Assembly: GCA_021234155.1 (NCBI GenBank)
Contig: JAJEKV010000017.1
Span: 5,561,901-5,625,900 of the forward strand
From: Isoetes taiwanensis
Lineage: Eukaryota; Streptophyta; Lycopodiopsida; Isoetales; Isoetaceae
Length of the DNA: 64,000 nucleotides
Direction of reading: 5' to 3'
Of this stretch, positions 1-64,000 are shown one piece after another. The notes under the pieces were generated by a model. The model was not told where the DNA came from. It was given only the letters and a program-made list of their open reading frames with translations, and did not search any database. The translations under genes and the position numbers were made by a program. Position 1 is the first letter of the stretch, and each line of letters begins with the position of its first letter.

Positions 1-247
1 TTACAAGGATATCAGATCTAAAGCTTCACTGAAGCAAGAAAATGGTGGTAGCAATATCCGGTTGTGCACTGTGTTGGAAGTGTTACTTCCTCTAACATTT
101 CCAAACTCAAGTGACTTATTACTTTCAAACTTCCAAATTCAAACTCAAGTGACACTTCCAAACTCAAGTGACATATTATCCCTACTAAACCTACTACCCC
201 TTTTCTACTCATCCTCCATTCTATATTTGTATTTGTTTCTGTATTTG

Positions 248-430
248 TATAGTTTGACAACAAGCCTATTCCTGTCACGGTTTATCCCAAACAAACCCTT
301 TAAGGGCGGGGAGGGGGTTTTTTTTAACCCGGACAGTAATATGCTTGCTGCGCCTCTTGTTGGGTCCCATAGGCCAATTGGTCTCCGTGGATGATAAAAA
401 CTCTATTCTATTCTATTTTATTCTATTCTA
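248..430 (+). mobile_element. 3' end fragment of a non-LTR retrotransposon (LINE-B)
   Basis: This stretch matches, in the opposite orientation, the 3' end of the LINE at 3495-5310. Both share a CACGGTTT block, a G-rich run followed by T-rich AACCC, the phrase GGGTCCCATAGGCC, and a tail of TTCTA-type units (here CTATTCTATTCTA at about 395-430). No coding sequence of the element remains upstream, so this is a severely 5'-truncated insertion. The family name is mine. Confidence 0.6.
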
Positions 431-990
431 AATTGCAATCCCATGTTCTAAATTACAATCCCCATTACTCCCTCATTACCCCTACTAATCCTGACTACTC
501 CATTTCTCGTCATCCCCCGTTATTCATTTCTTTCGTACAATCCCTCATTGCTGCCTCATTACAGCACTAACCTTGACTACCCCATTTCTCATCATCCCCC
601 ATTCTTCATGTTTTAGTAGAAATCCCTGTGTTCTAAATTGCAATACCCCATTACACCCTCATTATCCCTACTAATTCTGACTACCTCATTTCTCTTCATC
701 CCCCATTTTTCATTTTTTTCGTAGAAATCCCCATGTTCTAAATTACAATCCCCCATTATTCCCTCGTTACCCCTATCAACTCTGACTACCCCATTTCTTG
801 CCATCCCACATTCTTCATTTCTTTAGTAGAAAACCCCATGTTCTAAATTGCAATCCCCTTATTACTCCTCATTATCCCTAATGCCCCTGACTACCCCATT
901 TTTCCTCATCCCCAATTCTTCATTTTTACAAAAAATACCGATATTCTAAATTGCAATCCTCATGTTACTGCCTCAGTACCCCTAATATAG
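430..990. repeat. diverged tandem repeat, unit about 104-112 bp
   Basis: Units begin with TTCTAAATTGCAATCC-like sequence near 446, 632, 736, 840 and 952. They continue through pyrimidine-rich ATTACTCCCTCATTACCCC and CATCCCCCATTCTTCATTT blocks. Short reading frames across it follow the repeat period and are not genes. Confidence 0.7.
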
Positions 991-3494
991 AGCTGAAATC
1001 ACCTTCTCCTTGATAAATTATCCTTTGCTCGTCAAACGGGGTATTCTAAGGAGGATGTGGGAATCATTTTTTATGTGTGGTGATGTACTGCCTGTTGCCG
1101 TCATGTTGCCCTGTGTTATGAACACAAATGACAATGTAAAATAAGATTAGACTAAGGTTACAAATTCTAAATCAAAGAAACAGCTTATGCCTTGTCATCA
1201 ATGTACACATCAAGTGGAGATATAACCGCTTTAGGGAACATAATTTCATCACTTCATCAATGGATTTCGTAGCCTAAAACAGCGTAAAGGTAGCCTACTT
1301 CCCTGACCTATGAACTATAGATAAAGATTTGTTATTAGGTGCATAATTAAAGATGCCATATATAAAACATATGGTGTAAGTCATTGAAAGGACTCAAGGC
1401 AACTGTTTTGCCCCAACACTTATTGACCAAACAAACCTCGTCAACAACTCGCTGCTAGAAACAGAATTCACGAAAATCAAAATGCTTGAGTTTCCATCAC
1501 AAGCAAAATCCATAAAAATCAAAATGCTTACACTAATCAGGTAGTTAAGGAATCGTACATATGTAGGCACTTGCTCAAACAGTGCACCTGCAAGTCAAAA
1601 TGCGGAAACTAGTATATAATTTGAGTAACTAAATAGAAATTGCATGGCAAAGATGATGTGCCCGGAGACGTTGGTAAGGTTGGAATCTGCAGCTCCCATC
1701 CTTGCAAGGCTAAAAACAAAAAGAGAGACCCAGTCGGGAGAGCTAAGAATATATGGGTGTATGGTTTAGCTGCTGTTAAAACAATGGCAATAAACCTATA
1801 TATTTATTTTAGTACCTTTCAAGAATGCTACATCAAAAGTTTTATTTGTAATTTGAGACATGAACTGTGTTAGAAAGCTACATATTGTACCATATGAGTC
1901 ACCAGTAGATGAGCTAAAACACACGAAAATTAACACCAAGCAAAACTTACCGAAAAGGAGCCAAAACATATATAAATAGTCACTTCCTATCAATCTATTT
2001 GGCAGTGACCTTGTATGAGGAGCATAGAGTTCAAGCAGGTGGAACATAGTTTCTTAAAAGCTAAAACAAAGCCAATACTACAACAAACTTACCCAAATTA
2101 GAAGATCCTTTAGTAGTTTGGAATCGATAGTGGTGATCCTTTTGGAGATTTTGAAATTGTTGGAATTGATTTGAATCATATATATAGTGGAACTTAACAA
2201 ATATGCTTCAAGAAGGTCATCATGTATCAAACTAACTATACTTTGGGTCATTGACTATAAAGGTATACCTTTGTGCTAACTTTAGATGCAATTAGAGAAT
2301 GCTAATATGCTTCAAGGAGATCATCATGTATCAAATTAACTATACTTTGGATCATGTTCTGTAAAGGTACAACTTTTCTATTTGCTAACTTTAGATGCAG
2401 TTGGAGAATGCTTGTGAATGGAAGGCGATTCGTTACCAGAAGTAATATTATGATCATAGAGTATTGTGACATATCGTAGAGGGTTGTTGAGTAATGTAGG
2501 TGGGCCATGTTTCAAGCATTTGGATTGTCCTATCACACAACCCTAATTGTTTTGCCTCGTAGAAGGGGTATATTGGGAAAGGGCACTAAACTACACAAGT
2601 TACTTGAGGGACAACATCTACTAAAATGTATTGTCTAGTTGCTAAGGATTGGGCGCCCTATATTGGATGCGTGAAAATTATATCTTCTTAAAGCTATTGT
2701 TTATGTAACGATCTAGTGTGCCTATAGATTGCTTTTGTAGAAAGTATAAAATTCCTAACTATTTTCAGAAAATTGGAGGTCGTATATTGGCTAGATTGTA
2801 TCTCAAAATGTGGAACTATCCAGCCTTAAGATAACTGTAAATTTCCATCGCATAATATGCTCGTCCTATTCTTATGGCCACATGGCCAATGCCACAATAC
2901 AAAAGAAATTGCCTCACTTAGGCAATCACGCAGAAAATATAATCATCATGTTCAAGGATTGAAAATAACCAGAAGCAGCATTGAACTTAGGACTCCACAG
3001 ACTTGACTATGAGGGAAATCCCGTCATTACTTTTTCCATTTCATGCAGAATATCGTAGCAAGAATCTCTGGATGCTATAAAAGATTCTACAAATTGAAAG
3101 ACATAAATCAGCCAACAGAGGAAAGGCTAATAAATAAGGCCTATGTTTGTAGAAGTCACGAAATAATAAGATATTTTCAACCTTCTCTCTTTTTTTGCTA
3201 AATATAGATAGTAGGCACCAAATACCTTACTTTTAGAGCTTGCAGAAAATGGCCATCTTCGAGAGCTTTAGGTTCATTTGCTCCTTTTGCTAAGGCTGTA
3301 AAATCCTCAAGTAACCTGGTTTCCAAAAATGAATGATCTACTCGTATGCAAAATCAAATATCTGTAGAAATCAAAGTAGAGCATCTTTTGGGCCTCTTTT
3401 CCCTCAAAAATAATAACATTGGGTCATCAGAAGATAGCAAGCAACCAGATTGCATAATGCTATTTACGTTGCATATTTACAATAGTAATTGTCA
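991..3494. other. AT-rich stretch with no recognisable gene
   Basis: No long or conserved-looking reading frame on either strand. The only clear structure is a direct duplication of about 105 bp. One copy starts near 2202 (ATATGCTTCAAGAAGG) and the next near 2307 (ATATGCTTCAAGGAG). Both contain ATCATGTATCAAA and CTAACTTTAGATGCA. Confidence 0.5.
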
Positions 3495-5310
3495 AATATT
3501 ATAGAATAAGAATAAGAATGATTTTTTATCGTCCACTGAGACCAATCGGCCTATGGGACCCAGAAGGAGCGCAACAAACTTATTACTGTCTGGGTTAAAA
3601 AAACCCCCGCCCCGAAGGGTTTTCGAGGGAAAAACCGTGGCAGTAATAAGAATGCTATCAAACTATGCAAGTATACATCATCATAAAATAAATGTATATA
3701 TACATGTCAAGTGTGTGCCCGAGGACATAGCTGATCTCGCATGTCTATAACCTCCTGAAGGTATGATCTCAGCACCCGTACGGATGCTGTGCTCAATGTC
3801 ACATATAGTGGCTGGCCAGGCCTGACCAACTCAGCATAGCGCGTCCGGATTTGATCATATGCTGGGCAACTTTGAAGGGTATGAGATTCATCCTCAATGA
3901 CTCCCATTTGGCAGCATTGACAGAGCATGTCCTGGCGTGGCTCACCAATCCATCTGCCCGTCTCAATTCGAAGATGATGTGCCCCTATGCGAATGGAGGC
4001 AATGAGTCTGCGCCTTTTCATGGGCAAGTGGATACGCAGGTAGCATTGCGGGCCTCATTCCAATGTGGGATTTATGTGGCGCTGGTAGTGTGCTGTCTTG
4101 ACATGTTCAAGGGCACTGGCATCCTAAAGCTTGCTGGGGAAGCAAGTGTCAAGATATTGCCTCAAGCTATGGTGCTTCTGTTTGCACATGTATGCACCTA
4201 TGCTCCTGCGATTCCATCTAGCGAGCCATTGAGCTCTCTTTTCCCTCCAGCAGGCCTTGAGGCGCTGCGGCCCCATTGCCATGATATAAGCTAGTTTAGG
4301 GAGACGAGCATCGTCCATATTGACCACCTTCTGAAATAGACAATGTGGCGATCAAGGGACGCCCTCTGAAGAGGCAAGAATCATGTCTCCTACAGTAGAA
4401 TTTGATATGGAATTGTGGACTTCACCCCTAGTGCTCGTACCAAGAAGGCTTTCTGCACCTGCTCCAAGTCATTCCAAGTAGCGAGGGATACTACTGGGCC
4501 CCATACTTCAACCCTGTATAAAAGGACATGCTCCACTAAGACCTTGAACAGGTGTGACTGATGGGCCCAATCATACAACTCCGCTCTATGACTATTGTTT
4601 TGCAATACATATAGTGCCTTCCAGCCCGCCGTCACTCATAGCCGTATAGATATGTAGTGCATAGTAGAAGAAAACTCCACTCCAAATATTTGTATACGGA
4701 TGCTACTTCCACATTCTGCCTTCGGTAATTGAAGGAGGGGATTCTCGGCTGACGTGAAGATGATATCAAAACCACCTTAGTCTTGGCCAGGTTGATATGC
4801 ATATTAGTCGCTTGGCAGAATGTGTCCAGGGCAGCGAGATGTCGTTGCATGTCTGCTGGTGTGTAAGCTAGGAGGTCCACATCATCAGCATATATTAACT
4901 GTCTGATGATCGGGTAGAGAAGGTGAGCTCCGTTGCCCCCATTATCAGCAAGCCAGCTCTCCAATTGATCAATGTAAAGCCCAAACAATGTTGGGGAGAG
5001 AGGGCATCCCTGACGAACCCCGATACTACTATCAAATGGTTGGCTTGTCGGCTGCAACCGACCCGAGCATCTTTCATATAGCCTGTACACTGCATTCTGC
5101 AAATCTACAGGAACCCCCAACTGTCGCAATCTTGCCCATAGCTTTTCCCGAGGCACAGTGTCAAACGCCTTCGCAAAATCCACAAAGCAACAATAGAGAT
5201 CCTGACGGCGGTTCCTGCTGTCTTCAATCAGAGTTCACAACGTGAAGATATGGTCAATGGTTGAAAGCAGAGTTTCATTAAATTTGGAATTCTGAAGACA
5301 AGTTGGAATA
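3495..5310 (-). mobile_element. 5'-truncated non-LTR retrotransposon (LINE-B)
   Basis: The minus strand reads through the middle and end of a reverse transcriptase ORF into a 3' UTR ending in a TTCTTATTCTTATTCTAT-type tail near 3495-3530. The 3' UTR matches the fragment at 248-430 in inverse orientation. The 5' end is truncated inside the RT domain near 5300. It lies just outside the small genes of element F. I could not identify a confident target duplication. Confidence 0.75.
3707..5300 (-). pseudogene. LINE-B reverse transcriptase (C-terminal two thirds), frameshifted
   Basis: Reading from about 5300 downwards, the frame carries STIDHIFTL, then FAKAFDTV, RQGCPLSPTLF and the catalytic YADD box followed by VDLL: palm motifs of a non-LTR reverse transcriptase. 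The C-terminal part (3707-4327) has CQCCQMGVIEDESHTLQSC, a zinc-knuckle-like block typical after LINE RT domains. The ORF is split over at least four pieces (4632-5183, 4390-4635, 4124-4327, 3707-4027) by frameshifts. The N-terminal endonuclease is missing. It cannot encode an active protein. Confidence 0.8.
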
Positions 5311-5353
5311 ATTTTTATATAGTATACCATGGAGGGTTATGTATACCTCAATA

Positions 5354-5563
5354 CTTATAGTATGGTTATGTGTATTACAAAAGATTATGTATACCTGTTG
5401 TATACTAACACAACCAGATTACAATAAGATAACAAGTACTATTATTCTTCTACTATTACTTATAGTATGGTTATGTGTATTACAAAAGGTTATATATACC
5501 TGTTGTATACTAACACAACCAGATTACAACAAGATGATAAGTACTATTATTCTTCTACTATTA
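5354..5563. repeat. two tandem copies of a 105-bp AT-rich unit
   Basis: CTTATAGTATGGTTATGTG begins at 5354 and again at 5459. Each copy runs through ACACAACCAGATTACAA to TATTATTCTTCTACTATTA. It sits immediately 3' of the small minus-strand gene ending at 5564, so part of it may be its 3' flank. Confidence 0.8.
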
Positions 5564-5764
5564 CTATTCTGAATCATCAGAATCAGCAGCAGGCGCTCCA
5601 GAGATCCTTTCGATCATGAACATTTGATGCTCTCTATTCCATATAAGATGGATGATAACATCGAAGGGATCAGGATAATGGCGAGGATTGAGAGCAACAG
5701 TGGTGAGCCAGTCTTCAAGCGGTATATCTCGCTCGCGGCACCGCTTGAAGTCCTCATGATTCAT
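5564..5764 (-). CDS. small gene 3-like protein of element F (divergent copy)
   Basis: A 66-codon open frame from ATG at 5764. It aligns by eye with the two plus-strand small proteins at 6039 and 6535. It shares a D-F/L followed by C, an R/G-x-(I/V)-P/x-L-(E/D) stretch, the shared signature V(I)IHLIW, and an acidic end (here DSDDSE). No family known to me. A TATAAATATA at 5844-5853 on this strand could be its TATA box. It is divergent from the copy at 6039, and both belong to the accessory end of F beyond the transposase gene. Function unknown. Confidence 0.5.
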   Translation of the reverse strand: MNHEDFKRCRERDIPLEDWLTTVALNPRHYPDPFDVIIHLIWNREHQMFMIERISGAPAADSDDSE

Positions 5765-5843
5765 CTTGCAAGTGATAGAATCCGGGGACCGAATGCGTCA
5801 TAGTTAGACGGAGGCCAATGTTGCTGCACTCGGCAATTTGATG

Positions 5844-5853
5844 TATATTTATA
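5844..5853 (-). promoter_or_regulatory. candidate TATA box for the small gene at 5564-5764
   Basis: The minus strand reads TATAAATATA about 80 bp upstream of the ATG at 5764. Nearby, CCACCAAAATTATTGATGG is repeated twice (about 5857-5900). Assignment is by position and sequence only. Confidence 0.35.
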
Positions 5854-5995
5854 CCCACCAAAATTATTGATGGTATATACCCACCAAAATTATTGATGGT
5901 ATATACATAGAAATTATTGGATCATATACATACTTGTATGGTACTCGTATCATGGCAATGAACACCAATAATTCACATCAATAATTTTACTTCAC

Positions 5996-6003
5996 TATAA
6001 AAG
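5996..6003 (+). promoter_or_regulatory. TATA box and conserved leader of small gene 3 (copy a)
   Basis: TATAAAAG followed by CAGCTCCATTCGG and, 20-30 bp later, TCATTCATCTCCCATGG around the start codon. The same block precedes three other gene 3 copies: 6492, 25065 and, on the minus strand, 39029-39036. This conservation in an AT-rich background argues for a real core promoter and 5' leader. Confidence 0.7.
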
Positions 6004-6038
6004 CAGCTCCATTCGGTGGTAGAGGTCATTCATCTCCC

Positions 6039-6281
6039 ATGGCTTCCTTGCCTGATCGTCGGGAGCACATCCGAACCATCAAGTGCTACATGAGCTACAA
6101 TGATCTGTATGATTGCGTGATAAAGGGTGTCAAACTTGATCCATGGCTGCAATCCAAAGCAGATGGTCCTGCGAGTGGTTGTAGGAAGCTCATTCGTGTT
6201 GTGATCCACCTATATTGGCTTCCTGATCAGGAGATCTATGAGCTGAATGCCATCACCTCAGCAGGTGTTGATGATGAGTGA
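6039..6281 (+). CDS. small gene 3 protein of element F, copy a (80 aa)
   Basis: ATG at 6039 lies 36 bp after a conserved TATAAAAG. The protein shares with its relatives KCxxSYNDL near the N-terminus, a cysteine and GVKLD/GILLD, L-x-SKA, a central (C)x(G/K)LIRVxIHLxWLP block, and a C-terminal DDE. Relatives are at 6535 (same strand) and 38759-38998 (in E1). It sits next to the 3' end of the transposase gene, as in E1. No domain recognised. The small size and shared promoter suggest an accessory regulator, but that is inference. Confidence 0.65.
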   Translation: MASLPDRREHIRTIKCYMSYNDLYDCVIKGVKLDPWLQSKADGPASGCRKLIRVVIHLYWLPDQEIYELNAITSAGVDDE

Positions 6282-6491
6282 ATCAGTGATGATCTGTATA
6301 CCTGTTAAGGATATAATAATATAAGCACTTATGATTTGTGTATCTGTTAAGGATATAATAATATAAGCATAGTGAATATAGAATCTGAGTAATTAAATAT
6401 TTCATACTTGTACGAGTACATGATACTTGTACACGCTCAATAATGGCGCTACAGTCTACCCCAATAATTCACATCAATAATTTTACTTCAC

Positions 6492-6499
6492 TATAAAAG
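6492..6499 (+). promoter_or_regulatory. TATA box and conserved leader of small gene 3 (copy b)
   Basis: A near-identical copy of the 5996 promoter block. CAATAATTCACATCAATAAT lies upstream, then TATAAAAGCAGCTCCATTCGG-like leader, then TCATTCATCTCCCATGG at the start. The block was duplicated together with its gene. Confidence 0.7.
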
Positions 6500-6534
6500 C
6501 AGCTCCATTCGGGGCTAGAGGTCATTCATCTCCC

Positions 6535-6768
6535 ATGGATTATTCGCCTTCTTCTGTTCACCACATCGAGGCGATCAAGTGCTCAATAAGCTACAATGAT
6601 CTTGTCGGTTGCCTAGATAGGGGTATTCTTCTTGATACCTACCTGCGATCCAAAGCTATGGGCGCTGAGATTCGCTGCCCTGGGCTAATTCGTGTTATGA
6701 TCCATCTCATTTGGCTTCCTGAGCGTAATAGCTATGAGATAAGTGGGACCACCAATGATGATGAGTGA
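6535..6768 (+). CDS. small gene 3 protein of element F, copy b (77 aa)
   Basis: A paralogue of the 6039 gene, about 250 bp downstream of it on the same strand. It keeps CSISYNDLVGC, the LD and SKA motifs, CPGLIRVMIHLIWLPE and the terminal DDE. The CPGL form matches the E1 version more closely than copy a does. Its promoter and leader are nearly identical to those of copy a, so gene and promoter duplicated as a unit. Intact, with no stop. Function unknown. Confidence 0.65.
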   Translation: MDYSPSSVHHIEAIKCSISYNDLVGCLDRGILLDTYLRSKAMGAEIRCPGLIRVMIHLIWLPERNSYEISGTTNDDE

Positions 6769-6926
6769 ATCACCATATAAGCACTTCTGACCATCTTATC
6801 TATGAATCATGTATGCATTTATATATTAAAGATGTAAGCAGTTATATATGATCTACATTATAGTAATGTACAAGATCTTATGTATTCAGATGAAAGATAT
6901 GTATTACAAGTACAAGATCTCATGTA

Positions 6927-7691
6927 TTAAGATGAACAATGTGCTATGTCTTTCCACATGTCTACAATATATTTCGGAATTTGGACAGTTTTCGGCCTCT
7001 TGCCATTGGCATCCCAAGCATAATGAATAGCATCTAAATTTTCGTACCTTGAAGGATCGGAAGGATTAGGCCGCCAACGCTTAGTTAAGCAGTCTTTGTA
7101 GTCCCCTCCAGTAGGCTTCCACCACGATACATAAATATGGCCAAAATATGTAGATTTTGGATCAAGAACAGCATTCTCCTCTGCATATCCTAACCAAGTG
7201 GCAGTGTTATCATCTCCAGGTCTGACTAGAACAAACATACCCTTTGTCACATGTACGTGAGGATCAAACTCTTCAAGAGACAACACTGGACGGCCATCTG
7301 ACGGGCCACAATAAGATGGTAAAGGTCGTGTGACCAAGGCAGATACGTCGACCTCTGGAACAAATGTTGTTTGTTCTAGAGGAGCTTGTCTTGTTTGTGG
7401 CCAACATGCATCATTTTGAGGACGTCCTGGAGCAACATCCTCCAAAGAGATAAGAAGCTGGCTCCAATACTCAACACTTGCCGTGTATTGCCTTGCAAAC
7501 AAGCTAGTTTCTTGATTCTTACATATGTCCTTCCATAGGGAGATGTATTTGTTGATGCTATCCTTCAACCCTGGAAGATCTTTCAATGTTGGTCTAGGAG
7601 GAATATTTTGTGGCACACCACTTGGTATCATTGGCTGACCATGTTCATCCTCTTTCCACATTCGAACTCGGAGAATCTCTTTGGAAGCCAC
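6927..7691 (-). CDS. F gene 1 C-terminal segment
   Basis: An open segment of 254 codons out of frame with the catalytic part. It contains KEDEHGQPMIPSGVPQN, PLPSYCGPSDGRPVL, GMFVLVRPGDD and GHIYVSWW, and ends near KYIVDMWKDIAHCSS. The same blocks occur in E1 (37787-38514) and E2 (25634-26389). The GMFVLVRPGD...WLG...VSWW part resembles the small beta-rich C-terminal module that follows many DUF7869 cores. That is a visual comparison only. Confidence 0.6.
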   Translation of the reverse strand: MASKEILRVRMWKEDEHGQPMIPSGVPQNIPPRPTLKDLPGLKDSINKYISLWKDICKNQETSLFARQYTASVEYWSQLLISLEDVAPGRPQNDACWPQTRQAPLEQTTFVPEVDVSALVTRPLPSYCGPSDGRPVLSLEEFDPHVHVTKGMFVLVRPGDDNTATWLGYAEENAVLDPKSTYFGHIYVSWWKPTGGDYKDCLTKRWRPNPSDPSRYENLDAIHYAWDANGKRPKTVQIPKYIVDMWKDIAHCSS

Positions 7692-8213
7692 TCTTTATGT
7701 GTAGGACGCATTTTGTATTGCATAACAGGCCAATCTCCTGCCATCTTAAATTTGAAGAGCAAGGGTTCAGTATGCCCAACCAGGCGTTGGCCCTTATCAG
7801 GGATGAATCCCTTGACAAAAGCCTTCCAATTTGGAACTTCATCAATAAAGTATGGAATTGGAGATTTTGCATTGCACTTGCTGAACAAGTAAAGCAGCTC
7901 TGGTAGTGTCAAAGCATCCGACGAACTCATCAAGGTTGAAAAATTTCCAAATAAAGCATCAATATCATAATGGGTGTGGCCGACCATCATAAAGCCCACT
8001 TGGATCTCATCAAAGACCTTAAGCCAAGTCAAATAAGATAAGTATGAAAAGACATACCTATTTTTGTTTTGGCCTGATGCATTATCAAGTTGCAAATAGA
8101 GATTTCGGGGAAGAGGGTTGAACACCTCAGGATTCATTGTAGTTGAAGTACTTGGCAATACTTCTGCCATGGAAGCAAGTTTGTTCTTCAAAGGATTGAT
8201 GTCCTTGACTGCT
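7628..8213 (-). CDS. F gene 1, catalytic half 2 (second and third acidic motifs)
   Basis: This segment resumes the transposase directly after the LINE. MQAVKDINP follows DCKWMH on the other side of the LINE. It carries NLYLQLDNASGQNKNRYVF and GFMMVGHTHYDIDALFGN, the second and third acidic motifs of the RNase-H-like fold, then YLFSKCNAKSP and DKGQRLVGHTEP. Strongly conserved with E1 37360-37644 and E2 26343-26804. A frameshift near 7670 separates it from the C-terminal segment. Confidence 0.7.
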
Positions 8214-8231
8214 TGCATCCATTTGCAATCT
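8214..8231. repeat. target-site duplication of the LINE (3' side)
   Basis: TGCATCCATTTGCAATCT occurs here and at 11509-11526, exactly flanking the LINE. The last T merges into the poly-T run. Removing the LINE and one copy restores the transposase reading across DCKWMQAVKD. Confidence 0.85.
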
Positions 8232-8393
8232 TTTTTTTTTTTTTTTTTTTTTTTGAAGGACTTGAGCCTTTATTATCCAGAGAAAGTTACAGAGTATAAT
8301 GGGGACTAATAACTCAGTGGAGAGAATGTCCACCAGAGCAAAACCACCCCACTCAAATACAACATCTAAACAATATGAAGAGCAAGCAAAAAC

Positions 8394-10934
8394 TCATAAG
8401 TAAGTATGAATCTGAAGATAGTGCTCCCAAATACGGCTCTTCACCTCATTAGCAATTGATGAGCACCTGAATGCTTTGACAATTCGTTGTTGGGCATCAA
8501 GAAGGACCTGTGCATCTGAACAAGCAAGACCTTTGAATATGAGAAGATTCCTTCTTTTCCAAATAGACCAGATGATCCATGCAGAAGCCAAATGAAAGGC
8601 CCTTTTTGCCAAATTATCCCAACTACTTGGATAAACTGCTAATAAGACCTGTTGGCTATTCAAATTGCAATGAAAGAGGCCTTGAAGCCACAACCAAGCA
8701 TGTCTGACATGGCTACATAGGAAGAAGCGATGCTCAATTGTCTCGTCCCTCTATGCACATAAGGGACAAAGTGCAGACACCTCTGGACGAAATCTGTGCA
8801 CCAGAATATTAACGCGCAGACAACGATGAGTGACTTGCCACCATAAAACAGATACTTTGGGATGGAGTAGTTTATCCCATACCCACTTCCACACTGCTTT
8901 CTGCCGATCCCTGGGAATGACCAAAGGCCACTTGGACGAAGGAGGCAAGACGTCAGCATCAAGCAAGACCTTGTACATGGAATTCACCAACTTATCTGCT
9001 TTGACATGCTCATGAACTACCCACGGCTGGGGGTCATCCACTTGTGCTACTGGGGGAAGAATTGAAGAGACCTTCTGCCAAATAGCTCGATCCCACCTTA
9101 AAAGGAGGAACTTAGCTCTAAACTCCTCCCATGTCAGCAACTGCCTTTGATTATTATACCAATCGGATATCATATGCACACTTGCTGCTCTCCATCGACG
9201 CTGCGTCAATGGGTGGACTGAAGCAACCAGAGGACCACCATCCAATGGAATCCACCAACAACTTGCAGTCATGCTAGTGTGCGCAAGATGGTGAAACTGA
9301 AACAGAGATTGTACAGTCTCCCATGTAACTAGCAATCCTCTAAGAAATGGGGATGCATTAGGGTATGCCGTCAGTGGATAGAACAGAGCCCAGGGGAAAA
9401 GTGGCCTAAGAGACCGAGACCCAAAAGAAATGCACATTTGCAAAGACTGATAAACAAGGCGGGAACCCGGGGATTCATCCACATTATTCAAAATTCTCCA
9501 AATGAACTTAGAAATCATCACCTTACTCTGCAAAAGAAAATTAATCATTCCAAGGCCACCAAAATGCTTTGGCAACATGCACTTTTTCCAACTGACTTTG
9601 ACAGCAGCACCCTCCTCTGTTCCCCCCCAGATGAAGTTCCTCACAACCCTGACGAGAAGTTGTATCTTTGACTGTGGAGCTAGCATGAACGAAGCCATAT
9701 ACACATGAGTGCTGCTTAAAACTGACTTAGCCACAACAATTGATCCCGCCATGGAAAGCTTCATTTGTGGACCACCAAAAAGGTGCTTTTCCAAGCCCTT
9801 AATCATTGCCTCCCACGCATCTCGATGAGATATGAACACCCTGAGGGGATACCGAGAAGTTTGGTTGCTTTATCATGGGGAAGGATCTTCCATGGAAAGG
9901 TAGCTACACATGGTGGAACTGGAGAGTCCAAAGCCCATAGTCTTTGTACATACGCCAACCCACAAAAATACCGGATGCTAGGAAAAAAGGAATCCAACAA
10001 GGAAATGGCATTACGCAAATTTTGCTCATCGCCCCTCGAAAAAAGGAAAGTGTCATCTGCATATTGATTACAGATCTCCTGCGACCCATTGTTCATAGGA
10101 AGTCCATGCAAGATTCCCTCCTGTGCGGCAAGAGAGAAGACCTGTGCAAGAACCTCAGCCACAACTGTAAATAACAATGGAGCTAAAGGGCAGCCCTGAC
10201 GAATGCCACGACCCACCTGAAAGAATGCTGAGGGTTCCCCTTGGAAGAGAATAGAAGAGCGAGCAGAATAATGAAGCCTCATGACATCAGCTGTGAATTG
10301 TGCACCAAAACTAAAGCGTAAGAGACATTTCTCTAAGAAGGCCCAGTCAACACTGTCATATGCTTTTGCAAAGTCCAACTTCAAATATACAATTTCATGG
10401 CCCTGAAATCGAGCCCAATAAATACCTTCATAGGCAGCAGCTACATTGTTTAATATGCATCGTCGTGGCAGAAATCCTGACTGTGTAGAGGATATAGAAT
10501 CAGCAAGAATATCCCGAAGCTTTTGTGCATAAGCTTTGGCAAAAATCTTGTACACAAAAGATAGTAAGGTGATAGGGCGCCAGTCCGAAATTGTTGAAGG
10601 TTCCTTACACTTAGGAATAAGAGAAATGCAGCCCGAGTTGAGAATTTTGTCTAGACGCCTTTGCCTCTTGAAATCCTGAAATGCGTCGTACACATCATCG
10701 CCAACACAATCCCATAACTCCTGAAAGAACTCCACAGGAATACCATCAATTCCAGGACACTTTCCTTTCTTCAAAAGGAAGGTAGCATCTGCTAAATCAT
10801 TCACCGTAATCTCTGCTTCTAGAGTAGCTCTTTGTTCCTCAGATATAATAGGATGTATCTTTGCCAGTAATGCCTCCTGAAAATCTGATTGGAAGGGAAG
10901 ATGACGAGCAGCAAAAAAGGAAGAAAAGTGACCC
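8394..10934 (-). pseudogene. LINE-A ORF2: reverse transcriptase plus zinc-knuckle region, frameshifted
   Basis: From 10934 down: CPGIDGIPVEFFQELW, SLIPK, DWRPITLL, TQSGFLPRRCILNNV, LDFAKAYDSVDW, GIRQGCPLAPLLF and the catalytic QYADDTFLF, all standard L1 RT motifs. After a frameshift near 9835 the frame continues with GLEKHLFGG and WWQVTHRCLRVN to LCPLCA. An in-frame stop follows near 8750, and then ETIEHRFFLC...W, the C-terminal zinc-knuckle-type module. Not functional. Confidence 0.85.
10633..10934. repeat. 300-bp LINE segment, direct repeat copy 1
   Basis: Nearly identical to 11210-11507. It covers the start of the RT region (CCGAGTTGAGAATTTTG to GAAAAGTGACC). The two copies share their outer end point, GTGACC, and flank a 275-bp unrelated segment. 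Confidence 0.85.
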
Positions 10935-11209
10935 TTAACCAACTAGGCAAAACCGTCTAGACGTTTATGAGTAGTCGCTTCTACCATTTATGTCGGTGTC
11001 TCGGGAACGCCCCACAGGCACATTCAAGGTTCGAATACTCGAGCAGTCTACCATGGTCCTGTTACAGTCTCTCCCACTAGAACTATGCTCGTCCTCGAGC
11101 ATCCAAGGCTATACCATGTCACAATAATTACTAAGTCTTTGCAAATTACCCATGCATATAGGCACCCATGGAGACTCTAACTCGAGACCTGCTCTGATAC
11201 CAACTATTG
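10935..11209. other. 275-bp foreign segment between duplicated LINE pieces, with tRNA-like sequence words
   Basis: The minus strand starts with TTGGTATCAGAGCAGG, a word found at plant LTR-retrotransposon primer-binding sites (initiator tRNA) and in tRNA-derived SINEs. It ends with GCCTAGTTGGTTAAGG, which resembles a tRNA A box. The plus strand has GGTTCGAATACTC, B-box-like. No full cloverleaf can be drawn. It could be a SINE or LTR-leader fragment, or a template-switch product carried by the LINE. Confidence 0.45.
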
Positions 11210-11507
11210 CCGAGTTGAGAATTTTGTCTAAACACCTTTGCCTCTTGAAATCCTAAAATGCGTCGTACACATCATCGCCAACACAATCCCATAACTCCTG
11301 AAAGAACTCCACAGGAATACCATCAATTCCAGGACACTCTTTCTTCAAAAGGAAGGTAGCATCTGCTAAATCATTCACCGTAATCTCTGCTTCTAGAGTA
11401 GCTCTTTGTTCCTCAGATATAATAGGATGTATCTTTGCCAGTAATGCCTCCTGAAAATCTGATTGGAAGGGAAGACGACGAGCAGCAAAAAATGAAGAAA
11501 AGTGACC
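11210..11507. repeat. 300-bp LINE segment, direct repeat copy 2
   Basis: The second copy of 10633-10934, with a few substitutions and a short deletion (ACTCTTTCTTC against ACTTTCCTTTCTTC). It forms the outer 5' end of the LINE and abuts the target duplication at 11509. Confidence 0.85.
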
Positions 11508-11508
11508 A

Positions 11509-11526
11509 TGCATCCATTTGCAATCT
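11509..11526. repeat. target-site duplication of the LINE (5' side)
   Basis: TGCATCCATTTGCAATCT, identical to 8214-8231. Confidence 0.85.
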
Positions 11527-12206
11527 GCAGGCTTACTTCCACATAAGTCACCTATCTTGTCCTCCTGCACCAATCCCAAGTTATGCAATATTCTAGAAAG
11601 TGAACCAATGTGGAAGTTTGAATCATCTTTCCATAAATCAAGTGAAAAATGACCATAGGCACGACCACCATGCCCATGAGTCAAAGCTCCTGTCAAACTG
11701 CTCTTCAAGCGATCACCTCTCCATACAGATTTTGCTAGATGATGACTTCTAGGCACTAAAGTCTTAACCTGATCCATCTTATCATGTATTATACATAGAT
11801 GATTTTCAGGAGACCACTGTGACAATGCTCTCCAATGCCAATATTGACTGCAAGAGCGTTGCTCTAGCATATGAGACCGACGTTGAATTGCAAGATTTCG
11901 TCTCTCTCTCATATCTTTTGTTTTTTCCAGCTTCTGCTTAATTACCACGCAGATGTTGCATTTAGAGAAGGCTGTATTTTTTGCAATGCTAACATCTGGA
12001 AATTCTCTTTTCCATATACTATAAAAAGAGTTCAAGGCTGAGTTGTTCGTAAGCTCTTCAACGACTGCACCAACCTCTTTATGTATAAGCTTCTTATTAA
12101 GAATGGAAGGAAGCTTGCGTACATTTTCTCTTACATCATCTCTACCTCTTTTGCTCCTATGGGGAATACTTTCAGCATTTCCTGAATGAATCTGTCTAGC
12201 ACACAT
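11527..12206 (-). CDS. F gene 1, catalytic half 1 (first acidic motif)
   Basis: Contains SIWKREFPDVSI, a CNICVVIKQKLE cysteine pair, an RRNLAIQRRSHMLEQR basic helix, then HDKMDQVKTLVPRSHHL with the first catalytic aspartate. GALTHGHGGRAYGHFSLD and DSNFHIGSLSRIL follow. Homologous to E1 36416-37264 and E2 26788-27490. It joins the LINE at DCKWMH. A one-base frameshift near 12190 separates it from the preceding segment. Confidence 0.7.
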
Positions 12207-13063
12207 TCGGTGGCCAATGTAGAAGATCTAGGCTTCTTAGAGCCAGTATTACCATGTTCAGCTACCTTTCCACCTGCTTCAAATCTGATTCTCCAATTGT
12301 AAAATGTTGATTGACTGATACCTAAAGCCATGCGCCACCCAGCAAGACAGAATTCCATCCCCTTGAGCACTATCCTGTCCTCTCCTTCTCCTGTGTAAGT
12401 CACACTCAGCACGTCAAAAAAATACGTAACCCTTGCATTGTATGGTTGAGATAAAAATTCTTTTCTTAATTCACGTACTTGATGCTTGGTAAGTTTCTTG
12501 TTGCAAGTATTTTTGCAGCAGCTTGACTTCATGAACTTATTGATTGAAGTTGTGGAGCATAGCCTTTCCTCTTTGCTCTTTCCCTTGGGCTGTCTTGGAA
12601 TTCTATTTGTGTAAGTATACTTCCTTTTTCGTTTGAATTGAGCCTGAATGTTATCCTCAAATGATGCTTCTTGAGCTTGCAGATGTTGTGAGACAGTTCT
12701 TCCATCTTGCAGCATCACATCGCTATTTTCCCATTGTACAAGTGCATTTTCTGCTGGCCTTTCTGCACAAGCATGACATTTGAGATCCTCTGTAATTAGT
12801 GCAGGAAGGATCTTTTCCACACAGAGGCCCACCTTTGAGTCTCCTAAAAATTCATCGTCAACAGCATCCTGGGGATCATTGGAGACAATTATGGCCTCTG
12901 CATATTTACTTCGGTCACATGCATGAAGAATGTGGCAATGCTTATCCAAGAGACCAGTTCTTGAGAAACTAGGTGGTGGTTCATAATCATCTGATGCTAT
13001 CCTGCGAGGAAAACAAGTACCTAGATCCACTGTAGGATCAATTTCTTCATCTGCATCTGACAC
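12131..13063 (-). CDS. F gene 1, middle region with Cys-rich and helix-turn-helix parts
   Basis: A 310-codon open segment. It contains CHILHACDRSKY, an acidic DPQDAVDDEFLG stretch, a CHAC motif, DGRTVSQHLQAQ, a basic FKRKRKYTY stretch, a CC-x3-C motif (SCCKNTCNKKL), VTYFFDVLSVTYTG, and a helix-turn-helix-like WRMALGISQSTFYNWR followed by a glycine-rich AEHGNTGSKKPRS. The HTH probably contacts DNA. The arrangement matches N-terminal parts of DUF7869-type proteins as I remember them. Conserved in E1 and E2. Confidence 0.65.
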   Translation of the reverse strand: MSDADEEIDPTVDLGTCFPRRIASDDYEPPPSFSRTGLLDKHCHILHACDRSKYAEAIIVSNDPQDAVDDEFLGDSKVGLCVEKILPALITEDLKCHACAERPAENALVQWENSDVMLQDGRTVSQHLQAQEASFEDNIQAQFKRKRKYTYTNRIPRQPKGKSKEERLCSTTSINKFMKSSCCKNTCNKKLTKHQVRELRKEFLSQPYNARVTYFFDVLSVTYTGEGEDRIVLKGMEFCLAGWRMALGISQSTFYNWRIRFEAGGKVAEHGNTGSKKPRSSTLATECVLDRFIQEMLKVFPIGAKEVEMM

Positions 13064-13701
13064 TGCCTCTACAGATTCTACATTCGAGGTCAGTTGGAGT
13101 AGCTAAAACAATGGCATGATATCTTATATCCTGCCGAGGCCATTCGATAAACGTGCCCACAGCCTCTTCAATGTTGTCAGCGCCATCACATGGAATCGGA
13201 AGGATGTGGGTAGGCACTACAGCCTCGGTAACTTGCACTGCTACGTTGAGTGCGTCAACATTCTTCCCATGGATGCAAGTTCTATTCACCCAGACACCCT
13301 TACCAATCACAGTATTATTACTGACTAGGTTCACCATATTCTCTGTGCTGCTTACTGTTTGAAGGAGCGGAGCAGTCGACACTGAGTCTGATGATGTTGT
13401 GGAGGGACTACTAGGCAAGTTGGGGGTTTCAGTATCAGATGTTCCCAATGACACAGGTTAGGCAGTTTCACATTATCTTACTTGATTTCGAGGCCATTCC
13501 ATAAATGTCCCCATGGCTTCAGCAATGTTATCTGCTCCCTCACACGGAATGGGAAGCACATGGGTGGGCACTATGGCTTCAGTGACCTCCACGACCACAT
13601 TGCACCATGCAATGTTCCTGCCATGCAGATGGCCTCTATGCAATTCATGTCCCCTGGCAACTACCACATCCCCATGGACAAGGTTACGCAGGGGCCTTTT
13701 C
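13047..13701 (-). CDS. F gene 1 exon 2 start: two tandem DUF8039-like domains
   Basis: Exon 2 starts at 13701 after a TTACAG acceptor. Domain 1 (13473-13667) reads VVARGHELHRGHLHG, VVVEVTEAIVPTHVLPIP and GTFMEWPR. Domain 2 (about 13110-13330) repeats the plan: IGKGVWVNRTCIHGKN, VAVQVTEAVVPTHILPIP and GTFIEWPR. Both resemble the DUF8039 / TNP1-En/Spm-associated module of plant transposons. E1 and E2 have only one copy. A TAA follows NQVR, or the GTAAGA there is a splice donor; the sequence cannot decide. Confidence 0.6.
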
Positions 13702-13807
13702 CTGTAAGAATCAATACACAGACATACTTGTTAAAGACATGCAACCCTCGATGACATATACTTAGTAAAAATAGCGCGAAAATTTGGAAGAAATTAGACG
13801 ACATGGG

Positions 13808-14100
13808 ACAAATGGTGCAGCTGCTCCATTTACGAAATGGCGCTGTCGCGCCATTTACCTTTAAATGGCGCAACTGCGCCATTTACCTGTAAATGGGGCA
13901 GCTGCACCATTTTCCTTTAGATGGAGCAGTTGCTCCATTTAAACTGCGCCATTTTCCTTTAAATGGAGCACCTGCGCCATCTAAAGGAAAATGGAGCAGC
14001 TGCGCCATCTAAAGGAAAATGGCGCAGCTGCCCCATTTACAGGTAAATGGCGCAGCTGCTCTATTTAAAGGAAAATGGCCCATTGACAGGTAAATGGCAT
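13808..14100. repeat. array of F-type palindromes in gene 1 intron 1
   Basis: About eight copies of a roughly 22-bp palindrome built from half-site AAATGGCGCAG and its reverse complement, for example 13863-13884 and 13919-13940. They are separated by TTACCTGT, TTTCCTTT or CTAAAGGA spacers. Several copies carry C-to-T or other changes (AAATGGTGCAG, AAATGGAGCAG). The whole array lies inside the intron between 14379 and 13702. Matching palindromes lie in both introns of F gene 2. Confidence 0.85.
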
Positions 14101-14379
14101 CTTTAATCTAAATGCTATATCTAATAACTAGAGTTATGGATTCCTATTAGTACAAGATTCAGCAAGACATCAATTGTTGAGAACTTATCTACTGAGCAAG
14201 ATAGAGAAGATCTACCCTTTAAAAACTTAATTTGTTTAGAATTATGGACAACACGCAACACACTGTAAAGAATTCTCATTAAATACACACCATCAACCCA
14301 TGCAATCTACCATCTCCAGTTCCATCCTACATTTAACATATTAAAACATTTAACATACTAGAACTGAATAGCCTCTAAC

Positions 14380-14411
14380 CTGGAGGTCATTGACGATTCC
14401 GGATCTGCCAT
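14380..14411 (-). CDS. F gene 1 exon 1 (32 nt, MADPESSMTS)
   Basis: ATG at 14411. The exon ends CCTCCAG before GTTAGAGG. Joining it to GAAAAGGCCCCTG at 13701 keeps the frame and gives SRKRPLRNLVHGDVVVARG, which aligns with E1 gene 1 (FPLYNLFVGRTIVARG). The same short-exon-1 plan is seen in E1 (22799-22818) and E2 (29449-29468). Confidence 0.7.
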
Positions 14412-15281
14412 ATCAGAGAATGCGCCTGAAGAATCTGGACAAGCGCCTGAAGAATCTAGACAAGCGCCTGAAAAATGAAGACGAGCGCCTGAAGAATGAA
14501 GCCGAGCGCCTGAAGAACGAAGCTGCGCGCCTGAAGAATGAAGACAAGGGCTAAGCAGCTGCAAAAGAAAGACAAGCGGCCAAGCTGGCGACTGCTACTA
14601 TCGTCTAAGGAACCAACGTCTAAGACGGAATAGACGTCGGAGAAGCGCCCTGCTTTGTCGACCAAGTGATCTCAGGCGCAAATACCTACGAATATTGAAA
14701 CGAGGACGAGGAGCATAAAATTGCAACCTACGGAGTCGACGATAGCGCCTTCTAATGACCATGTCTGCCTCCTGATAGTAGGCAGCGAAAGGCGCCCATT
14801 ATGAAGTGGACGGGCGGGCAAATTCAAAGTTCAAAATACGGGCGGGCAAATTCAAATTTCAAATTTGAGCGGGCGGCGTCAAATGTAAGACGGTTGGGCC
14901 GGCGGAATGACTCAAATTTTTTAAAATTTAAACGGACGGGCGGGAGAGACGGACGGGCGGGAAAATACAAATTTTTTAGAATTTGGAGAGACGGACGGGC
15001 GGGCAAATTTAAAAAATTTTGAGCGCGGACGGGCGGGTAAAATTGATTTTCTTTTCCTCCGACTTATCTTTTTCTTTTCCGTCCAATTTTCATCTCATTA
15101 CTTTTGCGCCTACTCGCCTCCCGCCTCCGCCTACCGCCTTCCGCCAGCGCCTAGCGCCTTGCACACTCTCTCTCCTATTCAAACATTTTCTCTCTCTAGC
15201 GCCCGTTGATCCGGGAGCGTTCTGAAAAAAAGTGGAGTAAGATTTATACGGTCTAGTACTTTTATACGCAGTACAAATACA
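14412..15281. promoter_or_regulatory. bidirectional promoter region between F gene 1 and gene 2
   Basis: These 870 bp separate the two divergent start codons. The part at 14810-15050 holds repeated GGGCGGGCAAATTCAAA-like blocks alternating GC-rich and AAATTT tracts. Similar blocks occur in the corresponding regions of E1 (21765-22798) and E2 (29469-30436). A pyrimidine-rich stretch at 15050-15210 precedes gene 2. The heptad-coding minisatellite at 14420-14554 also lies here. Confidence 0.55.
14420..14554 (+). repeat. 21-bp minisatellite encoding six perfect heptads (44-codon ORF)
   Basis: An ATG at 14420 opens 44 codons: Met, six units of RLKNxxx (RLKNLDK, RLKNEDE, RLKNEAE and so on), Gly, stop. 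Each unit is 21 bp, CGCCTGAAGAAT plus 9 bases. The spacing is that of a coiled coil. After the stop the same frame continues coding-like, with AAKERQAAKLATATIV and later FVDQVISGANTYEY, interrupted by further stops. That suggests a decayed coiled-coil gene fragment. It starts 9 bp from the divergent gene 1 start. Confidence 0.55.
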
Positions 15282-15321
15282 ATGGCGCAATCTTCGCTCA
15301 AAATCCAGGAGCCAGGCTCAG
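15282..15321 (+). CDS. F gene 2 exon 1 (40 nt)
   Basis: ATGGCGCAATC... ends CCAGGCTCAG before GTTAGTATC. It encodes MAQSSLKIQEPGS plus one base. Exon 2 begins after CCTTGCAG at 15831 in the matching phase. E2 has the same arrangement (30437-30503, then 31440). Confidence 0.65.
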
Positions 15322-15373
15322 GTTAGTATCTGTTGTTTCTATTCTTATCGATTTGGAGTCGCTTAGGTAACTG

Positions 15374-15770
15374 TAATGGCGCGGACGCGCCATTTCATTA
15401 GGAGAGGGTGGGCTTGTAGCCGCCCTTCCTCGTATAGTTTATGAAATGGCGCACTTGCGCCATTTCTAGAATGTCTATTGGTCTTCTTCTAGAAGGGGAC
15501 CATAGAAGAGCAAATGGCGCAGCTGCGCCATTCTCGTTGTGCTTATGTGTGTCCGGTGTTAGCGAGGTGCATGCCATTCCAAGCCATGCACCTCGGTAAC
15601 ACCAAAGACCCATAAGCACAACGATAATGGCGCAGCTGCACCATTTACTGCCATTTAGACTAAATGGCGCACCTGCGCCATTTGCTCTAAATTGCGCTGG
15701 TGGGCCATTTGCTTCTAGAAGGGGACCCATAAAAGAGCAAATGGTGCAGGTGGCGCCATTTAGAGAAAAT
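15374..15770. repeat. F-type palindromes and a large hairpin in gene 2 intron 1
   Basis: Palindromes of the AAATGGCGCAG type occur near 15374, 15450, 15511, 15626, 15661 and 15740. Between two of them, 15535-15623 forms a long imperfect hairpin with arms of about 38 bp (CGTTGTGCTTATG to CATAAGCACAACG). TTCTAGAAGGGGACC occurs on both sides, near 15488 and 15714. All lie inside the intron 15322-15830. Confidence 0.8.
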
Positions 15771-15830
15771 GCCGTTTGCTGTTTTATCTTTCTAGCACAT
15801 GTCATTTCTCTCACCATGCTTACCTTGCAG

Positions 15831-16960
15831 CGGCTAATGCGCCGAAGAAATAGAATGTGGTAACTTCGAGGAGCATAGTCCTGACTGGAAGGTCTTAGTG
15901 TATGGAGATTGTTAGAGCCATACCCTTGATTGAAGGTGTGGACCCAACCAAGGGAGACAAGAGGCGAGAACTTTGCCTCCTTGTCAAATCAGGTACATGT
16001 GAAGAAGGAGTTTCAGCCGTGGCCCAGATGGGAATCATTGTTAACATGAGGGAAGTCAAGAAACAAGGAAGACTTGACTTTCTTGGTTGCACAGTGGAAG
16101 ATCCGGTCACTGGCAGCGTTGATCTCTACTGCATGGATTGGCAGTGCTACGAGCCTGCAATGATGGAGTCCAGCATAAAGGACCAAGCACTGTCGGCCAA
16201 AAAAAAGAGGTTGGCTGCTGCCATCTTATGAGTCCAGAGAGCAAGCAGATATCAAAGGCACGATAGAGATCCTCAGAGGATTCGGTATTCTGCGAGCGGC
16301 AATGGACATGTCCAAAAACTCTGTGTGCTACATTGTAAGAGCGAAGCTCTCAGGCAACATGCCAGCAGTAATGGATAGCAGATGGCTGCTGGGAGAGATG
16401 CAGAGAAAAGGTGTAAAAAGTAAACCAGCCACTAAAGTTGGCAAAGGAGCAAAGACAGGTGGAGGTGATGAAGTACAAAGGGAGACAGAACAAGAGGGAG
16501 GACGAGACGGTGAGAAAGGGGACGAGCATCAGGATGAGAAGAGGGATGAGCCTGATGCTCACCAACATGAATCTCCCGTGAAGTCCACTGGGAAGCCTGC
16601 TGATAGTGATCGCACGATTAGTGACAATAAGGAGGCTACAAAACACATAAAAGTGGTAGCATCCACAGCAGATAGCACACCAGCAAAGAGAAAGAAAGAA
16701 ACCAAAAGGGAGACAAGGGCCAGGAAATTGCAAAAGATTGCAGATCTTGAAGTGCCCGAGGAACTAAAGATGAGAAGAAATGGCAGAGGAAACATTAAAG
16801 AAAATACAAAAGCACGGCCACATGTTCCCCCTTAGAGTCACATACACCAGAAGAATATCTATCTGGGATCTAGAAGAGGCACCACCTAATATGACCGCCA
16901 GGGTTATTAACCCCGAGCATATTAGGAGGCTCTGCAAATCTTTCGCTGAGGATCCACATC
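15831..16960 (+). pseudogene. F gene 2 exon 2, 5' part, cut off by E1
   Basis: Frame-matched from exon 1, the exon meets two in-frame TAG stops, the second where E2 has TGG. It then runs through CMEIVRAIPLIEGVD and RRELCLLVKSG. A frameshift near 16220 follows, then LPSYES and ADIKGTIEILRGFGILR, a long Lys/Glu-rich region, and NPEHIRRLCKSFAEDPH. At that point E1 interrupts it, in the first part of the ParB-like block. The gene resumes at 40400. Homologous to gene 2 of E1 and E2. Confidence 0.75.
16957..16960. repeat. 4-bp target duplication CATC, left of E1
   Basis: CATC precedes the left TIR and CATC (40400-40403) follows the right TIR. Removing E1 and one copy gives CCACATCCAGTATTC, colinear with CCACATCCAGTGTTC in the E1 copy of the same gene. 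Confidence 0.9.
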
Positions 16961-16986
16961 AAGCACAATTTCATTAAAATGAGAAA
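16961..16986 (+). repeat. E1 left terminal inverted repeat
   Basis: AAGCACAATTTCATTA followed by AAATGAGAAA. It matches the complement of 40374-40399 except at two positions. The longer subterminal sequence (to about 17010, GTGATTCCAATTAGG) is repeated at the matching end of E2 (to 35298). Confidence 0.9.
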
Positions 16987-17283
16987 TTTCGTGATTCCAA
17001 TTAGGAACGAAAATCCTTTTCAGTCCATTTTATGCCAATTTTTTGAGCAATTATGGCGCCATTTAGAAAAAATATGCCTCTAAAACGTCATTTATTGGCG
17101 CCATTAAAAATACTAACAGTGCATATAAAGAAGCTAAAGAAACACAACTTCTCAAAATTAGTTAAAAATTCCAAATTCATAGATTTGCATATCAAAAAAT
17201 TTGCCACAACAGGCAAGGACTCGAAAGAGAGAGTCTGTTTACAAAAGGATTATTGTACAATTTAAATTACAATCACACAAAAT
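16987..17283. other. E1 subterminal region next to gene 2 end
   Basis: About 300 bp between the TIR and the end of gene 2. It carries TTATGGCGCCATTTAG (17051) and TTATTGGCGCCATT (17091), half copies of the E palindrome. The same pair is present in E2 at 35150-35210. No gene seen. Confidence 0.6.
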
Positions 17284-18447
17284 TCAGGGTTCCGCATCAG
17301 GATCAGGTTCCGCATCAGGAGCAGGTTCCGTATTGCCAGGGTGGCTAGAAGAAGCAACCATAGGATCTCCCTGAAAGCTCTCGAACGCTGTGGCAGTGAA
17401 ATTGGGATCACTAAGAAAGTCCAGATCGAATTGTGTGTTCTTGATCACATCATAGTCCACATCGGGTGGAGCTTCGGGCATCTCTAGATTAGGTGGATCT
17501 ACAGCTTCTTCAACAACAACACCTTTTGTCTCTGTAGGAACTGCTGCGATGATAGGATTCAGTAGGCGGTCAAGCCTATCAAGAATCCCCCTTAGGCAAT
17601 CCTGCTTAACCGGGTCACTTTCGAACACAATGCAAAATCTCTTATTCATCAATGAAGCCCGGCCAAAAGAACCACAGGAGAAGTAATCAAACACCCCAGT
17701 TCCTGGCGGTACCATTTTCTGCACGAGGTAGGAACATGTGGCAGGCCCCAGCTGGTTTCTCATGATTATGTCCCCTGGCAAGCCTTGCCAGCTGTACCTG
17801 AATCTGCTGTTGCAGAGCTTTCCTGCCATAGCCTCGCTCTCCACCTCTTCGTCTTCTTCGTTAGGCACAGGAACTGGTGGCAGTTCTTGAGGATGATCGT
17901 TGAAGGGGAATTTGAGGTCAATTTCATCGACAGGATGACCTGCAGTGGCCTGAATTTTTGTGGCGTACACCAGTGCATGGACCTCCTGAACTCCTGGGGC
18001 AGGCGGATTTTTGTATTCGTCCTCATACGTGCCAATAAAAACTCTGGATCTGGAATCCAGATCATCCAACACAGATGAAATCAAAAAGTTATGCTCTGGC
18101 CTTGCAAAGACCACTATCCAGAAAGAATCAGCTGTGGTGTTCTTCACAGCTGTATTAAAGAAATTAGATAGTGTGGTTTTGTCCCACATTGGAAATATGC
18201 CTCTAGTGTCTAGGGCAATCAAGGATGCTGGCACAGGAGTGCAAACAACTTGCCCCCTACTGTCTGTTAGTTCAACTTCGCAACGGAAGTCTTCAGTATC
18301 CTCTCTCTGCAAGACAGCATTGCATATGAATCTTGCCAAGGCTGGTGGCACGTTACCGAAAACGCCTTCCTCCAGTTTCAACCCACTTACTATGCAAGGT
18401 GGCCATGGAAATGAGGTCGGTATCCTCGAAGCCCGGCACGGCAGCAC
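17284..18447 (-). CDS. E1 gene 2 C-terminal part with DNA-methyltransferase-like motif I
   Basis: An open frame of 387 codons ending at 17284. Near 17615-17705 it reads GVFDYFSCGSFGRASLMNKR, then FCIVFESDPVK and ILDRL. This aligns with motif I and the following strand of beta-class N4/N6 methyltransferases (DxFxGSGT, GRxxxGxExD, RL), with YLVQKMVPPG in the usual upstream position. The expected catalytic (D/N/S)PP(Y/F/W) site should lie upstream near SLIALDTRGIFPMW, before WIVVFARPEHNFL. Here it reads DTRG, so catalysis is doubtful. It ends with an acidic proline-rich tail (DAEPDPDAEP). Confidence 0.6.
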   Translation of the reverse strand: MLPCRASRIPTSFPWPPCIVSGLKLEEGVFGNVPPALARFICNAVLQREDTEDFRCEVELTDSRGQVVCTPVPASLIALDTRGIFPMWDKTTLSNFFNTAVKNTTADSFWIVVFARPEHNFLISSVLDDLDSRSRVFIGTYEDEYKNPPAPGVQEVHALVYATKIQATAGHPVDEIDLKFPFNDHPQELPPVPVPNEEDEEVESEAMAGKLCNSRFRYSWQGLPGDIIMRNQLGPATCSYLVQKMVPPGTGVFDYFSCGSFGRASLMNKRFCIVFESDPVKQDCLRGILDRLDRLLNPIIAAVPTETKGVVVEEAVDPPNLEMPEAPPDVDYDVIKNTQFDLDFLSDPNFTATAFESFQGDPMVASSSHPGNTEPAPDAEPDPDAEP

Positions 18448-18868
18448 TGAGATCAGTGAAGGATTTGAACTTCCTCGGAAAGTTATCCTTCACGTATTTA
18501 AAAATCTCCTTCTTCAAGAAAGATATGGATCTTAGTGTCTTTGCCCTTGCCTTGAAGAATTGCTTACCTGTATAATCACTGGTGACCTTGACGAAGGTCT
18601 TCCCATCCAGCACTTCCTGGAACAAAATCCGACAGTCTTCGTAGTCGAGACCCCTCATGCACCTCAGGTAGGTCTGACTGAAGTAGTCATGATCTTTTGC
18701 CCAGTTACAAGTAATAGTTTGTCCCTTGTTATCTTGCAGCTTGCAAGATTTCCACAAGTTCCATAGGGACATGAATAACTGAAAAATATCCTCTGGCATG
18801 AAGACCCACTGGTTGAAATCTTTTGGATGCTTACCACGCATGGTAACTTCAGCCAAAGCCAGATAACG
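18360..18868 (-). CDS. E1 gene 2 exon 3, 5' part (conserved helical region)
   Basis: Starts after TTTCCAG with RYLALAEVTMRGKHPKDFNQ. The charged, helix-rich segment includes WNLWKSCKLQDNKGQTI, DYFSQTYLRCMRGLDYEDC, VKVTSDYTGKQFFKARA and FLKKEIFKYVKDNFPRK. The equivalent in F (40916-41653) is 40-50% similar by eye. It sits between the ParB-like block and the methyltransferase-like part, and could be a DNA-recognition domain; that is inference. The frame shifts near 18385. Confidence 0.6.
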
Positions 18869-18910
18869 CTGGAAACAAGAAGAAGTTAGTCTTGAATGAC
18901 ATTTAATGAG

Positions 18911-18962
18911 CAAATGGCGCCGCGGCGCCATTTAGTGAGGAAATGGCGCCCCGGCGCCATTT
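18911..18962. repeat. two E-type palindromes in gene 2 intron 2
   Basis: AAATGGCGCC-x2-GGCGCCATTT at 18911-18932 (centre GC) and 18941-18962 (centre CC), spaced 30 bp apart. Both lie within the 124-bp intron 18869-18992. E2 has four related copies in the matching intron (33248-33360), and F has two F-type copies at 40831-40878. Confidence 0.85.
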
Positions 18963-18992
18963 GCTAATCTTGCCAACAATTACAATATGTAC

Positions 18993-20321
18993 CTTGTATG
19001 GTTCTGAGCGTGACTGCCCGCGTCCCGATGGATCAGGCTTCCCGCATAAAGCATATTGCTGCCGCATGTGGGTTATGTTATCAATGAAGGACTCTTTGAA
19101 AATAGTCTTCGCAGTGATATCATTGACTTCACAACTGAGCTGCAGGCATTCCTGTTCGTTGACTGTGCCAGATAACACTCGGCAATTCCGTTGAAGATAA
19201 ATCTTTGACATTTGCTCTTGGGACTTTGCTGTGCCGAGTCTTCTACATACAAGCTGAGCAGCCATAACTGAATGATTGTCATTCACTATATAATAGTGCA
19301 TCCCCATGAGGTCATCCTCGATTTTCCAAGCGACCAGTTTGTTTGTGAGGGGATTGAATGGAATCACATCAGCTGGAGTGAACACTGGATGTGGGTCTCT
19401 CTGAAAGGACTCCACTAACGTTTTGACGTGCTCCATATTCCTTGGTCTAGATGTCAAATTTGCTGGCCCTTGATATAATTTGAACACGTCTATTTTTTTT
19501 GTAAATGTGACACCCAGAGGAAACAGATGCCAGTGATCGTAAATTTTATTCAGTGTATTCTCTGCCGTCTTTTCCTCTTCTGACCTTTCCACCTTAAGAT
19601 TTGCAGGCACCTCTAGCAAGTGCTGAGCTATTCTTAATGTGAGCTTCTTTGGCTCTGGATTCTTAATAGGGACCCTTTTGGCCGGTGTGTCCGCAGGATC
19701 CTGGCTATACCTTGGGCTCGGAGGTTCACCACCACTTCTAGGACTTCCAGCAGGACTAGGTGTCCGAGTCGCTCTCCTTTGTTTTTTAGGTGTCCTCTCC
19801 TTCTCAGAGGTCTCCAGCCGGTGCTTCTTCTTCTTTTTCCCATCAATTTCCTCTGTCTCCACTTCCTGTCCCTCCTTTTCCTGTCTCGCCTTTCCTTCCT
19901 TCTGCCCCTTGCCTTCCCTATCCTTTTGTTTCCTTTCCCTTTTCTTTTCCTTCTTTTCTTTCTCTTCTTTCTCTTCCTTCTCTTCCTCTTCCTTCTCTTC
20001 CTTCTCTTCCTTTTCCTTCGCTTGCTTCTTTTCCTTCTTTTCCTTCACTGGATCTTTGTGATCCTTTCTCTTAACTTTCCTCTTGCCCGCCGCCTTTCCT
20101 TCCTCAGTTTCCTGGCCGACATCCTCAGTAGAAGATGAGGAGTCTTTGTCGGCTACAGGTGTCTCCTTAGTAGTTTGTCTTGTCTTCTTCTTGCTAACAG
20201 TTTTTAGCCAGGCCGTGTCCACAATGGCGGGTAGTTTCTGCTGGGCTAATGCCTTGACAACGAATGAAGGCGAGTTTTTCGACTCGTTCATCCGATTGCG
20301 AAGAATCATAAAGCCCCTCAA
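18993..20321 (-). CDS. E1 gene 2 exon 2, main part: Lys/Glu-rich linker and ParB/Srx-like block
   Basis: Open from GFMILRNRMNESKNS to the splice donor at 18993. Residues about 50-190 are a KE-rich, probably disordered linker. The block at about 19255-19440 reads RNMEHVKTLVESFQRDPHPV, FTPADVIPFNP and MHYYIVNDNHSVMAAQL. The order (helix plus Ser-Phe, a 'pi-V-P' strand, then a GNH(R/S)xxAA-type box) resembles the ParB/sulfiredoxin fold, with NDNHSVMAAQ in the place of GxHRxxA. A conserved cysteine-bearing region follows (RNCRVLSG, LSCEVNDITAKTIFKE). Fold assignment is by motif only. Confidence 0.6.
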
Positions 20322-20821
20322 GATTTCTTGTGGGCCTTTGATGTCAGCTTCTTCAAAATTTGTTGTTGACGGCGGCGTAACCTTGCTTCTTCGCCGAACC
20401 AGCTACATTTGCAATGATAGCAGACATTACTGTGGGATCATAAAACTTCCAGTCCACATAGTAGACAATTATTCTCTGCTGCAAAGTATCCTCACAGACC
20501 ACCCGGATCCAGTCGTCGCGACCGCTCTTGACAACCATCTTCATGTGGACCAGGATACCTGGCTGGTAAATTCTGGCTGTTTCTGGGTCTGTCTCCCTTA
20601 TGAGGAGGCAGAGCTCTCTTCTGCAGTCTCCTTTCGAGCCTGTAGCAGTAGAGGGGCTCACCCGCATTACTTCCATGCACCAGTACCTGTCTATCAGCAT
20701 GATAGTCTGGTCGGATTGAAATTGTGTTTCCGCACGTAAGATAGCTGCAACAAAGGGGCATCAGTAACAAAGAGGCACCAGTAAATGGTTTTAACAAGCA
20801 GGCAGACAATCAGTTGTGGCA

Positions 20822-21660
20822 GGCAAATGGCGCCATTTGCATTTGAGTCCAGTGCATAATCACATGAAAGCAGTTCGTATGCATATCCATGCGTTTGGTC
20901 GCAGAGGCCTCCACCCAGTCCGAGCCCCTCCCCTTCGCAATATTCGAAGAAGATGGTTCGAAGGAGAGTGGCTCTGACTGGGTGGAGGCACCTGCGACTC
21001 GTAGGAGAGAGCACTACAGAATGCAACACAATAAAAAGCAAGCTACCTCGGAACTGAACTCGGATGCAAATGGCGCCATGGCGCCATTTGCTTAGTCGTC
21101 TGGTTTTAACAAGCAGGCAGACCAGACGACCAGGCAAATGGCGCGGCGCCATTTGCATCCGAGTTCAGTGCATAAGCAAATGGAAGCAATTCGAATGCAT
21201 TTCCCTGCGTTTGGTCGCAGAGGCCTCCACCCAGTCCGAGCCCCTCCCCTTCCAAATATTCGCGGAAGATGGTTGGAAGGAGAGGGGCTCTGACTGGGTC
21301 GAGGCACCTGCGATTTGTAGGAGAATACATATGCGAATGACTAATGGACTGGACGCAGATAAAAATGGCGCCATGGCGCCATTTGCCAACAACAAGTCCC
21401 AAATGCATGCTAATAGACATCAAATGGCGCCATGGCGCCATTTGCCAACAACAAGGCCCTATGGTAAGCTAATAGACATCAAATGGCGCCATGGCGCCAT
21501 TTGCCAACAACAAGGCCCTGTGGTAAGCAACCAGGCATCCTAAAGTAAGTCGACTCCTAAAAAGTGCACTTCAGGCATCAAATGGGCCATGGCGCCATTT
21601 GTCAACTATAAGACCCTAAACCGGTTACCGGGCATCTAAATGGCGCTGTGGCGCCATTTA
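20822..21660. repeat. E-type palindrome cluster and two large hairpins in gene 2 intron 1
   Basis: Perfect 22-bp palindromes (half-site AAATGGCGCCA) at 21068-21089, 21363-21384, 21422-21443 and 21481-21502. Variants lie at 20825, 21136-21154, 21580-21600 and 21638-21659. Imperfect hairpins with arms of about 38 bp sit at 20900-20996 and 21219-21315 (CCTCCACCCAGTCCGAGCCC against GACTGGGTGGAGG). Spacers repeat CAACAACAAGGCCC. Everything lies within intron 1 of gene 2 (20745-21693). Peptides such as MAPWRHL translated from it are artefacts. Confidence 0.9.
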
Positions 21661-21764
21661 GCCCAAACAAAACAATGCAAGTAGATGACATACTGCCCCC
21701 TAGAGGTGCGCTTAGCCGGGCTGTCTCCACACATTCGAGGAGCTCCGTAATTGTCGATTTCCAT

Positions 21765-22798
21765 TTCGAGCTTTGAATTTGGTCCGAAAAACTGGTGTAT
21801 AGCTTGATGTGTTGAGGTATTTGAACGTGTGGGGAAATGGGCCGTAAAACACGGGAAAAAAGGGACGGAAAAGGGGTTGCTTTTAGGGCGCCTGGCGCTT
21901 AGGCGCCGGGCGTATTTAGGCGCCGGGCGCCGGGCTTTTAGCGCCGGGCGCCGGGCGCTTAAGGTCGAGGCGCTTAGGAGCCGGAATCAAAAACTAAAAA
22001 CCGAATGAGAAGCTTTAAAAACAATTAGGCATAAGAAACTTTGGGCGCTGCCTCGCCTTACGTATCACACAGCGCCAACTACGCCCCGTATCGGGCCAGC
22101 GCCCATGCCCGGCCCCGCCCATGCCCGCCTGTAAGGTCCAGCGCTTATGCCCGCCAAGCCGCCCATGCCCGCCCATGCCCGTGGCGGTCCAGGCGCCCAT
22201 GCCAGCCCGTGCACGTGGCGGTCCAGGCGCCCATGCCCGCCACAATTTGAAATTTGAAATTCGAATATTTCCCGCTTCTAACGCCTCGCCCTAAATTTGA
22301 ACATAAAATTCAAAATTCCCCCACCAAAATTAACATAAAGTCAAAATTCCACCAGAATTGAAATTTGACTGCCACCTGTCCAAATTTGAATCGTCCGCTT
22401 TTAAAATTGTACTTTGCATTTAAAGCTCCCTCTTTGTCGCCCTGCTCACACTTAATGCGACCATGCCACGACGCAGACGCGTTGCGGATTGCCGGTTCGG
22501 TAGCTTTCGAATACCTGATTTCGTCTCGTTTTTGCTTCGCCGCATAAAGGCGCTTCTTTTCTTAGGCGATAGGCGAAACTTTGCAAAGGCGCATCGCGTC
22601 TTTGTCGGCGCTTTTTCTTGGTGCTCCTGAAATCCTGGGTGATTCTTGGCTTTCTTCTTGGCGAATTCTTCTTGGCTTTCTTCTTGGCGAATCCTTCTTT
22701 GCGCTTTCTTGGCGAATCCTTGGCGCTTTCTTCTTGGCGCTTTCTGCTGGGATCAGCTTGATTTTCCTGTTCCATCTACTGCTCCAGGACATACCACT
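21765..22798. promoter_or_regulatory. bidirectional promoter region of E1 between genes 2 and 1
   Basis: A GC-rich run of GGCGCCGGGCGC-like repeats (21885-21980), then CCGCCCATGCCC repeats (22090-22250), then AAATTTGAAATT and CAAAATTC tracts (22240-22330). TTCTTGGCGAATCC-type repeats follow, leading into gene 1 (22640-22750). E2 has the mirror image at 29469-30436. The plan is the same as in F at 14412-15281. Confidence 0.55.
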
Positions 22799-22818
22799 AT
22801 GGATCTATCTAATATCAA
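22799..22818 (+). CDS. E1 gene 1 exon 1 (20 nt, MDLSNI)
   Basis: ATGGATCTATCTAATATCAA is followed by GTAAGT. Joined to GTTCAATTTT at 23487 and, past E2, to CCCCTGTACAACC at 35303, the frame reads MDLSNIKFNFPLYNLF and continues into VGRTIVARG. The identical exon is present in E2 at 29449-29468. Confidence 0.75.
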
Positions 22819-22942
22819 GTAAGTCCATTTTTTCTGGTATGAATTCTGTTCTATTGCTGCCATGTGTATAGCGTGTTCAAATCTTTGATATGAATCTTTG
22901 CTAGGAAACTAAGAACCTTGGTTTCAATTGCAAAGTTGGCAT

Positions 22943-23410
22943 GGGGTGCCCATGTTATGCATGCCTGCTCTTATTGACACATATACAGCAATGGGAGCAA
23001 GAATGCATAACATAGGCACCTCGTGTAGATTTTGTGATGGAGCTAAGCCAAATCGCCCCATGTGACCTTGGATCAAATGGCGCCAGGGCGCCATTCTATT
23101 CCAAATACACCCTTATGGTGTGTTGGTCTTAATGGCTCCATAGCGCCATACCGTTGAACATGGTGCACGGCTGAAATGTAAATTTGGAGCCAAATGGAGC
23201 CATGGCGCCATTTGGTCGAAATGGTGCACTTGGATCAAATGGCGCCATGGCGCCATTTGTTCCAAATTCACACCTATGAATGTGCCATAGGTGTGAATTT
23301 GGATCAAATGGCGCCATGGCGCCATTTGATCCAAGTGCACTGTTTCGACCAATGGCGCCATTTGGCTCCAAATTTAGACCAAAATTTATTCTTTTGTACT
23401 AAATGGCGCC
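22943..23410. repeat. hairpin and E-type palindrome cluster in gene 1 intron 1
   Basis: A hairpin at 22943-23023 (GGGTGCCCATGTTATGCATG against GAATGCATAACATAGGCACC) is followed by palindromes at 23075-23095 (variant), 23192-23213 (variant), 23237-23258 and 23306-23327 (both perfect), and by half-type copies near 23351 and 23400. The two perfect copies flank a short stem-loop CCAAATTCACACCTATG...CATAGGTGTGAATTTGG. All are inside the intron 22819-23486. Confidence 0.9.
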
Positions 23411-23486
23411 ATTTTCGCTTATTTATTGCTTATTTTTCGTCTATTTCATATGTTCTAAAAAGTGTCGACTTGCTTGATTGAAACAG

Positions 23487-23496
23487 GTTCAATTTT
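23487..23496 (+). CDS. first 10 nt of E1 gene 1 exon 2, cut by E2
   Basis: GTTCAATTTT follows the acceptor TGAAACAG. Its last four bases are the E2 target duplication. The exon resumes at 35299. E2 carries the undisturbed version (GTTTAATTTTCCCCTGTAC on the minus strand from 28845). Confidence 0.8.
23493..23496. repeat. 4-bp target duplication TTTT, left of E2
   Basis: TTTT here and at 35299-35302 flank E2. The uninterrupted site is visible in E2 itself as AATTTTCCCCTG (minus strand, near 28835-28845). Confidence 0.85.
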
Positions 23497-23554
23497 AAGC
23501 ACAATTTCATTATAATGGGAAAATTTTTAGTAAACTGGAATTTTTTTATTATGG

Positions 23555-23665
23555 GGGTTGTATAGACCTTATGCAGGGGTTGTATACACGTGTACAGTAC
23601 CCTGTATCATAGACCTTATGCAGGGGTTCTATACACGTGCAGTACCCGTGTATCATACATACATG
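23555..23665. repeat. E2 subterminal repeats
   Basis: TATAGACCTTATGCAGGGGTTGTATACACG is repeated about twice with CAGTACCCTGTATCAT between. The corresponding end of E1 has three copies (40195-40345). Short repeated motifs just inside a TIR are often transposase-binding sites; that role here is inference. Confidence 0.65.
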
Positions 23666-23768
23666 AATATTTAGAGAACATAATAACACGGTATCATATA
23701 CCAACTTCCAAACACAATAGAGACCAAAGTATGAACTATGTATGTCCCTAGTAACCTTCCCCGTGTTC

Positions 23769-24361
23769 CTAACCCCTTCCCTTCCCTTTCCCTTCGCTCA
23801 TGAGGTCTAACCCACGATCCGGGTTAGGAGTCAAGAGCTCACGCTCATCCCATGCTGATTCTTCCCACCATATGGGGTACCTAGTCATTAGAAAAAGTAA
23901 TTCCAGGGGATAATACTCACGGAAGAAGAGCGGACCCAACTCCACAAAACCGTTGTACTCATTGTAGTACACCCTAATAAGGCCATACATCTGTCCCTTA
24001 GAAATTTCATGAATGAACTCGATATGTATGCATCCGGAGAGTGTGCTAAATATCCAAAGACGAAGAAGAGGCCTCAATTGTTTGTAGCATCTCGGCCCAG
24101 ATAAGGGGGGTTCAAGCATTCCCCTCATTGCAAGTCTCCTATAACATTCGGGATGGATTAATTTCCATCGGTGGCTCATGACCACAATCAAATCGCTCCG
24201 AATGAAGTTGATCAACTCCATTGTAAGCTCCTTGGTGGGGCGTGGCGCAACCTCCACTCCAAGAAATGGTCCCATAGCTCATCCATTCCAGGCCGCACAG
24301 AATGCCTGGGGCATGCTTGCAGGCCTTCTGGAGTAGCCCAGGGAGGATTGGGTCCAATCAT
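23769..24361 (-). pseudogene. E2 gene 4 remnant
   Basis: Starts at the ATG complement of 24359-24361 (MIGPNPPW). It is frameshifted several times, but conserved stretches remain: TKELTMELINFI, CYRRLAMRGMLE, FIHEISKGQMYGLIR, VYYNEYNGFVELGPLFFREY and FLMTRYPIWWEES. The basic, Gly-rich end is altered. The E1 copy (39482-40078) is open. Confidence 0.7.
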
Positions 24362-24369
24362 TTAAAAAA

Positions 24370-25045
24370 GCAAGCAAGGATCACCGACGGAGCAAGGAAC
24401 ACGGAGCGAGCAAGTAGCAAGTTCAAGAGCAAGCAACAAGATCAAGTAGAGGGAGCACGGAATGAAGTAGCAAGGAACAAGGATCAAGATCAAGTAGCAA
24501 GATGCAATGAACAAGGAAGATCAAGTAGCAAGAAGATCAAGGAACAAGGAAGATCAAGGAGCAAGAAGCAAGGATCAAGATCAAGTAGCAAGGAACAAGA
24601 TCAAGTAGCAAGATCAAGAGCAAGGAACAAGATCAAGTAGGAAGGAGCACGGAATGAAGTAGCAAGGAACAAGGATCAAGATCAAGTAGCAGTAGCAAGA
24701 TCAAGAGCAAGGAACAAGATCAAGTAGGAAGGAGCACGGGAATGAAGTAGCAAGGAACAAGGATGAAGATCAAGTAGCCAGAAGCAATGAACAAGGAAGA
24801 TCAAGTAGCAAGAAGATCAAGGAACAAGGAAGATCAAGTAGCAAGAAGATCAAGGAACAAGGAATATGAAGGAGCAAGAAGCAAGGATGAAAAGTGAGAA
24901 GTGAAAACAAGGTAAAAGAATTTATAGCTACGAATCCAATAATGTTGAAGTATAATACCAATAATGTTGAAGTATAATACCAATAATGCTGACGTATAAT
25001 ACCAATAATGCTCACGTATAATACCAATAATGCTGAAGTATTATA
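24370..25045. repeat. low-complexity and short tandem repeats upstream of E2 gene 3
   Basis: 24370-24900 is a purine-rich array of AAGGAACAAGGATCAAGATCAAGTAGC-like units. 24935-25045 has about five units of AATACCAATAATGCTGAAGTAT (about 21-22 bp). E1 carries the complement at 39050-39470. They separate divergent genes 3 and 4. Confidence 0.75.
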
Positions 25046-25064
25046 CCAATAATTCTATAACGAC

Positions 25065-25072
25065 TATAAAAG
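25065..25072 (+). promoter_or_regulatory. TATA box of E2 gene 3 remnant
   Basis: TATAAAAG followed by CAGCTCCATTCGG and TCATTCATCTCCCAT, the same block as at 5996 and 6492 and, inverted, at 39029-39036. Confidence 0.65.
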
Positions 25073-25105
25073 CAGCTCCATTCGGTAAGTCATTCATCTC
25101 CCATC

Positions 25106-25347
25106 ATGGCTTATAATATTTATGATGATCAGTTTGAGACCATTCTTTGCTCCATGAGCTACAATGATATTAATCGCTGCATACGTAAAAGGTGTTAAGT
25201 GGATCCTTACTTACAACCCAAAGCGTAAGGTCGTGGAGTGTGATTGCCCGGCCTTACTCGTGTTGTGATCCATCTTCTTTGGGTTCCCCGAGCCATGCCT
25301 ACGAAAGCTGAATGCGATCACAATAGCAGTGGATTGATGATGAGTGA
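25106..25347 (+). pseudogene. E2 gene 3 remnant
   Basis: Begins MAYNIYDDQFETILCSMSYND like the E1 copy (38998 downwards), but indels in GCATACGTAAAAGG and later break the frame. ATGATGAGTGA at the end preserves the DDE terminus in another frame. Confidence 0.65.
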
Positions 25348-25579
25348 ATCATCGACTCTATAATGCCATCAATAATATGTGCATCTAAATTATATGTATG
25401 CCATCAATAATGTGTGCATCGATGTAATGATGTGTATTAAACACCTATTATAATAGATGTAAGGATGTTAGTATAAGCATAAATTAGGATGTATCGACAA
25501 CGTATTAATTGTCCAAAATGCTTAAGTATTATAGCAAAAGAAATTACATACATGATTATCGAGAACATGACTGAGATTG

Positions 25580-28500
25580 AGAGCTTTTAGCTAATGCTAT
25601 GTCCCCCCCACATGTCAACAATGTATTTTGGAATCAAGCAGTCTTTGGTCTTTTGCCATTTGCATCCCATGCATAATGTATGGCATCTAACTTCTCATAC
25701 CTTGATGGATCTGATGGATTGGGTCGCCAACGTTTAGTTAAGCAACTCGTATAGTCACGACCAACGTGCATCCACCATGATACATAAATGTGACCATAAT
25801 TGGTAGACTCTGGATCTAGGATGGCATCTTCTTCTGTAAAGCCCAACCACGTTGGAGTTTCATCGTCTCCAGGTCGGACTAAAACAAACATACCTTTCGT
25901 AACATGTGCATGAGGATCGAACTCATCCATAGGCAACACTGGACGCCCATCCGGCCGCCCACAATATGTAGGCAAAGGTCTTACAAGCACAAATGGCTTC
26001 ATCGACCTCTGGAGTAAATGCGGCTTTGTAGAGGTTCTTGCCTTGTACGCAACCAAAAGTTATCATTTTGAGGTCGCCCCGGAGATACATCTTCCAAACA
26101 CAAAAGAATCTCGCTCCAAGAATCCATAGTTGCTTTGTACCTTCGTCGTGCAAACACACTATCTTCCTGATTTTTGCGAAGGAATTCCATAATGCTATGT
26201 ACTTTGCGTCTTGTCTGCCGGGCCGTGGAGATCTTTCAATGTCTTCCTTGGAGGGATATTTTTAGGCACCCCTGTTGGTAACGTTGGCTCACCATTTTCA
26301 TCCTCCTTCCACATTCTTATTCCATTTTCTCGAATCCACTCTTTATGGGTTGGCCGCGATCTTATATTGCATAATGGGCCATTTCCCATCCATTTTAAAT
26401 CGGAATAGCAATGGCTCGGTATGGCCTGTTAGACGTTGGCCCTTATCAGGGATATATCCCTTGACAAAGCCTTTCCAATCTGGAACTTCATCCACAAAAT
26501 ATGGAACAGGAGACTTTGCATTGCACTTGCTAAACAAGTAAAGCAACTCGTGCAAAGTTAGAGCATCCGATGAACTCATTAACGCCGAAAAGTTCCCAAA
26601 CAATGCATCAATATCGCCATGAGTGTGCCCAACCATCATGAAGCCAACCTGAATCTCATCGAATACCTTAAGCCATGTCAAATAAGAGAGGTAGGAGAAC
26701 ACATATCTATTTTTATTTTGACCCGATGCATTATCCAACTGTAAGTAGAGATTTCGAGGAAGAGGATTGAAGCCTTCTAAGTTGGCACTAGAAGATGAAG
26801 GCATCTTCTCTTGTGTCTCGCACTAGCTTATGTTGCGTTGGTCGAGTATCTTTTAGGGCTTGCATCAATTTGCAATCTGTAGTTCTCGCTTCCACACAAA
26901 TCACCACACTTGTCTTCTTCCCAAGCAACTCAAGATAGTGTAGGATCCTAGAAAGTGATCCAACATGAAAGTTTGAGTCATCCTTCCAAAGATCAAGAGA
27001 GAAATGGCCATAAGCCCGCCCACCATGACCATGTGTCAATGCTCTCGCCAAGCTGCTCTTCAAGCGATCTCCTCTCCAAACAGACTTTTATGAGATGGTG
27101 ACTTCTTGGTGTGAGTGTTTTGACCTGATCCATCTTATCATGTATTATGCAGAGGTGACTTTCTCGGGCTTAACGATGTGATAATGCACGCCAATGCCAA
27201 TATTGACTCCCTACAGAACGTTGTTCCAACATATGTGCCCGCCGTTGAATTGAAAGGTTGCGCCTCTCCCTTATATCTTTTGTTCTTTCCAATTTTCGCT
27301 TGATGACTACACATATGTTACACTTGGAGAATGCTGTATTTTTTGCTATGCTGACGTCTGGAAACTCTTTCTTCCAAATATTGTAAAAAGAGGGCAAGGT
27401 TACACTCTTTCCTGTCAATTCTTCCACCACGGCGCCCACCTCCTTATGTATGCTCTTCTTATTAAGGATGGAAGGAAGTTTTGCGAACATTCTCCCTTAT
27501 ATCATCCTTTCCTTTTTGCTTCTATGTGGAATGCTCTCTCGATTCTCACTAATGAAGGTATCAAGCACACTTTCTAGCTAGCTAGTGTCACGCATCTAGG
27601 CTTCTTAGAGCTCATTACCATGCTCGCCCGCTTTCCACCTAACTCGAACCTCTTCCTCCAACTATAAAACGTAGACCGAAAGCAACTCCTAAAGCCACGC
27701 CATGCGAATTGACAGCACTCCACTCCACGACCACTACTTTCGCCTCCGACTGCCCTGTATAAGTTACACTCAACACATCAAAAACAAGCGTAATCCTGGC
27801 ACTGCTTGATTGAGAATAAAATTCTTTTCTTAAGGCACATACTTTGCCGGGCTCGCTTTTTTTGACACATTCGCCCTTGCGGCATGTTGATTTTAGATCA
27901 CTCTTAATTGCCTTGGAAGCGCACATCCTCTCCTCCTTGCCATCCCCCTTTGGTTCCCTCCTGACCCTCTTCACATATGTATATTTCCTTTTCCTCTTGA
28001 ATTGCTTCTCAACATCAGCTTCCAAGCACTCAACTTCTAAATCATCATGTTCGAGAGCAGCAAGAGCTTGTAAATGTTGTGAAACTGTCCTACCATCATG
28101 AAGCAAAACAAAGCATGGGTCTCCCAGTGTTACTAGATCGTTAGCTATAGGCCTCTCAAAGACAAGCATGACATGACCTGATATTTTGGTTTCCCGTTGG
28201 ATCTATTATGTTACCCAATCGAAAGCCCGACCTTTGATACACCCAAGAACTCATCGTCTATAGCATCCTGAGGATCACTAAAGACTATATTCGCCTCCGA
28301 ATATTTAGATCCGGTGCAGGAGTGAAGAATGTAGCATGGCAAACCTAGTAGATCTGTTCTGGAGTAGTAGACTGTCTCATCTTCAGGCTTAAACAACCTG
28401 AGACCAAGACGGGCAGCTAGATTCTCATGACCTCCAATCTCCTCTACTATCTCGTCTTCTTCATTTGTTGCTGTGTTGCTTGGTTCACCACAAGTGAGCA

Positions 28501-29468
28501 GTGAAACTGATGTCCGGCGGGCACCTGACAGATGGACTACTAGATGAATCCTCTTGTGAAGAGGGCAAATTGAGGGATCTCGAAGACGTATCTTCACTTG
28601 AGGGCCACTCATTTGGTTTTACATCCCTCTTAGGCCACTGAATGAATGTGCCTACTGCTTCACCAATGTTATCTGCCCCTCCGCAGGGGACTGGAAGCTC
28701 TGTCGATGGGATCACGGACTCCGTGACCTCAATTGCTACATTTGAAGGATCTATTTCCTTCCCATGAAGAGTGGTTCTATTCAAAATATGTCCCCGGGCA
28801 ACAATTGTCCCTCCGACGAATAGGTTGTACAGGGGAAAATTAAACCTGTTTCAATCAAGCAAGGCGACACTTTTTCTAACATATGAAATAGAGGAAAAAT
28901 AAGCAAAAATAAGTTTAAAAATGGCGCTTATTTAGTACAAATGTATAAATTTTGGTCCAAATTTGGAGCTAAATGAAGCCATGAAAGCCATTTGGTGTAA
29001 CGGTGAACACTTGGATCAAATGATGCCATGGCGTTATTTGTCGAAAATGGTGTTTGGATCAATGAGCCATGGTTTATTTGATCCAAATTCACACCTATGG
29101 CACATTCATAGGTGTGAATTTGGATCAAATGCGCCATGGCCATTTGATCCAAACACCATTTTCGACTAAATGGCTTCATGGCGCCATTTGATCCAACACC
29201 ATTTCCACCAAATGGCTTAACTCCATCACAAAAATCTACACGAGGTGCCTATGTTATGCATTCTTGCTCCCATTGTTGTATATGTGTCAATAAGAGCAGT
29301 GCATGCATAACATGGGCACCCCATGCCAACTTTGCAATTGAAACCAAGGTTCTCGTGGTCCTAGCAAAGATTAATGTCAAGATTTGAACACTCTATACAC
29401 ATGGCAGCAATAGAACAGAATTTATACCGTAAAACAAAGTGGACTTACTTGATATTAGATAGATCCAT
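25580..29468 (-). pseudogene. E2 gene 1: DUF7869-type transposase, multiply frameshifted
   Basis: Exon 1 is 29468-29449 and exon 2 starts at 28845 after TTGAAACAG. The DUF8039-like domain is at 28485-28784 (IPSTELPVPCGGADNIGEAV, FIQWPKR). A DGRTVSQHLQA segment lies near 28060-28100, and the catalytic pieces are at 26788-27490 and 26343-26804 (QLDNASGQNKN, GHTHGDIDALF). At least six frame changes. The intact acidic motifs show that its ancestor was a full-length transposase like E1's. Confidence 0.7.
28920..29215. repeat. decayed E-type palindromes in E2 gene 1 intron 1
   Basis: Copies corresponding to 23075-23400 of E1 in reverse order, many with deletions (AATGCGCCATGGCCATTTG, AATGATGCCATGGCGTTATTTG). 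The stem CCAAATTCACACCTATG is kept. Few copies are still perfect, in contrast to E1. Confidence 0.75.
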
Positions 29469-30436
29469 AGTGGTATGTCCCGGAGCAAAGAGATAGAACA
29501 GAAAATGAAGCTGATCCCAAAGCAGATATATTGGCGTAAGAATGCGCCAAGAAGAGCCAAGAAGAAAGCCAAGAAAGATTCGAAGAAGGAGGAGGATTCG
29601 CCAAGAAGAAAGCCAAGAATCACCTCGGGATTTCGTGGAGCTGAAGAAGAAAGCTACCGACAAAGATGCATGCGCCTTTGCAAAGTTTCCGCTTAGGCGC
29701 TCGAGAGAAAGAAGCGCCTTTATGCGAGAAGCAGCTGAGAGACTAACAGCGGATTCGAAAGCTACCGAACCGCGGCAATCTAAAACGCCCAAGGCCGTGG
29801 CATGGTCGTGATTAAGTGGGAGCACGGCGGCAAAGAGGGAGCTTTAAAGGCAAAGTACAATTTTCAAAACGGACGATTCAAATTTGATGTGTGGCAGTCA
29901 AATTTCAATATAACGGGTGGAATTTTGACTTTATCTTAATTAAGGGCGGGCGGGAATTTTGAATTTTATGTTCAAATTTGGCTGGTGGGCGAGGGAAATA
30001 TTCGAATTTCAAAATTCGAATTGTGGCGGGCATGGGCGCCTGGACCGCCACGGGCATGGGCGGGAGTGGGCGGCTGGGCGGGCATGGGCGGCTGGACCGC
30101 CACGGGCACGGGCGGCTGGACCGCGACGCACGGCCGGGCGGGGCGGCGGCATGGGGTGCTGGGCGCTGGACACGGGCATGGGCGCTGGACGGCGATGGGC
30201 CCTAGTTGGTCGCCTGTTTTTCAAGCTTCATTCGCTTCTCATTCGCTGATTCCGGCCCCGCGCCTGCGACCTTAAGCCGCGCTTCAAGCGCTAAGTCACA
30301 AATTGGCGCTGCGGCGCCTAAAGCAACCCTTTTTCATCCTTTTTTTTCAGTGATTTCTGGCGCCATTTCCCCGTAGTTCCCGCCTCAACACATCTAGATA
30401 CACACCGGTTTTCGGACCAAATTCAAGGCGCGCGAA
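29469..30436. promoter_or_regulatory. bidirectional promoter region of E2
   Basis: Mirror image of 21765-22798: AAGAAGAAAGCCAAGA repeats next to gene 1, AAATTT/GAATTT tracts near 29880-30020, GGGCGGGCATGGGCGGCTGG repeats at 30025-30190, and GGCGCTGCGGCGCC before gene 2. Confidence 0.5.
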
Positions 30437-30534
30437 ATGGAAATGGACAATTCTGGAGCTCAACAAAATGTGGAGACAGAAGCTAGCTTACCTCAAGGGA
30501 CAGGTATGTCGTCTACTTGCATTGTTTGTTTGGG

Positions 30535-31365
30535 CTAAATGGCGCCACCGCGCTATTTAGATGCCTGGTAACCACTTTAGGGTCTTATAGTTGACAAATG
30601 GCGCCATGGCGCCATTTGGATGTTTGAGTGCACTTTAGGAGTCTTAGCTTACTTTAGGATGCCTGGTAGCTTACCATAGGGTCTTGTTGTTGGCAAATGG
30701 CGCCATGGCGCCATTTGATGTGTATTAGCATACATTTGGGACTTGTTGTTATAAATGGCGCCATGGCGCCATTTGATGTGTATTAGCTTACCATAGGGCC
30801 TTGTTGTTGGTAAATGGGCCATGGGCCATTTGATGTCTATTAGCATACATTGGGAACTTGTTGTTGGTAAATGGCCATGGCGCCATTTTTATCCGCTGCC
30901 TAGTCCTTTAACACTAATGGAGTCAGCGGCATATGTATTCTCCTACAAATCGCAGGTGCCTCGACCCAGTCAGAGCCACTCTCCTTCCAACCATCTTCCG
31001 CGAATATTTGGAAGGGGAGGGGCTCGGACTGGGTCGAGGCACCTGCGACCAAATGCAGGGAAATGCATTCGAACTGCTTCCATTTGCTTATGCACTGAAC
31101 TCGGATGCAAATGGCGCCATGGCGCCATTTGCCTAGTCATCTGGTCTGTCTGCTTGTTCTGTTGTGGTATCTCCTACGAATCGCAGGTGCCTCCACCCAG
31201 TCCGATCCACTCTCCTTCGAACCATCTTCCTCGAATATTGCGAAGGGGAGTGGTTTGGACTGGGTGGAGGCCTCTTCGACCAAACGCAGGGATAGGCATA
31301 CGAACCGCCTCCGTGCTTATGCACTGGACTCAGATACAAATGGCGCCACGGCGCCATTTGCCAAC
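30535..31365. repeat. E-type palindromes and hairpins in E2 gene 2 intron 1
   Basis: Reverse-order counterpart of 20822-21660. Palindromes lie near 30540, 30597, 30696, 30752, 30815, 30868, 31108 and 31338, several imperfect. Hairpins lie at about 30950-31050 and 31182-31285 (ACTGGGT...GGAGGG arms). All are inside the intron 30504-31439. Confidence 0.8.
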
Positions 31366-33244
31366 CACAACCTATTGTCTGCCTGCTTGTTCAAACCATT
31401 TACTGATGCCTCTTTGTTGCTGATGCCTCTTTGTTGCAGCTATCTTACGTGCGGAAACACAATTTCAATCCGACCAGACTATGATGCTGATAGACAGGTA
31501 CTGGTGCATGGAAGTAATGCGGGTGAGCCCCTCTACTGCTACAGGCTCTAAAGGAGACTGCAGAAGAGAGCTCTGCCTCCTTATAAGGGAGACAGACACA
31601 GAAACAGCCGGCATTTACCAGCCAGGTATCTTGGTCCAAATGAAGTTGGTTGCCAAGAGCGGTCGCGAGGATTGGATCCGGGTGGTCTGTGAAGATACTT
31701 TGAAGCATAGAATAATTGTGTACTATGTGGACTGGAAGTTTTATGATCCCACTGTAATGTCTGCTAGCATTGCAAATGTAGCTGGTTCGGCGAAGAAGCA
31801 AGGCTGGGCGCTGCCGTCGTACAACAGCTTTGAAGAAGCTGACATCAAAGGTCCACAAGAAATCTTGAGGGGCTTTATGATTCTTCGCAATCGGATGAAC
31901 GAGTCGAAAAACTCGCCTTCATTCGTTGTCAAGGCAATAGCCCAGCAGAAACTACCCGCCATTGTGGACACGGCCTGGCTAAAAACAGTGAGCAAGAAGA
32001 AGACAAGACAACCTAGGGATACACCTGCAGCCGACAAAGACTCCTCATCTTCTACTGAGGATGTCCAGGAACCGGAGGAAGGAAAGGCGGCGGGCAAGAG
32101 GAAAGTTAAGAGAAAGGATCACAAAGATCCAGATATGGAAAAGAAGGAAAAGAAACAATCTAAAGAAAAGGAAGAGAAGGAAAAGGAAGAGAAGGAAAAG
32201 GAAGAGAAGGAAAAGAAAGAGAAGGAAAAGAAAGAGAAGGAAGATAAAGAAAAGAGGGAAAAGAAGGAAAAGAAAAGGGCAAGGAAAGAAAAGGATAGGG
32301 AAGGCAAGGGGCAGAAGGAAGGAAAGGCGACACAGGAAACGGAGGGAAAGGAAGTGGAGACAGAGGAAACGGATGGGAAAAAGAAGAAGCACAGGCCGGA
32401 GAGCCTTGAGAAGGAGAGGACACCAAAAAAACAAAGAGAGCGCCGGACTCCAAGTCCTGGCTGAAGTCCTAGAAGTGGTGGTGAACCTCCCGAGCCCAAG
32501 GCATAGCGAGGATCCCGGACACACCGCCAAAAGGGTCCCCATTAAGAAGCTAGAGCCAAAGAAGCTCACATTAAGAATAGCTCAAGACTTGCTAGAGGTG
32601 CCCGCAAATCTTCGGGTGGAAAGGGGGAAGAGGAAAAGACGGCAGAGAATACACCGCAAAAAATTTACGATCACCGCAGACCGTTTCCTCTCAAGGTCAC
32701 ATTCATTAAAAAAATAGACGTGTTCAAATTATATCAAGGACCAGCAAATCTGACATCTAGACCAAGGAATATGGAGCACGCCAAAACTTTGGTGGAGTCC
32801 TTTCAGAGAGACCCACATCCGCCTTCACTCCCCGCTGATGTGATTCCATTCAATCCCCTCACAAATAAACCGGTCCCTTGAAAAAACCGAGGATGACCTC
32901 ATGGGGATGCACTATTATATAGTGAATGGTAATCATTCAGTTATGGCTGCTCAACTTGTATGTAGAAGACTCGCAAGACACCAAAGTCCCAAGAGCAAAT
33001 GTCAAAGATTTATCTTCAACGGAATTGCCGAAAGTGTTATCCGGCATACCAACTAACAGAATGCCCGCATTTCGGCTTGTGAAGTCAATGATATCACCGC
33101 TAAGACTATTTTCAAAGAGCCATTCATTGATAACATAACCCACCTGCGGCAAGCAATATGCTCTATGCGGGAAGCCCGATCCATCGGGGACGCGGGCAAT
33201 CTCGCCGTAACCATACAAGGTACATGTTTTAATTTTCAGAAGAT

Positions 33245-33365
33245 TATGAAATGGCGCGCGGGCGCCATTTGTTCACTAAACGGGCGCCACGGCGCCATTT
33301 CTCACCAAATGGCGCCACGGCGCCATTTTTTCACTAAAATAAGCCACGGGCGCCATTTGCTCATT
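33245..33365. repeat. E-type palindromes in E2 gene 2 intron 2
   Basis: Four close copies (GAAATGGCGCGCGGGCGCCATTT, GGGCGCCACGGCGCCATTT, AAATGGCGCCACGGCGCCAT, GCCACGGGCGCCATTTG) between exon 2 and the TTTCCAG acceptor at about 33400. E1 has two in the same place. Confidence 0.75.
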
Positions 33366-35272
33366 AAATGTTCAAGTCTAACTTCTTGTTGTTTCCAGTT
33401 ATATCCGGCTCGGGCTGAAGTTACCATGCGTGGTAAGCATCCTAAAGATTTCAACCGGTGGGTCTTCATGCCGAGGATATTTTTCGCTTATTCGCGGTCC
33501 CTATGGAACTTGTGGAAATCTTGCAAGCTAAAAGACAACAAGGGACAAACTATTACCCGTAACTGGGCAAAAGAATCTGACTACTTCAGTCAGACCTACC
33601 TGAGGTGCATGAGGGGTATGGACTACTTAAGACCTGCCGGGTTACGTTCCTGTGAAGTGTCGGATGGGAAGACCTTCGTCAAGGTCACTAGTGATTATAC
33701 AGGTAAGCAATTCTTCAAGGCAAGGGCAAAGACACTAAGATCCATATCTTTCTTGAAGAAGGAGATTTTTGCATACGTGAAGGATAATTTTCCGAGGAAG
33801 TTCAAGTCCTTCACTGATCTCAGTACTGCAGTGCCGGGCTTCGAGGATACCGACCTGATTTCCATGGCCACCTTGCATAGTAAGTGGGTTGAAACCGGAG
33901 TGGGCAAGGAAGGCATTTTCGTAACGCCACCGCCTTTGGCAAGATTCATACGCAATGCCGCCTTGAAGAGAGAGGATATCAAGACTTCCGCTAGGCGGTT
34001 GAACTAATGACGCAAGGGACAAGTTGTTTGCACTCGCATCAAGATCCTTGATTGCCCCGACACTAGAGGCATATTTCCAATGTGGGACAAAACCACACTA
34101 ACAAATTTCTTTAATATACCGTAAAGAACACCACGGTGATTCTTTTTGATAGTAGTCTTTGCAAGGCCGAGCACAACTTTTTGATTTCATCTCAGATTGG
34201 ATGATCCGGATTCCAGATCCGAGTTTATATTGGCATGTATGAGGACTAATACAAGAATCCGCCCCCCGGGGAGTTCGGGAGGCCCATTCACTAGTGTATG
34301 CCACAAAGATTCAAAGCCATCAAGGTCCTCCCCCGTCGGGTTATTGACCTCAAGTTCCCTTCAACGATCATCCTCAAGAACCGCCACCGCCTCGTGCCTA
34401 ACGAAGAAGACTAAGACGGGAGACCGAGGCTATGGTCGGGAAGCTCGCAACGCCAGATTCAGTACATACCGGGCAAGGCTTGCCGGGGGACATAATTATG
34501 AGAAACCAACCGGGTCCTCGCTACATGCTCGCACTGCAAGCGTAAAATGGTACCGCCAGAACGTGGGTGTTTGATTACTTCTCCTGTGGTTCTTTTGGCA
34601 GAGCTTCATTGCTGAATAAGAGATTTTGCATTGTATTAGAAATTGACCCGCTTAAGCATGAGTGCCTAAAGGGGATTCTAGATAGGATTGACAGCCTACT
34701 GATTCCTACCATCGCAGCTGTTCCTGTAGAGACCACCTGCTGTAGTTGAAGAAGCTGTAGATCCACCAAATCCAGAGATGCCCGAAGCTCCACCCGATGT
34801 GGACTATGATGTGATCAAGAATACACAATTCAATATGGACATTCTTGATGATCCCAATTTCACTGCCACAGCGCTCGAGAGCTCGGGAGATCCTATGGTT
34901 GCTTCTTCTAGCCATGGCCCTGGCCATACGGAACCTGATCCTATTGTGGAGCCTGTTCCTGATGAGGAACCCTGAATTTTGTATGAAAATAATGTAAATT
35001 GTACACTAATACTCTTGTATACAGGCTGCCTCTTCCGAGTCCTTGCCTGTTTTGGCAAATTTTTTAATATGCAAATCTATGAATTCGGAATTTTTTACTA
35101 TTTTTGTGATGTTATGTTTCTCCAGCTTCATTTTATGCAATGCTGGAATTTTTAATGGCGCCAATAAATGGCACTTTAGATGCATATTTTTTTTAAATGG
35201 CGCCATAATTGCTCAAAAAATTGGCATAAATTTGACTAAAAAGGATTTTCGTTCCTAATTGGAATCACGAAA

Positions 35273-35298
35273 TTTCTCATTTTAATGAAATTGTGCTT
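35273..35298 (-). repeat. E2 right terminal inverted repeat
   Basis: Complement of AAGCACAATTTCATTAAAAT, matching the left end of E1 (16961). With 23497-23522 it forms the TIR pair of E2. Confidence 0.9.
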
Positions 35299-38200
35299 TT
35301 TTCCCCTGTACAACCTATTCGTCGGAAGGACAATTGTTGCCCGGGGACATATTTTGAATAGAACCACTCTTCATGGGAAGGAAATAGATCCTTCAAATGT
35401 CGCTATTGAGGTCACGGAGTCCGTGATCCCATCGACCGAGCTTCCAGTCCCCTGCGGAGGGGCAGATAACATTGGTGAAGCAGTAGGCACATTCATTCAG
35501 TGGCCTAAGAGGGATGTAAAACAAAATGAGTTCCCCTCAAGTGAAGATACGTCTTCGAGATCCCTCAATTTGCCCTCTTCAGAAGAGGATTCATCTAGTA
35601 GTCCACCATCTGTCAGTAGCCCGCCGGACATCAGTTTCACTGCTCACTGTGGTGAACCAAGCAACACAGCAACAAATGAAGAAGACGAGATAGTAGAGGA
35701 GATTGGAGGTCATGAGAATCTAGCTGCCCGTCTTGGTCTCAGGTTGTTTAAGCCTGAAGATGAGACAGTCTACTACTCCAGAACAGATCTACTAGGTTTG
35801 CCATGCTACATTCTTCATTCCTGCATTGGATCTAAATATTCGGAGGCGAATATAGTCTTTAGTGATCCCCAGGATGCTATAGACGATGAGTTCTTGGGTG
35901 TATCAAAGGTCGGGCTTTCAGTGGGTAACATAATAGATCCAACGGGAAACCAAAATATCAGGTCATGTAATGCTTGTGCTAAGAGGCCTATAGCTAACAG
36001 TCTAGTAACCTGGGAGACCCATGATGTTTTGCTTCATGATGGTAGGACAGTTTCACAACATTTACAAGCTCGAGCTGCTCTCGAACATGATGACTTAGAA
36101 GTTGAGTGCTTGGAAGCTGATGTTGAGAAGCAATTCAAGAGGAAAAGGAAATATACATATGTGAAGAGGGTCAGGAGGGAACCAAAGGGGGATAGGAAGG
36201 AGGAGAGGATGTGCGCTTCCAAGTCAATCAATAGTGCTCTAAAATCAACATGCTGCAAGGACGAATATGTCAAAAACCGAGAGAGAGCAAGTATGTGCCT
36301 TAAGAAAAGAATTTTATTCTCAATCAAGCAGTGCCAGGATTACGCTTGTTTTTGATGTGTTGAGTGTAACTTATACAGGGCAGTCGGAGGCGAAAGTAGT
36401 GGTCTCTGGAGTGGAGTGCTGTCAATTCGCATGGCGCGTGGCTTTAGGAGTTGCTCTCGGCCCACGCTTTATAGTTGGAGGAAGAGGTTCGAGTTAGGTG
36501 GAAAACGGGCAGAGCATGGTAATACAGGCTCTAAGAAGCCTAGATCTGTGACACTAGCTACAGAAAGTGTGCTTGATACCTTCATTAGTGAGAATGCGGA
36601 GAGCATTCCACATAGAAGCAAAAAAGGGAAGGATGATATAAGGGAGAATGTTCGCAAACTTCCTTCCATTCTTAATAAGAAGAGCATACATAAGGAAGTG
36701 GGTGCCGTGGTGGAAGAATTGACAGGAAAGAGTGTAACCTTGCCCTCTTTTTACAATATTTGGAAGAAGGAGTTTTCAGACGTCAGCATAACAAAAAATA
36801 CAGCATTCTCCAAGTGTAACATATGTGTAGTCATCAAGCAGAAATTGGAAAGAACAAAAGATACAAGGGAGAGGCGTAACCTTTCAATTCAACGGCGGGC
36901 ACATATGTTGGAACAACGTTCCTGTAGGAGTCAATATTGGCATTGGCGTGCATTATCACATCGTTCGCCAGAAAGTCACCTTTGCATAATACATGATAAG
37001 ATGGATCAGGTCAAAACATTCACACCAAGAAGTCACCATCTCGCAAAGTCTGTTTGGAGAGCAGATCGCTTGAAGAGCAGCTTGACAGGAGCATTGACAC
37101 ATGGTCATGGTGGACGGGCTTATGGCCATTTCTCTCTTGATCTTTGGAAGGATGACTCAAACTTTCATGTTGGATCACTTTCTAGGATCCTACACTATCT
37201 TGAGTTGCCGGAAGAAGACAAGTGTGGTGATCCAGGTGGAAGCGTAACTACGATTGCAAATTGATGCAAGCCCTAAAAGATACTCGACCACTTCAGCATA
37301 AGCTAGCGCAGACACAAGAGAAGATGCCTTCATCTTCTAGTGCCAACTTAGAAGGCTTCAATCCTCTTCCTCAAAATCTCTACTTACAGTTGGATAATGC
37401 ATCGGGTCAAAATAAAAATAGATATGTGTTCTCCTACCTCTCTTATTTGACATGGCTTAAGGTATTCGATGAGATTCAGGTTGGCTTCATGATGGTTGGG
37501 CATACTCATGACGATATTGATGCATTGTTCGGGAACTTTTCGACGTTAATGAGTTCATCGGATGCTCTAACTTTGCCCCGAAGTTGTTTTACTTGTTTAG
37601 CAAGTGCAATGCAAAGTCTCCCCTGTTCCATATTTTGTGGATGAAGTTCCAGATTGAAAGGCTTTGTCAAGGGATATATCCCCGATAAAGGCCAACGCCT
37701 AACAGCCATACCGACCCATTGCTATTCGATTTAAAATGGATGGAAATGGCCCATTATGCAATATAAGATGCGCCAACCCATAAAGAGTGGATTCTAGAAA
37801 AGGAATAAGAATGTGGAAGGAGGATGAAAATGGTGAGCCAACGTTACCAACGGGGGTGCCTAAAAATATCCCTCCAAGGAAGACATTGAAAGATCTCCCC
37901 GGCCCGCGCAAAGATCGCAAGTACATAGCATTATGGAATTCCTACGCAAAAATCAAGAAGATAGTGTGTTTGCACGACAAGACAAAAGCAACTATGGATT
38001 ACTGGAACGAGATTCTTGTGTGTTTGGAAGATGTATCTCCAGGACGACCTCAAAATGATAACTTTTGGTTGCGTACAAGGCAAGAACCTCTACAAGCTGC
38101 ATTTACTCCAAAGGTCGATGAAGCCGCTGTGCTTGTAAGACCTTTGCCTACGTATTGTGGGCTAGCAGATGGGCGTCCAGTGTTGCCTATGGATGAGTTC

Positions 38201-38514
38201 GATCCTCATGCACATGTTACGAAAGGTATGTTTGTTTTAGTCCGACCTGGAGATGGTTGGGCTTTACAGAAGAAGATGCCATCCTAGATCCAGAGTCTAC
38301 CAATTATGGTCACATTTATGTATCATGGTGGATGCCTGTTGGTCGTGACTATACAGGTTGCTTAACTAAACGTTGGCGACCCAATCCATCAGATCCATCA
38401 AGGTATGAGAAGTTAGATGCCATACATTATGCATGGGATGCAAATGGCAAAAGACCGAAGACTGTTCAGATTCCAAAATACATTGTTGACATGGGGGGAC
38501 ATAGCATTAGCTAA
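35299..38514 (+). pseudogene. E1 gene 1 exon 2 continued: DUF7869-type transposase, frameshifted
   Basis: Resumes with TTTTCCCCTGTACAACC. One DUF8039-like domain (VGRTIVARGHILNR, VTESVIPSTELPVP, GTFIQWPKR) precedes a Ser-rich linker. Then come the CNAC and TCCKD Cys motifs, a frameshift near 36290, an HTH-like region, the catalytic part with HDKMDQ (36992-37009), QLDNASGQNKN (about 37388) and GHTHDDIDALF (about 37498), another shift near 37600, and the C-terminal segments (37787-38514, GMFVLVRPGD, IYVSWWMPVG). All three acidic motifs are intact, so the decay is mostly indels. Confidence 0.75.
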
Positions 38515-38758
38515 AAGCTCTCAATCTCAGTCATGTTCTCGATAATCATGTATGTAATTTCTTTTGCTATAATACTTAAGCATTTTGGACAATTAATACG
38601 TTGTCGATACATCAATTAGCTTCCATTATGCTTATACTAACATTACATCTTTTATAATAGGTGTTTAATACACATCATTACATCTGATGCACACATTATT
38701 GATGGCATACATATAATTTAGATGCACATATTATTGATGGCATTATAGAGTCGATGAT

Positions 38759-38998
38759 TCACTCATCATCAATCCCTGCTATTGTGATCGCATTTAGCTT
38801 GTAGGCATGGCGCTCAGGAACCCAAAGAAGATGGATCACAACACGAGTAAGGCCGGGGCACTCACACTCACGACCTTCTGCTTTGGATTGTAAGTAAGGA
38901 TCCAGCTTAACACCTTTATGTATGCAGCGATTAATATCATTGTAGCTCATGGAGCAAAGAATGGTCTCAAACTGATCTTCATAAATATTATAAGCCAT
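38759..38998 (-). CDS. E1 gene 3 (79-aa small protein)
   Basis: ATG at 38998, 30 bp after a conserved TATAAAAG leader (39029-39036 on this strand). It carries MAYNIYEDQFETILCSMSYND, then GVKLDPYLQSKA, CPGLTRVVIHLLWVPE and a terminal DDE. Intact. It is convergent with gene 1 (ending about 38514) and divergent from gene 4. Homologues are at 6039 and 6535 in F and a remnant at 25106 in E2. No known domain recognised. Conservation between two element families indicates a selected function in the transposon. Confidence 0.7.
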   Translation of the reverse strand: MAYNIYEDQFETILCSMSYNDINRCIHKGVKLDPYLQSKAEGRECECPGLTRVVIHLLWVPERHAYKLNAITIAGIDDE

Positions 38999-39028
38999 GG
39001 GAGATGAATGACTTACCGAATGGAGCTG

Positions 39029-39036
39029 CTTTTATA
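39029..39036 (-). promoter_or_regulatory. TATA box of E1 gene 3
   Basis: Minus strand TATAAAAGCAGCTCCATTCGG, identical in its core to the promoters at 5996, 6492 and 25065. Confidence 0.7.
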
Positions 39037-39049
39037 GTCGTTGTAGAAT

Positions 39050-39475
39050 TATTGGTATAATACTTCAGCATTATTGGTATTATACGTGAGCATTATTGGT
39101 ATTATACGTCAGCATTATTGGTATTATACTTCAACATTATTGGTATTATACTTCAACATTATTGGATTCGTAGCTATAAATTCTTTTACCTTGTTTTCAC
39201 TTCTCACTTTTCACCTTGCTACTTGATCTTGATCCTTGCTTCTTGCTCCTTCATCTTCCTTGTTCCTTGATCTTCTTGCTACTTGATCTTCCTTGTTCCT
39301 TGATCTTCTTGCTACTTGATCTTCCTTGTTCATTGCATCTTGCTACTTGATCTTGATCCTTGTTCCTTGCTACTTCATTCCCGTGCTCCTTGCTACTTGA
39401 TCTTCTTGCTTGCTCTTGAACTTGCTACTTGCTCTGCTCCGTGTTCCTTGCTCCATCGGTGATCCTTGCTTGCTT
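39050..39475. repeat. short tandem repeats between E1 genes 3 and 4
   Basis: About five units of ATTATTGGTATTATACTTCA-type 21-22-bp repeat (39050-39165). A pyrimidine-rich CTTGCTACTTGATCTTCC array follows (39210-39470). Complement of 24370-25045. Confidence 0.75.
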
Positions 39476-39481
39476 TTGCAA

Positions 39482-40078
39482 ATGATTGGACCCAATCCTC
39501 CCTGGGCTACTCCAGAAGGCCTGCAAGCATGCCCCAGACATTCTGTACGGCCTGGAATGGATGAGCTATGGGACCATTTCTTGGAGTGGAGGTTGCGCCA
39601 CAGTCCCACCAAGGAGCTTACAATGGAGTTGATCAACTTCATTCTGGAGCGATTTGATTGTGGTCATGAGCCACTGATGGAAATTAATCCATCTGAATGT
39701 TATAGGAGACTTGCAATGAGGGGACTTCTTGAATCCCCTCCTTATCTGGACGAGATGCTACAGCAATTGAGGCCTCTTCTTCGTGCTGGATATTTAGCAC
39801 ACTCTCTGGATGCATACATATCAGAGTTCATTCATGAAATTAACCGGGGACAGATGTATGGCCTTATTAGGGTGTACTACAACGAGTACAACGGTTTTGT
39901 GGAGTTGGGTCCGCTCTTCTTCCGTGAGTATCATCCTGTGGAATTACTTTTTCTAATGACTAGGTACCCCATATGGTGGGAAGAATCAGGCTGGGAGGAG
40001 CGTGAGCTCTTGACTCCTAACCCAGATGCGTGGGTTAGACCTCGCAGGCCAAGGGAAAGGGGAAGGGGAAGGGGTTAG
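39482..40078 (+). CDS. E1 gene 4 (198-aa protein with Arg/Gly-rich tail)
   Basis: I chose the ATG at 39482 (MIGPNPPW) because the E2 remnant conserves from there; the open frame extends upstream into the repeat array. It has helical segments WDHFLEWRL and TKELTMELINFILE, CYRRLAMRGLLE, a FIHEINRGQMYGLIRVYY block, ELGPLFFREY and YPIWWEESGWEERE, then a basic tail RPRRPRERGRGRG that could bind nucleic acid. Not recognised as any known family. It is the outermost gene, about 320 bp from the TIR. No F copy found. Confidence 0.65.
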   Translation: MIGPNPPWATPEGLQACPRHSVRPGMDELWDHFLEWRLRHSPTKELTMELINFILERFDCGHEPLMEINPSECYRRLAMRGLLESPPYLDEMLQQLRPLLRAGYLAHSLDAYISEFIHEINRGQMYGLIRVYYNEYNGFVELGPLFFREYHPVELLFLMTRYPIWWEESGWEERELLTPNPDAWVRPRRPRERGRGRG

Positions 40079-40194
40079 GAACCTGGGGGGAAGGTTACTA
40101 GGGACATACATAGTTCGTACTTCGGTCTCTATTGTGTTTGGAAGTTGGTATATGATACCGTGTTATTATGTTCTCTAAATATTCATGTATGTAT

Positions 40195-40345
40195 GATAAA
40201 CGAGTACTGCACGTGTATACAACCCCTGCATAAGGTCTATGATACAGGGTACTGTATACGTGTATACAACCCCTGCATAAGGTCTATGATACAGGGTACT
40301 GTACACGTGTATACAACCCCTGCATAAGGTCTATACAACCCCCAT
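40195..40345. repeat. E1 right subterminal repeats (three units)
   Basis: ACACGTGTATACAACCCCTG followed by CATAAGGTCTATGATACAGG occurs about three times, with ACGTGTATAC and GTATACGTG palindromic words. The matching end of E2 has two units (23555-23665). Confidence 0.7.
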
Positions 40346-40373
40346 AATAAAAAAATTCCAGTTTACTAAAAAT

Positions 40374-40399
40374 TTTCCCATTATAATGAAATTGTGCTT
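40374..40399 (-). repeat. E1 right terminal inverted repeat
   Basis: Complement of AAGCACAATTTCATTATAAT, followed by the CATC duplication at 40400-40403. Confidence 0.9.
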
Positions 40400-41830
40400 C
40401 ATCCAGTATTCACTCTAGCAGATGTGGTGCCCTTTGATCCGGCTACAAAGGAGTTGCTGACCTGGTCACAAGAATCTGATCTGGCAGGGAAACGATTTTA
40501 TATTATCAATGGTAATCATTCGGTCTCTGCTGCTCAGCTTGTGTGCAGTAAGTTGGGGACAGAAGACGCTAGAGTTGAGCTCAGGAAGATCTATAGCTAC
40601 AGAATATGCAGAGTTCTTTCTGGAGACATCAGTGGCCTGGACCTTCTTAGCTCAGTGTCGATGTCAATGATATAGTAGCCAAGACTGTCTTCAAGGAACC
40701 ATATGTGGATCAGATCCACCATCTGCGTAAGCAGTATTAGGAGTGTGGAAGACCAGCTCCTGCTGGTAAAGGACAGTCAAGAAGTGACGAGTACAAGGTA
40801 TGTTTACGTCTGTGATGCCAAACATTTATCGAAATAGTGCAGCTGCGCCATTTGATGTAAATAGCGCAGCTGCGCCATTTGAGTTGAAATTCTAACATCG
40901 CCAGTTCTCTTGCAGCACTACCTAGAAATGGCAGACAAGATTCTGAGGGGCAAACACACGAAGAATGTCAATCGGTTTGTCTTCATGCCAGATGATGTCT
41001 ATGCACTCTTTCGCCAGATGTGGAACAAATGGAGGAAGGGAGAACTAAAGGACAATAGGGGTCAAGCTATAGTAATCAATTTTGCGAAAGACAAAGATTA
41101 CTTCAGTGACAACGACCTTAGATGCATGAGGGGCTTGGACTATGATGATTGTCGAAAGGTCCTCGAAGAAGCATTAAGCGGGGATATATACGTCAAAGTC
41201 ACCTCAGATTACGAAGGCGAGAATTTCTTCAAGACGAGGGCGCAGAACTTAAGAATACTTGCTTACATGAAGAAGGAGATACTGCACTTCATTGCAGATC
41301 AAATTGGCATTAAGTACAAGAAATTCGAGGACCTAAGGAAGGCCACCGACCATTTTTCAGATAATGCACTTCTGGCTTGGGGAGTATGCCACCATAAGTG
41401 GGTGTCGGAAGAAATACTCAAAGAGGGAGTTCATGGTAACATGCCATTCTCCTTGGCCAGATCCATTCGAAAAATCCTTCAGCCCGAAACAGAAAAGAAC
41501 TTGCCAAGATATTTTGTGGAACATGTCACTGCTGGGGGGATTCCGCAAGAAAATGCAGTTCTACCTGCCAGCATGATATGTTTAGATGCAAAGCAGCTTA
41601 CTCCAGTTTGGAATAGTGAGACTGTAACCGCGTTCTTCGATAGCGACAGATGACAGATGTAGAGACATACTGGATTCTATGTTTCGTCAGGCCGGAGCAT
41701 AACTTTCTATTTGCCAGTGCGCTTGAAAGACTGGAATCCAGGTCAAGAGTATTTATAGGAATCTATGAAGAGGAGCTGGTACAGATGGTTCAGGAATCAA
41801 AGAGCCATGCGAAGCTTGGTATAATCCGAA
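40400..41830 (+). pseudogene. F gene 2, 3' part after E1: ParB-like block and conserved helical exon
   Basis: Resumes HPVFTLADVVPFDPATKELL, then FYIINGNHSVSAAQLV (box at about 40508) and ICRVLSGD. A frameshift near 40640 and a TAG follow before SDEYK and the donor GTATGT at about 40800. Exon 3 starts at 40916 after TTGCAG with HYLEMADKILRGKHTKN and is open to 41653 (LRCMRGLDYDDCRK, VKVTSDYEGENFF, then MICLDAKQLTPVW). After another shift WILCFVRPEHNFL and SRSRVFIGIYEEE appear. Homology ends near 41815, before methyltransferase motif I. Confidence 0.75.
40831..40880. repeat. two F-type palindromes in F gene 2 intron 2
   Basis: AAATAGTGCAGCTGCGCCA and AAATAGCGCAGCTGCGCCA types at about 40831 and 40858, each ending CATTTGA. 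They lie in the short intron 40800-40915, the same position as the E-type pair at 18911-18962 in E1, but with the AGCT core. Confidence 0.8.
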
Positions 41831-42870
41831 CCCTAGTCGTCTCCACTGTCGCCCGATCCCTTCAACAAAGAAATAACCTGCAATACATCTCGGCCCAATC
41901 CTCCCTAACCCTAGGATGCTTTAGCCGCTCCACAGATCTCAACCTTTGGATTGTATTAAATAATGAATCCAAACCGTCCAAATTAGGGCGCGATGCATTA
42001 CATAGACCAAAACCGTATAATATAAGATGGATACTTGGATGGTGTTTATATTCTTTCTTTCTGCTCCCTCCGTGTATTGGGAATAAGGGAAGGGTATAGA
42101 CCTGAAAGCCTCTTAGAACTAGAGATGTTTCTAGCTAGACCCCTTAAAACCCAATAAATGTGGCCTGTGCGCAAGAGCCAACCTGGCGGTGGATGCTATG
42201 ATGTGGTTCAGCACCAAACAACGGACACAATTGGTGAAGTGGGGGTAAAATTCTGCTGAGCGTGGCTACTGGGGCTCCTACAGTGTGCTAGGCTTATAGT
42301 CAGTCACTGTGTGTGGGCCGGGTATGGGCTTGACACCTCCTGGGTCGCAGGATATGGCCTTTATGGACGTCCTCGACTTTGCGTAGATTTAGAGGGGTAA
42401 GTCGGGTACAGATACGGGTGCTGCAGATGTGGCAGGTATCCTCTAGCACACCCATGGAACCGTTGTGATCCGGGAGGGGAAGCTTCTCTGACCTGCCTCA
42501 TCGGACTGGGGAGATGTAACTCGGGGGTAGTCCCATGGGATGATTCCTCGGGATTGCAAGCACATCATAGCACGTTTCAACCTATCTGCAAAGTGTGCAC
42601 AAGAGGGGCGGATGGAGTGGACTACCCTAGCCATTGTCTTTTGCCAGACAATGCCATGTTATACTTCCGTCTGCCGATATCTTGAGGCCCGGCCGTCAGT
42701 TGACCCTATGGAGTTTGAGCCCCGGTAGCGCCCTTGTCATGGTGTACTTCTCATGTTATTTATGGTTGTATTGTCTTTTTGTTGATGATGACGGATGGGC
42801 CACCCTTCGTGGTGGTATATTATTTCAGCATGATTGTTGTATGCTAACATGTATGTACGCTTCCGCTATA
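41831..42870. other. unassigned stretch after F gene 2
   Basis: No gene-like frame. Colinearity with gene 2 of E is lost near 41815, so either another insertion or a deletion begins here. The right end of F was not found, and no TIR-like sequence was recognised. Confidence 0.4.
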
Positions 42871-43140
42871 TAGGATTCCCATAGAGGACGTGGGACGAAT
42901 GACATCTCCGTGTTCCTCGCCCAGACACTTGGTCATCCCAAGTGGTCCAAGTATGACGGAGGGTCCTACCATGGCGGGAGGGGAATTCCCGTATTTGTAC
43001 GATGGGAGCATCGTATGGATTCTGGGAGCATCACATTCATGCCCCATCTTGAAGAGGCTCTTAGGATTTTTCACAAAAATGCCTCATCCTCGTATTATAT
43101 CATGGATTGGCATGATCCAGAAAGGAAGAACTTAAAGTAA
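42871..43140 (+). CDS. exon-like open segment of unknown origin
   Basis: After GCTATATAG, an acceptor-like AG, an 88-codon frame reads DSHRGRGTNDISVFLAQTLG, then HPKWSKYDGGSYHGG, VRWEHRMDSGSITFMP, and ends DWHDPERKNLK-stop. The composition is protein-like (many W, Y, G, H). No start codon near the beginning, so it may be a last exon. I do not recognise it. It may belong to F or to an element next to it. Confidence 0.35.
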
Positions 43141-43216
43141 TCGTTGCGTTGTTAAAGGATATGTTTAGACTGGAATGCAGTTATTAGTGCCACTGCAAAG
43201 AGGAACTACTTCATAT

Positions 43217-43473
43217 AGCTAGAGATTACTTATGATTAGGCCTTTAAGTTTGTTATTTAAATGCCATTTTCCATGTTGCAAATTGGCATTATCATGCATT
43301 TGCTTGTCGGATCCATAAAGGTTGTTATTTGAGATTCTATTCTCAATTTCATATTCCAACCATGCAGTTTCATGTACAACATGACTTGGTTAAACTATAA
43401 CATGATTGCTTGCCATCATATTATTACTTTTATTATTGCTTCTTTATCATCACACTTTAAGACAAGCTCACTT
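43217..43473. repeat. direct repeat B, first copy (5' end of a repeat unit)
   Basis: TAGCTAGAGATTACTTATGATTAGG through to ATCACACTTTAA, about 95% identical by eye to 47238-47493. It overlaps the start of the long open frame at 43406. Confidence 0.85.
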
Positions 43474-45904
43474 ATTGTCTTTTGTTCTTATTCCATTTGA
43501 ACAAATAAATGAGGAGTGGATAAATGAATACATAAACAATTATGAATTGATAACCAGGACAAGTTACACTCGCCAAACAGGCCAGATTAAAGTTCAAAGG
43601 GAACTAGCAATGCAAACCTTGAAACTTCCTAACACTAACCAAGCACCTCGGTATGACAATATTGACCTAGGGTCTTATGGCATTACAGTAAAGAAAAAAT
43701 GCTTTAATTTCGATAAAGTAAATTCAACATTTAGAGCCATTTTCCTTCACTTAAAGAAAAGACTCATGCCAATTAATCAACATGGTTATAGTCGGAAATG
43801 GTTAGCTTATGTGATAATGGCTACACAAGGAATTCCAGTACCTTGGGCAACACTTTTTACAGAGCAATTACATAGGCAATTGCGAAATATTAAAAGAAAT
43901 AATGCACAGGAATTTCCTTATGCCATCCATCTACAACTAATGATGCATCATTTGTTAAATTTACAGGAGACTCATAGTGACATTAAAGAACTAACACCTC
44001 AAGGGCCCCTTGAAGTGCCAATAATGACTATTCAGTCTCCCGACGATCCCTTTGCATCCATGACAGGTTTATTGGCTGACACTCAACGTTGTTATCAAAC
44101 CATTCTAGTGGATGTTAAAACTAAAGTACAACAAGTTATCATACTTCAACAAGAGAAGCAAGGTCTCGAAGATGCTCTTAAACTAAAAATCCAAGATTTT
44201 GCTGAGGTCACTAAGAAAATGCAGGAAATGGAGCATGCCCATGCAGAACTCTTAGCCAACAACCCAACTAACATTATAGCTATCAAAAGTTTATTCCAGA
44301 CGAAATTAGACACTCTCAAAGTTAAAAGACAGCAGCAACTGCAGGGTATGAAACAGTCCCACCAAGTGTTAAAGAGTCAGTTGACTCACAGCCAGTCCTT
44401 GATTGATCAAATTCACCACGAATTTGGTAATTGCCAACGGCTTCTACCTACACTAACAACTTTTGAAAATAGATACCAATATGACTTGAGCAGTTTAAAG
44501 ATACATCTGTTGACTCAAAGTATAGATCCCGCTGTACCTATTCCTATGGAGCTATATTCAACCGTATGGAAGAATTTCACTTATGTACAGCGCCTGCATC
44601 TGGTTGCTGCCATATGTCGTAATGATATTTCTGTTTGCACCACCACTCTATGTAAAACATGGGCTGTTGATGTAACAAGCTATATTATAGCTTACTTGGC
44701 CCATTCTCAAGTCGCCATGGGAAGCACTACTAAAGATGCCATCAGTGATGTTAAACCCAAGTTTGTTTTTGAAGCAACAGGTGATCTTGTACACATGGAC
44801 AAGTTTGATCAAGAATTGGCTAAACTAAATTTCCGTCAACATGTCAAAGAGGCACAAGCATTGCTCTTACAAGCAATGGAAATCACCGTCAAGCGCCACA
44901 ATGAGTTCAGAATTTGGGCGAGATTTGCTTCTATTGTAGCTCTGCATTATGACATCATACTTACCAATAATAAAGCGACAATGTTGTCCGTACACAATAT
45001 AGATTGGCAGTCACCAACAGATGACGAGTGGGAGACACTCAAGCAAAATTTGCCTCTAAATTTCCTTCAGAAAATGGACTCTTTATATAAAAATGACTCT
45101 AACAATGAATTATTTTTGGATATGCCTCCCCTTAAACAGGTTGATGATGACACCTGGAGAAAATCCTTGCTCCAAACAAGTGACATACAAGTAAACTTCT
45201 CCAATGCACCCTCAATTATTCAAGAAGATCCTAATTTTGATCCCAGGTTTGCACGCCGAATGCCATGGAAGGAGTCAATTCAAAAGCAAGTTCCAAACTG
45301 GGCAATTATAAAAGGGACCAACTGGGATACTTCTGAAGATACTATTCGACACCTAGAGAGTTTTATTACTCATGCCCAGAATAGTCCAGAAAAGCTGATT
45401 TATGAACAAGCTAAATTTTGCAAATTTCTCGTTCTTATCTTAAGTCCCTCTGCAGCATCCAAAGAGAAGCTTAGTCATATCAATCCAAATAAAAGTTGCC
45501 ATGGAACTTTTATGGATACGGCAATATTCCTCAAGCTCAGCCATCTACCAGCCCGGTACATTCAAGTCTTCGAAGATATGACATCCACAGGGTTCTTGAT
45601 TGATGCCTCCAAGGCATATTACGACACAACTTTGTCCATGGCTGGACGACGAAAACAGAATATAGCTATCTTTAATAAGCATTATAGAGATCATCATTTC
45701 CAACCTGTCAATGTGCAAACTTCAAGCAGGCACCAAGAGGACCGTCAAGTGTGTGTGGAGCATACGCTCCACACAAAAACGGGGGATAATGTTGACAACA
45801 GGGAGGATTTTCCCCATGAGGAATTAGAAGACGACAACAGCGATGGTCCTTATGACAACCATTTCAAGCGCACCGGTAAACGCACCCGACGAGGTGCTAA
45901 ATAA
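43406..45904 (+). CDS. long unrecognised ORF of a repeat element (832 codons)
   Basis: Open from 43406, just after a TGA. The first in-frame ATG after the leucine-rich stretch is at 43610 (MQTLKLP), so the true start is either there or in an upstream exon. The N-terminal third has KWLAYVIMATQGIPVPWATLF and YAIHLQLMMHHLL, reminiscent of plant-transposon or gag-associated domains. The middle is coiled-coil (QEKQGLEDALKLKIQDFAEV). The end is acidic, then basic (KRTGKRTRRGAK). No RT, protease or DDE motif. Intactness among so many relics suggests recent activity or constraint. Confidence 0.6.
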   Translation: MLAIILLLLLLLLYHHTLRQAHLLSFVLIPFEQINEEWINEYINNYELITRTSYTRQTGQIKVQRELAMQTLKLPNTNQAPRYDNIDLGSYGITVKKKCFNFDKVNSTFRAIFLHLKKRLMPINQHGYSRKWLAYVIMATQGIPVPWATLFTEQLHRQLRNIKRNNAQEFPYAIHLQLMMHHLLNLQETHSDIKELTPQGPLEVPIMTIQSPDDPFASMTGLLADTQRCYQTILVDVKTKVQQVIILQQEKQGLEDALKLKIQDFAEVTKKMQEMEHAHAELLANNPTNIIAIKSLFQTKLDTLKVKRQQQLQGMKQSHQVLKSQLTHSQSLIDQIHHEFGNCQRLLPTLTTFENRYQYDLSSLKIHLLTQSIDPAVPIPMELYSTVWKNFTYVQRLHLVAAICRNDISVCTTTLCKTWAVDVTSYIIAYLAHSQVAMGSTTKDAISDVKPKFVFEATGDLVHMDKFDQELAKLNFRQHVKEAQALLLQAMEITVKRHNEFRIWARFASIVALHYDIILTNNKATMLSVHNIDWQSPTDDEWETLKQNLPLNFLQKMDSLYKNDSNNELFLDMPPLKQVDDDTWRKSLLQTSDIQVNFSNAPSIIQEDPNFDPRFARRMPWKESIQKQVPNWAIIKGTNWDTSEDTIRHLESFITHAQNSPEKLIYEQAKFCKFLVLILSPSAASKEKLSHINPNKSCHGTFMDTAIFLKLSHLPARYIQVFEDMTSTGFLIDASKAYYDTTLSMAGRRKQNIAIFNKHYRDHHFQPVNVQTSSRHQEDRQVCVEHTLHTKTGDNVDNREDFPHEELEDDNSDGPYDNHFKRTGKRTRRGAK

Positions 45905-46911
45905 ACTGCTCTAAGCGGAAATGAATGTATGTTGTGACATGTGCACTATTGATATTTTTAAGACCATCATGTGGCAACATCTCTATTGTTAAAGTTAAAG
46001 TTGTTAAAATTAAAGCTATTGGTTAATGTAAATTGTGAAAAGACAAAAAAATAAAATGAACATTAAAACATTAAAACAGGTCGAGACCTGAGAGGTCGCG
46101 ACCTGTGAAGGCATATAAAAATCAGAAGGGCGGATTCAGTTGGGGCCGGTTCTTCTGCCAGATTTCGGCCAGCATCTTCACGGAACTGCCAGTGCTTGCT
46201 CCAGGGTTGCCGAATCTCTGCCAAGAGTGCTTTTATGTTGCCATAGTCTGGCCGGAATTTGCCAGAGTTGGCTCTAGGGTTGCCGAGATCGAACGCCGAA
46301 ATTCATGCTGAGAACCATGATTTGCATTGCAGACTTCTGATTCAGGGTAAATTCGCCATCATATATCTGTTTAATGTAAACCTGCGTGTTAATCTTCAAA
46401 GTTAATCAGTTTTGTAAAAGAAAGGCTGTGCCAGAATCGTTCAAGAAAGGGCTTCTAAGCCTTTTTGTTTACAGTTAAGATCGCCAAGTGCATAAATTCG
46501 TCAGGGCTTGCACAAATCCTTGCAACAAATTCGCCAGGCTTCTGCATAGAATACGAATATATTTATCAGAGGATTACCATGTCTATTCTTGAGGTCTGAG
46601 TAAACCCTTGGTTAATGTCTGGTTCTGCTACATTGTTTATTCAAGATAAAGTTCCAGATATTGTTAAGGCGGCATAAATTCTCCATTTGCTGGTAATCTG
46701 TGGCAATTGTTTTATTGCTTAAAACTTCTATTGTACCAGGACATTGAGTTTAATGCAATAGAAGACTTGGATGAACCCGAACTGGATGAATTGTATGGTT
46801 GCATTAATAACTTGGTAAGCATTGGTGTCTTAAGTCGTATCACATAATTGTAACTGTGGATCTTGTATGTGAATGTATGATTAAGGGGGTGAGACGGGAT
46901 AGACCCTTAAC
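45905..46911. other. 3' region of the 832-codon ORF unit
   Basis: A GGTCGAGACCTGAGAGGTCG inverted motif at 46079 precedes GGCATATAAAAATC. Repeated phrases on GCCAGA and CGCCGAAATT follow. No coding frame of note. Confidence 0.4.
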
Positions 46912-47236
46912 ACAAAGGTTTGCTTTGCTGATGCAATACATAATCTGTCTCATACGGTCCTTAAATAATAAGGGACTTGTATATATATAAAAGTTACTAA
47001 TGACTAGCCTCGTTGTATTATTGATTATATTTTTGTGTACTCCTTGAATTGAAATAATATCTTAACGCTCTTTTCTATTCTATTCTATTTTAGAACAATG
47101 TGTTTACCTCTAGCACACTTTATGTTGTCAAATCAACAAATGGTCCACAATCAATATTAACCCATCGTTTAGGGAAAAACTCTCTTATTAATATAAATTT
47201 AGCAAATACTACATCTTTGGTCTCGAATGTCATGAA
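46912..47236. repeat. direct repeat A, first copy
   Basis: ACAAAGGTTTGCTTTGCTGATG to CATGAATTTCTTATTAA, matching 47493-47803. With repeat B at 47238 it shows that a second, internally deleted unit follows the first. Confidence 0.85.
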
Positions 47237-47803
47237 TTTCTTATTAATAGCTAGAGATTACTTATGATTAGGCCTTTAAGTTTGTTATTTAGATGCCATT
47301 TTCCATGTTGCAAATTGGCATTATCATGCATTTGTTTGTGGGATCCATAAAGGTTGTTATTTGAGATTGTATTCTCAATTTAATATTCCAACCATGCAGT
47401 TTCATGTACAACACAACTTGGTTGAACTATAACATGATTGCTTGCCATCATATTATTACTTTTATTATTGCTTCTTTATAATCGCACTTTAACAAAGGTT
47501 TACTAATGCAATACATAATCTGTCTCATACGGTCCTTAAATAATAAGGACTTGTATACATATAAAAGTTACTAATGACTAGTGTCGTTGCGTTATTGATT
47601 GTATTTTTGTGTACTCCTTGAGTTGAAATAATATCTTAGCGCTCTTTTAGAACAATGTGTTTACCTCTAGCACACTTTATGTTGTCAATCAACAAATGGT
47701 CCACAATCAATATTAACCCATCATTTAGGGTAAAACTCTCTCATTAATATGATTTTAGCACATACTACATCTTTGGTCTTGAATATCATGAATTTCTTAT
47801 TAA
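47237..47803. mobile_element. internally deleted tandem derivative of the 43.2-47.2 kb unit
   Basis: Repeat B (47238-47493) is joined directly to repeat A (47493-47803) at CACTTTAACAAAGG. The 832-codon ORF between them is removed. The junction shares TTAACAAAGG-like microhomology with both parents. This looks like a non-autonomous deletion derivative lying in tandem with the full unit. Confidence 0.65.
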
Positions 47804-49129
47804 AACTTACCTTGACTATACGCCGCAATGTTGGGCACACATTACTATGATTTGCATGGTGGATAACATGCCAAAAAAAGTATGTGGAAGCTAAGACTAA
47901 CGAGAAAATTGATGGATTTGCTGAACTGGCTATCTATTTAGTTGCAGATAGTTTGAGACGATCAAGGATAAATCTTCTGGATATGTTTTGCTATATTGTT
48001 CATTCATGTAATGAATCTAAATATTCTGAAGAAATATTGATAATGTTCATTTCTATATGAATGTAAATATTTCAAAGCAATAATTGTCTTTATAATCCCC
48101 ATGACGTTATCGATGATGAGACTACACTGGTCATCCTAGGAACAATTATTGATGCTGCAAGGATATCTTTTTCTAAGCCCTTCCATTTCCTTATACTATC
48201 ATAATCCTTGGATTCTAGAATTCTAGATTCCTACTCCCTATGAATTTGTAACAATATTATTTCTAGTGGATCTAGCTTTTGAGTTTGCATATGTTTTGAC
48301 AATCGAGATCACAGTGATGGAGAGGATATATAGAAAGACATGATGAAAACTGCTTTTTCATGAATTCTTTAAAAGCTATAAAAGGCATGCATATTTAGAG
48401 TTCCATCATGAACTAAAGTATACCAATGAACCTGGACAAAATTTTGTGGTTTGCATTTCCGTACCTATTTTCTGTTGATGTACTTAACTACTTCTAAGAG
48501 TGACACTTTGAGCATTAGATCTGTCTTCGTAAATTTTTGTCTTTAGAGATAGATTTCACTGCCCTCCACATTCCTTATAAAACATTATTTTCTCTAGTGA
48601 GTCTATAAATGCAAAGTTAATATACTGATGATACTATCATTAGATAATTTCAATAACAAAAATAATTACAAAAGCAAATAATGTCCATTATTGCCAATAC
48701 CAACATGCGTTGTTTGTGAAATGTTGGTACAATGTTGCACAATGTTAAAGGCCGAGTGAAAACACATGCCAAAAAATTAGCCCGGCAATGCCGGGCACAC
48801 ATTTACTAGTGATGAATTTGAAGGCTAAAAAATAGATTGAGGATAGATAAAGTAGCTCAAGGCATGGAATCAAGGTAGTATCCTCATATTAGCAAAGCTT
48901 AGAATTACCAAATCTTGAGCCATCTTTCAAACTTCAATTTGTCTTTAAAAAACTACTGAAGTGATCAAAACTGCATCTAGTGATCTCTTTTTCTCAAATC
49001 CTTATGAAGGTATTGCAACTAAAATTATGACCCAGATGAATGATGAAACAAAATGTGAATGCTTTAAATATTGCTAAATCCTAGCAACACATCTGTTTAC
49101 AAAATATTTAATAAAGTCTTGATAGTAGC
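47804..49129. other. AT-rich stretch without recognised gene
   Basis: Only the words CAATGTTGGGCACACATTACTA (near 47827) and CAATGCCGGGCACACATTTACTA (near 48785) recur. They suggest the edges of another repeat of about 1 kb. No convincing open frame. Confidence 0.35.
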
Positions 49130-49530
49130 TGAGTCTATTTCTTCTACACAATCTGGTTTTCACCCTCACCAATGCATCTTGAACATTGTTGTGCCTGCTT
49201 ACAAGGGCATGTATTGGGCTCCTTTACATGGTCATTAAGTGGTACTTCTTAGACTGCACTTTGCTAAAGCCTATGACAATTTGAATTTGTTATTTTGGAG
49301 AAATGTCGTCTTGCTTTAGGATTTAGTGAGGTATTCACCCCAGATGTTATGAAGCTCTATGCGTCGGTCAAGTCTGCAGTCTTTTTTCAAGGTGAGCCAT
49401 CTCAAATCTTTACTGTTGGTCATGGGATCCGACAAGGTTGTCCTTTAGTTCCCGTGCAATTTGGGCAAAGGTGTTGTCTCAGCTCTTTGATGTTGCCACT
49501 CTGGAAGGTCTCATCTAAAATCAACCATGC
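49130..49530 (+). pseudogene. LINE-A reverse transcriptase fragment
   Basis: Reads TQSGFHPHQCILNIV, then (frameshifted) HFAKAYDN and FSEVFTPDVMKLYASVKSAV, and FFQGEPSQIFTVGHGIRQGCPL. It is colinear with the RT of the LINE at 8232-11508 (TQSGFLPRRCILNNV, FQGEPSAFFQVGRGIRQGC). It is cut off before the YADD box. Confidence 0.8.
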
Positions 49531-49721
49531 TTAAAGGTTCTTAGGGCCCCCTGGCAATAACATGACAAAGCAATAAATAGGTCAAACAAACTCTCCATTG
49601 CCTTGTGGGCGCCATGGGAGGCGCCGTTTGCCGTTTCTGTATGTATCTCTCTCCTCGAGTGCCAGCTTTGGACGATTTTTTGTGCGTTGGAAAGCTCGGA
49701 CTGTAAGCTTTCCGTCAGTAT

Positions 49722-51481
49722 ATGGCATCAAGCAGCCCAACATCGGAATCAGTGCCGGATTTGGGGTTTCCCATTTCGGCCTCTATAGTTAACCCTGGCA
49801 TGTCTTCCTCAGTTGTTATTTCTTCTGTCAATTCTGCTTCCATGGCTTTCTCTTCTGTTTCTGCCTCCCCTATGCAATCTAGTGCTTCTGTAATTCCTCC
49901 TTCCTTGCTTGCTAGCTCACGTCTCAATCCTCTTGCTTTTGCACATCCTTCTGCTAGTGCATCCACTACTTTGCAACAATTTCCGCCTCTCACTGCTTCC
50001 TCATCTGCTGCAACTGCGGGTCCTTGTTCTCATGTACATCCTAGCTCGTGCTTCCCATTTTCCATCTACCTCTGTTGCATTTTTGCCTTCTACTCCTTCC
50101 TCTTCTGCGGGTCTTCTTCCTGCTCCTGCCTCTGCTCCTGCTCCTTGGACCTCTAGTGATACAATTGCTCGTGTGTCACGTGCACGCTTTAGTGATTGGA
50201 TAAAGCGTGATATGACATCTGGTATACGCTCTACCTGTGTTACGGCTGCTGTGAATATTATGATGGAGAATAATAAGAAGGAAGTGTCTGCATACTTGAA
50301 GGAGTTACAGGCTGCGGAAGATAAGATGGACATTCAACTCCCTTCAGAGAGTGTCTTTATGAGACTAATGAGTGCGCCAATGCTTTCACACAGGCGGGGC
50401 TTCCTGTAGTTGAGATTGATCACAGGGTACATTTACAGTGTATTCAGAATCTTGTCTCTCATGTTGTTGTGTGTCACTTTACTGGTCAGTTTGTCGATCT
50501 TAGAAGGATGGGCTTTTGGTTAAAGCAGCATCTACAGAGATTGGGTCTACCCCAGCATGAGTCTTTGAAGGTCCTTGATAAGGAAAACAATTATTTCCTA
50601 ATCATGTTTGGGTCTCCCATAGCGGTTGATAAGCTGGTGGAGCGGGGAGTAGATCCTTTGTGGGGGCACTATCTTTTATATCAGGTATACACTCCTGGCT
50701 TTTTGCCTAGCAAGACTAGTGCACTCGGATGCCATGCTGGTTTGCCTTGGAAGATTTTCCTATTGAGTTGCAAGTTCCAGAGTTCATGATGACTATTGCT
50801 AGTGGCTTGGGTCTCCATCTTGCTCACTCTATTATGAATGGTCCTCGTATTTGTGTCTCTCTTCCAGCTGATGCATCTCTCCCAAAATCTGTTGTGGTCA
50901 AAAGTGGTCCACTGTTCTTCAAATATGGTTTGTCACTACTTAATGGTCCTGAGCTTGCAGACATGTTTCAAGATGCTGAGGCATTCTCTAGTTTTCGCAT
51001 TAGAAGAACACCTCCCTTTGCTCCTGCAACATCTGCAGCCCATGGTCAAGTGTCTCCATCTTCCTTTGATCCCTCTCCAGTCTTGGCAGCTTCGGGTCCT
51101 AGCCAGCCTGCTTCTGCTCCTGTGTCTATTCCTGCCCCTCTTTCTCCCTCTTCTCCCTCCTCCTCTGCGTCCCAAGTTGCTCTTCCTGATGAGCAACGTG
51201 AGAGGCTTGCAGTCATTGCTCGCAAACAGGAACGACTGGAAGCATCTCGAGGTGAGTGGTCTATCCCTCATATGAAAAGAGTTGCCCGTCGGAGAAACAC
51301 TATTGCACCACAATCTCTTCCTGTTGAGTGTGCTACTCCAGCTGAACCAGTAGTGGCTACCATTGTTACAACCCTTCCTGCATCCTCTGGACTGACCTGG
51401 GCTGATCAGATGGAAGTATCATCTGCTAATAGTGACTCCATGGATTTGGAACACCGTCCACCAGACCCCCCTGCATTATGA
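49722..51481 (+). pseudogene. LINE ORF1 (DUF4283-like), frameshifted
   Basis: Starts MASSSPTSESVPDLGF with a Ser/Pro/Ala-rich N-terminus, then DTIARVSRARFSDWIKRDM. A DUF4283-like part follows (CHFTGQFVDLRRMGFWLKQ, YFLIMFGSPIAVDKLVERG, LPWEDFPIELQVPEFMMTIA split by a shift near 50740). A second Ser/Pro-rich region and a basic KRVARRRN lie near the end. Frames change near 50030, 50410 and 50740. In plant L1 elements this protein binds RNA. Confidence 0.65.
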
Positions 51482-52155
51482 AGCTGGTTTCTTGGAATGT
51501 TCGGGGTGTTGCTTCCTCCCGAACTAAAAGGAGCAGACTTTCCATGGCTCTTGCTAGAATGAATTCAGATTTCTATTGTCTACAAGAGCACAAGTGCAAA
51601 AAAGAGGATGTGCAAAAGGTAGCCTCTATGATCGGTAGGAAATAGAATGTCTTGGTGGCTGCAGCACACTCGGCAAAAGTCTGGAGACATGATATAGCAG
51701 TCACATTCAGTCATGCTGACAGATTTGGTCGCTGGACCATTATCAAGTGGTTTGATAAGGGACAAGAGTGGGGACTAGTGAATGTGTATACACACAATAG
51801 ACCTCATCAGAGAGGTGCACTCTGGGCTGCTTTGAGATCCAAACTAGTTCGACTGGGGGCTCATGTTGCATGGTTGTTGGTGGGTGACTTCAATATGGTG
51901 GAGTTGGAAGTTGATCGGTGCGGCAGAGGACCAGAAGTCATCCAAGGCTTTGAACGTGAACAATGGCAGCGCTTGATACATGACTGTGGCTTGGTAGAGG
52001 TGGATGGCGATGGAACCTTCACTTGGTGCAATGGCTGGCTTTGGTAGAGCATATGCACGTCATGACAGGGGCTATTATAATGCATTGGCAGCTACATATT
52101 TGCATAATTTTTCTCGCCAAAACATGCTTGACAGCTCTATTTCAGATCACAATCC
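51478..52155 (+). pseudogene. LINE ORF2 endonuclease domain
   Basis: MKLVSWNVRGVASSRTKRSR is the EEP-type N-terminus, with YCLQEHK (the catalytic Glu position), LLVGDFNMVELEVDRCG and finally SDHNP in another frame. An in-frame TAG near 51644 and a TAG after NGWLW inactivate it. Confidence 0.75.
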
Positions 52156-52159
52156 GCAG

Positions 52160-52290
52160 TAATATGTAGCATAATAACAGGGGGTTTTCTTTGTGTTTTT
52201 ATACGCTTTGCACTAAGGTTTTCCTATGATTTCGTGATGTATTCAAATGGATGTACTAATGCGTACATCTAGAGTGCACCATTTCTGAGC
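52160..52290. repeat. repeat paired in inverted orientation with 63475-63600
   Basis: AATATGTAGCATAATAACAGG to GCGTACATCTAGAGTGC matches the complement of 63475-63600 at roughly 80-85% by eye. The two could be termini of one 11.4-kb element or two independent copies. Flanks do not show a clear target duplication. Confidence 0.6.
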
Positions 52291-52487
52291 CATTGATTTT
52301 AGCCTTTTTTTTTTCAATGGTCAACAACCAATGGCTCACAACAAAAGCCCTTTTTTTGTGCGTGTGGTGCATAATGGGCACATGAAGGGCCATTAATTTT
52401 AGCCTTTTTTTCAATGGTCAACAACCAATGGCTCACAACAAAAGCCCTCTTTTTATGTGTGTGGTGCATAATGGGCACATGAAGAGC
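52290..52487. repeat. two tandem copies of a 100-bp unit
   Basis: GCCATTGATTTTAGCC at 52289 and GCCATTAATTTTAGCC at 52389. Both continue TCAATGGTCAACAACCAATGG, CACAACAAAAGCCC and GGTGCATAATGGGCACATGAAG. Confidence 0.8.
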
Positions 52488-52719
52488 TTGAAGGGCGCAT
52501 GTAGTGCAGTTTCTCCGCCAGCAACACATTTCTTATCATAACTTTTGATCCAGAGCTCTGTTTGAGATGATTTTTATTGCGTTGGAAAGCTTTCTCCGAT
52601 ATCTTTTTGATAGTGTATTATGTGGATATGCTTGGTTAAGTTATCTATGCTAAAACAGCAATTTTTCGGCCGGGTTTGGTAGGCTTTCACATCCTACCAG
52701 CTGATTAATACAGGATTGC

Positions 52720-53380
52720 GCTATTGGATATTGTTTTATGGCTCATTCCGAATGAAGCTTGCAAAAAATTACCATGCATTTTTGCCCCCCAAGATTCGAG
52801 TGTTGCTATGGCAGATAGTGCACCGATCCCTGAGGGTGAACACCTAGGTTCACAGGGTCAATCCGCGGATCAGCGACCTGTGCCCAATGTGTGGCGCCGG
52901 TGTGGAGACTCTGGAGCACTGTATGTTTCTTTGCTCAGACATCCAGCTGGCATGGCAGTGGGTCCAACGCCTGTTTCATGCCCCACTGCATAGCCAAGAG
53001 GTTCTTTTGGGGGTGTATCCTAGCGGGTGGTCCCATCTTCAGAGTCTGGCCTTCCATTTGTGTAAAGCCTGGTTGCTGTGGCTCATTTGGAAGCGACAAC
53101 GCATGAAGGTGTTCAGGAATGAGGAGGTGCAGCCTTGGTTTTGATCCCGCAGCTAAGATACAAATTATATCTTTCTTACTTGGCGTCCCCTCGGAAAGAG
53201 CAGTTCAAGCCAGCAGTCTGGGAAAGGACCCTCCTCATTGTCGACAGTATTGGTAGGCTTGTGTTATGAGTTGTAGGTAGCTACATGACATGTGGGCTCT
53301 CCCCCCAGAGTGGGCGGGAGTACCCTAGTATCGCTCATCTTGTACTTGGGTCTAAGTTAGATATTGGGGTACAAAAGCAC
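52720..53380 (+). mobile_element. LINE-A 3' end fragment with zinc-knuckle region
   Basis: Reads PPKIRVLLWQIVHRSL, then LCPMCGAGVETLEHCMFLCS and WLLWLIWKRQRMKVF, colinear with the C-terminus of the LINE at 8394-9000. The 3' UTR continues to TTGGGTCTAAGTTAGATATTG near 53345-53378, a word repeated in inverted orientation at 56764-56795. Confidence 0.7.
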
Positions 53381-55038
53381 CCGTCCGGACGCGCTGCTTT
53401 TCGTGCTTGGTCCGCTGTGCTTGGAGGTGCTTGGAGAGCGGGAACGCGATGATCCGTTTTTAGCAAATTGCTTCCGGATCGATGACATGGCTACCCGCAA
53501 AATCAAATTCGGTATAGAATCAATTTGGCGGGGTTGTTGTGAGATGGCGTGGAGAGTTAATAGGTTTTGGCTATGGCGGGAAGCATGATCCGGTGTTCTA
53601 CCCCTGAACAGAATTTTCTTTGTACATCACATTTTCTCTGTACAACACAATTCTCTGTACAACACGATTCTAAATGGATCAATCAGCATCAGATTTAGAT
53701 GAAGAAAAGCGACTTCAAATTTTCCGGGAAGGGCCGTCATGAAGGGCCTGGGGGTAGGCGCCTATCCATCACTTCTAAAGGGTGGTTTTACACGCGTTCC
53801 GGAGTTCCTTCTGTTTGCTTTTTTGATTTCTTTCATTCGAACTTCTCTTTGATTTCAGGCTTCAAGTTTGTTGTATCAGACATGGCACATTCAGGCGCTT
53901 CAGCTGATCCTTCAGGAGTAAGTTTTTTTTTCCAAAAATGGCCAATTGGGTTGCTTGTTTTGGGGTCTAGAACTTCTTGCAGAAGGGGCAAAGGCTGGTG
54001 ATGACAATGACAAAGAAAATGAAGAAGAGAAGGAAAAAGAAAAGCAAGGTTCACTAGCAAGTGAGCTATTACATTTTTTAGTGGTTAAATTTCAGTGTCT
54101 CATATGTTGGATTCCACATGGCTTATATTTCTGTGACTTGCTTATTCGTATAAGAACTAATGGCTGCAATTTGTTCATAAGTTCATTCTAACACAAGGCA
54201 CCTTTCCCTTCCAAAGTACTAATGAATGTTGTAAGCATTAGTGCTCATTGAATTATCATTATCTCCATTCTGCTATTTTATGGTCTATATTCCATTCAAT
54301 TAAGGATCTTTTGGTGGTCTATGAAATTAAATTATGGTCTATGATGCCAACGTTTGGTTTAGGATCTTTTGTAGCAAGGGGAAGCTACAGAGAATCAATT
54401 TATTTCTTGCTTTATTGTACCTCTAGAATTGATTTCATTTTTTAGATGCCAAGATCTGAAGCAAAAAAGGTCTTCTTGTGCAGCAAAAACAGTGATGATG
54501 ATTGGGAAGGACTTCATGTTTCAATTGGATTCCCGGATAACTATAATACTTAATTTCTAGTTATCATGGTGGCCAGAAGTATAAACCTCCATGAACTTCA
54601 GGTATAAAGATGGTGGAAATAGAAGAAAGAAAAAAAAGGAGAGATTTTTTGGTTTCTCAGGTTCAATACCTGATATCTCATTTGGCTATATGTTTGTGTT
54701 CAGACCTTTGATTTTGTTAGGTTCAATCCCTGACATCTCATTTGGCTGCATGCTTGTGTTTAACATTTTGATTTTGCAAAGATGTTTAACACTTTGATCT
54801 TGCAAAGAACAAAAAACAGGGATTACTTTTGCTATGTTCATTGCTATGATTCAGTAATGTTATTTATCATATTTTCTTTGATGTTTTGAAGATGTGTTTG
54901 AGCAATTACTTTGTAATACATAGTATTATTGCTTGAAGACCCAGTGTTTTGAAGAACAGGACATGGATCATATCGTATTTGTTAAAATGCCTTCTAATTT
55001 ATGCTTTTTGTCTTTCACAAATCAAGACAAAATTAGGT
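53381..55038. other. stretch with weak exon-like pieces
   Basis: CAGACATGGCACATTCAGGC at 53876 opens MAHSGASADPSG before GAGTAAGTT, resembling the short exon 1 of the gene 2 family (donor CAG/GTAAGT with an extra GA). CTTGCAG at about 53985 precedes an acidic frame GAKAGDDNDKENEEEKEKEK. At about 54447 MPRSEAKKVFLCSKNSDDDW is coding-like. These could be relics of another element. No gene model is possible. Confidence 0.3.
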
Positions 55039-55512
55039 CTGTATCAGAGCTATTTTGAGTTGCAAAACGTTATTATCTGAATCTGAGATTTGGCAGGCAA
55101 GCCATCCTTAAAGTTATTCAAGTGTTTGCCAAATTACAAAAGCTAATTCAAAGTATAAAATCTCCTTTGCTTTTTGTCTTTGTGAAGGACCCAGTTTTTC
55201 TAGTTCTGTATCAGACCTATTTTGAGGAGGGAAACAATATTATTTGAAGCTGAGATTTGGCAAGCATGTCATCTTTAAGTTTATTCAAGTGCTCCCCAAA
55301 TTACAAAAGCTAATTCAAAGTACAAGATCTATTTTCTTATTTTTGCTCTTTGTCTTGATTTGTGAAGGAAAAACTGTTTAGACCAGTTTTTCTACGTCTG
55401 TATCAGACCTATTTTGAGGAGGCAAACATTATTATTTGAAGCTGAGGTTTGGCAAGCAAGTCATCCTCAAAGTTATTCAAGTGCTCGCCAAATTACAAAA
55501 GCTAATTCAAAG
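55039..55512. repeat. three diverged tandem copies of a 115-190-bp unit
   Basis: GTCTGTATCAGA(G/C)CTATTTTGAG starts near 55038, 55207 and 55397. Each copy runs through GAGATTTGGCA(A/G)GCA, TTATTCAAGTG and CAAATTACAAAAGCTAATTC. Confidence 0.8.
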
Positions 55513-57177
55513 TACTGCTGAAATTTCATAGGGGTAACCTTAGATGTGCAAAAACTGTTTTCTGCAGCAAAAGTCTGATACAACTTGTAATATCTTGAGT
55601 TTGAGAACTTAGAATGACTGGAAACTTGGCCAATATATGCTCATTGATACCCTTAAGCCATGCATAAAGTTTTAAGTCCAAACTCCAAGCCAACATCCAA
55701 ATGGGTGGTACCCATGGGATCTTGCAGTTTTCAGGATGAATGAGTATGGCAGAATTTAACAGTAGGAGTAGGTATTTCATACAACAAGACATGACATCTC
55801 CCATCTAAGATGACGTTTTTAGCTTACTTATCATCTCATCGGAACACCAGACATGCAACATAAGATGCAAAATAAGGAAACATAAACTTGATCCTGCACC
55901 CAAGAGGATTTACGCCTGTATGATGGAAACCAAGCTAGCAGCACTCCAAATGTGATAGTGTTTAACCATTCATTTCAAAGCATTCAAATCAACCTTTTCT
56001 TGGATGCTGTTGTTTTGCAGGGAAGTATAATTCTGAACTGAACCATACTGGCAGAGGATGAACAAATATTAGAAGGATATGAATTATTCGCTCATGCATA
56101 TACCTATTCCATCCAACGAAGTGCTCAAAAATATCACTTTGGGCAGCTTATGCTTGCTGAAATGCATTCTGTCCATAATAGGAGAACTTAAATCATTGCT
56201 GCCATTCTCATTACAAAATAGAGAACAGTAAACATGTAAAACGAATCCAAAACAATGCTTGAGAAACTATATCCCAACGAATGATATGATGGACCTGTTC
56301 TAAAACAACATTTATGAGACTATAAATCCCAACAGATTATATGATAGAAACCTGTGGTCTTTGAGTAAAGTGAAAGTTTGACTGTGTTCAAATGCAAGCA
56401 ATTGATGGAAGCTAGCACGTAAACAGGCAGGTTCATTGATTCCCCACGATTCAAGTACTCGGAAGACGTTAACGTTATTCTTAGTATAAGCTTTTCAGGA
56501 TGCCCAAGAGTTAGACAGCGATAATGGAGATGCGGAAACGGGAGTGTTAAAGGCCCCCGAACACCGATGCGGAAAGGTTGATAAATGCGAAAATGCAGAA
56601 AGATTGATAACATGTATATTCGTCACTTAGTTTCATGCACCCAGAAGGGAAACTCTGCCGGAATGCTTAGTTCTTCTGATTCGGAGCTGGATTTGAGGGC
56701 GGCGAAAAGGTACGTTTTGCTCGAGCTTTACCTGCTTTATCCGCTTCTGCTTGTCGCGCTTTTTTGTACCCCAATATCTAACTTAGACCCACTTACTCTG
56801 TATTAATATTAATTAATCTGATCCTTCAAAAAAAAAATTACTATGCATTTTTAGATTTTGAGGCAGTTATTAAGCAAATTCCAAGGCTTCTAGATTCTGG
56901 TGCTAACAAGCAGAAAAGTTTTCCACTTTGGTTTCTCACCACAAGAATCCATGGAGGCCAAAGGCTGCTGTTAAATTCCAGTTGAAAAATGTTTGTGTAT
57001 GGGTGTTGCAAACTTTATGACTTTCAGAATAATGGGATCAATCTGCTCTATCTTTATGGTAACTTTTACTTATGTTCTATTTGTTTTATTGTGATCAAAT
57101 TCAAAAGCTACAGATGATGAAAGCCTCAAATGAATTCTAGTTTTTTTCTGGTTTGAATTCTAAATTTTTTGTCACAC
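55513..57177. other. no recognised gene; possible exon near 56665
   Basis: ATGCTTAGTTCTTCTGATTCG at 56664 opens a short frame (MLSSSDSELDLRAAKRY) before a GTACGT that could be a donor at about 56710. Shortly after, 56764-56830 carries GTACCCCAATATCTAACTTAGACCC and ends in an A-rich tail, probably a LINE 3' end. Nothing else is supported. Confidence 0.3.
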
Positions 57178-57756
57178 CCGAGGGGGTGACGTCCCTAAGG
57201 CCCCGAAGGGGCTAAAAACATTTTTTTGCAACACAAACCATTAACATCCAACATATAAAAATTAAATCCCCCAACACATAACAACCAACACATAACAACC
57301 ATTGACATTAACAACCAACACATAACTACCATTCACATTAATTAACACAACCATTGGGTCCAACACATTTAAATTAAAATCCCCCTTTGGTTTGGGTGCA
57401 TATTCACAGGGGGGGTGACTCCGGGCAACGAGAGCTGTTGGATAGGCATATTCACCCCTTATTCCTTAATCTACACCATACGTAAAGTTCCTCGTTTCTG
57501 GGGTATGCAAGTACAAAATTTGCTATACTGTATAACAAGATCGCAAAATACTATAAGATTTCAAGCAGAATACTATATGGTGTTGATTTCGTACGTGCAA
57601 AATACAATTATGAGGGCTCTCGCTGCCCTACGTCACCCCCCCTGTGAATATGCACCCAAACCAAAGGGGGATTTTAATTTAAATGTGTTGGACCCAATGG
57701 TTGTGTTAATTAATATGAATGGTAGTTATGTGTTGGTTGTTAATGTCAATGGTTCT
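57178..57756. mobile_element. foldback (long inverted repeat) element, copy 1
   Basis: The left arm (about 57250-57420) and right arm (about 57630-57756) are complementary: CCCCCTTTGGTTTGGGTGCA against TGCACCCAAACCAAAGGGGG, flanked by ATTTAAATTAAAATCC. The middle (57420-57630) contains TTCCTCGTTTCTGGGGTATGCA. No coding. Same family as 60650-61115. Confidence 0.7.
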
Positions 57757-58222
57757 CAGGATGGGGCACATAGCAGGACCAAGACTTATTTCAAGTTAAA
57801 CACTTTATACTTGAAGGATGAGGAGTTTAAAGATGGATGCAAGCAAGCCTGGTCCTCTGCATTCGTGAGAAGGAAAGGAATGGCTTGGATTGTTGATGCT
57901 CTAGCTGTCGTGAAGTCCTTTGCTAAGAATTGGGGTCGTCAGCTCTGTACCAACAATTAGTGGCTTGCAGGTCTGTTATACCATTAGATGCCCAGCAGAA
58001 GAAGCAGATTTTGGCCAGCATTAGACAGATGGAAGCTGAGCAAGTTCATCACGCTCGAGTTAAAGCAGGCCTGCAATGGTTCAAAGAGGGGGATCATTGC
58101 ACAGGCTTCTTTTTTAGAGCTGCAAAAATTCGGAGACAAGCTTCTGCGATGGTGTCTCTCCAAGTTCAAGATGGGCCTCTCATCTCTGATCCTCAGCAAC
58201 TTAAGTTCTTTAACAATGTTTA
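57757..58222 (+). pseudogene. LINE-A ORF2 fragment between endonuclease and RT
   Basis: Reads RTKTYFKLNTLYLKDEEFKD, WSSAFVRRKGMAWIVDALAV, then (shifted) PLDAQQKKQILASIRQME and LQWFKEGDHCTGFFFRAAK, the region before the RT palm of plant L1s. It may be the continuation of the LINE cut at 52160. Confidence 0.75.
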
Positions 58223-58944
58223 AAATGAAACGCACTTATTTGCTCCAAATGCACTTTAAAAGGAATCTTAAAAAGATTCCTTTAAATTCCCTCAAAAAGG
58301 TCCATTTTTGCGATCTATGCGTGACAAGTGTGACAATTTTGACATTTTAGGTACCCTTTTTGGGGGGGTAATTGAACTTAGATACCATGAAAAAATGTTG
58401 GTTACCACTTTTCAGCCCCCTAATTTGCTTTAAAAAATTAGTAGAAATTTGAAGGACTCCAAAAACTAGACATTGAAGAAAACACCAAGTGCACTGGACC
58501 AACAAAAAGGTATCTCATTCAAAACGTTCGGATTCTTTACAAAATTATAACAAGACAGTCAAAATTGCAACACGTATTGACTTTGCCCGAGCCCTGAAGC
58601 TTTATCCTAATTATATATATGCCTTATTGGACAAATTTACATTTTGCAGCAATTTAGGATGCATCTCATCCTCCAACTCATTCAGAACATGATCTTCAGA
58701 CCTATCCATGTCCTCTGCCCCACCATCAAAAGGGATGTTCCTCAGCACTGTCTACTAATGAAACTACATCGTCATCTGTAACAACGTTTTTGGGTGATTC
58801 ACCAAATCCACATGTTGTCATTTGAGCTCTAAAATGTGTTTCCGACTCGCCAGATGATGGCTAGGTAACCATATAACATGGCTTCATGTTTTTTAGCTTT
58901 AGTTCGTAGGCTTTGATTTTTTCCACGTTATTGGCGTCATTGCG

Positions 58945-59245
58945 GCATAAATTTATACAGCATTGCAGTATAAATTTATACGGGAGCTTAGGAGGCATTG
59001 CGGTATAAATTTATACAGCGTGAGCTCAAGCGGTATAAATTTATACAGCATGAGCTCAAGCGGTACAATTTTATACCATGTGAGTTCAAGCGATACACAA
59101 GGAAAGAACTCGAATGGTATAAATTTATACCGCCTGTGAGCTTACGCGGTATAAATTTATACCATCATCCCACATGAAAAAAACAAGAGCATATAAATTT
59201 ATACCGGAATTGTTTTACAAAAGAAACCACGGTATAAATTTATAC
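58945..59245. repeat. minisatellite of about 30-bp units centred on GTATAAATTTATAC
   Basis: At least nine units with the palindromic core GTATAAATTTATAC (for example near 58948, 58971, 59001, 59030, 59117, 59150, 59188 and 59231). Spacers are of the type AGCGTGAGCTCAAGCG. One more isolated core lies at 59398-59411. Confidence 0.8.
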
Positions 59246-60649
59246 TACAATTTCTCTTTAATACGTTTTGTTATAAATCCAATACAGTATAACACAAGAA
59301 AATTCTATTAGATGGATCTTTATTGTTGGTTATAACATGACAGGATGCAGATATAACATGACAATCGTCTGGCTAAAACATGGCAGATGCTTTTGACGGT
59401 ATAAATTTATACCGAGGCTAGGAAAATTCTGTGGGAGGAAAATTTTAGGGTTTTGATTTCTAACGATGCCAGACGTTCTTGGTGATGCATAGAGTTTTTT
59501 TGTGATGCATAAGGCTTCTAAGCTTCAAAGAAAGAAGAAAAAAAATTAGGGTTCTTCATGGCCGTGGTTCTTCCAGAAGTTTTTTTTAGGGTTGGCTAGG
59601 TTCTTCCGATATTGCTTCCAAGTTCCAAGCTCCGGCTCCGGTCATGATGGCTTTGGTATTTGCAAGCAGTGGAATGTTTGAGACCATCGTTGGGAAATAT
59701 GGAGCTCCGGTAAGCCATAGCAGCAGGAGCCAAATGTATCCGGATCAGGGTAGGTTTTACTTGGGTGTAGAGCATTCTGCCAAAAATAGGTTAGACTAAT
59801 TTTAGCTGAAGAAAGGACGTTTCTAGATTACACTGGATTGATCTAAAAACATGTTGCCCCTTGGAAACAAGGTGCCAGACATATTATCTTGGAAGCGCCC
59901 TTGTGCTGGTGCCTCAATTGGCTAAAGCCGAAGCTTACAAAGGCGAGAGCTCACAAATTTAAGAAAAGGAGCTGGTCTGATCTCGTCACTATGTGTAAAA
60001 GGAAGGGGAGCCACATATGCAGTCCAAAAAGCAGTTTTTTGCTAAAGATTGTGGAGAAATTCATGTTAAACACTCCACTTCAAGCTAAGAAAGATGCTGG
60101 TATAGGCAAATATGTTTCTCAAAATGCTGGAAGCAAAGAAGGCAATTATGGAGCAAGGAATGCAAAGAAGACTAAGAATTTGATGAGTAGTTACAACCGA
60201 ATCAGGTTTTAAGCGCTTTTGTTGGTATATTAAGTGTAATTTCGAATTTTAACAAGTAATGTCTTTGGCTAATTATTTCAGAGGGTTGCATGTAACCACA
60301 TTTTTCGCAAACAACCTTCTTGGTTTGTAACCATTTAAGGATTCACTAGATAAATTAATTGTCTCCACTAAAGCGGATATTACTAAAAATGGGATCTTTG
60401 GATAGAGTATGGCTGAACTCAATCTCTTTGCATTTTGGATGTTTGAAGGTTTTTCTTGAAGAATACAAAGTGGCTTTATCTTTGGAGAATATATAAGAAT
60501 CTGTCTAGTTTTTCTAATTAATCTGTTGCATTTTACTGTGCAAAACAGAGGTAACTCTTTCTTAGTTCTTTATACTCGAAAATTGGGCTCCTGATACTAA
60601 AATCTGAGCACAATTAATATGGATTTCGATTGCTGTAAGTTCCAATGTC
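59246..60649. other. no confident gene
   Basis: A lysine-rich open frame at about 59889-60212 lacks an ATG at its start and matches nothing I recognise. The rest is AT-rich without structure. Confidence 0.3.
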
Positions 60650-61115
60650 TTTTCAACACACAACTATTATTAACATTATTAACATAAACCATTGCATTTA
60701 ACACATTTAAATTAAAATCCCCCTTAAACCCCCTTTGGTTTGGGTGCATATTCACACGGGGGGTTACTTCGGGCAACGAGAGCTGTAGGATGGGCATATT
60801 TGCCCTTTATTCCAAGATCTGGATCGTACATAGCGATCCTCGTTTGTGGGGTATGCATGTACAAATATTTGTATACTGTATATCAAGATTTGCAAAATAC
60901 TATAAGGTTTGAGAGAATGTACTTAATGGTGTTAATTTTGTACATGTATTGTAAATATATTTTTGGGGCTCTCGCTGCCCTACGTAACCCCCCGTGTGAA
61001 TATGCACCCAAACCAAAGGGGGTTTAAGGGGGATTTTAATTTAAATGTGTTAAATGCAATGGTTTATGTTAATAATGTTAATAATAGTTGTGTGTTGATT
61101 GTTATATTAAAAAAA
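60650..61115. mobile_element. foldback element, copy 2
   Basis: Left arm about 60660-60760 (TTAACACATTTAAATTAAAA, CCCTTAAACCCCCTTTGG). Right arm about 60990-61095 (the exact complement phrases). The middle has GATCGTACATAGCGATCC and GGGGTATGCATGTACAA. Closely related to 57178-57756, including GGGCAACGAGAGCTGT. Confidence 0.75.
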
Positions 61116-61295
61116 TTTTTGGGCCCTTCGGGCCCTACGTCACCCCCCGTGTGAATGCACCCAAACCAAAGGGGGTTTGAGGGGGATTTTAATTTAACAT
61201 AGTTTGATGTAATGCTTTATGTTAATTAATGTTAATGTTAATTACATATTGGTTATTAAAAAAAATTGGCACCCTTCGAGCCCTCACAAAAACAA
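61116..61295. mobile_element. half of a foldback element (third copy)
   Basis: GGGCCCTTCGGGCCCTACGTCACCCCCCGTG begins a third right arm (TGCACCCAAACCAAAGGGGG, TTTAATTTAACATAG) directly after copy 2. No left arm is present. Confidence 0.6.
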
Positions 61296-61834
61296 ACATA
61301 AGTAAAGTTTAAGGGCCTAAATAGATAGATAGATACTAACTAAGAAGCTTCAGTATTGCAATTGAACCTGAGGAGGACTTAAATTTTTGTTTGGCAAAAC
61401 ATAGTTGAAACAAAACTTTGATTTAGTTGTAACTTGACTAAGGAATGGCATAAGAACACATGGTGAGAAGTTTAAATGTTTCGTTGGTAGCTTAAGCATA
61501 ATTTGTATGACCACATTCATAAAATATGCACAGGATTCTAATGCAACACAAGAAGCCAAAGTCATAATTAGTTTTCAATATAGCACAGGATGCCAAAGCC
61601 AATATCACGGTACAAATTTTAGCATAGTGTTCATGAAAATCTCTATGCACGAAATTCCTAGAGCATTTAACATTTATTCATGAAAATGTTTATGCATGAG
61701 ACCTTATTATTTTACAGCATCTGTTTGTACTGCATCCTTTCAACAAATGAAGTGTTTGTACTGCATCCTTTCAAAAAATGCGAGTCCTTAAACTGTGAAT
61801 GAAATATTGAAATGTGATGAAAAAAGACATACCA
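61296..61834. other. no recognised gene
   Basis: AT-rich. A GATAGATAGATA run near 61323 and a short duplication (TTTGTACTGCATCCTTTCAA at 61724 and 61753) are the only structures seen. Confidence 0.4.
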
Positions 61835-61837
61835 TTT

Positions 61838-62089
61838 GATAAGTCCACATGTTGTCCTAAGATAGAATTCCCATCTCCATGGAAATCTATCCTAGCAACT
61901 ATTCTCAGCAAAGGTAGATGCTTGATGACAAGCGATCTGATGCTTTCTTCTGCAAGCCTTCCAATCCCTCCATAGTTTCCCTGGGGCATAGAACATATAC
62001 TGTCAGTTCTAATGCCCGAAGAAGCCTGCGAAATTTGAGCTGCCATAGCTTCCGGAATCAAAGCCTTTGGAGATAAAAGAGCTTCTAGC
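61838..62089 (-). CDS. possible exon of an unrecognised (host?) gene
   Basis: On the minus strand, after TTGATTCATAG, an open stretch reads LEALLSPKALIPEAMAAQIS, QASSGIRTDSICSMPQGNYG and GIGRLAEESIRSLVIKHLPLL, then RIVARIDFHGDGNSILGQHV and DLSNG just before GTATGTC, a good splice donor near 61835. Composition and splice signals look like a real exon. I do not recognise the protein. An upstream frame (62091-62330, MPHRKSSPQICLDSSPHLW) may be part of the same gene. Confidence 0.4.
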
Positions 62090-62550
62090 TATGAATCAAA
62101 GCATGATGCCAGTATGCATGTGCATTTGGGTCACATCCGCGGGCGGCCTCCTTCCTCGCTCTGAGGTCGGGTTTTGCAATATGCGACCATAGGGTCACAA
62201 AAATTCCATCATATCCTCGCAACAAAGATGCCCACGGAATCTTTCCACAAAACCACAGATGCGGGGAAGAATCTAAACAGATTTGGGGCGATGACTTGCG
62301 GTGTGGCATCTTAATAAGCTTAAGAAAAAAATTAGATCGGGAAATAATTCGAATCAGAGGCGCAAACGCCGGTTGAGATGATGAGACTCGCCTCGAGTAA
62401 TATGATAAACCTATAGAGAAATGTGCAAGCATTTCAACTATTCGGCATCAATTGCGTGCTTTTAACGGGCAGCAAGGATTCTATATATAGTATCCAAGGC
62501 CATTCATCGACTTCTAACATAAGTTCTTTTGTTGGCTGCAAAAAGTTTAA

Positions 62551-62778
62551 ACTTATAAAGTATAAAACTAGCAGCCCACTTCCTCTACCAAATTTGTTGG
62601 AATGTTCGAGAAAAGGAAGATGGTCATATAAGATCAATGAGGCAATCGATGAATAGATGCAAGTACTTATAAAGTATAAAACTAGCAGCCCACTTCCTCA
62701 TTTCAATTTGTTGGAATGTTCGAAAAGGAAGATGGTCATATAAGATCAATGAGGCAATCGGTGAATAGATGCAAGTTG
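62551..62778. repeat. tandem duplication of about 115 bp
   Basis: CTTATAAAGTATAAAACTAG starts at 62551 and 62669. Both continue CAGCCCACTTCCTC, TTGTTGGAATGTTCG, AAGGAAGATGGTCATATAAG and AATGAGGCAATCG(A/G)TGAATAG. Confidence 0.85.
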
Positions 62779-63474
62779 GACAACAATTGTCAACAATCTA
62801 AATGCCCACGCATATCATTCAAGAGATGTTAGAAAATAACTTACCGCCATCGAATTGCGTGAAGCAAAGAGAAGGCTAAATGATGTTAAGTCGAGTAACA
62901 TGAGCGTAACATCGAGGTCGGCTTTAATCGTGAAAAGGGCTTTTGAGGCAAAGCGTCCCGGCAAAATAGATTCAAAGATTCAACAAAAACTCAATAACCA
63001 TAGCACTAAACGCGGTCCAAGCAAAACACTAAAACCCAATAAAAGTTTTGTCCTCAAGGTCGGAAAGCTATGAAGCAAAACTAAATCCGATCTGTGGCAG
63101 CAAAATGGAGCTGATCCGGAGCTCAAGACAGGGCGATTTCTACAAAAACCCAAGTGAAGATTGGTATGCCAGAGGACCCTGCCATTGCGAAACTACCATA
63201 GGGCTCCTGCAAGCCATCGCTAAGCAAAAGGGCTACAATCCCTAAAACGTGAACTACAATCCGGGAGCCCTAAAACCTCCACTCCATTGCCATGGAGCTC
63301 CTCGAAACCATAGCCATACTTCCAGATCAACCAGAATAGAACCCTAAAGTAGAGCTCCGAAATCCAACCCTAAAGTAGAACTCTCGAGGTCTTGCATGCC
63401 ATGATTTGAAGCTTAAAAATAAAAAGGTCTTAAACCATTGGAAAAGATTAATAAAACTAGCCCAAAATTAGTGC
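62779..63474. other. no confident gene
   Basis: The plus strand has short coding-like pieces (REAKRRLNDVKSSNMS near 62855, RSSRQGDFYKNPSEDWYARG near 63120) in different frames. No ordered gene model is possible. Confidence 0.3.
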
Positions 63475-63600
63475 ACTCGTATGCGCACTCTAGATGTACG
63501 CATTAGTACATCCAATTGCATACGCGATGAAATCATAGCAAAACCATATGCAAAAGCGTATAAAAATACAAAAGGAACCCCCTGTTATAATGCTACATAT
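63475..63600. repeat. inverted partner of 52160-52290
   Basis: GCACTCTAGATGTACGCATTAG to GTTATAATGCTACATATT, the complement of the block at 52160-52290. 63601-64000 has no recognised feature. Confidence 0.6.
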
Positions 63601-64000
63601 TGGAAGATTTATCATCTTTAGAGTGCAAGTACTGGTGTCTATGTGATACTAAGTGATACGGATAAGGAAATTTAAGATTATAATGTTTTTTCAGTAGTTC
63701 TGGTTAGCGTATATCAATAGCATAGGGAAGACTGCTTATACTTTATCTCAAAATCGGGTAAATATCTCAAAAGGCCCTTTCATATTTATATGCTGACTAT
63801 AAGCAGGTGTGGTCAAGCTCTAAGTAGTGGTGGTCAAGCTAAACACATTTGCATAGTAACAATTTTTTTAAGCTCATGCCCAACCCATGTCTAATGGTAT
63901 GATCATTCCTTTCAAAAGCATTCTAAAATTTTTGTACTTGGACAATGATCTGAAAACAAGTCCAAATTAGATTTCTTACTAAGATGAATCCTGTGCGCAA

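Follow-up and report, generated by a model that had tools for sequence, protein, structure and literature searches.

Lineage-specific palindrome arrays in nested Sola-1-like transposons of Isoetes taiwanensis as candidate targets of an element-encoded DNA-binding protein

The window, a 64,000-nucleotide stretch of the Isoetes taiwanensis genome, contains three nested, Sola-1-like DNA transposons with 4-bp target site duplications (TSDs), the length found in Sola elements. The F transposon lies on the forward strand within approximate limits of 6900..42170 and is interrupted twice, by a LINE-like insertion in its gene 1 and by the outer of two E transposons. Outer E (16961..40399, no strand assigned) forms the large insertion in F gene 2 exon 2, where its TSD, CATC, occupies 16957-16960 and 40400-40403. 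Outer E is in turn interrupted by inner E (23497..35298, forward strand), an 11.8-kb copy with TSD TTTT that adjoins the start of outer gene 1 exon 2; the limits of both copies come from self-alignment and junctions. The terminal inverted repeat (TIR) of E, AAGCACAATTTCATTA, and the TSDs CATC and TTTT, the latter also seen at a gene-less derivative (L033), are those of a cut-and-paste transposon.

These elements carry two main genes. Gene 1 encodes a transposase with a DUF7869 domain and is read from open reading frames (ORFs), at 25634..28845 on the reverse strand in inner E (exon 2 onward, with a 3′ limit given by ORFs only) and at 35299-38287 on the forward strand in the outer copy. The outer gene matches Pfam DUF7869 at 1e-28, and gene 1 also gives weak helix-turn-helix (HTH) matches. 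The transposase is putatively Sola-1-like, its Pfam match being to DUF7869. Gene 2 is divergently transcribed from the transposase and combines a ParB-like region with a DNA N6/N4 methyltransferase region, which is degenerate in E and F. Profile matches place these at 18993..19580 and, as the C-terminal part, at 17545..18402 in outer E, both on the reverse strand. The methyltransferase motif I region of E/F is matched with an E-value of 2.3e-4 (probability 44%), while the match of the motif IV region (0.81) is not significant. Motif I reads like FSGGAF or FSCGSF in E, F and K, as against the intact FxGxG, and no DPPY was seen in the E/F/K gene 2 ORFs that were read. Judged on these motifs, E/F gene 2 appears to lack the intact motifs I and IV of an active DNA N6/N4 methyltransferase.

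The ParB assignment comes from weak profile matches, the best at 0.0021. PDB profile searches gave RsrI methylase at 0.23 with A1, a sigma factor among several matches with A2, none of them better than 0.15, and no match with A4. AlphaFold models, with window rows as sole input, were poor (mean pLDDT 37.9 for the ParB-like and 42.0 for the methyltransferase-like part). Gene 2 pieces also matched unrelated Pfam, NCBIfam and PHROG families weakly, which was put down to chance; their Pfam scan gave no DUF1985/DUF287 match.

The sequence-only reading of this DNA had reported recurrent palindromes in the elements, and their recurrence is real and non-random: exact AAATGGCGC half-sites number 67 in the window on both strands, against 0.50 expected and a maximum of 3 in 100 shuffles. 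Allowing up to one mismatch there are 108, of which seven fall outside 6900-42170. Each E/F dyad, here class M1, consists of two constant 9-bp half-sites placed head to head with 4 bp between them. This spacing is strict across the genome, with 2385 dyads at 4 bp compared to 55 at 3 bp and 78 at 5 bp, and none in reversed controls. An overlapping 14-bp variant, AAATGGCGCCATTT, is also present and is less common. Adjacent dyads are mostly 4-7 or 23 bp apart, depending on the family. All 18 E-type clusters examined fall within or next to element DNA, 13 assigned by sequence and five by a gene 2 match within ~5 kb.

The arrays occupy comparable places in E and F. In inner E, M1 sites at 28919-29189 lie in predicted gene 1 intron 1 (28846..29448, reverse strand, GTAAGT...AG, from a 12-sequence comparison), and arrays at 30537-31359 and 33249-33358 lie in predicted gene 2 introns 1 (30504..31439) and 2 (33220..33398), both on the forward strand; CTAAC precedes the 3′ splice site of the latter. 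The corresponding arrays, with no strand assigned, are found at 23075..23414, 20822..21660 (partly as a 59-bp unit) and 18911..18962 in outer E, and at 13808..14100 (AGCT spacer, probably gene 1 intron 1), 15374..15770 and 40831..40880 in F. The introns are predictions to which consensus splice sites fit; exon 1 of F gene 1 was not located. Half-sites in gene 1 intron 1, gene 2 intron 1 and gene 2 intron 2 number 2, 14 and 6 in inner E (up to one mismatch), 13, 15 and 4 in outer E, and 19, 14 and 3 in F. At the same threshold, inner E has no half-site in gene 2 exon 2 or from exon 3 to the 3′ region, one in the 5.4-kb gene 1 side, two across the first exons and promoter (1.06 kb), and three in the terminal 200 bp. 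The gene 1 side (5.1-5.4 kb, terminus included) holds only 1-2 half-sites. A reading of the palindromes as insertion targets for nested copies was discarded, because outer E entered F gene 2 exon 2 and inner E landed beside gene 1 exon 2, neither of them within a palindrome.

This pattern extends to relatives of E and F. Dyads are present in 29 of 29 copies; in 26 of these a dyad lies no more than 300 bp ahead of exon 3, and the zones taken as exon 2 and exon 3 are dyad-free in 28, the exception, E6, having three. The location in three predicted introns holds for E and F, but, contrary to the earlier claim, the sites are not confined to introns. Subterminal half-sites occur ~90-140 bp from the TIR end at the gene 2 terminus of outer E (17054..17106, no strand assigned) and at the inner counterpart (35153-35205), one half-site lies in the gene 2 5′ UTR or promoter of the inner copy (30358-30368), and L033, which is 3,042 bp long, has TIRs at both ends and TSD TTTT and gives no coding match, retains 31 half-sites in two arrays. 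Another derivative, L038, matched the beginning of a gene 1 ORF over a single stretch of 28 amino acids (1.6e-6), which was not counted as a gene because that ORF reads through terminal transposon DNA.

Arrays of this kind could be neutral tandem repeats amplified within introns, with no reader at all. Unit periods of ~27-29 and 59 bp do show tandem duplication, and copy number varies among E/F relatives, some having only one or two dyads. However, the half-site and its 4-bp spacing are preserved where the spacer and surroundings have diverged, and the same zones are shared by families whose proteins are only ~45-51% identical, making a neutral origin very unlikely. Intronic RNA hairpins controlling splicing or expression, also proposed from the sequence, fare worse and were rejected as scarcely credible. 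A dyad could form a hairpin (9-bp stem, 4-nt loop), all three main zones are predicted introns in autonomous copies, and double-arm changes exceed independence at position 5 (6 vs 3.5) and position 7 (19 vs 12.6). Against this, 200 dyads assigned to gene 2 introns by position show 158 one-arm and 20 both-arm changes, G.U-tolerated changes are near symmetric between strands (44 sense, 56 antisense), and spacers are palindromic in 137 of 280 dyads, which a loop does not need. Arms that mutate singly, and the arrays kept by L033 without genes, argue against splicing or hairpin roles. The double-arm excess at positions 5 and 7 is also explicable by tandem copying.

Each family had been credited with its own palindrome core, changing in concert at preserved locations. 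E and F do differ, but in the 4-bp spacer alone (CATG in 36 of 62 E dyads, AGCT in 35 of 64 F dyads), so the recognition sequence is unchanged between them. Within E/F the half-site does not vary, although the gene 2 proteins are only ~45-51% identical; no co-change was seen, and strict co-evolution of half-site and gene 2 inside E/F was discarded. The difference between E and F is therefore weak evidence of co-evolution, and the strong evidence comes from lineages outside the window.

Among 22 sampled DUF7869 loci outside E/F, 17 have a palindrome of one of three unrelated types ~2 kb ahead of the DUF7869 domain, with at most two stray near-matches to another class. Four of the remaining loci have no array within the stretch examined, and one has two motif classes, ~1 kb from an F match. 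Together with M1, these palindromes make four unrelated classes (M1, M2, M3 and M5) at comparable element positions, so that family-specific arrays in non-coding parts do change between related elements. Exact class-motif counts are 957, 1810, 587 and 213, with none in reversed controls. On a transposase tree of the 20 array-bearing rows (four "none" and one "mixed" row dropped), motif class changes three times for four labels, the minimum possible. Each transposase lineage sampled has a single motif class.

Gene 2 was found in four of the 22 loci and partly in a fifth (L042), and in no M5-lineage locus among them. L040, L041, L043 and L044 encode, as read in pieces, a divergent ParB-like and N4/N6 methyltransferase gene. 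The ParB part is weak; it is homologous to that of E/F (E-value 3.4e-6, probability 88%). L044 gene 2 matches the Pfam N6_N4_Mtase family at 7e-17, its nearest relatives being the MboII, RsrI and CcrM methylases. Motif I reads FSGSGTT in L044 (M2) and ADIPYG is found in L043 (M2), L040 and L041 (M3), so that motifs I and IV were read from different genes.

The four classes bear on who reads the arrays. A host transcription factor, such as a YY1-like zinc finger, is improbable as the reader. The extended YY1 motif, AAnATGGCGnC, is similar to the E/F half-site, whose constancy across diverged gene 2 proteins would suit a host factor, as would the sites flanking the divergent promoter. Against such a factor stand the unrelated palindromes found at comparable places where this transposase occurs in three further lineages, and the strict dyad spacing. 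Recognition by the gene 1 transposase, perhaps through its HTH part, for transposition or dose sensing, in the way that TNPA sites serve CACTA elements, is unlikely but has some evidence in its favor: motif class tracks the gene 1 tree, L033 retains its arrays, gene 1 has weak HTH matches, and half-sites stand ~90-140 bp from the end on the gene 2 side. Most sites nonetheless lie inside the 11.8-kb element, kilobases away from its ends, and the gene 1 side with its terminus is nearly empty. Gene 1 could still be the reader, since gene 1 and gene 2 are inseparable in this sample.

We favor, with a probability of about 0.6, the view that the arrays are cis-acting targets for a DNA-binding protein that the element itself encodes, with gene 2 the likeliest candidate, in a manner resembling VANC and VANDAL elements. 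The earlier proposal of sites for an element-encoded factor is indirectly supported by the mapping of four classes onto transposase lineages, their comparable positions and the arrays kept by L033. Protein binding, the identity and dimeric state of the reader, and the effect are inferred. A dimeric element-made protein would read two half-sites at fixed spacing, and multiple dyads in an array would raise affinity and limit its action to kin. The bound protein may alter the element's chromatin or its base modification, so that silencing is lifted or expression is set, and subterminal half-sites would offer a route to a possible effect on transposition. Site and reader would change together between lineages, in VANC/VANDAL fashion. 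The arrangement suggests a protein docking site private to each element, perhaps for escape from silencing or its control. A further, tentative and rather doubtful extension is a private self-recognition code, in which each lineage's gene 2 binds its own arrays and deposits N6-methyladenine or N4-methylcytosine, telling the element from host DNA and rival transposons; code and reader would have been replaced at least three times, and the E/F writer, having lost its catalytic motifs, would now be a reader only.

The statement that no transposon with such a feature has been described was wrong in kind. Arabidopsis VANDAL elements carry family-specific arrays of short motifs in introns and other non-coding parts, which are bound by VANC (PMC5735166). 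There the motifs are tandem and differ between related elements, as they do across the present transposase lineages, and the reader is established as an element gene other than the transposase (PMC5735166, PMC10398659). The present elements are not VANDALs, which belong to the MULE superfamily and pair a MULE transposase with VANC, a DUF1985/DUF287 protein; here gene 1 is DUF7869 and the accessory protein is ParB/methyltransferase-like. VANC21 motifs, as described, are 9 bp and share one orientation (PMC5735166), in contrast to the inverted dyads of 18-22 bp in Isoetes, and anti-silencing is demonstrated for VANC (PMC5735166, PMC10398659) but is a proposal here. The arrays suggest that pairings of a private site with its private reader, like those of VANC, arose outside MULEs too, here in a lycophyte. 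Protein-site pairs of this kind, if co-evolved, would form a natural series for the study of change in DNA recognition.

A closer counterpart of gene 2, likened by description, is found in the alga Ectocarpus, where Sola1-1_Ec32 has, on the opposite strand to its transposase, a gene with ParB-like and N4/N6 methyltransferase domains, and its authors suggested that the protein binds and modifies the transposon itself (PMC12477816). The portion of that account consulted names no target sites (PMC12477816), whereas candidate sites are present here. The host here is a vascular plant, and a further difference from Sola1-1_Ec32 is the degenerate methyltransferase of E/F. The arrays supply candidate targets for such ParB-methyltransferase genes. 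Their sites number in the thousands and fall into four unrelated sequence types, each tied to one transposase lineage among those sampled, and this makes the bind-and-modify idea testable. Fungal DNA transposons likewise encode a DNA-modification enzyme, a TET/JBP dioxygenase, which their author interprets as possibly countering silencing; the enzyme and superfamilies differ, and the section consulted mentions no site arrays (PMC12730594). Element proteins are also linked to demethylation of element DNA in Spm/En (TnpA) and MuDR (MURA) (PMC10398659), again in superfamilies other than that of the present elements.

Self-alignment reveals three copies of one DNA transposon type nested within the window, each carrying two divergent genes: a DUF7869 transposase (gene 1) and a ParB-like/methyltransferase-like gene (gene 2). 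The inner copy of family E (23497-35298; gene 1 on the minus strand, gene 2 on the plus strand) splits the outer E copy (16961-40399). Both have the TIR AAGCACAATTTCATTA, with 4-bp TSDs of TTTT and CATC, respectively. A third and more diverged copy, family F, with approximate limits at about 6.9-42.2 kb, hosts the outer copy in exon 2 of its gene 2. Over 194 aligned residues of exon 3, the gene 2 proteins of E and F share 45% identity; other pairs share ~50%. F gene 1 is interrupted by LINE-like reverse transcriptase ORFs (8394-11510), an insertion containing a direct repeat of 301 bp (10633-10933 and 11210-11507, 97%), and part of the gene appears tandemly duplicated (13125-13269 and 13461-13623) beside a palindrome array.

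The palindromes of these families (class M1) are built from the half-site AAATGGCGC; the window has 67 of these, where 0.5 would be expected. A sample of 29 copies, comprising the three window copies and 26 chosen family representatives (two lists, 150 scored hits each), contains 280 dyads of two head-to-head half-sites with a 4-bp spacer, at no more than 2 mismatches per arm and 3 over both arms. At ≤1 mismatch per arm other spacers are few in these copies, except for an overlapping 14-bp form (13 in total, families E, T, U and V). Genome-wide, exact dyads number 2385 with a 4-bp spacer, 55 with 3 bp and 78 with 5 bp; reversed-sequence controls give 0. The gap between dyads varies by family, being mostly 4-7 bp and also 23 bp in E. 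The spacer within the dyad is family-dependent as well: CATG in E (36/62) and U (37/54), AGCT in F (35/64) and mixed in K. The core that differed between E and F in the sequence-only reading is this 4-bp spacer, and the half-site is identical in both. The palindrome observation itself is strong, and its interest grows after this correction. In U-family introns (loci L021 and L023) a half-site variant, AAATGGAGC, is spread through one array, often in just one of the arms. On their gene 1 side, E elements also have a region of tandem repeats (24368-25050 and 39045-39475), which is without exact half-sites.

Dyads are present in all 29 copies, with only one or two in some. They lie within 300 bp before exon 3 in 26 copies, and exon-assigned zones are dyad-free in 28. 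Comparison of 12 E-type sequences predicts donor and acceptor sites in the inner copy at 29448 and 28846 (gene 1 intron 1), 30504 and 31439 (gene 2 intron 1), and 33220 and 33398 (gene 2 intron 2, whose predicted boundaries and CTAAC box recur in several families). Half-sites with ≤1 mismatch reach 3.4, 14.9 and 33.9 per kb in these three introns, and 21.6, 15.8 and 40.0 per kb in those of the outer copy. Elsewhere in the inner copy, gene 2 exon 2 and the stretch from exon 3 to the 3′ region have none; the density is 0.2 per kb for the gene 1 side, 1.9 for the middle and 15.2 for the last 200 bp.

Genome-wide, there are 957 exact matches to the E 22-mer (control, 0). Among the matches listed, the first in contig order, 18 clusters were recognized; five were accepted as element-linked on a gene 2 match within ~5 kb, and sequence checks found element DNA in all of the remaining 13. 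Nine of these contain internal element sequence, and in L028, L033, L036 and L038 the match is restricted to element ends. L033 is a complete element of 3,042 bp that retains both TIRs and is bordered by TTTT at either end; it has two arrays totalling 31 half-sites and no coding match. The other three hold 9, 27 and 12 half-sites, with one element end within the stretch examined. These derivatives seem to lack any gene that the arrays could serve in splicing or regulation, and thus the arrays would either act in cis on element DNA or do nothing.

Palindromes in introns could also form RNA hairpins, as had been proposed alongside a protein-binding role. Arm pairing is mostly not maintained, however: the 200 dyads assigned by position to gene 2 introns show 158 single-arm and 20 double-arm changes, with 44 changes preserving G.U pairs on the sense strand and 56 on the antisense. 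In the full set of 280 dyads, changes in both arms are slightly more frequent than independence predicts at positions 5 (6 vs 3.5) and 7 (19 vs 12.6), an excess that copying of repeat units can explain. Because spacing is kept and pairing mostly is not, the palindromes fit candidate pairs of protein half-sites on DNA. That an element-encoded protein reads them has a probability of roughly 0.8.

This genome is very rich in DUF7869 (9,907 first-look candidates, 150 of them scored); none of 14 control genomes yielded it. Twenty-two loci were compared, six with long open frames and sixteen spread over the scored list, the latter read only from 2900 to 1500 bp upstream of the domain. Seventeen have a single palindrome class, with at most 2 near-matches to another: M2 (AAGTGTATTCCGGAATACACTT) in 5, M3 (CGGTATAAATTTATACCG) in 9, including L040, whose sites are few and of a variant form, and M5 (GTCTATGCGCGCATAGAC) in 3. 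L045, L046, L060 and L066 show no class in the stretch examined. L054 has 8 M1 and 6 M3 near-matches, the M1 sites being ascribed to a neighboring F match ~1 kb away. M2, M3 (as the 20-mer ACGGTATAAATTTATACCGT) and M5 occur 1810, 587 and 213 times in the genome; reversed controls give 0. Clusters lie ~1.7-2.7 kb before the DUF7869 domain, and in L041, L043 and L044 again at 3.6-4.5 kb, distances resembling those in E; in L043 a cluster immediately follows the ParB-like exon. A further palindrome, in the context TCTCTGTATAAATTTATACAGTCT, occurs once per locus, nearer gene 1 than the array (L050 1231, L052 1201, L054 646; variants at L056 1201 and L070 1226).

When the 22 domains and three window rows are placed on a tree, six labels require 8 changes (minimum 5, shuffled mean 14.6); none of 200 shuffles was as low, a test inflated by near-copies within classes. 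With the four "none" rows and one "mixed" row removed, four labels require 3 changes, the minimum, giving three independent class changes. The notable change is therefore not in the core that distinguishes E from F: from lineage to lineage the whole motif is replaced, and its place and dyad form stay conserved.

Of the two genes, gene 2 is the probable reader and gene 1 an unlikely one. Gene 1 matches DUF7869 at 1e-28, its helix-turn-helix matches being weak and below cut-offs. The ParB-like part of gene 2 has best ParB-family matches of 0.0021 and 0.013, also below cut-offs. Gene 2 is found in L040, L041, L043 and L044, and its N-terminal part in L042; none was seen in the M5-lineage loci sampled. 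The E/F ParB-like part matches that of the first four loci (3.4e-6, probability 88%). For the C-terminal part of the E/F proteins, the match to the motif I region scores 2.3e-4 (probability 44%), with a degenerate motif I; the motif IV region gave 0.81, not significant, and no DPPY was seen in the ORFs read. Structure models of gene 2 parts were too poor for use.

In VANDAL21, introns and further non-coding stretches carry YAGTATTAY arrays to which VANC21 binds (PMC5735166), VANC6 targets carry other motifs, and VANC causes methylation loss (PMC5735166, PMC10398659). The pairing of a ParB/methyltransferase gene with a transposase, and the idea of self-targeting, already exist. Among the matches listed from the open-licence literature, no description of target arrays for this gene pair and no naming of DUF7869 was found. 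Anti-silencing, self-marking and autoregulation are candidate effects of the reader. L040, L041 and L043 gene 2 has the methyltransferase motif ADIPYG, and L044 has FSGSGTT, an N6_N4_Mtase match of 7.4e-17, and MboIIA, RsrI and CcrM as closest solved chains to its methyltransferase part. Catalytic motifs, one of the two read per gene, appear to be kept in gene 2 of these four M2- and M3-lineage loci, whereas they are degenerate in E, F and K.
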